In this document: positions 1 through 64,000 of the stretch, in pieces
Position numbering within the stretch: position 1 is the first letter of the stretch
Layout of the letters: each line of letters begins with the position of its first letter
From: Galerina marginata
Lineage: Eukaryota; Basidiomycota; Agaricomycetes; Agaricales; Galerinaceae
Length of the DNA stretch: 64,000 bases
Assembly (NCBI GenBank): GCA_023014335.1
Contig: JAECYW010000009.1
Span: 2,480,001-2,544,000, forward strand
Direction of reading: 5' to 3'
The notes under the pieces: generated by a model
What the model was told of the DNA's origin: nothing
What the model saw: only the letters and a program-made list of their open reading frames with translations
The model's database searches: none
Program-made: the position numbers and the translations under genes

Positions 1-3000
1 TAAAGGCTTTTCAACTACAACTTCTTCTTCCTCTTCCTCGTCGTCTTCCTCGTCACCAGCTTTATCGTTATCATCCTCCTCCTCCTCCTGCCAGTGGTCA
101 GGTTCCATATCACGCATAGTCAAATACGATGCTTCTATCTGCTCTGCCGAGAGCATAAACCCTTTGGCGATACCCAAATTGTACTTCCTATCGCCTTCTG
201 TTTCTCCTAATTTTGGAAGGGATACAGAGGCTAGAGATACAACTTGTCAATATAATTAAAATATAAAATAGCAAATATAAACTCACTTAAAGCAGATTTC
301 AAATGTGGTAGGGGTGTCGCAGTATAGCCTGTTGGATCTGAAAAGGTGAAAACCTCATATTCAGCTTCAATAGCATCATTCACAGCTTGTTCCAAGATGG
401 TGTTCTGGAAACATAACAGAATTTGACGCTTCAGAGCTGCAGGCGTACACCCCTTAGCTCCTCTCAGCTCTGCTTCCATGGTTTTCTTCTTATAAACCAA
501 GAGTGCAGAAGCCTGTTGAGCCATGAGAGGGATCCACAAGGAATGATAGGGATTCTTGATGATTTTGCCTGATGGAAATTCCTTGATCTCAACTGACTTG
601 AACAGCCAGTCAAGAATTGCGTATGCCTGGCCTCTGGCATATTGATAACGCATACGCTCCTTTGCACTAAGCGCATTGTAGTTGAAAGCTTCAATAGAGG
701 CTATACGTTCCTTGGTGAGCCTCTCGAAGTTGTTGACGGTGAATTCCCCATTGTACATGTAGGTCCGGAAGTCGAGAACATTGATGAGGATAATGAGATT
801 ACAAAACGAGATAACGTCGAGGACTCCAGAAAAGTTTTGGATGTTGAAAACATGGCCATGAGCAGCTTCAACTTGGTCAGAGGCCATTGCTGCGCATGGC
901 AAAAACAAGTTCTTACTTTGGGGTGAGGCAGTGCCTGAAGACTTACACTGTTATTAAACAAATACATATTAAATACGTAAATAACATGTAGTTCGCTCAA
1001 ATCTGAACCGATTGGGATGATCTTATACTCAAAAAAAGCAGAAAAATAAGGCGAATCTAACAAGCCTAAAACGGCCTGGTCACGTGACCAGGAAGGCCCT
1101 GATTTTTACGATTTTTTTGATACCAAGATCATAAAAATTGGCCCAGTGATGGCTGAGATACAGAAACCATGCAGGGTCACTATAGCAGTGGGAGAATTTC
1201 CAACCATTGCGTTAGAAACCATTTCTGCCTGCTATGCAGGCCGGAAAACAAGTTCTTTTACTACGTAAGAACTTGTAATAATTGAAAATTTATTAGCTAG
1301 AGAAAAAAACCCAAACAAAAAGACAAACCAAATTCATTATACTTTTTCTGCACCAAACCCTTATAATAAAAGGTAGCCATCCTGCAGAAAAGGATGCGTG
1401 TGGGAGGATGGTTGATGTTGGTGATGAAGTCGTCAAGCATAAACGTGTGAATCAAACCAATCAGCGTGTCCTGCATATTTGGAGTGGATATATAATGTCC
1501 TCCAGAGCAGATTGTGTGAAATGGGGTAAAAACCCAGTGAGGGCTGTTAGGTCCCATGACGCTAGAAATTTTGAAGTTAATAAACAACTTATAGCTAAAA
1601 AGAGAAAAACTTACATGCGGGTTTTGTTTGTAAGCAGAATACCTTCCAGGATCCAATGCTTCAAGTCCGGTAGCTCCAAATTGAATTTGATGAACAGATT
1701 GACGTTTGCAAGTTCCAATAAAGCTGCAGCGCGGTCAGCTTCTGGGTCCCCACTCTCCCGGGTCTGTGGAATCCGAGTTGCCTTCATCCAATACTTCCCA
1801 CCATCTCGATTGCGAACTTCAACAACAGTACCTAGGCCGTCGCTATCAATATGCCCAAGATGCAGGGCATTGGCAAGACCGACGAGAAACCAGGACATAT
1901 CAGAGGTAGGAAAATGTTCTTGAGGCTGACAAAACATAGATCTGATAGTTGCATTCCAAGCTATGAGCTCGGATGAATACTGAGTGATAGGAAGAGGAGA
2001 GGTAGAATTGGGGAGGTCCAAGACGTTGAGAATCTTGCAATTCTCCTGGGTGGTGCAGTCTAGGATCTGCTGAAGATTGCCGACGAGATGACGATCATTA
2101 GGCTTCTTGGTTACAATGGAGAAATCTAATAAAAAAAGTCAGTATTTCTTCAACTAGGTTTAAACTGTCAATCTTACCTTGAACGGAAATGGGGGAAGAA
2201 AGAGAGGCTATGTTGCTGAGGTCGCGAGCGTTAAACTCAATATTTGAGTTTTCACAGTTTGTCAAAACGAGGACTTTGCTGCGAATGATCTTTGCAACGG
2301 CTTCTGGCTCCATTTCTTTCAAGACCTTTTCCTCCATAATATGGAAATTGGAGTACACTCCTTCCGTTGCATGGCGCGGCTTGCCATTTATGTAACATTT
2401 CTCAACTTGGTCAGAGGCCATTGCTGCGCATGGCAAAAACAAGTTCTTACTTTGTGGGTGCGTGTTACGACATAAATATATGTTAAATAAGTAAATAATG
2501 CATAGTCCGCTCAAATCTGAACCGATTGGGATGATCTTATACTCAAAAAAAGCAGAAAAATGAGGCGGATCTAACAAGCCTAAAACGGCCTGGTCACGTG
2601 ACCAGGAAGGCCCTGATTTTTACGAATTTTTTGATACCAAGATCATCAAAATTGGCCTAGTAATGGCTGAGATACAGAAACCATGCAGGGTCACTGTATG
2701 AGTGGGAGAATTTCCAACCATTGCGTTAGGAATGTTTTCTGCCTGCTATGCAGGCCGGAAAACAAGTTCTTTTACTACGTAAGAACTTGTAACAGCCTTG
2801 AGAAGATTGGAGAAGTTCTTTGCATCGGTGGCATCCTAAAGTGATAGCCACATAGTTCAGATATATTATATTGTATTAGCTGAGCTGAAACTTACGTGAA
2901 AGGAAGGAGTGACAGTTCTAGCCTTCCCAAAAGCATCATAGAGGGTGGCTGAAATGTCCTCGCCAGGCATGTTGACTTTCTATCTCAGAAGTTTTAGAAA

Positions 3001-5290
3001 AGGTATATCAAAAGTAAACATATTCTTACCTTAAGTACAGTTGCCTCTACATCCAACTCATCTTCAACAAAGGACATCACGATTTCCTCAGCTGGAACAT
3101 ATGTTTTCTGATCTTCTTTCTGACTAAAGAGCCGAATGAGCAAGGAGGAGGAGTATGTGAGCTGCTTCTGCTTTCCTTTTTCTGACTTTTTTGGATTGCG
3201 CTGGGGGCGCTTGGACCCCTTGGACCCCTTGGACCCCTTGGGCTTCTTGGAAGGCTTGTCCGGAGAGGAGGGGTCACGTTGGCGTTTTCCACCGCGCAAT
3301 TTCTTCTTGGGGTCGTCTAAATGAGATTAGAGTTAGAATCAAGGACTCCAGAATTGAATTTAATTTTACCATCTGAATCAGAGGCATCTGGATTGCTATC
3401 TTCAGCTCCTGGATTTGCGGTCGCGTCTATATAAATATAGATTAAACTAGATCCCGTTAGATGAATATTAATTTACCTTCATGCTCAGGTCCAGGCATAT
3501 CCACATCAGCATCAGCATCAGCATCAGCATCAGCATCATGGTTTGCATCCGCATTAGCGTCTGTGTTTGCATCTGCATCTGCATCTGCATCTGTGTTCAT
3601 ATCTGCATTTGCATCAACATTGGCTGCATTTGCCTCGACGTTGGCTGCATTTGCATCGACGTTGGCTGCATTTGCATCGGCGTTCACATTTGCACCTGCA
3701 GATGAGCCAGCTGTTTGCGCAGGAGCCGTAGGTCGCAGAACTTCTGCCATAGGCCAGTTTGGTGAGATTGGGCCAACAATAGAAACATGGGCAGGAGAAG
3801 GCAAAGCATTAGTGACATTTGGGTCTAAAGATAAAGAAATATAAGTGAATAAATGAGACTCAATAGGGTGGATTAATAATACCAGGCTTAAACCATTCAA
3901 TCTCTGCATCGGACATATCATCAATATCACCCCAGGGTAGTTCTCCCATCAGATCTTGCATAGCTAGATAAGGCTGTGTAACACCTTGTGCGATATCGAA
4001 TAAAACCTTCCAAATCATCTTCTCAACGCGCAATATAATTTCAGGCTTCTGATTACCCAAAGCCTTGGAATACTTGAAACTTGTAGTAAGAATATAGCTC
4101 TAAGAGTAGATTTGAGGATAAACACTTACACGAATCAACTCCTCCTTGTCCCAGGAGACCGAACAGAGTTTAGTGCCACTAAGCAAGAAGATTGGAGACA
4201 CCAGCAAGGCTATCTGAAGCGAGAGACGAAAGCCTACAGGAACATGGTCCTTTACAAGCTTATTAAACATATTCTTTTCTGGTTGCGTTAAGGACTTGTT
4301 AACCCTATAAAAGTAAAGATGAAGGTTTTTGACACTTGAGAAAAATATAGAAAAAAATCTGCTTACTCTTCAGAAGAGAAAATCAAAAGTTCCAGCTTTT
4401 CAGGAACGTCAGGTATATTCTCATTTTGGGAGGTGTAGTCCATAGTTATGAGATCATCTGTCTGAGATGCATAGCAGCCAGTTGGAGGTTCCATAGGGTA
4501 TAAAACCCATTTGTAGAGGCTTCGACTCGGCACAAGAACTTCAAGGAGCTCAAATGAAGATCATCTTGGGCAAAAGGGACTGCGAGCATGGCATGGCTCT
4601 GGAAATTTAGACGCGCTGCTGTGAGGCAGTCTTGACAATCATTAAGCATCGCTTTCTGCAAATATTCAGAATAGATCTCTCCCAATAATAAAAAAGAACC
4701 TACTCTAAAGGATGTCAATTTAGGCAGGGGAAGTTTAGGATGCACTGGAACGGGAACCAGACTTTGTCTGCCCAGGAACTTTGAGGCGACATCAATAATC
4801 CGGTATAAGGCAAGTACACGAGTAACATCATTGTAGACTTTGACTGTTTTGCGGCCTTTTGACTTATATGCGACCAAGGCATTGCTGGTTTCTGTGGTCT
4901 GCAATTCTGTGCTTTGAATACGAAGATGCTGACGAAGCCCAGGATCCCCAACAATAATACGATTCTGAAAGTTGGTTTCAAAAGAAACTATAGTCTGGGC
5001 CAGGTGCTTCAGAAGGAACCGGATAAGCTCAGAGCCTAAGATTCTTAAGAAGAACCATACCTTCAACAACTTGTCTAAAGAACTGGGCCCTGGAAAAAGA
5101 TCACTCAGAGAGGGCTCAAGCAAACTATCCGTATCCCAAGGGTAGGCGGCGATCAATACAGAGTGTGTCCTAGGAGAATAAGTGATGGGGGGTTGAGCTA
5201 AGTGATAACAGAATCAACAAAGCTTTAGTTCAGTATACAGTCTCAAATACCTTGAGAGAAGGACCCAGAAGAAGTAGGTTCAGCAGACAT
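1..5290 (-). CDS. JmjC-domain protein gene, multi-exon, interrupted by two family A elements, runs off left edge
   Basis: A host gene of at least 14 exons. Exons I could place, read leftward: 5290-5251, 5197-4704, 4655-4367 (hides one frame change near 4440-4500, from a further intron or an indel), 4304-4130, 4072-3883, 3824-3477, 3426-3370, 3316-3030, 2979-2896, 2835-2178 (minus an insertion), 2125-1615, 1561-1329, 865-297 and 230 to the edge. Introns are GT-AG, about 45-65 bp, and keep phase. The exon at 2125-1615 carries an HID motif inside HLGHIDSDG and the next exon has TICSGGHY, the expected iron-binding HxD and distal His of a JmjC fold (Fe(II)/2-oxoglutarate dioxygenase, usually histone demethylation). 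Exon 3824-3477 encodes an Ala/Asn/Asp repeat, exon 3316-3030 a Lys/Gly/Ser-rich linker, and the edge exon a Glu/Asp tract. Insertions at 2406-2791 (exon) and 872-1277 (probable intron) likely damage expression. Whether 5290-4440 is the same gene is inferred. Confidence 0.75.
872..1277 (+). mobile_element. Family A rolling-circle-like element, single unit (A1)
   Basis: A 406-bp single-unit copy starting CTTGGTCAGAGGCC, with the 5' stem-loop GCCAT..ATGGC, an 18-bp palindrome with a CACGTG core, and a 3' hairpin ending AAGAACTTGTA. It lies between A871 and A1278; removing it and one A gives a host sequence that fits an intron 3' end (branch-like CTAAT, then GAAG) of the JmjC gene. It encodes no protein I can support. 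Confidence 0.8.
2406..2791 (+). mobile_element. Family A element, single unit (A2), inside a JmjC exon
   Basis: A 386-bp copy with the same 5' start and 3' hairpin as A1. Removing it plus one A (A2405/A2792) restores an uninterrupted reading frame of the JmjC gene (residues LLKAV then EKCYING). The empty site is therefore checked by protein continuity, and no target duplication longer than one base is present. Confidence 0.85.
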
Positions 5291-5690
5291 CTTCAAGAAA
5301 AAAAAGCAAGAGTTGAAGTTGAAGTTGAGGTGGAGGTTGATGGTAAGAGACAAGAAGCAACGAACATGAACATGAACACGCGGCTTAAGCAAGCGCGTCG
5401 GTACTCTGCACAGCCACACAAATCTCGAACATTTCAAGTTAAAGTTTTTTTAATAACCTATTCATCACAAGCTTTGTCTTCTAGATGTAACTTAGTCTTG
5501 AAAAAATCTAGGGGAGGTGCTACAATACACTACATGATTTGTCAGTATATATGTTGGGCAGCAGTTATCTTGGGGCCCGTGAACAATCGCCCAGCATTCG
5601 TGGGCAGACAATGGACTGCAGCTGGTTGGGGAACCCATGTCGTCAGGCAAGCCAAGGTGATGCAGTGAGTGGCTACGTACTTCGAGGGGC
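5291..5690. other. Intergenic region upstream of the JmjC gene
   Basis: This holds the presumed divergent or shared upstream region of the JmjC gene start at 5290. It contains a GAAGTT/GAGGTT-type run (about 5305-5340) and no gene I can support. The far side merges into the decayed 3' part of the SNF5-like gene, whose end I cannot place. Confidence 0.4.
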
Positions 5691-5992
5691 CCTACACTGG
5701 GCGTCAGTATCCGCCGCGCGACCGACTTGTCGTCGAACGGGAGAGGGAAGAGGGGGCAAATGCGAATGCGATGACGTGGGCATGGGCATGGGCGTGGGCG
5801 TCTGGCGGGAAGAGGGTGGGGGCGAGAGCCATCCCAGCCTCCGACGCAACCATATTCGCAATCGTCAACGACGCAGCAGCCGCCGCCGCCCGTCTCGACA
5901 TTGGCGCGTTCGCAGCCGCAGCCAGTGCAAGGGTCACCGCGTCCAACTCGGGCGATGGCGGTTCTGGAGGGGGTGGGTGGGTCAGGTTGCGA

Positions 5993-8244
5993 CTTGTTGG
6001 TGTGGGCCATTGCTTCGCATAGCATGTATGAGTCCTTTTTAATTTCAAAAGATCAAAAGTTAATGGCACAATCAGACACCTTGGTGGCCAGAAGAGTATC
6101 CTAAATGATATTAAAGAATAGCCAGAGATCATAGCAGAAAAAACCAAGTCAATAGCTGCATTAGTGATGGAGAAAAGAAACAAGGAAGTTTCAAAGTTCA
6201 ACTTATTATATATGGTGGGAGAAAGCTACCCAATTTGGCAATTACCATTTTGGGAAAAAAAAACAAAGTTGGGGGAAATGATTTGAGGACCCTGAATCTT
6301 TTTAAATCATGTTACGAGTTCTTACGTTAGTAAAAGAACTCGTTCTTATTCTGACTTTCCGCTAATTTGCTTGCAGTGCGACCACATTTTTCGTTCATTT
6401 TCTCTCACGGCTTCACTTTTTTTGTAGTCTTTGTTCCTAGTTGCTACAAATGTTTGTAGTCTTTTAATTCAAAAAATGAAGTCGTGAGAACACATTTAAT
6501 GACAACTTTGATTGATTAGTGATGCATTATTTTCCCTAGTAACCATCTGTTGCACGTTGCCAATGTGATTGAATCCCAAAATAATACATCATTCAATTGC
6601 GCAACTGCTAAACCTTCTTAATAAAAACTGATCCCATTAATTTTCCAAGTAATATTTTTTTTTTTTCAGGAAAATTGGTGCAGAATAGCATAAAATACAT
6701 CAATCCTCAGCATTGATTGCTTAAAGTAACACATTCTAAATTTAGCTTGATTGATTGATGGGATCAATGACATCACATTGCTATATTTATGACATCAGAT
6801 CCATCACTTCCCTTGGTAACCAATGATGCAATACTCTGATATGCCGTCAACAACTCTTATAACACCCATACGTCACCAAATAGTCCGATTCCCGCAACGC
6901 ACATTTAATATGATTTATAGCCCTGAATTTTCTAAATATTTTACAATTTATTTCATCAGAATCCGTGAAGATTTGATGGAGATATGCCTAAAATAAATAT
7001 TTACATGTATGGATATTGCACATTAATGACATCACGCATCATTAATTGACTAATGACGCACGCCAAGATCAAAAGTGGGTCGACTAAACCCATTTTTGAT
7101 CTTGGCGTGCATCATGCTGTGCACAATGTCGATCATGATCGGATTATTAGGCTTTTAGCATGCAGATCTGATCTGTGGGGTGAGAATGTTATGTAATAAA
7201 TCCGGAAAAAATATTGAAAAATAGCTTGAATTTTTCTGATTACAAATATATTAAAATCATGTGACCAGGTAATTTCCTCATTGAGAAATGACTTTTGGAC
7301 GCGAGTCTGCAAATCAGTAATCAGTCTCTAACATGCTCAGTTCTGACTCAAATTACATAATTTTAATATCAGAAAATTCAGAAAATTCAGGGCAATAAAA
7401 TAGGTGGATAATAATTTGCAAATATTTGGTTCTGTTTGTATTATTTAAGAAATAAGTGTTTTGCAACCAAGCGTGGGAAAGTTGTGGAAAGCAAAAAAAA
7501 TTTGTAAAATAAGAGAAATTTTTTCTGAGTCCAAATATATTTATACCATGCAATCTGATAACTTAATTTTCAAGCAAATGCCCAAGATAAGAGATTAAAT
7601 ATATTATAATATCATAGCTTTCTGGATTCTTGTTCAAATATCATGAATTTTGTATCATAAAATTTGCAAAATTCTGGGTTATCTGCTGAGTATATTTATG
7701 CTCACAAATATTGACAAATATTTGTACCATTCCTCAAATACTTCAATTTATTATTCAAATAAATGAATTTATTACTAATTGTAAATGCTGAGGAATTGTG
7801 TGATTTGTTTTGAGTCTTTAAATAATTTATGCTGTTTTTATTTAGTCTAAAAATTATAATCAATAGCTGGGTATTTGATACTGATGAACTTATTTAGACA
7901 ATAAAAACATAAAGAACTCGTATTTGCCATGCGCAGCAATGGCTGCTTCACAAGTGATTAGCTGTCTTTCTTATTGAGAAAAATGTGAAAAACTCGAAAA
8001 AAGCAGGCACTTTTGTGATTTTTGGACTTAAAAGATCAATATCTCAGGATTGAAAATAGCAAGTCACATGATTTTTTCAGATTGATAGTCAAGGGACCTA
8101 AATCTATTATTTAATCAAAAATTTCCTTTTTGGGAAATTTTTTTCCGCGGTGTTGAATGATCAATCAATGAATTAATCAATCAAAATTTCAACTAAGTTC
8201 TGGGTTTATAAAGAATGAGTCTTTGATAAATCAAAGGACTCATA
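5993..8244 (+). mobile_element. Family C rolling-circle-like element (C1), with a nested family B copy
   Basis: This has the same architecture as family A with different terminal words. The 5' end is CTTGTTGGTGTGGGCCATTG with a stem-loop like family A; the 3' end is a hairpin with stem ATGAGTC/GACTCAT closing GACTCATA. It sits between A5992 and A8245; removing it plus one A gives a normal 60-bp intron in the SNF5-like gene. Net length without the nested element is about 610 bp. No coding capacity is supported. Confidence 0.65.
6313..7954 (-). mobile_element. Family B rolling-circle-like element (B1), nested in C1
   Basis: A 1642-bp element in reverse orientation. The left edge is its 3' hairpin (TACGAGTTCTTACG, then AAAGAACTC); the right edge is the reverse complement of the 5' end (GCGCAGCAATGGCTGCTTCA then CAAG). 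T6312/T7955 is the single shared base. The interior is AT-rich with no ORF I can support; it holds an inverted repeat at 7058-7110 (stem CGCCAAGATC / GATCTTGGCG). It is diverged from the other B copies. Confidence 0.65.
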
Positions 8245-9648
8245 ATGGGATGATGAGAGGTAGGTAGGGACGTACTTGAATTCACCGCCTAGTCCGAGCT
8301 CCTGGGTGTACACTTCCGCAAAATCTTCAAGCGAAGGCGGAGGGATTGTCGAGGTCCCACTCGAACTGGTCGTCAAGCTTGATAGACCCCACAATAATGT
8401 CGATGACGGAGTGGTAGGACGGCGCAAGGGCGTAATCTTTGACGAGGGATTGGGCGAAGGCTTCGGGGGTTACTACGGGGTCTGTGGGGGTGGGTGGGTG
8501 GGTTAGTGATGGAAAGAGGGGAAGGAGGGGAGGGGGAGGGGAGGCTTACCTCCTCTGCCCATGATGCTCCCTCTTCCTCCTCACCCGCGGGTATCGCACA
8601 TCAAACCCCTCCCTCCTCTGGCTCCTATACCAATTCCAATTCCCTACCCCACCCCCTCCAGGCGCGCCGCGATCCCACCATGCCGGACCCGCCGACCCAC
8701 CCACCCCAAACGCCTGACGCGCCTCGTCGGCCATGGTGGAGACCATCTGGCGCTGGAGAGCCTCGTACGCCGTGTCGGTTACTATCCATTCTTTGATAGC
8801 GCTGATTTGGGCCGGCGGGAGGGGGGGGGATCGTGTTTTGGGAAGGAGAGGAGGGGGAGGAGGGTGATGGAGGTTGTTTTTGGGTTGAGGGAGGGGGCGA
8901 GGGGAGGGAGGGGGGCGAGGCTTGGGTTGGTGGTGGTTGTGGTGGTGGTTGTGGTGGTGGGTTGGTGGGTGGGTTGGTGGATGTAGATTGGGCGTTGGTT
9001 GGGGCTGCGGTTGAGGTTGAGGTTGAGGGGACGGCGAGGTTTGGGGCGGAGGTGGAAGTGGACGGCACCCATGCCCGAGGCAGAGAGGGTGGGTTGCATG
9101 CCGATCGGGGAGATTCCTGTGGGTGTTGCCGGCGGGTTGGTGGATGTGGGCAAGGAGGCGGCAGAGAAGGAGGGCGCCATGGGGTGCGCTTGAGGCCCGA
9201 GATTGCCTGGGTGCGGGCTGGAGGGCATGTTCATGTTCATGTTCATGCCCATGTCGCCGCCTCCGACCATGTTCATCCCGCCACCGGGGGTCATGTTGCC
9301 TCGCCCGCCCATGCCCATGCCCATGTTCATGTTTTGCGGTGGATTGGCATGAGGGGAGCCCTGGCGCCTGGGTGTCTGAGGCCCGAGACCTTGAGGTTGG
9401 CCGATGTGGGAGCGGGTGGGGGTGTCGACGGACATGCCCATGTTCATGTTCGTATTTCCCATATCCCGTCGTCCACCCCTCTCCCTGCTCCAAGTCGTGC
9501 CAAACCGAATTTTAGGGCGTGTTGAACGCGGGGAGTCCAGAGCCGGGCGAGAGGGAGAGGGAGAGGGAGACGAGCGAAGGTGAAGGCAAAGGGGATGACG
9601 TTGGCGTGGGCGCGGGCTTGGGCTTGGGCGTGGGCTTGGGCGTAGGGT

Positions 9649-10930
9649 TACAAGTTCTTACGTAGTAAAAGAACTTGTTTTCCGGCCTGCATAGCAGGCA
9701 GAAATGGTTTCTAACGCAATGGTTGGAAATTCTCCCACTCATACAGTGACCCTGCATGGTTTCTGTATCTCAGCCATTACTGGGCCAATTTTTATGATCT
9801 TGGTATCAAAAAATTCGTAAAAATCAGGGCTTTCATGTGGCATGTGTATCCAGGGTTGATTAGGTCATGTGACCTGTTCACACAAGCCAAAAAGCGCAAA
9901 TTTGTGTGAATTCACACTTGATACAGATTTCAGTGAGCTGGATATGCTAAAATATGTTGCCCAGACAAATCTAGAATAATGTACAAATATTTACATATGT
10001 TTTGCAATGATGTCATGGTGTCCAAATCAGGCAAACAGTCAGTTCAACTTGGTGAAAATCCGCAAATTGGTGTTAAACTGACTGGATAACCCATAAAAGG
10101 CACACCAAACATTGCAAAACATGACCAAATAACATGGAAATAATGTTCTAGAAGCTTACATAATCAAACTCACAGCAGGACTTTGTGCAAATCCCTTGAA
10201 ATCAATTGAGGCACCAAGTTAGACCAAAATATTCTCAGGGATATGTCATGTGATATGTGTGCACAGACCATCCCTTAGGTAAAAAAAACATCATCTGTAT
10301 TTTTATTTTATTTTAATGCCTTTAAATCTCCCAATATAGTGTATTTCAAACAATATTCCGCATTTGGTAAGTCACATAAACGTGTGACAATACATATGTG
10401 ACACCATCTTTTAGCCCTGATTTTTCTGATAATTACACACTTTGTTTCAAGGCAATCCGATAAAAACTAAGCGACGTAAGAATTAATCTTATTACAAGTT
10501 CTTATTGTAGTCTAATAATTAATCTTGTTACAAGTTCTTACGTAGTAAAAGAACTTGTTTTCCGGCCTGCATAGCAGGCAGAAATGGTTTCTAACGCAAT
10601 GGTTGGAAATTCTCCCACTCATACAGTGACCCTGCATGGTTTCTGTATCTCAGCCATTACTGGGCCAATTTTTATGATCTTGGTATCAAAAAAATCGTAA
10701 AAATCAGGGCCTTCCTGGTCATGTGACCAGGCCGTTTTAGGCTTGTTAGATCCGCCTCATTTTTCTGCTTTTTTTGAGTATAAGATCATCCCAATTGGTT
10801 CAGATTTGAGCGGACTACATATTATTTACTTATTTAACATGTATTTATGTAATAACATTTCTTGAGGTACTGCCTCACCCCCAAAGTAAGAACTTGTTTT
10901 TGCCATGCGCAGCAATGGCCTCTGACCAAG
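9649..10930 (-). mobile_element. Family A element with two 3' termini (A3)
   Basis: A reverse-orientation copy of 1282 bp. Its 3'-terminal hairpins begin at 9649 and 10529 (period 880); the 5' end closes at 10930 with CTGACCAAG. The left flank is the N-terminal part of the SNF5-like gene. The right flank is another family A copy, so the target was probably a family A element whose other half has been lost. Confidence 0.75.
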
Positions 10931-10931
10931 T

Positions 10932-11240
10932 TGGAAATTCTCCCACTCATACAGTGACCCTGCATGGTTTCTGTATCTCAGCCATTACTGGGCCAATTTT
11001 TATGATCTTGGTATCAAAAAATTCGTAAAAATCAGGGCCTTCCTGGTCACGTGACCAGGCTGTTTTAGGCTTGTTAGAACCACCTCATTTTTCTGCTTTT
11101 TTTGAGTATATGATCATCCAAATCCGTTCAGATTTGAGCGGACCACATATTATTTACTTATTTAACCTTTATTTATAGTCGGACTCACCTAGAAAGTAAG
11201 AACTTGTTTTTGCCATGCGCAGCAATGGCCTCTGACCAAG
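10932..11240 (-). mobile_element. Truncated family A element (A4)
   Basis: It carries the 5' half of family A in reverse orientation: part of the 3' domain, the palindrome with CACGTG core, and the 5' stem-loop ending CTGACCAAG. It lacks the last part of its 3' end, including the hairpin, exactly where A3 abuts it. Confidence 0.7.
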
Positions 11241-11474
11241 TGAATCAGGTTGGAATTGGAATGAAAGAGAAAAAATCGGAATGAAAGAGAAAAAACTGGA
11301 ATGAAAAGGAGAATGAAGCATTTTTGCGGAAAGAATGAGACAAAAATTGATGAATTTACTGGAATGAAACAAACGTCGGAATGAAATGAAAAATTTTTTC
11401 ATTCATTTGCGGTGGTAGAACCAGACCCTGTAGGGCAGCCACCGCGTTTGCATGATGAAAAATGCAGCTACTAG
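11241..11474. repeat. Low-complexity GGAATGAAA-rich stretch
   Basis: About 160 bp has recurring GGAATGAAA words, then about 70 bp is of mixed composition. It replaces the 3' end of LINE copy 1, so it may mark another insertion or a deletion junction. I recognise no gene in it. Confidence 0.5.
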
Positions 11475-14400
11475 TGAGTATCCGGGGTTATAGTAACGAC
11501 TCTCTTGCCCAGCTTGCGAAGCTGGAGGAAGTCGCGACCGAGATCTTGCGGACGATCCGTTGCAGCCTTAGCCCAACGACGCGCCGCGGCGGCGTCCGCC
11601 TCCGAACGGAGACGGTCGAGAGTGACCCGTGAACCGTGGTCCACAGGCCGGTGAATGGAGCCAGCAGCGTGCTTGTGCGCCTCATGTTGCATGCCCCACT
11701 TAAGTTTAGAGGGGACGTGGTGGAATGATAACCAGCGTAGCGGATCTCCCGCCAGCCAGGTCTCGACGAGTTTGCACGCGCGCAAGGAGTGAGCCTGCGA
11801 CGAGTGCAAGGAGGGGTCAAGGGCTCGTTTCGCGGCCGCGATCGAGTCCGTGAAGATTGCAATGTGTTCACAAGCGCGCTGGGTGGCGAGCTCGAGAGCA
11901 CGGACGACAGCCGACAGCTCCGCGTCGGGTGCGGTAGCACGGCCTACAAGCCACCTGAAGCGATTAACTTCGGCACCTTGTGAGTAAAGGACCCCTGCTG
12001 CAACAGCCTGAGTAGCCTTTTTGGAGGCGGGGTTAGTGAAAACACTAGCGTCCACCCCGATGCACAACCCCCACGTATCGGACATAAAAAGTTCCGAAAT
12101 GAAGTCGAGGTAGAGAGCACGATCACCCTTCTCCAAAGGAGAGAGGGAGTTGTCGAAGTGGATGCGCGACCAATAAGTGTCGCGCAGCCGACGGCCTGGC
12201 TGAGCAAGGGGATGCGAAGGATCCAAATGCTCAGTCAGCTCGGGGAGCCTCTTAACGATGTCCATGATAGGCCCCTTCGTGGTGAGCCGTTGCCGGCGCG
12301 TCAGCGAGTGAGCCGAGAGGGGGTGAGGCTTAGCCTTGCCCAACATATGCCCGATCAAGAATGATCGAACGGGATGAGTCCCCGACAGCGTGCCCGCGCG
12401 CAGTATACCGAGCGCGGCCATTCGATCGAGGAGAATGTGAATAGGGAGGAGACCCGCGAGGGCCTCCACACCTGGGCCTGGGGACGTCGAAAACGCCCCT
12501 GTAATCCAGAGAGCAGCCTTGCGCTGCATCTGGCTCAATAGCTTCACGGCGCCCTTACATTTAGCGCCATCGAAGTACCATAAGCGGAACCCATAGGTAG
12601 CTATGGGCACCACGCAGGAACGGTACAGAAGCCGCTTGGAGTGCGGTTCCAGACCCTTAGTAGACGAACCAAGCATCCGCATAGCCTGAACTGATGAGAA
12701 TGCCTTGGTCGAGTAGAAGCGAACGTGCTCATGGAAGGTGAGCTTGCGATCAAAGAAGAAGCCCAAGTATCGCCAGAACGGCTTGGGCTTCAGGGGAGTG
12801 GCTCCGGTGTATGGGGCAAAGCCCAGATCAATCGGAGGGTTATAATCTGAGAACGACCTGTCGAAGTGATAAATCTCCGACTTGTCATGCTCGAGGACGA
12901 GCGCGAACTTAGTGAAAAGTTCGAATATAACCTTGTAAGCTTTTTTGAGGAGCAAACAATTCTGGTCGAGCAACTTTGACTGCACAATGAGCGTACCGTC
13001 GTCGACATACGAGAGGAGCCAGCACGCATCCGGGTGCAGCTCGAAGAGGCGCATGATCAGCACCAAGCACAACGCCGACAGAACTTGGTCAGAGGCCATT
13101 GCTGCGCATGGCAAAAACAAGTTCTTACTTTCTAGGTGAGTCCGACTATAAATAAAGGTTAAATAAGTAAATATTGCATAGTCCGCTCAAATCTGAAGCT
13201 ATTGGATGATCTTATACTCAAAAAAAGCAGAAAAATGAGGCGAATCTAACGAGCCTAAAACGGCCTGGTCACGTGACCAGGAAGGCCCTGATTTTTACGA
13301 ATTTTTTGATACCAAGATCATCAAAATTGGCCCAGTAATGGCTGAGATACAGAAACCATGCAGGGTCACTATAGCAGTGGGAGAATTTCCATTGGTTTTG
13401 TTAGGAACCATTTCTGCCTGCTATGCAGGCCGGAAAACAAGTTCTTTTACTACGTAAGAACTTGTAACAAGATTAATTATTAGACTACAATAAGGAATTG
13501 TAAGAAGATTAATTCATACGTCACTTAGTTTTTATCGGATTGCCTTGAAACAAAATGTGTAATTATCAGAAAAATCAGGGCTAAAAGATGGTGTCACAGA
13601 GGTATTGTCACATCTCTATGTGACTTACCAAATGCGGAATATTGCTGAAAACACAGTAAATAAGCTATATTGAGAGATTTTAAAGGCATTAAAATAAAAT
13701 AAAAATACTGATAATGTTTTTTTTACCTAAGAGATGGTCTGTGCACACATATCACATGACATATCTCTGAGAATATTTTTGTCCAAGTTGGTGCATTACC
13801 AAATCCAAGGCAATTGCACAAAGTCCTGCTGTGAGTTTGATTATGTAAGCTTCTAGAACATTATTTTCATGTTATTTGGTCATGTTTTTCAATGTTTGGT
13901 GTGCCTTTTATGGGTTATCCAGTCAGTTCAACACCAATTTTTGGATTTTCACCAAGTTGAGCTGACTGTTTGCCTGATTTGGACACCATGACATCATTGC
14001 AAAACATATGTAAATATTTGTACATTATTCTAGATTGGTCTGGGCAACATATTCTAGCATATCTAGCTCACTGAAATCTGTTTTAAGTGTAAATTCACAC
14101 AAATTTGCACTTTTTGGGTCGTGTGAACAAGTCACATGACCTAATCAACCCTGGATACACATGCCACATGAAAGCCCTGATTTTTACGAATTTTTTGATA
14201 CCAAGATCATCAAAATTGGCCCAGTAATGGCTGAGATACAGAAACCATGCAGGGTCACTATAGCAGTGGGAGAATTTCCATTGGTTTTGTTAGGAACCAT
14301 TTCTGCCTGCTATGCAGGCCGGAAAACAAGTTCTTTTACTACGTAAGAACTTGTAATCCCCTCAGCAAGAGGTACACTATCGACCTATCCGGGTGGACAG

Positions 14401-14491
14401 ACATGCTGGTAAAGAAGAAAGAGAGAAATGATGAGCTGGCAGTTTATAACTATGTGACATATGTTACAAGTCACACAGATTTATCTAATCC

Positions 14492-14533
14492 AATAAGATA
14501 AGATAAGATAAGATAAGATAAGATAAGATAAAA
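14492..14533. repeat. (GATAA)n microsatellite in family B sequence
   Basis: A run of about eight GATAA-type pentamers. The same run occurs at the matching place in B2 (31494-31545), so it belongs to the family. Confidence 0.8.
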
Positions 14534-15120
14534 TAAAAAGATAACACTAATGTCATATATACTGGTTACAGTCAATTTTCAGGATTCTCTATACTTATAG
14601 ATAATTAATGTAGTACACAATAAAATATTAACTGAAAACTTTTTAATTTTTACATTAATATCTTGAGAATTGAGGTGGTAATGACTGGGATAGACTAAAA
14701 TCATGTTTTTGTGGCTGTGCTGGGTACCATTGGAAAGGCTAAAATTTTATAATTTTATTGATAGTATTTTTGTGACAATTGATTGAGTAACAACTGAGAT
14801 ACACTACAAGAATTTTCAGTGTACCTTGGGCATTAACAGGACAATTCTTATGATTTTAATATCAAAAAATTTGTAAAATTTGGACACTTAAAATACCCAA
14901 ATTTTACAATTTTTTAATATTATTTTTGTGAGAAATTAAATCAGTAATGGCTGAGATACAGAAAAAATAATTTGTTGGTGTGGCTGTGCAAAATACCTTG
15001 TGGCTGTGCATATTACCATTGCAAAGACCTGAATTTTACAAATTTTTTGATATTATTTTCATGAAATTTGACCCAGTAGTGACATTCCAAATGAAAATTT
15101 GAGTTTTTTTTTTTTTCCAG

Positions 15121-15832
15121 GTGGCGGTCCGGAGCACAGTCGCGACTGTGCTCCGGACCGCCACAGTGAAAGATCATTAAATATTGTTTTCAGTGTATTT
15201 CAGTGATTACTGGGTCAAATCTTACAAAAATAATATCAAAAAATTTGTAAAATTTAGGTCTTTCTAATGGTAATATGCACAGCCACATGGTATCTTGCAC
15301 AGCCACACCAACACTTTGTTTTTAGTGCATCTCAACCATTACTGGGGCAATTCTCATGAAAGTAATATCAAAAAAATTGTAAAATTCAGGTCTTTATGAT
15401 GGTAAAATGCACAGCCACAGTAGAACCTGAATTTTCATATCCTTATTACCACTATAACAATGTTAGAGCAAGTAATAACTGATTGGAGTGTACTTTGGGC
15501 AATAACATGTCAATTTTCACACTTTTACAACCAAAAAATTTATCAAATTTATGACTTTAAAAAATCCAAATTTTAACATTTTTTTGATATTATTATTGTG
15601 AGAATTGACCCAGTAATGATTCAGATACAGTGGAAACAAAGTTTTAGTGTGACTGTGCAAAATACCATGTGGCTGTCATATTACCAGTGGAAAGACCTGA
15701 ATTTTACAAATTTTTTGATATTATCTTTGTAAGATTTGATCCAGTAATCACTGAAATACACTGAAAACAATATTTAATGATCTTTCACTGTGTCGGTCCG
15801 GAGCACAGTCGCGACTGTGCTCCGGCCCGGCA
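15121..15832. repeat. Foldback structure with GC-rich palindromic ends, inside the chimeric element
   Basis: 15121-15164 is a perfect 44-bp palindrome centred on CAGTCGCGACTG. 15798-15825 is a second palindrome with the same core. The about 120-190 bp flanking each on the inside are inverted copies of each other, so 15143-15812 can fold into one long hairpin. It resembles a foldback MITE whose ends are shared with a neighbour. No gene. Confidence 0.6.
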
Positions 15833-18217
15833 ACCCCAAAAAAAAAAAAAAACTTCAGAAAAGCGTACTTCATTCAATACAACTGAAGTAAATAGAAACT
15901 TTCAGGGTTTAGCCATATAAGCTATACATATACCATCATAACCAGAGCAATGACATATAACAGACCAAAAAGTAAAAAGAGACATGTAGAAGGCTCATAA
16001 TTAGTCATGTTACTGGCAAGACCTAACCTTAGATTAGGTGTACAGGAACAAAAGCTAAAAATAGATCCTAGCAACGGACATCAGACAACCATTCCCATGG
16101 TCAATAATAATTTTGAAACTATTAGAAAAGTTTGTAGACTTTTAATTCAGGGTCAGTCACAAAAAGTGAAGCAGTGGGAGAATTTCCATCGTTTTTGTTA
16201 GGAACCATTTGCTTCTGCTATCAAGTGTAGAAAACGAGTTCTTTTACTACGTAAGAACTCGTAACCGGAGAAAGAGCAGAACCCTGCCCTACCCCCACGT
16301 CTGCAGACCGAGGCGGAGATGTGAAGGCGTTCCACGCATACTGCGTGTGACGCCCAACGAGATATGAGGCGAAGAATTTCACCACGTTCGGTGGAAAACC
16401 TAACCGGGAGAGAACCGCCAATAAAACATCATGATTTATTGAGGGGAAGAATTGGGCCAGATCGAACGCCAAGACGCTCGTTTTAAGTCCCTTAGCCCAC
16501 CCCGCACGCACAATGTGAGTGAGGTAGAGGCCAGCATCCTCAGTGGAGCGCTGCCGAACGCCCCCAACCTGATTCGGATGGAAAACATCATGTTTGATCG
16601 CGTCAAACTGAATGCGGTTCGAGATCATCTTCTCGATGAGTTTCCCCAAAGTATTCAAAAGCACAATGGGCCTGAATGACTTGGGGGTGGCGTAAGAGGG
16701 CTTGCCCGGTTTCGGAATGATAACCGACTTGCTCTCCTTGAACGAGGAGGGCCAATAGGAATGCTCGAGGCACCCATTGGCGATCCGGAGGAAAGTCGCA
16801 GCAGAGCTTTTCGACTCGGAGACGAACCACTTCAGGTGATCCCAACCAATGTGGTCAGGGCCCGGGGCGGATCTGCTCGAACACGCCGAGAGAGCCTCGG
16901 TGAGTTTGAACATTGAAAAGGGGAGCCATTCCCTCACTGGCATGGGAGGGATACGGTCAATGTCAGATAGATCGTGCGCCCGACCAGAGGCCGAGTTGTA
17001 CGTTCCATGGAGCGCGTCCCACAGGGAATCAAGAGAGATACACGGGGCCCCTTGATAAGAGAGAGCCTCGCATGCAGGTAACACGCGCTTCTGGACCCAG
17101 TTCATGAGATCCCAGGGGCGCTTGTTGGCGTATGCAATGTCCGCGATGCGTTCATCGAAGAACTTGCGCTTGGTCTCCTTGCAGAGTTTGCGGAATGACC
17201 TCCAATCGTCATCCTCGAGGGACGCGCGATAGGTGGCCAGGGATTCAGTGCATTCCGGAGTCCACCATTGGGTGGAGCGGGACGTAATGGAGCGTCGGAC
17301 CGCAAACTCCTCATAGGAGTCCGAGAACGCCTTAGCAACAGCGCTAGCCGCTGCCTCAACGGAGTCCGGGGAGACAAGATCTAGGGCAGGCAGGCCCTCG
17401 ATCTTCGAAATAATGGCAGCCCGATATCGCATCTGGACTTCCAGGGGGATCGCTCGTTTACCAGCATCTGATCTGGACGATCTGATCGAGACAAAAGAAG
17501 AGATTGGGACATGGTCCGATCTCATCTTCAGTTCCGGTTCCAGGCATGTCGTGAGAGACACAGCCTGGTCCGGCGGAACAAACACAAGATCGATGACAGA
17601 AGGTCGAAGATCCGGATTGTGCGAGATGAAGGTCGGGCCTGGGTTGCTAGGAATAGCAAGCTCGAGGCCAACGGAAGCTGCTGTGTCCAGCAGAGAGATG
17701 GCCGTCGTCCCATGGGAGCGACAGTCAGGATCCCACTCTCTCGAGTGGCAGTTGAAGTCCCCGCCCATATACACAAGCGGGGGGAGAGAGTTGGCTTTCT
17801 CAGCGAGAAGCTTGATCGCCGTGTGCTGATCATCCGAGTATACACCCATGATGTTGAAAGTGAACCTCCCCGCGTACAGGGAGATAAGGACAATATCGCG
17901 GCTGTCGATAAGGTCGCGGCGAAGGGAAGGCCGCAGCAGCACAAGCCCTCTGCTCACAAAAGCGATACAGCGGGGTGCTACTCCGGCGGGTTGGGGGCAA
18001 AACATCGGAATCCAATCCGGATGGTTTGCAGTCCCGATAACATCATCACCTTTCTTAGAAATGGTGCTGGGGGCTTGTCTTACAACGCGCCAAGGCGGTT
18101 CTTGGACGAAGATCACGTCATATATTTCAACGAACGTGGAAAGACATACATCGAGGGCTAACGAATTTTTAGCTACGTTGTACGTAAGTATTCTAATCTC
18201 GTCGGGTGTCCTTGGCA

Positions 18218-20071
18218 TCAAGCTAGGGACGACGGGTTAGAGGAGGCGGCAGGACGACAAACGACAGGGCGTTCACGTACCTGCTTATAGAGAGCTTCAA
18301 TCCCTGGGCGATCGAAGCGGAGGCCCCAGAACTTGCACTTGTTCGAGGTGGCGGAGTGCTCCTTCTTGCAGTTGGAGCAGTGGGGGCGATGAGGGCACGG
18401 CTCACCCTCCGGAGTGGGGGGAATGGGCGGATTACTCTTGGGCGAGCCCTTGCAGCAAGGTGCATGGGCTCGGTGTTCCTCTTCCGTATGCGGACCCGAG
18501 CAAAGCGGACAGCGCAAGGCCAAGGCCTTGCAGACCATCATGGTGTGGCCCCATCGCCAGCAGCGCTGACATTGGGGGACACCGGCTTGACGGTTCGACT
18601 CCTTGATGACAAGGACGTTCGTACCGAGCATGAACGTGCGACCAATAAGGGCACGGGCACGGGATCCCGACTTGGAGTCCCAAATGTTAAAGTACGCAGT
18701 ACTCGTGGTACTGGTCTTGGTGTTACGAACGAGCCTGACGGGCCCGTCGAGATGAAGCAGATCCGCCAGAGCAGACGCATACATCGCCTGTCTGATGTGA
18801 TCCGAGAGGGTGAGTCCCGCCTGATTAGGTCGGTACGTCGGAACATCCAGCACTCGAAGGTAAGACTTCGATGCTGGGAGGCCAACCCACATCTTGTCTC
18901 CAAGATCGGGGAAGAGCTGGTGCGCGCATCCGCGAATGATTTCAATATCACGCGTGGTGGGCACACCGGAAGTGACGACCGAGTATCCCCGGTACGCCTG
19001 GAGAACGGATTCAGCGCGAACGCTGGCTCCGTGGGTGGAAAGGGCCTTGACGACCGTGTTCCAGAGCTTGTCGCGCTCAACCGGGGGGGGCTGAGGCGTG
19101 GCGAAGTCGATCAGGACCTGCTTGCGCGAGGGCCCAGCCGAGGTGAAGAGAGGGGCATCCCTCTTCTGCTTCTTAGCAGGAGCGGGATTACCCTGGGGGG
19201 CAGAAGGCGTTATGGGCCTTTTGGGAGGAGCCGCCGAAGCAGGCTTAGCTGCAGCAGCCGCATAGTCCACTCGGGGTTTCTGCGCTCTGCCGGGCTTGGA
19301 ATGAAGAGGGATCGGAGGAGGAGGCCTCTGGAACGGAATAACCTCCCTAGCCTTAGCAGGCCGGGGTTGCGGTTGCTTCGGGTGGTCGGCATTGCCCTTC
19401 CCCTTATCGACCTTAGCCGGGGGAGGGGGAACGTCGGGAGGTGCTGCTCTCTCCGGAGGGAAGAGGGCAGCGGGAGGTGGTCGCACGGGGCGGCGGATGG
19501 TCTGATCGACCTCCATCGAATCCGGGATCTGAATGAACGGCAAGAGGGCCTCGGAGAGGCCAACATGGTCGTGGGCGGGGCCAGTGGATGCATCGATCCA
19601 TCCGGTGTTCTTGAGAGCTGCGACAAAGTTGACAGTGGAAGAGGCGAGTCTGCGAGACCCAGCAAGAGAAGTATCAACACTAGGCCTCCCCCGGAGGAGA
19701 GACCTGGTGGCCGATTCGAGGATGGCTGCGATTGACGAGGCGGAGTCGCTCCCTCCTGCGTCCATCTCATCGACAACCGAGTGTTCCGACGGAGTAGATG
19801 GCTCGTAATCGGCCATTTCCGAGTCGGAGGCAGGTGGTCCGGGCGCAGGGCCCATAACCGTGGAAGAGGACGCCCTGGAGGACGGCCTGGTAGGTCCGCG
19901 ACGCTCCTGAGAAGGGGCATCACCGGCATAACGAGCTCTAGCTGCAGAAGATGCAGTAGAGCTGGAGGATCCCGCTGCAGGAGCTGCAGTGAAGACCGGA
20001 GTGGGGGGGGCTCTTGTCTGGCCTGGATCTTGGGCGCTCGACGAGCGCTCGGTCCCAGGCTTGGGAGGCAT
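18218..20071 (-). CDS. LINE copy 1 ORF1 (nucleic-acid-binding, CCHC zinc knuckles)
   Basis: An intact 617-codon frame. ORF1 proteins of this LINE group bind the element RNA to form the retrotransposition particle. The first 100 residues are Ser/Pro/Ala-rich and the region to about 320 is Pro/Lys-rich, probably disordered. Near residues 500-575 lie zinc-knuckle motifs: CQRCWRWGHTMMVC fits CX2CX4HX4C, followed by CPLCSGPH and CSNCKKEH clusters. The stop overlaps the ORF2 ATG as TGATG. The start ATG follows a 5' UTR that aligns with LINE copy 2 (22230-22365). It is closely matched by the broken ORF1 of copy 2, which supports the frame. It is fully open, but the downstream ORF2 is broken. Confidence 0.85.
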   Translation of the reverse strand: MPPKPGTERSSSAQDPGQTRAPPTPVFTAAPAAGSSSSTASSAARARYAGDAPSQERRGPTRPSSRASSSTVMGPAPGPPASDSEMADYEPSTPSEHSVVDEMDAGGSDSASSIAAILESATRSLLRGRPSVDTSLAGSRRLASSTVNFVAALKNTGWIDASTGPAHDHVGLSEALLPFIQIPDSMEVDQTIRRPVRPPPAALFPPERAAPPDVPPPPAKVDKGKGNADHPKQPQPRPAKAREVIPFQRPPPPIPLHSKPGRAQKPRVDYAAAAAKPASAAPPKRPITPSAPQGNPAPAKKQKRDAPLFTSAGPSRKQVLIDFATPQPPPVERDKLWNTVVKALSTHGASVRAESVLQAYRGYSVVTSGVPTTRDIEIIRGCAHQLFPDLGDKMWVGLPASKSYLRVLDVPTYRPNQAGLTLSDHIRQAMYASALADLLHLDGPVRLVRNTKTSTTSTAYFNIWDSKSGSRARALIGRTFMLGTNVLVIKESNRQAGVPQCQRCWRWGHTMMVCKALALRCPLCSGPHTEEEHRAHAPCCKGSPKSNPPIPPTPEGEPCPHRPHCSNCKKEHSATSNKCKFWGLRFDRPGIEALYKQVRERPVVCRPAASSNPSSLA

Positions 20072-20309
20072 GGCGAATGAGGTGCTGTTAGGCGGTGTAC
20101 CAAGTTTCGAAGAGATCGAACGAGTGGTTAGAGCGTGAAGAACGAGTAAAATGACGAGCAGATTTTCTCACGCTGACTACCAATGTGGTAAAAGGCAAGA
20201 AGGGATGGACCGAGGTATGTACCCAGCGTACCCATCCACCGCAACACAACTCCTGGACTGACACCCTTGATCCAGTGGTCAGCTCCCTCATCCACCTAGC
20301 CAGGAACGC

Positions 20310-20660
20310 AGCGAGTCGCGATCCAGGCGCGTCCTTCCACTGGCCGACTCTCGCACCGCCTGTCTTTTGCTTGCTCTCCGCTCGACTCCCGCGGCCCCCG
20401 GTCTTTCTCCCGAGAACGCGATCCAGGCGCGTCCTTCCACTGGCCGACTCTCGCACCGCCTGTCTTTTGCTTGCTCTCCGCTCGACTCCCGCGGCCCCCG
20501 GTCTTTCTCCCGAGAACGCAGCGAGTCGCGATGCAGGCGCACCCTTCGACTCGCTTTCTCGCTCTCGACTCTGCTTCTCGCTTTCGACTCACGCTGTGCC
20601 TTTCTTTTTCTCGATCTCCGCTCGACTCCCGCGGCCCCTGGTCTTTCTCCCGTTTTCCAC
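20310..20660 (-). repeat. Tandem repeats of about 100-110 bp in the LINE 5' region
   Basis: Units starting GATCCAGGCGCGTCC recur at 20320 and 20420 (100 bp) and, diverged, at 20530, each ending in the segment CGGCCCC..GGTCTTTCTCCCG. Their place upstream of ORF1 recalls the promoter-bearing 5' monomers of some LINEs. They are absent from copy 2, which starts closer to ORF1. Confidence 0.7.
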
Positions 20661-20880
20661 CAGGCTCTCCGCATGTCCCCTACTTTCGTTCTACAACACC
20701 CATGAACGTCGGTCTTTATTCGACGCACAGGCCAAGCGCGGCGGATACTGATGCCCGGATTAGGACCACTCAAAGTACGTAGGTTTTCGCGAGTCCACGT
20801 CGACACCGAGGTCACCACCACAGTCATATCGCCTATCTATTTGCTGCCTGACATCGATGGGTACCAGCTATGTTGACCTA

Positions 20881-21095
20881 CCTAGAACTTTGGTATATTT
20901 ATTTCATTTATTTTTTACAAAGCTTCTATTGTATCTTGTTGTATTACTTACTCCCATGTAATTCACATTTAAAGGACTGTAGGTTTGGACCTGTAGGTAG
21001 AGTATTAAGGTCTTGAATTTTAATAGGTTGTGACACCTTGTGACTCCTTCAAGTACGATCACCTTTAGGTGATAATCTTGTTATCAACCTTCATC
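20881..21095. other. AT-rich intergenic stretch upstream of the split host gene
   Basis: AT-rich sequence between the GC-rich end of LINE copy 1 and the ATG at 21096. It presumably holds the promoter of the downstream host gene; I see no clear TATA element or other site. Confidence 0.35.
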
Positions 21096-22229
21096 ATGTC
21101 TAGCTTTACTCCTGTTCTTCTGCCTATTTTCACCTATTCTTTGGAACTCAGTGAACTCTTGACTGCCTCTTTTGAGGAACTGGAAAAGAGATCCATTGAT
21201 AAGGTTAACAGAGTGTTGTGGGAAAAGAATGTGCTGGACAAGATTGCTGTTGATCATCTCAAATTTGTGGGTATCATGCTGAACTCCAGACTGAAAAGAA
21301 GATTCTAAGTCATTTAAGATCCCACCAATTAAAACATGGCTGCAGATGAGCATTTCTATGGATGTAGAGGCCCTCTCAGACTTGGAAATCTTGCAATTTT
21401 TTGTTGGAAACCAATTTTGGCAGAAATACAATCCAGAGGAAGCTATGAAATATCTAGAGCAGCTTCAACACATTGTGGATAAGATGCAGGTAAGGAATCT
21501 TCTTGTCAGCTATAATCTTATTACTAAATATTGTTAGTTTGGAACAAATCAACCTCAACACCACCAGCTGAACTTCTTAGAAGATATTACCCAGCATGAC
21601 TTTGTTGCTGAAGAAAATTCTGCGGAATTTATTGAGGACTCGGAAAAGGAAGAGGATGACGATTCTGACTATAAAGAAGGTCTTGATTCTCTGTCTATTT
21701 CTTCTGGGCCTCAGTCACCACCTCGGAAGCGTCAAAAACAACCCAAACAAACAATAAATCGCACCCAACGAACTACTTCTGTCAACTCTTCCATATCTTC
21801 TGTTACTTTTGAGGCTTTTAACAACATGCCTATTCTTTCAAACAACCAATCCACCTGGAACCAAACTCTAGAGGCCAATCCAAGCTTTTGGGAGCTGAAA
21901 TGTCTAAGCTGGAAGACCTTACTGGATGCCGCTTATAACCTCAGAGAGGTAAATATTAAATTTACAAGTTAAATAGCTGATATTCACTCTACAAAACTGC
22001 AGAACACCACTTTATCTCAAGAGCGCAATGAAGAAGAGTATCAAAATGTTGTTGGAGTCCTAAGAGAGATACGCAAAGTACAGCGTGGTATTTATTCAAG
22101 AGCAGAGTGGCAGGACGCTGTGAAGGTAAAATAGCTTTCCAAATTTATAACCTGATTAACCTTCATCTGTAGAGCTCGCAACTTGCAAAAAGTGTCAAAC
22201 TTTGGAGCAGCCCTTATATGCTTCTCCAC
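21096..22229 (+). CDS. Host gene, 5' part (possible 2-oxoglutarate/Fe(II) dioxygenase), split by LINE copy 2
   Basis: Exons: 21096 to about 21306, 21346-21489, 21538-21948, 22003-22125, 22173-22229, with GT-AG introns in phase. The first exons encode a helical region; exon 3 has an acidic stretch and a basic patch (PPRKRQKQPKQ) that could be a nuclear localisation signal. The last exon runs straight into the LINE target duplication TATATGCTTCTCCAC. Removing 22230-46405 joins it in frame to 46406 (residues WSSPYMLLH then CKASFAV). The 5' part alone shows no recognisable catalytic domain; its function is inferred from the 3' part. The junction between exon 1 and exon 2 is uncertain. Confidence 0.6.
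22215..22229. repeat. Target-site duplication of LINE copy 2, left
   Basis: TATATGCTTCTCCAC, repeated exactly at 46391-46405. A 15-bp duplication is typical of target-primed reverse transcription. Confidence 0.9.
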
Positions 22230-22447
22230 CGCCCCTTCTTGCTTTCTACCATATTGGTACACAGCGTGAGAAAATCTCGACGTCGCTTAACTCGTTCTTC
22301 ACGCAACAACCACTCGTCCGATCTTATCGAAACTTGGTACACCGCTTCACCGCACACTATCGATCATGCCTCCCAAGCCTGGGGACGAGCGCTCGCAAAG
22401 CGCCCGCGATACGGGCCAGACAAGTCGAAACACCCCCCCGGTCTTTA

Positions 22448-25400
22448 CTTGGTCAGAGGCCATTGCTGCGCATGGCAAAAACAAGTTCTTACTTTGGGGT
22501 GAGGCAGTGCCTGAGGACTTACACTGTTATTAAACAAATACATATTAAATACGTAAATAACATGTAGTCCGCTCAAATGTGAACCAATTGGGATGATCTT
22601 ATACTCAAAAAAAGCAGAAAAATAAGGCGAATCTAACAAGCCTAAAACGGCCTGGTCACGTGACCAGGAAGGCCCTGATTTTTACGATTTTTTTGATACC
22701 AAGATCATAAAAATTGGCCCAGTAATGGGTGAGATACAGAAACCATGCAGGGTCACTATAGCAGTGGGAGAATTTCCAACCATTGCGTTAGAAACCATTT
22801 CTGCCTGCTATGCAGGCCGGAAAACAAGTTCTTTTACTACGTAAGAACTTGTAACAAGATTAATTAATTGACTACAATAAGAACTTGTAACAAGATTAAT
22901 TCTTACGTCACTTAGCTTTTATCGGATTGCCTTGAAACAAAGTGTGTAATTATCAGAAAAATCAGGGCTAAAAGATGGTGTCACATATGTATTGTCACAT
23001 CTTTATGTGACTTACCAAATGCGGAATATTGTTGAAAACACAGTAAATAAGCTATATTGAGAGATTTTAAAGGCATTAAAATAAAATAAAAATACTGATA
23101 ATCTTTTTTTTACCTAACAGGTGGTCTGTGCGCACATATCACATGACATATTCCTGAGAATATTTTTGTCCAAGTTGGTGCATTACCAAATCCAAGGCAA
23201 TTGCACAAAGTCCTGCTGTGAGTTTGATTATGTAAGCTTCTAGAACATTATTTTCATGTTATTTGGTCATGTTTTGCAAGGTTTGGTGTGCCTTTTATGG
23301 GTTATCCAGTCAGTTTAACACCAATTTTTGGATTTTCACCAAGTTGAGCTGACTGTTTGCCTGATTTGGACACCATGACATCATTGCAAAACATATGTAA
23401 ATATTTGTACATTATTCTATATTGGTCTGGGCGACACATTTTAGCATATCTAGCTCATTCAAATCTGTTTTAAGCATAAATTCACACAAATTTGCGCTTT
23501 TTGGGTCGTGTGAACAAGTCACATGACCTAATCAACCCTGGATACACATGCCACATGAAAGCCCTGATTTTTACGATTTTTTTGATACCAAGATCATAAA
23601 AATTGGCCCAGTAATGGGTGAGATACAGAAACCATGCAGGGTCACTATAGCAGTGGGAGAATTTCCAACCATTGCGTTAGAAACCATTTCTGCCTGCTAT
23701 GCAGGCCGGAAAACAAGTTCTTTTACTACGTAAGAACTTGTAACAAGATTAATTAATTGACTACAATAAGAACTTGTAACAAGATTAATTCTTACGTCAC
23801 TTAGCTTTTATCGGATTGCCTTGAAACAAAGTGTGTAATTATCAGAAAAATCAGGGCTAAAAGATGGTGTCACATATGTATTGTCACATCTTTATGTGAC
23901 TTACCAAATGCGGAATATTGTTGAAAACACAGTAAATAAGCTATATTGAGAGATTTTAAAGGCATTAAAATAAAATAAAAATACTGATAATCTTTTTTTT
24001 ACCTAACAGGTGGTCTGTGCGCACATATCACATGACATATTCCTGAGAATATTTTTGTCCAAGTTGGTGCATTACCAAATCCAAGGCAATTGCACAAAGT
24101 CCTGCTGTGAGTTTGATTATGTAAGCTTCTAGAACATTATTTTCATGTTATTTGGTCATGTTTTGCAAGGTTTGGTGTGCCTTTTATGGGTTATCCAGTC
24201 AGTTTAACACCAATTTTTGGATTTTCACCAAGTTGAGCTGACTGTTTGCCTGATTTGGACACCATGACATCATTGCAAAACATATGTAAATATTTGTACA
24301 TTATTCTATATTGGTCTGGGCGACACATTTTAGCATATCTAGCTCATTCAAATCTGTTTTAAGCATAAATTCACACAAATTTGCGCTTTTTGGGTCGTGT
24401 GAACAAGTCACATGACCTAATCAACCCTGGATACACATGCCACATGAAAGCCCTGATTTTTACGATTTTTTTGATACCAAGATCATAAAAATTGGCCCAG
24501 TAATGGGTGAGATACAGAAACCATGCAGGGTCACTATAGCAGTGGGAGAATTTCCAACCATTGCGTTAGAAACCATTTCTCACTGGATGCACAGTTAAAT
24601 AATTTGTGACAAATTATGTAACAATTATGCGATCATTATTCCTACTTTGAGCCATGTAATGTGTCGCCCAATATTTAAGCATTATTTAAGGCAGAATTAT
24701 TTAAGGATTATGTGAGATATATTCTGAACTTTTGGCCCATGTATCTCCTGCATAATTTTGGTTGAAATATGCAAGAAATATTTTGCTGTCTATATCTTTT
24801 AAATAATTCTGGGTTGACTATTCAAAAAATACATGAAAAATATGCAAGTGTGTAGTTCAGTAGTGTCACATATTTATTGGCTGAATATTTGAAAAATATG
24901 GAAGATATGAGTGTATCCAGACAACATATTTTCCAGCTGAATATTTGGAAATTATCTGACAGTTGAGTGTTCAAAAAATATCTGGAAATTATTTGAGATT
25001 GAAAACCAAGAATTTTAATGACTTACTGAGGTCTGAGAGTCTAACCAAAGACTTGGACAACTTCTGTGAATTTAAATTGAGGGAATTGTGGAATTTAGCG
25101 ATTTACAGACTCTGAAGATTCTAACTGAATATTTGGGCGATTTTTACGACTTTAAATTAAGAAGATTGTGGATTTTAGCGATTTGCTTACTCTGGAGATT
25201 CTAACCGAATATTTTTGCGATTTTCACGATTTTAAATTGGAGAAATCGTGGATTTTAACGATTTACAGACTCTGAAGATTCCAACCGAATATTTGGGCGA
25301 TTTCGCGATTTTAAATTGAAGGAATCGTGGATTCAGACGATTTCCTCACTCCAGAGATCAAGGGGTACTCGGGATCTTTATAACGGACCCGGGGTTGGGT

Positions 25401-28400
25401 GGTTGGTTCGGCTGTCAGGCCGCTAAATTTTTTTTTGACCTACCTATTTTTTGACGGAAAATAGCGGAAAACCTCTCTGCAAAGAGGCCAATGTCTGTAG
25501 AATATTTGTAAAATGGCTTTAATCATTGTTACGCCACTGGTAATCTGAAATTATCTCACAAACCTACCATTGAGCTGTTTTATTTGGCTCAAGAGTCAAG
25601 ACCGCTGTATTACCGGAGAATCATTTCCATAATGTCAATTTTCTATGCATCAGGCTGACAGGTTCAGTGACTGTGCCAGTGCACATACATTGGTAGCCAA
25701 AAGCTGGAAATACCATTCAAGTACGGTGTCGCCGCTGCGTCGGGGACTCGCGGCTCAGCAAAAAGTACCGTGATGACATAATATTTCCTAATATAGGTGT
25801 GTGCCTGATTACGTTGGCTGGTTGGTTCAACAAATCTCCGCTAAAAAAAAATTGGAACCCCAGGTCCAATTTTTTAATTTTCGAACCCCCTTGCCAGAGA
25901 TTCTAACCGAATATTTGGGCGATTTTAGCGATTTTAAATTGAAGAAACCGTGGACTTTAGCGGCTTACGGACTCTGAAGATTCTAACCGAGGGCTTTTGC
26001 GATTTTTGCGATTTTAAATTGGTGAAATCGTGGATTTTATTAACTTGCTCACTCTGGAGATTGTAACAGAATATTTGGGCGATTTTTGTGATTTTAAATT
26101 GAAGAGATCATGGATTCAGACAATTTCCTCACTCTGGACATTCCAACCGAATATTTCTGCGATTCTTACGATTTTAAAGTGAAGGGATCGTAAAAATCGC
26201 AGAAACGTTCGGTTTGAATCTCCAGAGTGAGGAAATTGTCTAAATCCACAATTTCTTCGATTTAAAATCGCGAAAATCGCCCAAATATTCTATTAGAATT
26301 TCCAGAGTGACCAAATCGGTAAAATCCATGATTTCTCTAATTTAAAATCGCAAAAATCATCCAAGTCTGGTTAGAATCTCAAGCGTGAACAAATCGTCTG
26401 AATCCATGATTTCTTCACTTTAAAATCGCGGAAATCGCCCAAATATTCGGTTGGAATCTGCAGAGTCTGTAAATCGTTAAAATCCACGATTTCTCCAATT
26501 TAAAATCGCAAAAATCGCAAAAATATTCGGTTAGAATCTCCAGAGTAAAAAAATCGCTAAAATCCACAATCTTCTTAATTTAAAGTCGTAAAAATCGCCC
26601 AAATATTCAGTTAGAATCTTCAGAGTCTGTAAATCGCTAAATTCCACAATTCCCTCAATTTAAATTCACAGAAGTTGTCCAAGTCTTTGGTTAGACTCTC
26701 AGACCTCAGTAAGTCATTAAAATTCTTGGTTTTCAATCTCAAATAATTTCCAGATATTTTTTGAATACTCAACTGTCAGATAATTTCCAAATATTCAGCT
26801 GGAAAATATGTTGTCTGGATACACTCATATCTTCCGTATTTTTCAAATATTCAGCCAATAAATATGTGACACTACTGAACTACACACTTGCATATTTTTC
26901 ATGTATTTTTTGAATAGTCAACCCAGAATTATTTAAAAGATATAGACAGCAAAATATTTCTTGCATATTTCAACCAAAATTATGCAGGAGATACATGGGC
27001 CAAAAGTTCAGAATATATCTCACATAATCCTTAAATAATTCTGCCTTAAATAATGCTTAAATATTGGGCGACACATTACATGGCTCAAAGTAGGAATAAT
27101 GATCGCATAATTGTTACATAATTTGTCACAAATTATTTAACTGTGCATCCAGTGTCTGCCTGCTATGCAGGCCGGAAAACAAGTTCTTTTACTACGTAAG
27201 AACTTGTAACAAGATTAATTAATTGACTACAATAAGAACTTGTAACAAGATTAATTCTTACGTCACTTAGCTTTTATCGGATTGCCTTGAAACAAAGTGT
27301 GTAATTATCAGAAAAATCAGGGCTAAAAGATGGTGTCACATATGTATTGTCACATCTTTATGTGACTTACCAAATGCGGAATATTGTTGAAAACACAGTA
27401 AATAAGCTATATTGAGAGATTTTAAAGGCATTAAAATAAAATAAAAATACTGATAATCTTTTTTTTACCTAACAGGTGGTCTGTGCGCACATATCACATG
27501 ACATATTCCTGAGAATATTTTTGTCCAAGTTGGTGCATTACCAAATCCAAGGCAATTGCACAAAGTCCTGCTGTGAGTTTGATTATGTAAGCTTCTAGAA
27601 CATTATTTTCATGTTATTTGGTCATGTTTTGCAAGGTTTGGTGTGCCTTTTATGGGTTATCCAGTCAGTTTAACACCAATTTTTGGATTTTCACCAAGTT
27701 GAGCTGACTGTTTGCCTGATTTGGACACCATGACATCATTGCAAAACATATGTAAATATTTGTACATTATTCTATATTGGTCTGGGCGACACATTTTAGC
27801 ATATCTAGCTCATTCAAATCTGTTTTAAGCATAAATTCACACAAATTTGCGCTTTTTGGGTCGTGTGAACAAGTCACATGACCTAATCAACCCTGGATAC
27901 ACATGCCACATGAAAGCCCTGATTTTTACGATTTTTTTGATACCAAGATCATAAAAATTGGCCCAGTAATGGGTGAGATACAGAAACCATGCAGGGTCAC
28001 TATAGCAGTGGGAGAATTTCCAACCATTGCGTTAGAAACCATTTCTGCCTGTTATGCAGGCCGGAAAACAAGTTCTTTTACTACGTAAGAACTTGTAACA
28101 AGATTAATTCATACGTCGCTTAGTTTTGATCGGATTGCCTTGAAATAAAGTGTTTAATTATCAGAAAAATCAGGGCTATAAAATGGTGTCACATATGTAT
28201 TGTCACATTTTCATGTGACTTACCAAATGCGGAATATTGTTTGAAATACATAGTAAATAAGCCATTTTAAGAGATTTTAAAGGCATTAGAGTAAAATAAA
28301 AATACTAATGATGTTTTTTTTACCTAAGAGATGGTCTGTGCACACATATCACATGACATATCCCTGAGAATATTTTGGTCCAAGTTGGTGCATTACCAAA

Positions 28401-28952
28401 TCCAAGGCAATTGCACAAAGTCCTGCTGTGAGTTTGATTATGTAGGCTTCTAGAACATTATTTTCATGTTATTTGGTCATGTTTTGCAATGTTTGGTGTG
28501 CCTTTTATGGGTTATCCAGTCAGTTTAACACCAATTTTCAGATTTTCACCAAGTTGAGCTGACTGTTTGCCTGATTTGGACACCATGACATCATTGCAAA
28601 ACATATGTAAATATTTGTACATTATTCTATATTGGTCTGGGCAACACATTTTAGCATATCTAGCTCATTCAAATCTGTTTTAAGCATAAATTCACACAAA
28701 TTTGCGCTTTTTGGGTCGTGTGAACAAGTCACATGACCTAATCAACCCTGGATACACATGCCACATGAAAGCCCTGATTTTTACGATTTTTTTGATACCA
28801 AGATCATAAAAATTGGCCCAGTAATGGCTGAGATACAGAAACCATGCAGGGTCACTATAGCAGTGGGAGAATTTCCAACCATTGCGTTAGAAACCATTTC
28901 TGCCTGTTATGCAGGCCGGAAAACAAGTTCTTTTACTACGTAAGAACTTGTA
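22448..28952 (+). mobile_element. Family A tandem-terminus array (A5)
   Basis: One 5' end at 22448, then 3'-terminal domains ending at 22853, 23742, 27208, 28097 and 28952. The period is 889, except the last step (855). The third unit is interrupted by a CACTG foldback element; subtracting that and its 3-bp duplication restores the 889 spacing exactly. Between termini is an AT-rich spacer of about 0.7 kb with no supported gene. Confidence 0.85.
24581..27154. mobile_element. Foldback element with CACTG ends and 3-bp TCT duplication
   Basis: A 2574-bp insertion in a family A unit. It begins CACTGGATGCACAGTTAAAT and ends in the inverted copy; TCT is duplicated at 24578-24580 and 27155-27157. 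The arms (about 24581-25370 and 26200-27154) are near-perfect inverted repeats and contain subrepeats of about 90 bp (words TTTAAATTGA, GAATATTTGGGCGAT). A 3-bp duplication with CACTR ends is the signature of the EnSpm/CACTA group. No transposase is visible, so it is a non-autonomous foldback. The core, about 25370-25900, holds unrecognised sequence. Confidence 0.75.
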
Positions 28953-29798
28953 ATGAAGCAGTCAATGAAGGGAGTGTAACTGCGGCATCCATTGCTGTCA
29001 CCATTGAGCGCGCCACTAAGGCTCTCCTTAGGGGGAGACCGAGTGTTGATGCTTCTCTTGCCGGGTCTCGACGACTCGCATCCGGGGTTGTTGATTTTAT
29101 CGCAGCCCTCAACAATGCCGGGTGGATAGATGTTTCCACCGGCGCCCCCCATGGATTCGTCGGATTATCCGAGGCAATCCTCCCTTTTATTCAGCTTCCC
29201 CGGGGAATGGACATCGACGATCAGACAATCCGTCGCCCTGTCGCAGCTGCTTCATCCGCCCCAGCCCTCTTCCCTCCGGAGAGGTCTGGACCCCCCGACG
29301 TTCCCCCTCCTCCCGATAGGAAGGGTAAGGGGAACGCCGACCATCCGAAAGGAGGTCGGAAACCCCAACCGCAACCGCGGCCTGCAAAGGCCAAGGAGGT
29401 GGTTCCTTTTCAGAGGCCTCCCCCGCCGATTCCTCTACACACCAAGCCCGGTAGGGCGCAGAAACCCGTTCGTGCGGGCTATGCGGCTGCTGCGGCTAAG
29501 CCAGCTGCTCCGGCGGCTGGTCCCTCCAAAAGGCCTCTTACGCCTTCTGTCCCCCAGGGCAATCCCGCTCCTGCCAAGACTTGTTAAGAGGCCATTGCTC
29601 TGCATGGCAAATACGAGTTCTTTTTCTTCTTAATTCTCTTTATCAAAGATTTTTCAATATATTATTGGGTTGTATATCAAAGATAGATTTTATTATATTT
29701 TTACCTGCATAGAGTAGCAGCACATGGCAAAAACAAGTCCTCATGTACTATGTCTCAGTAATTGATTAATAACAAAGTGAGATGTTATCTGATTGGAC

Positions 29799-30401
29799 TA
29801 GTGTTTTGAAGTCTGGTCCAGTCTGGTTTTTTCACATTTTTGGCAAGGACAGGGACTTTAACTGGTCCTAAAAATTTATAAATGTTCAGAAAACTGGACT
29901 GGACTGATGAGGACCAGTCCTCATTGGTTTTTTGCAGTCCTGGACCAGTCTTGGTCTTAACCGGTTGCCAGCTGGTCTCAACTGGTTTTTTGATACATTA
30001 ACATCAAGATTTAGTGTAGATATATGAATATAATTTGTAGAGATTATATATACCTTTAAAACGAGTCCAAGAACATTAAATTCTATTGAGAATTGGCAAT
30101 TATACGGAAATATTCACCATTTCCTACTCTTTTGGGAGTCTCAAAATGTTTTTTTTTATTTTTCAGTGTGAACTTTGTCTAAAATTATGATACATAGTGC
30201 GTTTTAAAGGAAAAAATAAGGGCTACAAAACTACTGGTTTGGACTGGTCTTAGGACCAAAAACTGGTCCTTAAAGACTGGTTTTTTTCCAGTTTTTCATT
30301 CTCAAATATCAAAAGACCAGACTGCTGGTCCAGTATTTTTGCAGTCTGGTCTGGTCTTTTTGCAGTCTTTTCCAGTCTTAGGACCGGACTTCAAAACACT
30401 A
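29799..30401. mobile_element. hAT-like MITE
   Basis: 603 bp with inverted ends TAGTGTTTTGAAGTC / GACTTCAAAACACTA and an 8-bp flank GATTGGAC (29791-29798) versus GATTGGGC (30402-30409), one mismatch. TAGTG ends and 8-bp duplications fit hAT. The interior is built of CTGGTCC/GGACCAG words; no coding region. Confidence 0.75.
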
Positions 30402-30589
30402 GATTGGGCTGATCCTGAACTCATTGGAAAGGTAATAAAAAGATGCATTTTATGGTATAAACCAGAAAATCACTAGTTTAGCTTGTACACAGTACTTATG
30501 CTTGCTATGCATTTGTAAAAGTAGTCTAAAGATATAAATCTAGTAAGTTATTGCTTTATATCAAGTTTTAATCCACACAGAAAGCAAAA

Positions 30590-31290
30590 AAAAAGGATAA
30601 AAAAGCGCCAGCAAAGCACTTTTCTAGCCTATACACAATCAACTGACATGACCTGTGCTAGGAAGAAAGCTATCTACAAATAAAAGTGCCCTAAAAACAT
30701 ATATCTAGCTATTTACTACTGTCTATCAAGGTTTACTTGACACAAAAAGGTAAAAAAAAGGTAAAAAAAGCGCCAGCAAAGCACTTTTCTAGCCCACACA
30801 CAGTCAACTGACATGACCTGTGCTAGAAAAGAAAGCTATCTACAAATAAAAGTGCCCTAAAAACATATATCTTAAAAACATATATCTAGCTATTTACTAC
30901 TGTCTATCAAGGTTTACTTGACACAAAAAGGTAAAAAAAAGGTAAAAAAAGCGCCAGCAAAGCACTTTTCTAGCCCACACACAGTCAACTGACATGACCT
31001 GTGCTAGAAAAGAAAGCTATCTACAAATAAAAGTGCCCTAAAAACATATATCTAGCTATATACTACTGTCTATCAAGTTTTACTCTACACAAAAAGATAA
31101 AAAAGAGGTAAAAAAGCGCCAGCAAAGCACTCTTCCAGCCTCAGAATCTATACTAGGGACTATCTACTAATGAAAGTACATTAAAAACTCATATTTAGCT
31201 AGTTAGTATTGAGTCTATTAAGTTTTAAACTACATAAAAAGCACAGAAAAAAAGGAGGAAAAGTGCCAGCAAAGCACCTTTCTGCTTTAT
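30590..31290. repeat. Tandem repeats of about 160-180 bp in family B element
   Basis: The block containing GCGCCAGCAAAGCAC and ACATGACCTGTGCTAG recurs at about 30605, 30768, 30950, 31115 and, diverged, at 31265. No coding capacity is evident. Confidence 0.7.
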
Positions 31291-31974
31291 ACAAACTTAT
31301 AATGAATCTAAAAAGAAAGAGACAATAGTTAGTAAGCTTTGACCAGCATGTCATGGTATCCCTCCAGTGAGGGGTACACTACCGACCTATCCGGGTGGAC
31401 TGACATGCTGGTAAAGAAGAAAGAAAGAAGTGATGAGCTGGCAGTTTATAACTATGTGACATATGTTACAAGTCACACAGATTTATCTAATCCAATAAGA
31501 TAAGATAAGATAAGATAAGATAAGACAAGATAAGACAAGATAAAAAGATAACCCTAGTGTATTATATACTGGATCCTTCATACTTATGAATAATTGTATT
31601 GAATGTGGCCAAAGACAGAACTGCTTATATAAATTCCTATTTGGATATTATTTCTGTTAGCACAAGATCATGTTTAATAGGGTAGTTCTTGAAACCTTTT
31701 CAAAGCTGGTTTTATAAATAATAGTACATTTAAAAGGCCTGAATTTTATAATTTTTTTGATATTATTTTTGTCAGAATTGATTCAGCAACAATTGAAAAA
31801 GACCAAAGGCAATATTTAATGTGGCTCTGCAGAGTATCCTGTGGCTGTGCAAAATACCCATAGAAAGGCCTGAATTTTACAAATTTTTTGATATAAGTTT
31901 TGCAAGAATTGACCAAGTACTGATATTTTAAATGTAAAATTAGAGATTTTATATTTTCTGTTGTGGCTGTGCTA

Positions 31975-32374
31975 TCGGTCCTCTTAGGGTTAGAATCAAA
32001 AACACACCTAAAATTTTAAACTTCAGAAATGGATTTTAAATATAAATCTGAGGTTTCCTAGTGATAACAAGCCAACTGGACTGTACTCATAGGGTTAGCA
32101 CAGCCACAACAAAAATCATATTTGTCTTGGTATCAATATTAAACCTCAGATTTATATTTAAAATCCATTTCTGAAGTTTAAAATTTTAGGTGTGTTTTTG
32201 ATTCTAACCCTAAGAGGACCGACGCGTCGGTCCTCTTAGGGTTAGCACAGCCACAAAAAAAAAAATCATATACCTCAGAATTATATTTAAAATGCATATC
32301 TGAAGTTTAAAGTTTTAGGTGTGTTTTTGATTCTAACCCTAAGAGGACCAACGCGTCAGTCCTCTTAGGGTTAG
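31975..32374. repeat. Foldback repeats joined by GC-rich palindromes
   Basis: 31975-32050 is inverted at 32145-32222. A perfect 42-bp palindrome at 32204-32245 centres on GACGCGTC, and a near copy lies at 32333-32374. The arms carry CTTAGGGTTAG, so a telomere-like word is present but not tandem. Confidence 0.65.
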
Positions 32375-33203
32375 CACAGCCACAACACAAAAAAAAATTA
32401 TTTGGCTTGTTATCAATATTCAACCTCAGACTTCTATTTAAAAGGCATTTTCAATGCTTAAAGTTTTTGATGTGTTCATTTTTAGCATGTCAATTCTCCT
32501 GAGTTTGATTTCAAACCAACGGTAAACAGAAGTATTACATTGAAGGATATAGAAAGTACTAGGAGAAGTTGAACAAGACTTACAACAAGTATTATTTATT
32601 ACTGGAATGCAGTGGAAGTGATCTAGAAGTATATAAATAGATATACAACTGACATGAACCATGTTTGGTGACTGTTTAGTCATATAAGCTATATATAAAC
32701 CATAGCAACCAGAGCAAGAGCCTGTAACGGACTGCAAAGTAAAAGAAGTGATATTTAATCACATTACTGACAAAACCTGACCTTAGTTTAGGTGTCCAGG
32801 AACAAAAGCTAAAAATAGACCATAGCAACGGACATCAGACAACCATTCCCATGGTCAATAATGATTTTGACACTATTAGAAAAGTTTGTAGACTTTTAAT
32901 TCAGGGTCGCTCACAAAAAATGAAGCAGTGGGAGAATTTCCAACCATCGCGTTAGGAATCATTTCCTTCTGCTATCGAGTGTAGAAAACGAGTTCTTTTA
33001 ATAGGTAAGAACTCGTAAAGCAGAAGAAGGAAACCCCTCTCTTCACATCGTCGGGTCCCTCGCGCAAGCAGGTCCTCGTCGACTTTGCCTTGCCTTCGCC
33101 CCCCGCGGTCGAAGGTGATCGTCTTTTGGACATCATCACAAGGTCCTTATCCACCCACGGAGCCAGCGTCAAGGCTGAGTCCGTCTCTCGGGCTTATCGA
33201 GGT

Positions 33204-35035
33204 TACAAGTTCTTACGTAGTAAAAGAACTTGTGATGTCATGGTGTCAAATCTGGCAAACAGTCAGCTCAACTTGGTGAAAATCCGAAAATTGGTGTTAA
33301 ACTGACTGGATAACCCATAAAAGGCACACCAAACATTGCAAAACATAACCAAATAACATGGAAATAATGTTCTAGAAGCTTACATAATCAAACTCACAGC
33401 AGGACTTTGTGCAATTGCCTTGGATTTGGTAATGCACCAACTTGGACCAAAATATTCTCAGGGATATGTCATGTGATATGTGTGCACAGACCATCTCTTA
33501 GGTAAAAAAAACATTATCAGTATTTTTATTTCATTTTAATGCCTTTAAAATCTCTCAATATAGCTTATTTACTGTGTTTTCAACAATATTCCGCATTTGG
33601 TATGTCACATCAAGATGTGACAATACGCATGTGACACCATCTTTTAGCCCTGATTTTTCTGATAATTACACATTTTGTTTCAAGGCAATCTGATAAAAAC
33701 TAAGCAACGTATAAATTAATCTTCTTATAAGTTTCTTATTGTAGTCTAATAATTAATCTTGTTACAAGTTCTTACGTAGTAAAAGAACTTGTTTTCCGGC
33801 CTGCATAGCAGGCAGAAAACATTCCTAACGCAATGGTTCGAAATTCTCCCACTCATATAGTGACCCTGCATGGTTTCTGTATCTCAGCCATTACTGGGCC
33901 AATTTTTATGATCTTGGTATCAAAAAATTCGTAAAAATCAGGGCTTTCATGTGGCATGTGTATCCAGGGTCAATTTGGTCATGTGACCTGCTCACACAAC
34001 CCAAAAAGCGCAAATTTGTGTAAATTTACACTTGAAATGGATTTCAGTGAGCTAGATAGGCTAAAATGTGTGGCCCAGACCAATCTAAAATAATGTACAA
34101 ATATTTACATATGTTTTGCAATGATGTCATGGTGTCAAATCTGGCAAACAGTCAGCTCAACTTGGTGAAAATCCGAAAATTGGTGTTAAACTGACTGGAT
34201 AACCCATAAAAGGCACACCAAACATTGCAAAACATAACCAAATAACATGGAAATAATGTTCTAGAAGCTTACATAATCAAACTCACAGCAGGACTTTGTG
34301 CAATTGCCTTGGATTTGGTAATGCACCAACTTGGACCAAAATATTCTCAGGGATATGTCATGTGATATGTGTGCACAGACCATCTCTTAGGTAAAAAAAA
34401 CATTATCAGTATTTTTATTTCATTTTAATGCCTTTAAAATCTCTCAATATAGCTTATTTACTGTGTTTTCAACAATATTCCGCATTTGGTATGTCACATC
34501 AAGATGTGACAATACGCATGTGACACCATCTTTTAGCCCTGATTTTTCTGATAATTACACATTTTGTTTCAAGGCAATCTGATAAAAACTAAGCAACGTA
34601 TAAATTAATCTTCTTATAAGTTTCTTATTGTAGTCTAATAATTAATCTTGTTACAAGTTCTTACGTAGTAAAAGAACTTGTTTTCCGGCCTGCATAGCAG
34701 GCAGAAAACATTCCTAACGCAATGGTTCGAAATTCTCCCACTCATATAGTGACCCTGCATGGTTTCTGTATCTCAGCCATTACTGGGCCAATTTTTATGA
34801 TCTTGGTATCAAAAAATTCGTAAAAATCAGGGCCTTCCTGGTCACGTGACCAGGCCGTTTTAGGCTTGTTAAAACCGCCTCATTTTTCTGCTTTTTTCAA
34901 GTATAAGATCATCCCAATAGCTTCAGATTTGAGCGGACTATGCATTATTTACTTATTTAACCTTTATTTATAGTCGCACTCACCTTGAAAGTAAGAACTT
35001 GTTTTTGCCATGTGCAGCAATGGCCTCTGACCAAG
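33204..35035 (-). mobile_element. Family A element with three 3' termini, outermost reduced to the hairpin (A6)
   Basis: 1832 bp in reverse orientation. Hairpins begin at 33204, 33763 and 34652; the 5' end closes at 35035. The outermost terminus keeps only about 29 bp (the hairpin) before joining interior spacer sequence. Removing the element plus one T (T33203/T35036) restores LINE ORF1 (YRGYSIATSG), checked against copy 1. Confidence 0.8.
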
Positions 35036-36929
35036 TTACTCGATTGCCACCTCTGGCGTTCCTCGCGAAAAGGATATTGATATCATTCGCGGGTGCGTTC
35101 ATGATTTCTTCCCAGATGATATCGGCGATAAAATCTGGGTTGGCCTCCCGGCCTCGAAGTCTTACCTTCGGGTGCTCGACGTCCCCACGTACCAGCCAAA
35201 CCAGGCCGGTCCTACCCATCCAGATCACATAAGGCAGGCGATGTATAAGTCTGCCCTCACTGATCTTCTTCATCTCGACGGCCCCGTCAGGCTCGTCCGC
35301 AACACCAAGACCAGTACCACCAGTACTGCGTACTTCAACATTTGGGATTCCAAGACGGGATCTCGTGCCCGGGCGCTCATTGGGCGTTCTTTCATGCTCG
35401 GTCCGCACACCTTGATTATCAAGGAGTCCAACCGTAAGGCCGGCGTCCCCCAGTGTCAGCGCTGCTGGCGCTGGGGCCACACCATCGCGGCGTGCAAGGC
35501 TCTGTCCTCGTGCTGCCCTATCTGCTCAGGTCCTCACCTGGAAGAGCACCACCGAGACCATGCGGCTTGCTGCAAGGGCTCTACCAAGAGCAACCCGCCC
35601 ATCCCTGCTACGCCAGCGGGTGAGCCGTGCCCACACCACCACCGCTGCTCCAACTGCAAGAAGGAGCACTCCGCTACCTCGAACAAGTGTCGGTTCTGGG
35701 GCCTCCGCTTCGATTGCCCGGCGATTGATGCTCTCTATGCGCAGGTACGTGAACGCGTCGTCGTTCGTCGTCCGGCTTCTTCCTCTAACCCGTCGTCCCT
35801 AGCTTGATGCCAAGGACACCCGACGAGATTAGAGTACTTTCGTACAACGTAGCTAAGAACTCTCTAGCACTCGATGTATGCCTGTCCACGCTCGTTGAAA
35901 TATACGACGTTATCTTTGTCCAAGAACCGCCGTGGCGTATCGTAAGACAAGCTCCCAGCACCGTTTCAAAAGAAGGTGATGATGTTATTGGGACTGCAAA
36001 TCATCCGGATTGGATTCCGATGTTTTGCCCCCAGCCCGCAGGAGTATCCCCCCGTTGTATCGCTTTTGTGAACAGAGGGCTTGGGCTGCTTCGGCCTTCT
36101 CTGCGACGTGATCTCATAGACAGTCGCGATATTGTCCTGCTTTCCCTTTACTCGGGAAAGCATATCTTTAACATTATGGGTGTTTACTCAGATGCTGAAC
36201 ATACGGCTATCAAGCTCCTCGCTGAGAAAGCCAACTCTCTCCCGCCTATGGTTTACATGGGCGGCGACTTCAACTGTCACTCTTCGGAGTGGGATCCTGA
36301 CTGCCGCTTTCATGGCACGACGGCTATCTCGCTGCTGGACACAGCAGCTTCCCTCGGCCTCGAGTTAGCTGTTCCTAGCAACCCGGGGCCGACTTTCATT
36401 TCGCACAATCCAGATCTGAGGCCTTCGGTCATCGATCTGGTGTTCGTTCCGCCGGCTCAAGCTGTGTCTCTCACAACATGCCTTGAACCGGAACTTAAGA
36501 TGCAATCGGACCATGTTCCGATTAGCACTTTTGTCCCCATCAGATCTTCCCGGTTAGATGCCGGTAAAAGATCGGTACCGCTCGTCAATCAGCATCAATA
36601 CCTGACCGGCATTCTTGCGCAGATCTGGGGTCTTCCGACCACAGATCTCACTTCCCCGGAACTTGTCGAGGCCGCGGCTAACACCGTTGCTGAGATCTTC
36701 GCAGAAGCGTTCAATCGCTTCTCGAAGCCAAAATCTGTCACCTCCCGGTCCTCCTCTTGGTGGACACCCGAGTGTGCCGAATCCCTGGCTACCTATCGTG
36801 CTTCCCTTTCGAGGCACGATTGGAAGTCTTTCCGCAAACTCTGCAAAGAGGTCAAGCGCAAATTCTTCGAAGAACGCATCGTTGATATTGCATACTCCAG
36901 CAAGCGCCCCTGGGATCTGATGAATTGGA

Positions 36930-39900
36930 CTTGGTCAGAGGCCATTGCTGCGCATGGCAAAAACAAGTTCTTACTTTGGGGTGAGGCAGTGCCTGAGGAC
37001 TTACACTGTTATTAAACAAATACATATTAAATACGTAAATAACATGTAGTCCGCTCAAATGTGAACCGATTGGGATGATCTTATACTCAAAAAAAGCAGA
37101 AAAATAAGGCGAATCTAACAAGCCTAAAACGGCCTGGTCACGTGACCAGGAAAGCCCTGATTTTTACGATTTTTTTGATACCAAGATCATAAAAATTGGC
37201 CCAGTAATGGGTGAGATACAGAAACCATGCAGGGTCACTATAGCAGTGGGAGAATTTCCAACCATTGCGTTAGAAACCATTTCTGCCTGCTATGCAGGCC
37301 GGAAAACAAGTTCTTTTACTACGTAAGAACTTGTAACAAGATTAATTAATTGACTACAATAAGAACTTGTAACAAGATTAATTCTTACGTCACTTAGCTT
37401 TTATCGGATTGCCTTGAAACAAAGTGTGTAATTATCAGAAAAATCAGGGCTAAAAGATGGTGTCACATATGTATTGTCACATCTTTATGTGACTTACCAA
37501 ATGCGGAATATTGTTGAAAACACAGTAAATAAGCTATATTGAGAGATTTTAAAGGCATTAAAATAAAATAAAAATACTGATAATCTTTTTTTTACCTAAC
37601 AGGTGGTCTGTGCGCACATATCACATGACATATTCCTGAGAATATTTTTGTCCAAGTTGGTGCATTACCAAATCCAAGGCAATTGCACAAAGTCCTGCTG
37701 TGAGTTTGATTATGTAAGCTTCTAGAACATTATTTTCATGTTATTTGGTCATGTTTTGCAAGGTTTGGTGTGCCTTTTATGGGTTATCCAGTCAGTTTAA
37801 CACCAATTTTTGGATTTTCACCAAGTTGAGCTGACTGTTTGCCTGATTTGGACACCATGACATCATTGCAAAACATATGTAAATATTTGTACATTATTCT
37901 ATATTGGTCTGGGCGACACATTTTAGCATATCTAGCTCATTCAAATCTGTTTTAAGCATAAATTCACACAAATTTGCGCTTTTTGGGTCGTGTGAACAAG
38001 TCACATGACCTAATCAACCCTGGATACACATGCCACATGAAAGCCCTGATTTTTACGATTTTTTTGATACCAAGATCATAAAAATTGGCCCAGTAATGGG
38101 TGAGATACAGAAACCATGCAGGGTCACTATAGCAGTGGGAGAATTTCCAACCATTGCGTTAGAAACCATTTCTGCCTGCTATGCAGGCCGGAAAACAAGT
38201 TCTTTTACTACGTAAGAACTTGTAACAAGATTAATTAATTGACTACAATAAGAACTTGTAACAAGATTAATTCTTACGTCACTTAGCTTTTATCGGATTG
38301 CCTTGAAACAAAGTGTGTAATTATCAGAAAAATCAGGGCTAAAAGATGGTGTCACATATGTATTGTCACATCTTTATGTGACTTACCAAATGCGGAATAT
38401 TGTTGAAAACACAGTAAATAAGCTATATTGAGAGATTTTAAAGGCATTAAAATAAAATAAAAATACTGATAATCTTTTTTTTACCTAACAGGTGGTCTGT
38501 GCGCACATATCACATGACATATTCCTGAGAATATTTTTGTCCAAGTTGGTGCATTACCAAATCCAAGGCAATTGCACAAAGTCCTGCTGTGAGTTTGATT
38601 ATGTAAGCTTCTAGAACATTATTTTCATGTTATTTGGTCATGTTTTGCAAGGTTTGGTGTGCCTTTTATGGGTTATCCAGTCAGTTTAACACCAATTTTT
38701 GGATTTTCACCAAGTTGAGCTGACTGTTTGCCTGATTTGGACACCATGACATCATTGCAAAACATATGTAAATATTTGTACATTATTCTATATTGGTCTG
38801 GGCGACACATTTTAGCATATCTAGCTCATTCAAATCTGTTTTAAGCATAAATTCACACAAATTTGCGCTTTTTGGGTCGTGTGAACAAGTCACATGACCT
38901 AATCAACCCTGGATACACATGCCACATGAAAGCCCTGATTTTTACGATTTTTTTGATACCAAGATCATAAAAATTGGCCCAGTAATGGGTGAGATACAGA
39001 AACCATGCAGGGTCACTATAGCAGTGGGAGAATTTCCAACCATTGCGTTAGAAACCATTTCTGCCTGCTATGCAGGCCGGAAAACAAGTTCTTTTACTAT
39101 GTAAGAACTTGTAACAAGATTAATTAATTGACTACAATAAGAACTTGTAACAAGATTAATTCTTACGTCACTTAGCTTTTATCGGATTGCCTTGAAACAA
39201 AGTGTGTAATTATCAGAAAAATCAGGGCTAAAAGATGGTGTCACATATGTATTGTCACATCTTTATGTGACTTACCAAATGCGGAATATTGTTGAAAACA
39301 CAGTAAATAAGCTATATTGAGAGATTTTAAAGGCATTAAAATAAAATAAAAATACTGATAATCTTTTTTTTACCTAACAGGTGGTCTGTGCGCACATATC
39401 ACATGACATATTCCTGAGAATATTTTTGTCCAAGTTGGTGCATTACCAAATCCAAGGCAATTGCACAAAGTCCTGCTGTGAGTTTGATTATGTAAGCTTC
39501 TAGAACATTATTTTCATGTTATTTGGTCATGTTTTGCAAGGTTTGGTGTGCCTTTTATGGGTTATCCAGTCAGTTTAACACCAATTTTTGGATTTTCACC
39601 AAGTTGAGCTGACTGTTTGCCTGATTTGGACACCATGACATCATTGCAAAACATATGTAAATATTTGTACATTATTCTATATTGGTCTGGGCGACACATT
39701 TTAGCATATCTAGCTCATTCAAATCTGTTTTAAGCATAAATTCACACAAATTTGCGCTTTTTGGGTCGTGTGAACAAGTCACATGACCTAATCAACCCTG
39801 GATACACATGCCACATGAAAGCCCTGATTTTTACGATTTTTTTGATACCAAGATCATAAAAATTGGCCCAGTAATGGGTGAGATACAGAAACCATGCAGG

Positions 39901-41780
39901 GTCACTATAGCAGTGGGAGAATTTCCAACCATTGCGTTAGAAACCATTTCTGCCTGCTATGCAGGCCGGAAAACAAGTTCTTTTACTACGTAAGAACTTG
40001 TAACAAGATTAATTAATTGACTACAATAAGAACTTGTAACAAGATTAATTCTTACGTCACTTAGCTTTTATCGGATTGCCTTGAAACAAAGTGTGTAATT
40101 ATCAGAAAAATCAGGGCTAAAAGATGGTGTCACATATGTATTGTCACATCTTTATGTGACTTACCAAATGCGGAATATTGTTGAAAACACAGTAAATAAG
40201 CTATATTGAGAGATTTTAAAGGCATTAAAATAAAATAAAAATACTGATAATCTTTTTTTTACCTAACAGGTGGTCTGTGCGCACATATCACATGACATAT
40301 TCCTGAGAATATTTTTGTCCAAGTTGGTGCATTACCAAATCCAAGGCAATTGCACAAAGTCCTGCTGTGAGTTTGATTATGTAAGCTTCTAGAACATTAT
40401 TTTCATGTTATTTGGTCATGTTTTGCAAGGTTTGGTGTGCCTTTTATGGGTTATCCAGTCAGTTTAACACCAATTTTTGGATTTTCACCAAGTTGAGCTG
40501 ACTGTTTGCCTGATTTGGACACCATGACATCATTGCAAAACATATGTAAATATTTGTACATTATTCTATATTGGTCTGGGCGACACATTTTAGCATATCT
40601 AGCTCATTCAAATCTGTTTTAAGCATAAATTCACACAAATTTGCGCTTTTTGGGTCGTGTGAACAAGTCACATGACCTAATCAACCCTGGATACACATGC
40701 CACATGAAAGCCCTGATTTTTACGATTTTTTTGATACCAAGATCATAAAAATTGGCCCAGTAATGGGTGAGATACAGAAACCATGCAGGGTCACTATAGC
40801 AGTGGGAGAATTTCCAACCATTGCGTTAGAAACCATTTCTGCCTGCTATGCAGGCCGGAAAACAAGTTCTTTTACTACGTAAGAACTTGTAACAAGATTA
40901 ATTAATTGACTACAATAAGAACTTGTAACAAGATTAATTCTTACGTCACTTAGCTTTTATCGGATTGCCTTGAAACAAAGTGTGTAATTATCAGAAAAAT
41001 CAGGGCTAAAAGATGGTGTCACATATGTATTGTCACATCTTTATGTGACTTACCAAATGCGGAATATTGTTGAAAACACAGTAAATAAGCTATATTGAGA
41101 GATTTTAAAGGCATTAAAATAAAATAAAAATACTGATAATCTTTTTTTTACCTAACAGGTGGTCTGTGCGCACATATCACATGACATATTCCTGAGAATA
41201 TTTTTGTCCAAGTTGGTGCATTACCAAATCCAAGGCAATTGCACAAAGTCCTGCTGTGAGTTTGATTATGTAAGCTTCTAGAACATTATTTTCATGTTAT
41301 TTGGTCATGTTTTGCAAGGTTTGGTGTGCCTTTTATGGGTTATCCAGTCAGTTTAACACCAATTTTTGGATTTTCACCAAGTTGAGCTGACTGTTTGCCT
41401 GATTTGGACACCATGACATCATTGCAAAACATATGTAAATATTTGTACATTATTCTATATTGGTCTGGGCGACACATTTTAGCATATCTAGCTCATTCAA
41501 ATCTGTTTTAAGCATAAATTCACACAAATTTGCGCTTTTTGGGTCGTGTGAACAAGTCACATGACCTAATCAACCCTGGATACACATGCCACATGAAAGC
41601 CCTGATTTTTACGATTTTTTTGATACCAAGATCATAAAAATTGGCCCAGTAATGGGTGAGATACAGAAACCATGCAGGGTCACTATAGCAGTGGGAGAAT
41701 TTCCAACCATTGCGTTAGAAACCATTTCTGCCTGCTATGCAGGCCGGAAAACAAGTTCTTTTACTACGTAAGAACTTGTA
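36930..41780 (+). mobile_element. Family A tandem-terminus array, six termini (A7)
   Basis: 4851 bp. The 5' end is at 36930; 3' termini end at 37335, 38224, 39113, 40002, 40891 and 41780, exactly 889 apart. Units look almost identical by eye (I noted one base change, near 39097). Removing the array plus one A (A36929/A41781) restores LINE ORF2 in frame. Confidence 0.9.
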
Positions 41781-41995
41781 ACCCAGAAGCGTGTGTTACC
41801 CGCCTGCGAGGCTCTCTCTTACCAGGGAGCCCCGTGCATTTCACTTGATTCCCTTTGCAGCCATGTATGCTAGATTTCTATATGAAACCTTGGCAGTTGC
41901 CTAATAGGCTGATACATCCAGAAGGCCAACTGCCTAACTTCCCAATTAAGTAATAAATCACATGACCTTGAGATATATGACAAATACAAAATATT

Positions 41996-42092
41996 GGCAT
42001 GAAGGGGAATTGAACCACAGACTTTGGGAGGGTCACATGACATAGTTCCCACAGTCAAAGTTTGGTGATCAAACCATCTGAGCCATGTTCCC
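41996..42092 (-). ncRNA. tRNA-like sequence, left arm of foldback element
   Basis: Read on the minus strand, it begins GGGAACATGGCTCAGATGG (an A-box-like TGGCTCAGATGG) and has a B-box-like GGTTCAATTCC. The boxes are unusually far apart, and the presumed 5' and 3' ends do not pair into an acceptor stem. It may be a tRNA-derived SINE or a decayed tRNA; it is not a normal tRNA gene. Confidence 0.45.
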
Positions 42093-42788
42093 TTATAAAT
42101 GTCTGTAATTTATGTACATTATATACCCTCCCCCACTTAAATTTATATTATTATTATAATATGTTCAGGCACTTGGCAGGGGGCTATACCATCATGTTAT
42201 ACACCAAAATGACGGGAAAAATGAGGGGAACACGATGGTGACACGCGCGTGACGCGTTACGCGTTTTTGCGCATGTCACACGCGAAATAGCGCGTTTTTT
42301 AGACCAAATTGATGCGCTCCATGCTTCAAAATGCATATTACATAATGTATTATATATCACTAGAATCATGCTTTTACGCCGGTTTTGACTATATATAATT
42401 CACGCGTGTGCGCTGCTTTTGATGCGTGTTCTACGGCGTTTTACGCGTTTTATGTCCCGGAAAGCGCGTTATTTCCCACGCTCATTTCACCATTATTTTA
42501 TGTTAAATTATAGCTTTCGAACGGTATATATTATGTCATAAAATACGCGCTTATAAGCCTTAAGCGCCGCATTTTAGAGCTAAAATCGCGCTATTTCACG
42601 TGTGACATGCGCAAAAACGCGTAACGCGTCACGCGCGTGTCACCATCGTGTTCCCCTCATTTTTCCCGTCATTTTGGTGTATAACATGATGGTATAGCCC
42701 CCTGCCAAGTGCCTGAACATATTATAATAATAATATAAATTTAAGTGGGGGAGGGTATATAATGTACATAAATTACAGACATTTATAA

Positions 42789-42885
42789 GGGAACATGGCT
42801 CAGATGGTTTGATCACCAAACTTTGACTGTGGGAACTATGTCATGTGACCCTCCCAAAGTCTGTGGTTCAATTCCCCTTCATGCC
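42789..42885 (+). ncRNA. tRNA-like sequence, right arm of foldback element
   Basis: The inverted duplicate of 41996-42092, apparently identical, with the same A-box-like and B-box-like words. It could bind polymerase III factors; this is not shown. Confidence 0.45.
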
Positions 42886-45701
42886 AATATTTTGTATTTG
42901 TCATATATCTCAAGGTCATGTGATTTATTACTTAATTGGGAAGTTAGGCAGTTGGCCTTCTGGATGTATCAGCCTATTAGGCAACTGCCATGCGGTCATA
43001 TATCAAGGTAGCTTCTATAGGTGCCCTTTGGGAGGCTCTTCACGGTACGTATAACTCGGCCTCTGGCCGAGAGTATGATCTCTCTCCTCTGGACCAAATC
43101 CCCGCCATGCCGGTTAGGGATTGGGTTCCTTTTTCCATGTTCGAGCTTACGGAGGCTCTCTCCGCATGCTCAAGCAGATCCGCTCCGGGCCCCGACCACA
43201 TCAGTTGGGCACACCTGAAGTGGTTTGTTAAGAAGGAAGGCGGCGCCGCCGACCTCTTCCTCCGGATCGCCAACGGGTGCCTCGAGCATTCGCACTGGCC
43301 CTCCGCCTTTAAGGATTCGCTGTCGGTTATCATCCCGAAACCCGGCAAGCCTTCCTACTCCACCCCGAAGTCTTTCAGGCCGATTGTGCTTCTGAATACT
43401 TTGGGGAAACTTATCGAGAAGATGATCTCGAATCGCATTCAGTTTGACGCTGTCAAATTTGATGTTTTTCATCCGAATCAGGTTGGGGGCGTTCGGCAAC
43501 GCTCCACTGAGGATGCTGGCCTCTACTTAACGCACATCGTGCGCGCTGGGTGGGCTAAGGGACTTAAAACGAGCGTCTTGGCGTTCGATCTGGCCCAATT
43601 CTTTCCGTCGATAAACCATGATGTTTTATTGGCGGTGCTTGCCAAGCAGGGATTTCCACCAAACGTGGTGAAGTTCTTTGCTTCTTATCTTGTTGGACAT
43701 TCCACGCAGTACGCGTGGAACGCCTTCGTTTCTCCGCATCGGTCTGCAGACGTGGGGGTGGGGCAGGGTTCTGCTCTATCACCTGTTCTGTCGGCCCTTA
43801 CGTTGGCGCCAATTATGCGCCTCTTCGAGCAGCATCGCGATAAATGCTGGCTTCTTTCCTATGTCGACGACGGTACACTCATTGTGCAGTCGAAGTCGCT
43901 CGACATAAATTGTTTGCTCCTCAAAAAAGCTTACAAGGTTATTTTCGAACTGTTCACTCAGTTCGCTCTCGTCCTCGAGCATGACAAGTCGGAGATTTAT
44001 CACTTCGACAGGTCACACTCGGATTACAATCCCTCGATTGATCTGGGCTATGCCCCGTTCACTGGAGCGACTCCCCTGAAGCCCAAGCCGTTTTGGCGGT
44101 ACTTGGGTTTCTTTTTTGACCGCAAGCTCACTTTCCATGAGCATGTGCGATTTTACTCGACCAAGGCGTTCTCATCGGTGAAAGCCATGAGAATGCTTGG
44201 CTCGTCTACTCGCGGTTTGGAGCCTACTGAGAAGAGGCTCCTTTACCGATCTTGCGTGGTGCCCATAGCTACCTATGGGTACCGTCTCTGGTTCTTCGAG
44301 GGCGCTCGTTGTAAGGGCGCTTTGAAGCTTTTAGGTCAGATGCAGCGTAAGGCTGCTCTCTGGATTACAGGTGCGTTCTCTATGTCCCCCGGTCCCGGTG
44401 TCGAGGCCCTCGCCGGCCTCTTCCCCTTTCACCTTCTCCTTGAAAGGCTTAACTACCGCGCAATTTTGCGCGTCGGTACCCTTTCGGAGACTCATCCCGT
44501 TCGGTCTTTGTTGGCCGGACACATGTTGGGCAAGGCTACGCCTCACCCCCTCTCCTACCATTCGATGTCCCGCCGTCAAAAGCTGAACACGAAGGGTCCT
44601 ATTTCGGAGATCGTCAAGAAACTCCCCATCCTGACCGAGCGTTTGGAGCCTATGGCTTCCCATGCCCGGCCAGGCCATCGGTTCCGCGATCGTTACTGGT
44701 CGCGGGTCACCTTCGAGGAATCTCTGGCCCCTCTCAGCGAGGACAGGGATTTCAACTACTACCTCGACTTCATCTTTGACATGTTCATGTGGGATGAAGG
44801 AGGTGTTTGCATTGGGACCGACGCTAGCGTATACGTGAACGTCAATCCCAATAGGGCCACTCAGTCCGTTGCGGCTGGGGTCATCTTTTCACAAGGCGTT
44901 GAAGTTGATCGCTTCAGATGGCTTGTGGGTCGTACTACCGCGCCCGACGCGGAAATGTCGGCCATCTGCCGTGCCATCGAGACCGCCACCAGGCGGCAAT
45001 GCAGGCATGTCGCTATTTTCACGGACTCGATTGCTATGGCAAAGCGAGCCCTTGATACTTCCTTGCATTCGTCACAGTCTCACTCACTGCGCGCTTGCAA
45101 ACTCCTCGAAACCTGGCTTGAGGCCGATCCTCAACGCTGGATTTCTTTCCACTACGTCCCCACTAATCTCGAGTGGGGTGTTCATCATATGGCTCATACG
45201 CACGCGCGGGGAGCTGCTCACTTCCCCGTGGACTTTGGTTCACGGGTTACCTTCGATCGTCTTCGCGCAGAAGGCGACACTCGCGTGGCGGCGCGCTGGG
45301 CTAAGGCTGCGGCTGACCGTCCACAACATCTGGGTCGCGACTTCCTCCAGCTTTCAACGCTGGGTAAGAAACCGCGACCCATTCGTCCGGCTACTCGCAA
45401 GGGTGGGCCTTATATTCGCGTATCCGGAGGCGATGCCGCTTCCTTCGCGCGCTTGTGCAGGTGTATACTGAATCATGCGCCAATCGGCTCGTATTACGAC
45501 CGATTTAACATCCAAGAGCCTCATGGCTGCCCCCGCTGCGGCGCTCCTCGCGAGACCCGCTCACACATCCTGAAGTACTGCCCTCGGTACGACAGACAAT
45601 CCCCGACCGACCGTTTGCACGGTTTGTTGATGTTTTTGTTGGAGAACCAAGAAGCTTTCTCCTTCGCCCGCCAAGCGGCAGCACCGCAAGGCATTGGGTA
45701 A

Positions 45702-46390
45702 GGCGTTCCGCGCGGGCTCACTGCTCAGAGAGGTCTTGATACCTTCTTCCGGGTTGCGTCAGTTGGGGGAGGTCCAATCCCTCCTTCGGACGAGGTTGAC
45801 AGGCCGAGGACGGGGTGGTGCAGTTCCGCGCGTTCTTCGCGTTTCGTACCCGGTTGCATTCGCTACGACCGGTGGTTACTTTGCGGCCCATATCTCGAAT
45901 GGTAGCTGCTTTTTTGGCTTGCGCGGATGGTCTGATTTGCGATCATTCGGTTGGGGGCCTTATCCCCGCATCTGCTTATTCCTTTTGCTGGTATGGGTTT
46001 CGGGTCGTCAAGGCGCGGGTGGGTGAAGGTTTTCGGGTCGGGTCTGGGCTCGAAGTGGGCGTCGGGTTTGGAAGGCGGAGAGAGTGCAGCAGCTGCGGCT
46101 GCCAGGAGATGTGCGGGCGGGCTTCGGCTTGTCCAAACGTGGCATTGGCGTAGCGATGGGGGCCGTCCCTCCCTCGGGACTGGGCGGTTAGGTGGTCCGT
46201 CCCCCCTAGCAAAGGCCTGGCGCACAAAGGACGCCGTTGGAAGGATTCGGAAGAAGCGGATGGGTTCGGGTCTGGTTCGGGGATTAGTAGTTTACTGCGC
46301 GCTTTCGACCGGGGATTTGTATTAGTTAGGCGACCGGACTGCTTTCGCGCACCGGTATATAAATTGTTGATTTTTAAAAAAAAAAAAAAA
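45702..46390 (+). other. LINE copy 2 3' UTR and poly-A tail
   Basis: The GC-rich 3' UTR is shared in inverted orientation with copies 3 and 4, ends in ATATAAATTGTTGATTT and is followed by a 15-base A run (46376-46390). Confidence 0.85.
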
Positions 46391-46405
46391 TATATGCTTC
46401 TCCAC
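46391..46405. repeat. Target-site duplication of LINE copy 2, right
   Basis: TATATGCTTCTCCAC, identical to 22215-22229. Confidence 0.9.
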
Positions 46406-48250
46406 TGCAAGGCTTCTTTTGCGGTCTCTCTTATAAGGAGAAACAGGATTACTGAGTCTTTAAGTTTGATTCTATGTTCCTGGATACCTAAAGAAGAAGT
46501 CCTTACTTGGATGCCTTTGGATAAAGTTCCAACATTTTCTGTCAGTCATTTTCTTTTCTATAAGAATATAAAGTCTAACCTACTCTAGCCAAACGGCCCA
46601 AGAAAATTAGAGGGAAAAGAGCTACTACAATTTTTCAAAGAATATCCAGACATCATTCCCCGTCAAAGCTATCCTTCTTCAGTTTATTTTCTTTTGAATC
46701 TGGATAACTTCATCATAGCCTACAAACAGTGGCTAGCTTTTGCCTTACATGAAGCCGATCAATTGAAAAAGAGGGACTGGTATAAATATGATGTTAGTCC
46801 TTACTATTTAATTAATTTCAATCTTAAATTTACTGATCCATATTTTAGCTTAATGCCTTAAAACAAGAATCTGAGATGCAGGACCTATATTCAGGCCTTA
46901 TCCGACTACTTGAACATCAGATCCAGAGTGGACATCTCACATCTTATAGAAACCCAGCCTTAGAAACTATACTTGGGAGGACTATAGCCTTTCGGAATGT
47001 TCTCAAAGACCTAAGTGATAAGATCCTTCAAAAACGTCCTGTATGTGTCAATATTCAATTCAAATATTCAATCCAAACCTGATAGTCACCCAGACCCTCA
47101 ATTCTCCTTGTCCGAATTGTCAATCCTTAACAGACGACAACAAAAAATGCCGAAGAAATATATTTGTCTCAACAGATAACAAGCTGGATCTTTCTCTGGC
47201 TGGTGTTGGAGTTTCTTTTGCAGATAAAAAGGATCAAATCGATGCGATTCCAGTCTGCTTTATTCTTTTAATTGTCTTGATTTCTTACTGATTATTCTGG
47301 TAGGGCAATAACCTTAAAAGTGGCCAGAAGCCTATTATTCTGCATCCTTCTGATGACAGATTACAACTGGAAGAGGTTATGTATGATGAAGAGGTTATTG
47401 CAAGATGTGGATTTCAACTCTTCAAATTCTATGACCAGAAAAATCCTTCAAAATTGGTATAGTGTATTTTTCAATCAATAACTATTTTTCTAATCTGATT
47501 ATAGTTGGACTTTTGGGTTTATAATCCTTTTCCAAGTGATATCTTTGAGCGTCTCTTAAAATATCACCAAGGTCTTCGAGAGCTCAATCTCAAAAGCCTG
47601 AAGCGCGGTTCACAGTTTGAGTTTTTTTCTCAAGGGACTATGGTTCCCAGAGGTTCTCGGATAGCTATGGGAGGCCTTCCTGGGGATGCATATGTTATGT
47701 ATCCAGGAATGGAGGGTTTGGATCCTGAAGGAATCAATGTGCTATTTAACGACGCAGAGGTTTTTCTCTTATTTCAATTTGAAGTATTTGGCTCTGACCA
47801 CTTTTTTTTTTTCAGACTTCTATGATACTTTCGGAAGCGGCTAGATTATTTTCTTTTGATCATTTCACAGCTCTTGATAAGTCAAGCAAGGAAGGTGACA
47901 GGCTGGGCACTTCAGGTGCCACCACATATCACTGCAACAACTATACTGCACCCCTCCATAAGGACAACGACACTGTTCCTGGAATTTGCTCTCAATATCA
48001 GCTTCAAGCTCGAAAAGACCTTAAGGAATACTCTTTTATTTACGGTGACTATCGGAAATATGTGGTGGCTAGGACAAACTCTTTATGGTATTGATTTTTA
48101 AGCTGATTAGATCCTTTGACTAATATTTGTTTTTTTAGGTCATTCAGTGGATCCACTATGCATGGAACTATGCTACCTTCTACACTGCCTTTAAGGCCAG
48201 AAGATATTACGATTAAAAGACGTCAAGATAGTGGTCAACAGAAGCTTAGA
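46406..48250 (+). CDS. Host gene, 3' part: possible 2-oxoglutarate/Fe(II) dioxygenase of fungal TET/JBP type
   Basis: It continues the gene from 21096-22229. Open exons include 46406 to about 46510, about 46589-46795, about 46880-47040, 47503-47757, 47817-48088 and 48139-48250, with short GT-AG introns (some boundaries uncertain). The exon at 47817-48088 has CNNYTAPLHKDND and YSFIYGDYRKYV, and the next has FSGSTMHGTMLPS. The HxD (HKD) and later HG pair, with the aromatic strand between, resembles the dioxygenase core of fungal TET/JBP-like proteins, which oxidise methylated bases; I recognise this only by pattern. The frame is lost at 48251, where a family A element begins, and I do not see the stop codon beyond it. 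The LINE and the element make this copy very unlikely to be functional. Confidence 0.5.
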
Positions 48251-51200
48251 CTTGGTCAGAGGCCATTGCTGCACATGGCAAAAACAAGTTCTTACCTTGG
48301 GGGTTTTTGTTATTATCTAAATACATGTTAAATAAGTAAATAATAGGTAGTCCGCTCAAATCTGAACCGATTGGGATGATCTTATACTCAAAAAAAGCAA
48401 AAAATGAGGCAATTCTAACAAGCCTAAAATCAACTGGTCACGTGACCAGGAAGGCCCTGATTTTTACGATTTTTTTGATACCAAAATCATTAAATTTGGC
48501 CCAGTAATGGCTGAGATACAGAAATCATGCAGGGTCACTGTATGAGTGGGAGAATTTCCAACCATTGCGTTAGAAACCATTTCTGCCTGCTATGCAGGCC
48601 GGAAAACAAGTTCTTTTACTACGTAAGAACTTGTAACAAGATTAATTATTAGACTACAATAAGAAACTTGTAAAAAGATTAATTCTTACGTCACTTAGTT
48701 TTTATCGGATTGCCTTGAAACAAAATGTGTAATTATCAGAAAAATCAGGGCTAAAAGATGGTGTCACATATGTATTGTCACACCTTTATGTGACTTACCA
48801 AATGCGGAATATTGTTTGAAATACACTATATTGGGAGATTTAAAGGCATTAAAATAAAATAAAAATACAGATGATGTTTTTTTTACCTAAGGGATGGTCT
48901 GTGCACACATATCACATGACATATCCCTGAGAATATTTTGGTCTAACTTGGTGCCTCAATTGATTTCAAGGGATTTGCACAAAGTCCTGCTGTGAGTTTG
49001 ATTATGTAAGCTTCTAGAACATTATTTCCATGTTATTTGGTTACAAGTGCTTACGTAGTAAAAGAACTTGTTTTCCGGCCTGCATAGCAGGCAGAAAACA
49101 TTCCTAACGCAATGGTTGGAAATTCTCCCACTCATACAGTGACCCTGCATGGTTTCTGTATCTCAGCCATTACTGGGCCAATTTTTATGATCTTGGTATC
49201 AAAAAATTCGTAAAAATCAGGGCTTTCATGTGGCATGTGTATCCAGGGTTGATTAGGTCATGTGACCTGTTCACACGACCCAAAAAACGCAAATTTGTGT
49301 AAATTTACACTTAAAATGAATTTCAGTGAGCTAGATATACTAAAATATGTTACCCAGACCAATCTAAAATAATGTACAAATATTTACATATGTTTTGCAA
49401 TGATGTCATGATGTCCAAATCTGGCAAACAGCCAGCTTAACTCAGTGAAAATCGCAAAATTGGTGTTAAACTAACTGGATAACCCATAAAAGGCACACCA
49501 AACATTGCAAAACATGACCAAATAACATGGAAATAATGTTCTAGAAGCTTACATAATCAAACTCACAGCAGGACTTTGTGCAATTGCCTTGGATTTGGTA
49601 ATGCACCAACTTGGACAAAAATATTCTCAGGGATATGTCATGTGATATGTGTGCACAGACCATCTCTTAGGTAAAAAAAACATTATCAGTATTTTTGTTT
49701 TATTTTAATGTCTTTAAAATCTCTCAATATAGCTTATTTACTGTGTTTTCAACAATATTCCGCATTTGGGAAGTCACATGAAGATGTGACAATACGCATG
49801 TGACACCATATTTTAGCCCTGATTTAGCCCTGATTTTTCTGATAATTACACACTTTGTTTCAAGGCAATCTGATAAAAACTAAGCGACGTATTACAAGTT
49901 CTTACGTAGTAAAAGAACTTGTTTTCCGGCCTGCATAGCAGGCAGAAATGGTTTCTAACGCAATGGTTGGAAATTCTCCCACTGCTATAGTGACCCTGCA
50001 TGGTTTCTGTATCTCAGCCATTACTGGGCCAATTTTTATGATCTTGGTATCAAAAAATTCGTAAAAATCAGGGCTTTCATGTGGCATGTGTATCCAGGGA
50101 CGATTAGGTCATGTGACTCGTTCACACGACCCAAAAAGCGCAAATTTGTGTGAATTTACACTTAAAACAGATTTCAGTGAGCTAGATATGCTAAAATGTG
50201 TTGTCCAGACCAATCTAGAATAATGTACAAATATTTACATATGTTTTGCAATGATGTCATGGTGTCCAAATCAGGCAAACAGTCAGCTCAACTTGGTGAA
50301 AATCCAAAAATTGGTGTTAAACTGACTGGATAACCCATAAAAGGCACACCAAACATTGCAAAACATCACCAAATAACTTGAAAATAATGTTCTAGAAGCT
50401 TACATAATCAAACTCATAGCAGGACTTTGTGCAATTGCCTTGGATTTGGTAATGCACCAACTTGGACCAAAATATTCTCAGGGATATGTCATGTGATATG
50501 TGTGCACAGACCATCTCTTGGGTAAAAAAAACATTATCAGTATTTTTATTTTATTTTAATGCCTTTAAAATCTCTCAATATAGCTTATTTACTGTGTTTT
50601 CAACAATATTCCGCATTTGGTAAGTCACATAAAGATGTGACAATACCCATGTGACACCATCTTTTAGCCCTGATTTTTCTGATAATTACACACTTTGTTT
50701 CAAGGCAATCCGATAGAAACTAAGCGACGTATGAATTAATCTTCTTACAAAGTTCTTATTGTAGTCAATTAATTAATCTTGTTACAAGTTCTTACGTAGT
50801 AAAAGAACTTGTTTTCCGGCCTGCATAGCAGGCAGAAATGGTTTCTAACGCAATGGTTGGAAATTCTCCCACTGCTATAGTGACCCTGCATGGTTTCTGT
50901 ATCTCAGCCATTACTGGGCCAATTTTTATGATCTTGGTATCAAAAAATTCGTAAAAATCAGGGCTTTCATGTGGCATGTGTATCCAGGGACGATTAGGTC
51001 ATGTGACTCGTTCACACGACCCAAAAAGCGCAAATTTGTGTGAATTTACACTTAAAACAGATTTCAGTGAGCTAGATATGCTAAAATGTGTTGTCCAGAC
51101 CAATCTAGAATAATGTACAAATATTTACATATGTTTTGCAATGATGTCATGGTGTCCAAATCAGGCAAACAGTCAGCTCAACTTGGTGAAAATCCAAAAA

Positions 51201-52532
51201 TTGGTGTTAAACTGACTGGATAACCCATAAAAGGCACACCAAACATTGCAAAACATCACCAAATAACTTGAAAATAATGTTCTAGAAGCTTACATAATCA
51301 AACTCATAGCAGGACTTTGTGCAATTGCCTTGGATTTGGTAATGCACCAACTTGGACCAAAATATTCTCAGGGATATGTCATGTGATATGTGTGCACAGA
51401 CCATCTCTTAGGTAAAAAAAACATTATCAGTATTTTTATTTTATTTTAATGCCTTTAAAATCTCTCAATATAGCTTATTTACTGTGTTTTCAACAATATT
51501 CCGCATTTGGTAAGTCACATAAAGATGTGACAATACCCATGTGACACCATCTTTTAGCCCTGATTTTTCTGATAATTACACACTTTGTTTCAAGGCAATC
51601 CGATAGAAACTAAGCGACGTATGAATTAATCTTCTTACAAAGTTCTTATTGTAGTCAATTAATTAATCTTGTTACAAGTTCTTACGTAGTAAAAGAACTT
51701 GTTTTCCGGCCTGCATAGCAGGCAGAAATGGTTTCTAACGCAATGGTTGGAAATTCTCCCACTGCTATAGTGACCCTGCATGGTTTCTGTATCTCAGCCA
51801 TTACTGGGCCAATTTTTATGATCTTGGTATCAAAAAAATCGTAAAAATCAGGGCCTTCCTGGTCATGTGACCAGGCCGTTTTAGGCTTGTTAGATCCGCC
51901 TCATTTTTCTGCTTTTTTTGAGTATAAGATCGTCCCAATCGGTTCAGATTTGAGCGGACTATGCATTATTTACTCATTTAACCTTTATTTATAGTCGGAC
52001 TCACCTTGAAAGTAAGAACTTGTTTTTGCCATGCGCAGCAATGGCCTCTGACCAAGTCATGTTTTGCAATGTTTGGTGTGCCTTTTATGGGTTTTCTAGT
52101 CAGTTTAACACCAATTTTCGGATTTTCACCAAGTTGAGCTGACTGTTTGCCTGATTTGGACACCATGACATCATTGCAAAACATATGTAAATATTTGTAC
52201 ATTATTCTAGATTGGTCTGGGCAACACATTTTAGTATATTTAGCTCACTGAAATCTGTTTTAAGTGTAAATTCACACAAATTTGCGCTTTTTGGGTTGTG
52301 TGAACAAGTCACATGACCTAATCATCCCTGGATACACATGCCGCATGAAAGCCCTGATTTTTACGAATTTTTTGATACCAAGATCATAAAAATTGGCCTA
52401 GTAATGGCTGAGATACAGAAACCATGCAGGGTCACTATAGCAGTGGGAGAATTTCCAACCATTGCGTTAGAAACCATTTCTGCCTGCTATGCAGGCCGGA
52501 AAACAAGTTCTTTTACTACGTAAGAACTTGTA
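48251..52532 (+). mobile_element. Family A element (A8) with a nested inverted array
   Basis: The 5' end is at 48251, the first terminus ends near 48642, and the final terminus ends at 52532. It is interrupted at 49042-52056. Removing the nested copy plus one T (T49041/T52057) rejoins the family A spacer exactly. The left flank is the host gene and the right flank a LINE relic, so its own empty site cannot be checked. Confidence 0.8.
49042..52056 (-). mobile_element. Family A tandem-terminus array, four termini (A9)
   Basis: 3015 bp in reverse orientation, with hairpins starting at 49042, 49893, 50783 and 51673 (steps 851, 890, 890) and the 5' end closing at 52056. The outermost hairpin has one stem mismatch (ACAAGTGCTT). 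Confidence 0.85.
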
Positions 52533-52533
52533 A

Positions 52534-52635
52534 AGCGGGTATCAAGGCCTCTCTGGGCGAAGAGAACCGCGCGGACACAGTTAGCCTATGCCTGCGGCGG
52601 GGCGTTCGAAGGAGAACGCGGTAGGATTCTCCAAC
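52534..52635 (-). mobile_element. Relic of a LINE ORF2 3' end
   Basis: It matches the C-terminal coding and stop region of copy 3 (53286-53395) almost exactly and lies directly beyond copy 3's poly-A tail, in the same orientation. Confidence 0.75.
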
Positions 52636-54768
52636 TTTTTTTTTTTTTTTAAATCAACAATTTATATACCGGTGCGCGAAAGCAGTCCGGTCGCCTAACT
52701 AATACAAATCCCCAGTCGAAAGCGCGCAGTAACCTACTAATCCCCGAACCGAACCCGAACCCATCCGCTTCTTCCGAATCCTTCCAACGACGTCCTTTGT
52801 GCACCAGGCCTTTGCTAGGGGGGACGGACCACCTAACCGCCCAGTCCCGCGAGGGAGGGGCGGCCCCCATCGCTACGCCAATACCACGTTTGAACGAGCC
52901 GAAGCCCGCTCGCACATCTCCTGGCAGCCGCAGCTGCTGCACTCTCTCCGCCTTCCAAACCCGACGTCCACTTCCGAACCCGAACCCGACCCGAAAACCT
53001 TCACCCACCCGCGCCTTGACGACCCGAAACCCATACCAGCCATATTGAAAGACAGAGCGGGAGGTTAAGGTACCCAACCGATCACGAGAACGAATGAACG
53101 AACCGCGAACGCCCAAACCAAAAATGCCGCTAACGCTCGAGATGCGGGCGACTCTGTAACCACCGGTCGTAGCGAATGCAACCGGGTGCGAGGAGTGAAG
53201 AACGCGCGGGCACGACGACCCCGTCCTTGGCCTGTCAACCTCTGCCGACTTGGGGATTGGACTTCCCTTGCCTGCAGCAACCCGAAGCGGGTATCAAGGC
53301 CTCTCTGGGCGAAGAGAACCGCGCGGACACAGTTAGCCTATGCCTGCGGCGGGGCGTTCGAAGGAGAACGCGGTGGGATTCTCCAACAGGAATTCCAAAA
53401 GACCGTGTAACCGGTCCGTGGGAGCGGGTCTCTCGTAGCCTGGGCAGTACGAGAGGATGTGTGAGCGGGTCTCGCGAGGAGCACCGCATTGGGGGCAGCC
53501 GTGAGGCTCTTGTATGTTAAACCGGCGGTAGTACGCACCGATTGGCGCATGATTCAGTATACACCTGCACAAGCGCGCAAAGGAAGTGTTGTCACCTCCT
53601 GCTTTGCGAATCCATGGACCACCCTTGCGAGTATCCGGGGTTATAGTAACGACTTTCTTGCCCAGCTTGCGAAGCTGGAGGAAGTCGCGACCGAGATCTT
53701 GCGGACGATCCGTTGCAGCCTTAGCCCAACGACGCGCCGCGGCGGCGTCCGCCTCCGAACGGAGGCGATCGAGAGTGACTCGTGAACCGTGGTCCACAGG
53801 CCGGTGGGTGGAGCCAGCAGCGTGCTTGTGCGCCTCATGTTGCATACCCCACTTAAGTTTAGAGGGGACGTGGTGGAATGATAGCCAGCGCAGCGGATCA
53901 CCCGCCAGCCAGGTCTCGATGAGTTTGCATGCGCGCAGGGAGTGAGCCTGCGACGAGTGCAAGGAGGGGTCAAGGGCCCGCTTCGCAGCAGCGATCGAGT
54001 CCGTGAAAACTGCAATGTGCTCGCAAGCGCGCTGGGTGGCGAGCTCGAGAGCACGGACAACAGCCGACAACTCCGCATCGGGAGCGGTAGCACGGCCTAC
54101 AAGCCACCTGAAGCGATTAACTTCGGCGCCCTGTGAATAAAGGACCCCTGCTGCAACAGCCTGAGTAGCCTTTCTGGAGGCGGGGTTAGTGAAGACACTA
54201 GCGTCCACTCCGATGCATAACCCCCACGTATCGGACATGAAAAGGTCCGAGATGAAGTCGAGGTAAAGAATACGATCACCCTTCTCTAAAGGAGAGAGGG
54301 AGTCGTCGAAGTGAATGCGCGACCAGTAGGTGTCGCGCAGTCGACGGCCTGGCTGAGCAAGGGGAGCCGAAGGATCCAGATGCTCGGTCAGCTCGGGGAG
54401 CCTCTTGACGATGTCCATGATGGGCCCCTTCGTGGCCAGCCGTTGCCGGCGCGTCAGCGAGTGGGCTGAAAGGGGGTGAGGCTTAGCCTTGCCCAACATA
54501 TGCCCGATCAAGAATGACCGGACGGGATGAGTCGCCGAAAGCGTGCCAGCGCGCAGTACACCAAGTGCGGCCATGCGATCGAGGAGAATATGAATAGGGA
54601 GGAGGCCCGCAAGGGCCTCCACACCTGGGCCTGGGGACGTCGAAAACGCCCCTGTAATCCAGAGAGCAGCCTTACGCTGCATCTGACTCAATAGCTTCAC
54701 GGCTCCCTTACACTTGGCGCCGTCGAAGTACCACAAACGGAACCCATAGGTAGCTATGGGCACCACCA
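52636..54768 (-). mobile_element. LINE copy 3, 5'-truncated
   Basis: A 15-base T run (52636-52650, the poly-A tail on the minus strand), 3' UTR, and ORF2 from mid-RT to the stop. The 5' truncation lies at about 54768 against a minisatellite. No matching target duplication was found. Confidence 0.85.
53333..54768 (-). pseudogene. LINE copy 3 ORF2 fragment (end of RT, RNase H, zinc motif)
   Basis: An open frame of about 478 codons starting inside the RT thumb region (VVPIATYGFRLWYFDGAK), through RNase H (GVDASVF, DAELSAVVRALE, FTDSIAAAKRA) to the C-terminal CPQCGAPRETRSHILSYC motif and stop. It lacks ORF1, the endonuclease and the RT catalytic core, including YVDD, so it is a dead 5'-truncated insertion. 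It is closer to copy 1 than to copy 2 in RNase H residues (GVDASVFTNPASRKAT versus copy 2 GTDASVYVNVNPNRAT), so at least two LINE subfamilies are present. Confidence 0.85.
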
Positions 54769-55420
54769 CTATCTTAAAGCTATGCATGTAGTGTTACACA
54801 GCCTGTAAAGCCATGAAAGTAATATTGCACAGCTATTAAAACCATGAGATTAGTATTGCACAGCCTTTAAAGCTATGAAAGTAGTATCGCGCAGCCTTTA
54901 AAGCTATGAGATTAGTATTGCGCAGCCTTTAAAGCTATGAGATTAGTATCGCGCAGCCTTTAAAGCCATGAAATTTGTATCGCGCAGCCTTTAAAGCTAT
55001 TACAAGTTCTTACGTAGTAAAAGAACTTGTTTTCCGGCCTGCATAGCAGGCAGAAAACATTCCTAACGCAATGGTTGGAAATTCTCCCACTGCTATAGTG
55101 ACCCTGCATGGTTTCTGTATCTCAGCCATTACTGGGCCAATTTTTATGATCTTGGTATCAAAAAAATCGTAAAAATCAGGGCCTTCCTGGTCACGTGACC
55201 AGGCCGTTTTAGGCTTGTTAGATCCGCCTCATTTTTCTGCTTTTTTTGAGTATAAGATCATCCTAATAGCTTCAGATTTGAGCGGACTATGTAATATTTA
55301 CTTATTTAACCTTTATTTATAGTCGGACTCACCTAGAAAGTAAGAACTTGTTTTTGCCATGCGCAGCAATGGCCTCTGACCAAGTGAAATTAGTATCGCG
55401 CAGCCCTAAACCTATGAGAG
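54769..55420. repeat. 31-bp minisatellite, interrupted by a family A element
   Basis: Units such as CAGCCTTTAAAGCTATGAGA plus TTAGTATCGCG repeat about seven times from 54790 to 55000 and resume at 55385-55420 beyond the family A insertion. Confidence 0.8.
55001..55384 (-). mobile_element. Family A element, single unit (A10), in the minisatellite
   Basis: 384 bp in reverse orientation. T55000/T55385 is the only shared base; removing the element restores the minisatellite unit (AAAGCTATGAAATTAGTAT). Confidence 0.85.
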
Positions 55421-55479
55421 TATGTCTATATAAGATTCCAGAATACTACAATGAGCTTTAATTTCTTTCACTCACTCCA

Positions 55480-56262
55480 ATGGCAGACTCTGCAGTTGCT
55501 TCTACCTCTCATCCTGCTATTACCTGGAATCCAGCAAATTCCATTCAGTTCTCTCTTGTAAATGACTAAAGTTTGGAAACTCTATTTTGGTGGGTTTTAA
55601 GATATCTATCTATCTATATACTATTAATATTGCCTCACAGGTGCATCACCTCCTATAGTTTGATTATTAATCCAGCAGCCATAGTGCGTCTTAAGGTCAA
55701 ACCTCTTGGCCATGCTAAACAAAAAGGTTTTGCAATCTATGCCAACAAGGACATCATACAAGGAGAATACATCCAAGAACTCCTTGGTTTAATGCCAGAG
55801 GATCAAGCTGAAAAGTACACTGATCTGTCTACTATCACACCTCATGACGACAATCGCAATGATGGCTCTTTCGAAGAAAAACTCTTGATTGGACCTATTA
55901 GGTTCATTAACCATCGCTGTGTTTCTTATAATGTTGAGGTGAGTTTCAATTCTTGTTTACAGGTATTCAATATTAATAAATGCGGATAGTTTATTGCTAT
56001 TCGAAACACATATGCTTTTACCATTATGGCAACCAAGAATATCAAAGCCAAGGAAGAAATCTTGCTTTGCTATGGGGTTGACTACTTCAAGGAGAATGGA
56101 GCTGAATGCTTATGTGAAGATTGCAGGGAAATACCAGATGAGGAGGAGGAGGCAGAAGCATCTAAGAAGGATGAAGGTCAGATTAACATTGAGGAGAGAG
56201 ACCAAGCCAAAAAGAACAAAAGAGCAAAACAAAAAGAGAATCGCAAGCTGGGACCAAATTAA
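55480..56262 (+). CDS. SET-domain protein (probable protein-lysine methyltransferase)
   Basis: SET proteins transfer methyl groups from S-adenosylmethionine to lysines, often on histones. The main exon (about 55640-55939) encodes GFAIYANKDIIQGEYIQELL and LLIGPIRFINHRCVSYNVE, the RFINH-C-N core of a SET fold. After a short GT-AG intron (55940-55989), the last exon has TIMATKNIKAKEEILLCYGV then DYF, the expected GEEI-YG-DYF-like end, followed by CLCEDC, a post-SET-like cysteine cluster, and a charged Glu/Lys tail to the TAA. The ATG at 55480 (MADSAVASTSHPAITWNP) is the likely start, but its join to the main exon is not certain (GT donor near 55548 or 55561). It follows the minisatellite directly. 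No disruption seen; it may be intact. Confidence 0.7.
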
Positions 56263-56533
56263 CATATCATCTGCTGTATTGACATTTTTATGTCCTCTTT
56301 GTATGTTTTTATAACCCTGAAATTCAGTCAAAATTTGCCATTCTGATATTGAGAGAAAAGAACAAATAATATATTGATTCGAAAATTTTTTACAGCCATT
56401 CAATGAGATATATACAAGAGAGTATGGCATGGTGTGTGACGTCAAGATGCAGAGAGAATACCAGATTATGAGAAGAGCGCTTTGAACATTGTTAGTTGAA
56501 TAACAATGAAGACATCCATATGACTACAAAAAC
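56263..56533. other. Convergent 3' region between the SET gene and the next gene
   Basis: AT-rich sequence between two stops on opposite strands. It presumably holds both 3' UTRs; nothing else is seen. Confidence 0.4.
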
Positions 56534-57493
56534 TCAATGAAGCTCTGATAACCTTTGTCTCAACATATCAAACAAGGGATCATCATGCCACATAGATCGA
56601 GGGAAGTCATAGATCCTTCTACCTGATAAAACCCTATTAATCAATATGTTTTTTAAAAGTATAAAGGTCATTGCACTTACGCCTTTGGTGTTGCCAAAAC
56701 CACAGCCCAACAGATGTTGGTTCCAATCGTAAGCTCATCCGGGGACTTCTGCGAGTTATAACCCAAAGTGGTATATCCAACAAGAGTCAAAGATCCAGTT
56801 GGAATATCTCCTGGAAAGACAGGAAGAGTTTCAGCAACCTTGCGTAGACCTTTTGGAAGATCAATCTGAAGAGATCTCCTATCCAAGATAGGAACTGGTT
56901 ATAAACAAGTCAATATCTTTAAAAACAAGATATCAATGAGAAACTCACTGGTCTCATCACAGGTATATCCCAGCTTCCACTTTGAATTTTTGAATTGAGC
57001 CTGCTGTGCATTGGCAGGACTCAACTTCTTGGTGCCCATAGGACGAGAAGGACCGGCGCGGCCATATGAATCTATTAGCAACAATATTGAGATGAATAAA
57101 AGATTAAAGTCAAATAAACATACTTTGAGCTTTATTATTGGAGCTTCCGGGGCGGGATGAAAAAGACCAGCGATTGTTGGACATCAGGGTTTTGATACCA
57201 GGTACCTTGTAAACCAAGCAGAGAGTGGCAACCAATCTTTCATATTCCATAGTCTGAATTACGCCTGTCAGAATCTTGTATGATGAACCATTAATATCCT
57301 TGGCATGACGAGTGTAGTCTTCATCAACACATATGAGGCTGAGACAGAGAGCCGGAGTTTTCTGGTTTCGTAAAGTGATCAAAGGATAGATGGATCCAGT
57401 GTCCGGTTTTTTGGCGATAAGGTCACAAGGTTCGATTCTTGACAAGTTGACGGTGCTGGTGCCTGTGTCCGAAACAAAAGTGAACAAATCCAA

Positions 57494-57533
<40 letters not shown>

Positions 57534-58830
57534 ACAATTTATATACCGGTGCGCGAAAGCAGTCCGGTCGCCTAACTAGTACAAATCCCCGGTCGAAAGC
57601 GCGCGATGAACTACTAATCTCCGAACCGACCCCGAACCCATCTGCTTCTCCCGAATCCTTCCAACGGCGTCCTTTGTGCGCCAGGCCTTTGCTAGGGGGG
57701 ACGGACCACCTAACCGCCCAGTCCCGAGGGAGGGACGGCCCCCATCGCTACGCCAATACCACGTAAGGACCGAAGCCCGAACATCTCCTGGCAGCCGCAG
57801 CCGCTGCACTCTCTCCGCCTTCCAAACCCGACGTCCACTTCCGAACCGAACCCGACCCGGAAACCCTCACCCACCCGCGCCTTGACGACCCGAAACCCAT
57901 ACCAGCCATATTGAAAGACAGATTGTGAGGATAAGGCACCCAACCGATCGCGAGAACGAATGAACGAACCGCGACCGCACGAGCCAAAAATGTCGCTAAC
58001 GCTCGAGATGCGGGCGACTCTGTAACCACCGGTCGTAGCGAATGCAACCGGGTGCGAGGAGTGAAGAACGCGCGGGCACGACGACCCCGTCCTTGGCCTG
58101 TCAACCTCTGCCGACTTGGGGATTGGACTTCCCTTGCCTGCAGCAACCCGAAGCGGGTATCAAGGCCTCTCTGGGCGAAGAGAACCGCGCGGACACAGAT
58201 TATCCTATGCCTGCGGCGGGACGTTCGAAGGAGAAAGCGGTGGGATTCTCCAACAGGAATTCCAAAAGACCGTGTAACCGGTCCGTCGGAGCGGGTCTCT
58301 CATAGCCTGGACAGTACGAGAGGATATGCGAGCGGGTCTCGCGAGGAGCACCGCAACGGGGGCAGCCGTGAGGCTCTTGTATGTTAAATCGGCGGTAGTA
58401 CGCACCGATTGGCGCATGATTCAGTATACACCTGCACAAGCGCGCAAAGGAAGTGTTGTCACCTCCAGCCTTGCGAATCCATGGACCACCCTTGCGAGTA
58501 TCCGGGGTTATAGTGACGACCTTCTTACCCAGCTTGCGAAGCTGGAGGAAGTCGCGACCAAGATCTTGCGGACGATCCGTTGCAGCCTTAGCCCAACGAC
58601 GCGCCGCGGCGGCGTCCGCCTCCGAGCGGAGGCGATCGAGAGTGACCCGTGAACCATGGTCCACAGGCCGGTGATAGGAGCCAGCAGCGTGCTTATGCGC
58701 CTCATGTTGCATACCCCACTTGAGCTTAGAGGGGACGTGGTGGAATGATAACCAGCGCAGCGGATCCAAATCCAACAAATACCTATCAGAATAAAGTTAA
58801 AGCAGAGTATCAAAATAGAATAAAATGGTT
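56534..58830 (-). CDS. Unrecognised multi-exon host gene, split by LINE copy 4 and cut upstream by transposons
   Basis: I do not recognise this family. Exons on the minus strand: a piece near 58876-58812 ending AAGAA before GTAAAC (tentative), one from about 58780 that continues at 57498-57115 after the LINE is removed, 57071 to about 56951, 56897-56683, and 56634-56534 with the TGA stop at 56536-56534. Introns are short GT-AG and keep phase: the 56682/56635 intron has a good GTAAGT donor, and reading through it extends the product by about 33 residues. The encoded protein is mixed alpha/beta in look, without cysteine clusters or membrane segments. LINE copy 4 lies in an exon with a 14-bp duplication. 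Upstream, the gene runs into a family C fragment, so its start is lost. Confidence 0.5.
57485..57498. repeat. Target-site duplication of LINE copy 4, left
   Basis: CAAATCCAACAAAT, repeated at 58767-58780. Confidence 0.85.
57499..58766 (-). mobile_element. LINE copy 4, 5'-truncated with target duplication
   Basis: A long T run (57499-57527, the poly-A tail), the 3' UTR, and the last part of ORF2 (stop near 58200; RNase H end and CPRCGAPRETRSHILSYC motif). It is truncated in RNase H at 58766. Flanking 14-bp duplications show insertion by target-primed reverse transcription. The long homopolymer and the similarity to copy 3 suggest it is young. Confidence 0.9.
58767..58780. repeat. Target-site duplication of LINE copy 4, right
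   Basis: CAAATCCAACAAAT, identical to 57485-57498. Confidence 0.85.
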
Positions 58831-58876
58831 TACTTCTTGCTAGTCTTTGTCAAATTTGGCAACAGTTCTGAGACAT

Positions 58877-59212
58877 TATGAGTCTTTTGATTTATCAAAA
58901 ACTCATTCATTATTCCAGGACTTAGGCCAAAAATTGATTCATTCATTCATTGATTCATCCATCAACACCGCGGTAAAAACCTTCCTATTACAAACAATTG
59001 TCCATATCTCAGCCAGTTCTAGGCCAATTTTTATGATCCTGCCACCAGTAAATCCCATTTTTTGCCCCCTACACGATTATGTTATCAGGTAAGCATGATG
59101 GCATCAATTTTGTGGGAAGATCGGCCCAAACATGTCATTTTATGCTTGAAAAGCACACAACTGGGCTGTTTTATATCAGATTTAAGTGATTCAACTTGTT
59201 TTCAGACATATT
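58877..59212 (-). mobile_element. Family C element fragment (C2), 3' end
   Basis: It starts with the family C hairpin in reverse (TATGAGTCTTTTGATTTATC then AAAAACTCAT) and shares the ATCAACACCGCGG region with C1 (8140-8165). Its 5' end is missing where the family A array begins at 59214. Confidence 0.6.
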
Positions 59213-59213
59213 A

Positions 59214-62200
59214 CTTGGTCAGAGGCCATTGCTGCGCATGGCAAAAACAAGTTCTTACTTTCAAGGTGAGTCCGACTATAAATAAAGATTAAATAAGTAA
59301 ATAATGCATAGTCCGCTCAAATCTGAACCAATTGGGATGATCTTATACTCAAAAAAAGCAGAAAAATAAGGCGGATCTAACAAGCCTAAAACGGCCTGGT
59401 CACATGACCAGGAAGGCCCTGATTTTTACGATTTTTTTGATACCAAGATCATAAAAATTGGCCCAGTAATGGCTGAGATACAGAAACCATGCAGGGTCAC
59501 TATAGCAGTGGGAGAATTTCCATTGGTTTTGTTAGGAACCATTTCTGCCTGCTATGCAGGCCGGAAAACAAGTTCTTTTACTACGTAAGAACTTGTAACA
59601 AGATTAATTATTAGACTACAATAAGAAACTTGTAACAAGATTAATTTATACGTCGCTTAGTTTTTATCAGATTGCCTTGAAACAAAGTGTGTAATTATCA
59701 GAAAAATCAGGGCTAAAAGATGGTGTTACATATATATTGTCACACCTGTATGTGACTTACCAAATGCGGAATATTGTTTGAAATACACTATATTTGGAGA
59801 TTTAAAGGCATTAAAATAAAATAAAAATACAGATAATGTTTTTTTTACCTAAGGGATGGTCTGTGCACACATATCACATGACATATCCCTGAGAATATTT
59901 TTGTCTAACTTGGTGCCTTAACTGATTCCAAGGGATTTGCACAAAGTCCTGCTGTGAGTTTGATTATGTAAGCTTCTAAAACAATATTTTCATGTTATTT
60001 GGTCATGTTTTTCAATGTTTGGTGTGCCTTTTATGGGTTATCCAGTCAGTTTAACACCAATTTTGCGATTTTTACTGAGTTAAGCTGGCTGTTTGCCAGA
60101 TTTGGACACCATGACATCATTGCAAAACATATGCAAATATTTGTACATTATTCTAGATTGGTCTGGGTAACATATTTTAGTATATCTAGCTCACTGCAAT
60201 CTGTTTTAAGTGTAAATTTGCGCTTTTTGGGTCGTGTGAGCAGGTCACATGACCTAATCAACCCTGGATACACATGCCACATGAAAGCCCTGATTTTTAC
60301 GATTTTTTTGATACCAAGATCATAAAAATTGGCCCAGTAATGGCTGAGATACAGAAACCATGCAGGGTCACTATAGCAGTGGGAGAATTTCCATTGGTTT
60401 TGTTAGGAACCATTTCTGCCTGCTATGCAGGCCGGAAAACAAGTTCTTTTACTACGTAAGAACTTGTAACAAGATTAATTATTAGACTACAATAAGAAAC
60501 TTGTAACAAGATTAATTTATACGTCGCTTAGTTTTTATCAGATTGCCTTGAAACAAAGTGTGTAATTATCAGAAAAATCAGGGCTAAAAGATGGTGTTAC
60601 ATATATATTGTCACACCTGTATGTGACTTACCAAATGCGGAATATTGTTTGAAATACACTATATTTGGAGATTTAAAGGCATTAAAATAAAATAAAAATA
60701 CAGATAATGTTTTTTTTACCTAAGGGATGGTCTGTGCACACATATCACATGACATATCCCTGAGAATATTTTTGTCTAACTTGGTGCCTTAACTGATTCC
60801 AAGGGATTTGCACAAAGTCCTGCTGTGAGTTTGATTATGTAAGCTTCTAAAACAATATTTTCATGTTATTTGGTCATGTTTTTCAATGTTTGGTGTGCCT
60901 TTTATGGGTTATCCAGTCAGTTTAACACCAATTTTGCGATTTTTACTGAGTTAAGCTGGCTGTTTGCCAGATTTGGACACCATGACATCATTGCAAAACA
61001 TATGCAAATATTTGTACATTATTCTAGATTGGTCTGGGTAACATATTTTAGTATATCTAGCTCACTGCAATCTGTTTTAAGTGTAAATTTGCGCTTTTTG
61101 GGTCGTGTGAGCAGGTCACATGACCTAATCAACCCTGGATACACATGCCACATGAAAGCCCTGATTTTTACGATTTTTTTGATACCAAGATCATAAAAAT
61201 TGGCCCAGTAATGGCTGAGATACAGAAACCATGCAGGGTCACTATAGCAGTGGGAGAATTTCCATTGGTTTTGTTAGGAACCATTTCTGCCTGCTATGCA
61301 GGCCGGAAAACAAGTTCTTTTACTACGTAAGAACTTGTAACAAGATTAATTATTAGACTACAATAAGAAACTTGTAACAAGATTAATTTATACGTCGCTT
61401 AGTTTTTATCAGATTGCCTTGAAACAAAGTGTGTAATTATCAGAAAAATCAGGGCTAAAAGATGGTGTTACATATATATTGTCACACCTGTATGTGACTT
61501 ACCAAATGCGGAATATTGTTTGAAATACACTATATTTGGAGATTTAAAGGCATTAAAATAAAATAAAAATACAGATAATGTTTTTTTTACCTAAGGGATG
61601 GTCTGTGCACACATATCACATGACATATCCCTGAGAATATTTTTGTCTAACTTGGTGCCTTAACTGATTCCAAGGGATTTGCACAAAGTCCTGCTGTGAG
61701 TTTGATTATGTAAGCTTCTAAAACAATATTTTCATGTTATTTGGTCATGTTTTTCAATGTTTGGTGTGCCTTTTATGGGTTATCCAGTCAGTTTAACACC
61801 AATTTTGCGATTTTTACTGAGTTAAGCTGGCTGTTTGCCAGATTTGGACACCATGACATCATTGCAAAACATATGCAAATATTTGTACATTATTCTAGAT
61901 TGGTCTGGGTAACATATTTTAGTATATCTAGCTCACTGCAATCTGTTTTAAGTGTAAATTTGCGCTTTTTGGGTCGTGTGAGCAGGTCACATGACCTAAT
62001 CAACCCTGGATACACATGCCACATGAAAGCCCTGATTTTTACGATTTTTTTGATACCAAGATCATAAAAATTGGCCCAGTAATGGCTGAGATACAGAAAC
62101 CATGCAGGGTCACTATAGCAGTGGGAGAATTTCCATTGGTTTTGTTAGGAACCATTTCTGCCTGCTATGCAGGCCGGAAAACAAGTTCTTTTACTACGTA

Positions 62201-64000
62201 AGAACTTGTAACAAGATTAATTATTAGACTACAATAAGAAACTTGTAACAAGATTAATTTATACGTCGCTTAGTTTTTATCAGATTGCCTTGAAACAAAG
62301 TGTGTAATTATCAGAAAAATCAGGGCTAAAAGATGGTGTTACATATATATTGTCACACCTGTATGTGACTTACCAAATGCGGAATATTGTTTGAAATACA
62401 CTATATTTGGAGATTTAAAGGCATTAAAATAAAATAAAAATACAGATAATGTTTTTTTTACCTAAGGGATGGTCTGTGCACACATATCACATGACATATC
62501 CCTGAGAATATTTTTGTCTAACTTGGTGCCTTAACTGATTCCAAGGGATTTGCACAAAGTCCTGCTGTGAGTTTGATTATGTAAGCTTCTAAAACAATAT
62601 TTTCATGTTATTTGGTCATGTTTTTCAATGTTTGGTGTGCCTTTTATGGGTTATCCAGTCAGTTTAACACCAATTTTGCGATTTTTACTGAGTTAAGCTG
62701 GCTGTTTGCCAGATTTGGACACCATGACATCATTGCAAAACATATGCAAATATTTGTACATTATTCTAGATTGGTCTGGGTAACATATTTTAGTATATCT
62801 AGCTCACTGCAATCTGTTTTAAGTGTAAATTTGCGCTTTTTGGGTCGTGTGAGCAGGTCACATGACCTAATCAACCCTGGATACACATGCCACATGAAAG
62901 CCCTGATTTTTACGATTTTTTTGATACCAAGATCATAAAAATTGGCCCAGTAATGGCTGAGATACAGAAACCATGCAGGGTCACTATAGCAGTGGGAGAA
63001 TTTCCATTGGTTTTGTTAGGAACCATTTCTGCCTGCTATGCAGGCCGGAAAACAAGTTCTTTTACTACGTAAGAACTTGTAACAAGATTAATTATTAGAC
63101 TACAATAAGAAACTTGTAACAAGATTAATTTATACGTCGCTTAGTTTTTATCAGATTGCCTTGAAACAAAGTGTGTAATTATCAGAAAAATCAGGGCTAA
63201 AAGATGGTGTTACATATATATTGTCACACCTGTATGTGACTTACCAAATGCGGAATATTGTTTGAAATACACTATATTTGGAGATTTAAAGGCATTAAAA
63301 TAAAATAAAAATACAGATAATGTTTTTTTTACCTAAGGGATGGTCTGTGCACACATATCACATGACATATCCCTGAGAATATTTTTGTCTAACTTGGTGC
63401 CTTAACTGATTCCAAGGGATTTGCACAAAGTCCTGCTGTGAGTTTGATTATGTAAGCTTCTAAAACAATATTTTCATGTTATTTGGTCATGTTTTTCAAT
63501 GTTTGGTGTGCCTTTTATGGGTTATCCAGTCAGTTTAACACCAATTTTGCGATTTTTACTGAGTTAAGCTGGCTGTTTGCCAGATTTGGACACCATGACA
63601 TCATTGCAAAACATATGCAAATATTTGTACATTATTCTAGATTGGTCTGGGTAACATATTTTAGTATATCTAGCTCACTGCAATCTGTTTTAAGTGTAAA
63701 TTTGCGCTTTTTGGGTCGTGTGAGCAGGTCACATGACCTAATCAACCCTGGATACACATGCCACATGAAAGCCCTGATTTTTACGATTTTTTTGATACCA
63801 AGATCATAAAAATTGGCCCAGTAATGGCTGAGATACAGAAACCATGCAGGGTCACTATAGCAGTGGGAGAATTTCCATTGGTTTTGTTAGGAACCATTTC
63901 TGCCTGCTATGCAGGCCGGAAAACAAGTTCTTTTACTACGTAAGAACTTGTAACAAGATTAATTATTAGACTACAATAAGAAACTTGTAACAAGATTAAT
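59214..64000 (+). mobile_element. Family A tandem-terminus array, at least six termini (A11), runs off right edge
   Basis: The 5' end is at 59214; 3' termini end at 59597, 60468, 61339, 62210, 63081 and 63952, exactly 871 apart, and the sequence continues into another spacer at the window end. Units look identical by eye. It belongs to the subfamily with CCATTGGTTTTGTTAGGA in place of CCAACCATTGCGTTAGAA (as at 13370-13470). No gene. Confidence 0.9.

Follow-up and report, generated by a model that had tools for sequence, protein, structure and literature searches.

Results

Repeated elements of the window

The window, which is the whole stretch of 64,000 nucleotides of Galerina marginata DNA analysed here, contains tandem arrays and single elements, and a non-canonical (Helitron2-type) Helitron, which is a rolling-circle transposon, makes up its repeated blocks. 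The 5' initiation end, which is the repeated hairpin, is named LTS, and the 3' terminator, which is the single end, is named RTS. The terminus CTTGGTCAGAGGCC has 14 matches in the window with at most two mismatches, against 0.20 expected. The array names below come from a first-pass annotation of the same DNA, which gave them without coordinates, and their assignment to loci was made in the present analysis.

872..1278, minus strand: single-unit element, one LTS and one RTS
2406..2792, minus strand: single-unit element
6312..7954, plus strand: related element of 1.6 kb, non-autonomous, with one RTS and one LTS, whose hairpin scored under the scan threshold and was recognised by eye
9648..11240, plus strand: two LTS (9648, 10528) and RTS 10930, then a truncated second element with RTS 11240
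13084..16264, minus strand: composite of one autonomous-type LTS (16264), two family-1 LTS (14356, 13467) and one RTS (13084), in a LINE; linked by hand
22448..28953, minus strand: A5, one RTS (22448) and five LTS (28953, 28098, 27209, 23743, 22854); the outermost unit is divergent and measures 855 bp
24581-27154: CACTA-like insertion of 2574 bp that splits the A5 array, with inverted ends (CACTG...) and a duplication of 3 bp
29580..33018, minus strand: non-autonomous element, longer and from a related family with ACGAGT-type ends; one LTS and one RTS; linked by hand; empty site 84.5%
33203..35035, plus strand: three LTS (33203, 33762, 34651) and one RTS (35035); first spacer truncated; empty site weak, 75%
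36930..41781, minus strand: A7, six LTS (41781, 40892, 40003, 39114, 38225, 37336) and one RTS (36930), in a LINE ORF; units of 889 bp
36930..36975, minus strand: RTS example, with the sub-terminal inverted repeat GTAAGAACTTGT, then GCCAT...ATGGC and the end CTCTGACCAAG before the target T
37306..37336, minus strand: LTS hairpin example TTACAAGTTCTTACGTAGTAAAAGAACTTGT, located 2 nt inside the 5' terminus and with a 10-bp stem; folding z -5.4
48251..52533, minus strand: host array, two LTS (52533, 48636) and one RTS (48251); linked by hand; spacer interrupted by 49041-52056
49041..52056, plus strand: one RTS (52056) and four LTS (49041, 49892, 50782, 51672); two units of 890 bp and a divergent outer unit of 851 bp
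55000..55384, plus strand: single-unit element within a 31-bp tandem repeat
59214..64000 in the window, minus strand: A11, one RTS (59214) and nine LTS (59598 to 66566); zero differences among eight units of 871 bp

Units of the window lie head-to-tail, measure 851-890 bp and carry a complete hairpin each, as the first-pass annotation described, and there is one extra truncated unit of 559 bp. In A7, one of the six hairpins has a one-base loop change, and in A11 three of the nine hairpins are located beyond the window end. A5, which starts at 22448, forms one five-hairpin array with the block 27155-28953, which is probably the "chimera" of the annotation, and this array mixes unit types. The array 49041-52056 is probably the one called A9. 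Each window array normally has one non-repeated terminus, as had been claimed, with the single exception of 10930/11240. Nested insertions are seen repeatedly.

Termini and target site

The elements have TTAC...CAAG ends and an N^T target, and the LTS starts at TTAC in nine copies whose flanks are all different. The terminal inverted repeats are asymmetric, as in Helitron2 elements, one being 2 nt from the 5' end within the hairpin and the other 33 nt from the 3' end. In the RTS, GCCAT...ATGGC lies 11 nt from the end, as a possible counterpart of the palindrome that Helentrons have 8-35 bp from the 3' end, and the folding of the RTS is not better than that of shuffled sequences (z -0.21). Two bases of the inverted repeat are variable, and among three families (ACAAGTTCTT, ACGAGTTCTT, and ACAAGTCCTT) they co-vary in the RTS repeat and in both LTS arms; this co-variation is broken in some copies, one arm being changed at the variable base in 7 of 84 autonomous-type LTS (at most one mismatch).

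The base at the right of the RTS is T in 54/54 cases and the base at the left of the element is G in 25, A in 21 and T in 8, with no T preference on the 5' side; these flanking-base figures, as well as those of unit divergence, come from an earlier plain mismatch scan that mis-sorted abutting RTS and LTS. Insertion takes place before T and without target-site duplication, as seen from gapless empty sites, which is also a feature of Helitron2. The ends (5'-TC...CTRR-3') and the A^T target of canonical Helitron1 elements are absent, and the T on both sides of the insertion that belongs to Helentrons in the sense of Thomas et al. 2014 does not apply to these elements.

Polarity and autonomous partner

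The repeated hairpin is the 5' end and the seldom-repeated terminus is the 3' end, so that the elements have many 5' ends and one 3' end. This polarity is based on the position of the RepHel gene and on the anatomy of the termini, and it is the reverse of the earlier assignment, whose "5' end" sits downstream of the transposase gene in a Rep-helicase Helitron of the 69.3 Mb genome. The ORF position alone would not settle the polarity, because the ORF can be inverted in Helitron2-like elements, as stated in excerpts of PMC5148889.

A Rep domain (PF14214) is found upstream, in the correct orientation and within 15 kb, of 24 of 28 autonomous-type RTS, and the Rep-to-RTS distance is 4976±2 bp in 10 of the 28, in a comparison that 45 of 120 Rep matches entered. 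In two copies, at unrelated sites, the RTS is located about 0.2 kb past the end of the RepHel ORF. Three ORF pieces of one copy (C6:1930001-1940000) match PF20209, PF14214 (Rep), and PF05970 (PIF1 helicase), so the partner protein has the Rep and PIF1 helicase domains expected for Helitron2. Exo_endo_phos has no match at E<=0.01 in the three RepHel ORF pieces of this one copy, between which a nested insertion leaves a gap. Homologues with the DUF6570-Rep-PIF1 architecture number at least 120 in the protein search and, among those listed, one carries an organism name, Amanita brunnescens. Between Rep and the LTS of the autonomous copy there are about 27 kb, and the two are linked by spacing and orientation only. 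From the LTS at C6:1792274 to the RTS at C6:1825605, an autonomous copy is predicted to span about 33 kb. Two family elements beside a Rep sequence at first suggested that the element might be the autonomous gene's 5' region; this was rejected, both being insertions, and each locus shows the empty site of the other. The elements are of the rolling-circle type, as first proposed.

Genome counts and location

The search of the whole genome for both ends that the annotation suggested gives 561 copies of the single terminus (28-mer, at most three mismatches) and 884 hairpins (39-mer, at most three mismatches). The counts of elements and neighbours that follow are those of the final scan; approximate regular expressions missed at least one mutated hairpin. 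In 308.5 kb of selected sequence there are 56 closed elements with 1-11 LTS each, and 31 of the 56 have at least two LTS, that is, multiple 5' ends and a single 3' end in a chain that by definition stops at the first RTS. Neighbour counts are the independent check of this definition: same-strand neighbours within 1 kb are LTS-LTS in 85 cases and RTS-RTS in 8. The non-hairpin end, which was said never to be repeated, is thus repeated rarely. The eight RTS-RTS neighbours, which include the pair 10930/11240 of the window, break the one-RTS rule.

The LTS-to-LTS unit has a length of 0.72-0.89 kb. Copies of LTS and RTS are clustered, usually with one cluster per contig, and this clustering suggests that they are perhaps located at centromeres.

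Empty sites

The empty-site test comprised 63 joins, 56 from closed chains and seven linked by hand, of which five share the RTS with one of the 56 and one join was entered twice. A spanning site is found for 33 joins (31 gapless and two with a gap) and 30 have none; matches below 80% identity (73.97, 75.0, and 77.5) are weak. Gapless empty sites are found for A7 (n = 6, 91%), A11 (n = 9, 100% identical), the array 49041..52056 (n = 4, 98.75%), and the composite 13084..16264 (97.5%). The arrays are bounded by exact junctions, in agreement with the first description. No empty site was found for the host array 48251..52533 or for the A5 array (22448..28953), for which a separate flank look-up gave no firm result. 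From a clean empty site it does not follow that an array already had its present n when it was inserted.

Homogeneity of units and sister arrays

All units are within one change of the first in nine of the ten arrays with n of at least 4. Units are nearly identical inside an array, and the nearest other array is usually 6-55 changes away. The direct repeats of the LTS within arrays are also nearly identical and measure 183 bp (about 0.18 kb). Two sister arrays with n of 11 and 7, inserted at different sites, have an identical closing piece and units with 0-1 change; another pair at different sites, with n of 5 and at least 10, has identical units and one change in the closing piece. Unequal crossing-over or replication slippage following insertion would also account for identical units and a labile n.

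The idea that solo elements are recent products of the innermost LTS was rejected: among 25 solos, only two differ by 4 or fewer changes from the closing piece of a sampled array, which means that the sampled arrays are not the main recent source of solos. Variants specific to the closing piece were also considered as a sign of a separate lineage, and no lineage conclusion is drawn from them because both differences that recur fall at the edge of the shared block.

Discussion

Origin of the arrays

We consider it somewhat more probable than not that the arrays are non-autonomous Helitron2-type elements with a RepHel partner, that any LTS can serve as their start and the first RTS as their end, and that their LTS-LTS units multiply by rolling circle. 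Replication would start at any LTS and stop at the first downstream RTS, and because transposition would run in this way, internal LTS copies would be carried along and a second RTS would rarely be included. The LTS-to-LTS unit (0.72-0.89 kb) would be multiplied, most likely as a circle that lacks the RTS, during rolling-circle replication. The product, formed by (LTS-spacer)n and one closing LTS-RTS piece, would be inserted as a block before T. We infer both the circular unit and the time of its amplification. More tentatively, n may be reset at each jump, in which case Rep would take the next LTS as a regenerated origin and free a terminator-less circle of 0.85-0.89 kb, producing a fresh homogeneous array with one RTS piece; if true, this would be a direct route from transposon to satellite at fungal centromeres.

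The same element with the same polarity could also have its units multiplied once it is in place, the 0.18 kb LTS repeats undergoing replication slippage or unequal sister-chromatid exchange with one another. This alternative, which we regard as somewhat unlikely, agrees with the identical or nearly identical units within arrays and the labile n, has good substrates in the nearly identical 183-bp direct repeats, and is consistent with the mixed unit types of A5, whose empty site was not found. On the other side, sister insertions with 0-1 substitution already differ in n, and an array of two unit types at a gapless empty site suggests that the units were mixed at insertion, although fast exchange still fits both observations. 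Growth during transposition can be tested against growth after it, because the Galerina arrays look young, with identical units and several empty sites of 98-100%, are bounded on both sides, and include sister insertions that differ in n.

Nested insertions, which are seen repeatedly, and the composite 16264-13084, with an autonomous-type LTS outside, family-1 LTS inside and a gapless empty site, point to self-insertion and a later transposition that starts at the outer LTS and ends at the first RTS, as in the model of PMC5148889 (Fig. 7, as excerpted). Self-insertion as the sole source of multiple LTS is improbable, since it does not by itself yield up to ten identical units of the same period and uniform arrays are the rule at n of at least 4 (9/10), but it probably explains the mixed elements with n of 2-3 and the first duplication. 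Canonical Helitrons, which have a hairpin near the 3' end in the excerpts of PMC4778049, invite the reading of the first-pass annotation, with one 5' end, repeated 3' terminators and copying through the terminator; the RepHel position relative to the termini and the terminus anatomy give the opposite polarity and make this reading very improbable. As a rule copying does not run past the 3' terminator, which is the seldom-repeated part, and the corrected polarity removes the wrong inference that terminators are regularly read through. It is just as hard to believe that faulty assembly produced the unit numbers or even the arrays: identical units are difficult to assemble and an artefact could alter n, but it could hardly create the design, which is found at many loci with different periods and flanks, with gapless empty sites and with an insertion inside a single unit.

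Comparison with known systems

Rolling-circle transposition is predicted to yield tandem arrays as a by-product, and such arrays have been proposed to give rise to satellites. In the excerpts of PMC12628747 and PMC6591975, the plant centromeric Helitron arrays of Xiong, Dooner & Du 2016 have multiple 5' ends and a single 3' end and are explained by rolling-circle amplification once the circle has lost the 3' terminator. They share with the Galerina arrays this arrangement of ends and the head-to-tail order, and the plant ones are reported mostly from centromeres. They are described as truncated and partially decayed (PMC12628747, excerpt), whereas the Galerina arrays are of Helitron2 type, with regular, near-identical units of 0.72-0.89 kb, n from 1 to at least 11, and a centromeric location suggested by clustering.

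FoHeli of Fusarium oxysporum (PMC5148889, excerpts) is also of Helitron2 type, with RepHel, a 5' hairpin with inverted repeat, and several 5' termini with one 3' terminus. Its 3' inverted repeat is 20-51 bp inside, compared with 33 nt from the end in Galerina, and its 5' duplications are typically shorter than 200 bp, while the Galerina units add a spacer of about 0.7 kb and are present in many copies. The same excerpts mention a tandem of three Helitron copies in Metarhizium acridum.

Helentrons, HINE and DINE-1, as far as excerpts of PMC4067079 describe them, have one subTIR located 2 nt from the 5' end and another within the 3' end, lack target duplication, have T at the 3' junction, and include non-autonomous elements that share ends with a RepHel partner, some copies with tandem repeats. 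The 3' subTIR is 38-60 nt from the end in the mite elements of that source and 33 nt in Galerina. In contrast to Helentrons, the scanned Galerina RepHel pieces have no endonuclease domain match and there is no T preference on the 5' side, and the Galerina tandem repeats include the full 5' terminus. The "distinct design" first proposed is not supported, as several 5' ends with one 3' end are already published (Xiong et al. 2016; PMC5148889, in excerpts), and the Galerina arrays are a fine example of a described pattern rather than a new design.

Anatomy and polarity of the elements

The repeated hairpin end of the elements is called here LTS, the single end RTS, and n is the number of LTS per element. 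The terminus described in the first-pass annotation is a real motif, as its matches in the window are far above chance in number. Three blocks are distinguished with one array as reference: a 190-bp block with the hairpin at its end, a 217-bp (or about 195-bp) block with the single terminus, and a spacer of 703 bp. Solo elements consist of a hairpin block followed by a single-terminus block, with a total length of 354-408 bp in 24 of 25 cases and 472 bp in one, while an array contains n units of hairpin block plus spacer and then one solo-like closing piece. Compared with shuffled sequences, the LTS hairpin has a much stronger fold (z -5.4 and -4.0), and the RTS has no better one (z -0.21). 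An inverted repeat has one copy within the hairpin, 2 nt from the 5' tip, and the other 33 nt from the 3' end. The window elements discussed below are:

13084..16264 (-), composite element
22448..28953 (-), array A5, five LTS
36930..41781 (-), array A7, six LTS
49041-52056 (+), four-LTS array
from 59214, nine-LTS array

The single end had been read as the 5' end, a polarity that has to be reversed, because the terminus downstream of RepHel (Rep plus PIF1 helicase) is the reverse complement of that "5' end". At two sites, on contigs C6 and C12, the end of the autonomous-type class, which has the RepHel partner, shows 98.8% identity over 406 bp up to ...GGCCTCTAAACAAG and no similarity beyond it, and in both copies this terminus sits about 0.2 kb past the RepHel ORF stop. 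The autonomous-type RTS is found at 28 places genome-wide at ≤1 mismatch, and 24 of them have a Rep of matching orientation no more than 15 kb upstream, in 10 cases at 4976±2 bp. For three of the remaining ones Rep lies at 21.6, 35.2 and 79.3 kb, and one has none among the coordinates used, which are 45 of the at least 120 PF14214 (Helitron Rep domain) matches in the genome, on 12 contigs, chosen for their position in or near element clusters. The hairpin end of this class begins TTACGAGTTC (once TTACAAGTTC) in nine copies with different flanks, and among the matches listed the nearest correctly oriented ones upstream of Rep are about 27 kb off (C6 and C12 copies). This suggests an autonomous element of ~33 kb, hairpin and Rep being linked by spacing only. 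Since ORF orientation may be reversed in Helitron2-like elements, according to PMC5148889, the polarity call is based on ORF position and anatomy jointly; polarity and the Helitron2-type element class are very probably as assigned.

The RepHel ORF (L026:4153-8430) has a long C-terminal extension past the helicase, with no Pfam match and cysteine peptidase-like by eye. Among the matches listed, the DUF6570-Rep-PIF1 protein has one homologue with an organism name, from Amanita. A second Helitron Rep class (18 among the matches listed, about 190-211 bits) occurs scattered over contigs and lies for the most part outside the clusters.

Families and numbers of ends

Three families are distinguished by two inverted-repeat positions: ACAAGTTCTT, ACGAGTTCTT and ACAAGTCCTT. 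The family version is common to the RTS repeat and both LTS hairpin arms in the copies read, and this match is broken in one of 10 LTS of one set and in 7 of 84 LTS among the matches listed. The matching versions support the view that a single protein recognises both ends. The design of several LTS and one RTS is present in more than one family.

The genome (69.3 Mb in 43 contigs) holds 884 LTS and 561 RTS copies. Arrays were analysed in 308.5 kb, the 64 kb window (C43:2480001-2544000) plus 244.5 kb from its neighbourhood and from other clusters; smaller extra pieces served for the autonomous element only, and ten short loci were left out of the counts. A plain mismatch scan gives 154 LTS and 77 RTS, and the 56 closed elements have one LTS in 25 cases, two in 19 and three to eleven in 12, array counts that are not a random sample because stretches were picked for holding copies, some for exceptions or long arrays. 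Thirteen LTS chains have no RTS nearby and 21 RTS have no LTS nearby; these are long or broken elements, other families and ends of the analysed sequence. Neighbours on the same strand within 1 kb are LTS-LTS in 85 cases, LTS-RTS in 57, RTS-LTS in 10 and RTS-RTS in 8. On contig C1, counted by exact matches only (43 LTS and 43 RTS among the matches listed), there are 19 LTS-LTS against 4 RTS-RTS neighbours, with closed elements of one (13), two (5), three (2) and six LTS (2), and 2 LTS and 21 RTS unpaired. The earlier claim that the single end is never repeated therefore holds strongly, but not in its absolute form, given the eight RTS-RTS pairs. Three head-to-tail RTS|LTS junctions are found in the C4 stretch.

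The search that gave the 28 autonomous-type RTS gave 77 places on 16 contigs, in stretches of up to ~250 kb, with two groups on C39. Other terminus patterns widen the clusters (a second C4 group at 717-725 kb; C40, 2405 to 2818 kb). That most of these contigs carry a single cluster points to a putative centromeric position.

Insertion sites

Flank joins were tested for 56 closed chains and 7 hand-linked ones, 5 of these sharing an RTS with one of the 56, and the third-family element is counted twice among the 63. A spanning empty site is found in 33 of 63, gapless at the junction in 31 of the 33. Identity is 100% for the nine-LTS array, 98-100% for several two-LTS elements, 98.75% for the four-LTS array with mixed units and 91% for A7; some weak sites are at 73-78%, and on C4 a few of the sites are related to the same place by tandem duplication. 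The sequence gained at insertion is TTAC...CAAG, placed before a T (54/54) without duplication, and the base to its left is G in 25, A in 21 and T in 8.

The host sequence of the nine-LTS array is a copy, elsewhere, of the tandem repeat (period 690 bp) of C43:2477014-2479120 (L011). LINE fragments (window 16221-20167, 35031-37015, 42981-45701 and 53333-54793) host several insertions; two ORFs examined have endonuclease and reverse transcriptase domains, and RNase H is weak, under Pfam's cut-off. A long inverted repeat, foldback-like by eye, flanks A7 (window 42100-42750). A5 is split at window 24581-27154 by a 2574-bp insertion, which we take to be CACTA-like, with CACTGGATGCACAG... inverted ends, a 3-bp duplication (TCT) and 80-bp tandem repeats. 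A 181-bp tandem repeat (window 30559-31140) lies within a related 3.4 kb element (29580-33018). A diverged third-family element with ACAAGTCCTT-type ends (C43:2463411-2464499, L014) has two LTS, one RTS and a period of 724 bp, and lies within a RepHel ORF, with an empty site of 100%.

Growth of the arrays

Of the 10 arrays with at least four LTS, nine have units that all differ from the first by no more than one substitution or indel; in the tenth (window 49041-52056) the outer unit is divergent. For 7 of 33 chains with a 700-900 bp unit, forming three sister groups, the closest other chain differs by 0-1 change; this distance is 6-55 changes in 25 cases and 251 in that of the third family. 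Between the sisters C6:1773934 (n=11) and C6:1847701 (n=7) the closing pieces do not differ and the units differ by 0-1 change; with flanks in diverged repeats (identity of 65-78% over 166-354 bp, higher in some short matches), the two are taken as separate insertions. The units of C34:2520085 (n=5) and C34:2539739 (n at least 10, as the array runs past the end of the analysed sequence) are identical, with one change between closing pieces, and the same holds, with two such changes, for A7 (n=6) and the part of A5 next to the RTS; the RTS-side flanks are unrelated in both pairs. Unit number thus changes faster than sequence.

Replication would start at any LTS and end at the first RTS, so that internal LTS would be carried along and repeats of the RTS would be rare. 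An instance of such transposition is the composite 16264-13084: its outer LTS is autonomous-type, its inner LTS are of family 1, it has one RTS, and its empty site is gapless at 97.5%. The many identical units require amplification in addition. That this takes place at transposition is the somewhat favoured reading, and multiplication of units by later exchange is a possible but less probable one. The published proposal for amplification, by Xiong et al. 2016 as cited in PMC12628747, involves a circle from which the 3' terminator has been lost.

Comparison with known elements

For the canonical Helitron Helraiser, PMC4778049 describes a 3' hairpin with terminator function that allows bypass, a 5' end that is indispensable and a 3' end that is dispensable. 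The inverted-repeat anatomy described here agrees with that of published Helitron2/HINE elements in the sections available of PMC4067079 and PMC5148889, which place the 3' repeat 38-60 from the 3' end in mite HINE and about 20-51 in FoHeli, the Helitron2 elements of Fusarium oxysporum, respectively; the latter source also mentions Metarhizium acridum, in which three copies of a Helitron stand in tandem. A limited search of the open literature found no description of long multi-LTS arrays in fungi, and precedents for arrays with several 5' ends are present there for plants and Fusarium. The design, which had been proposed as a distinct one, is already known once the polarity is corrected, and the arrays here are unusually young and regular.
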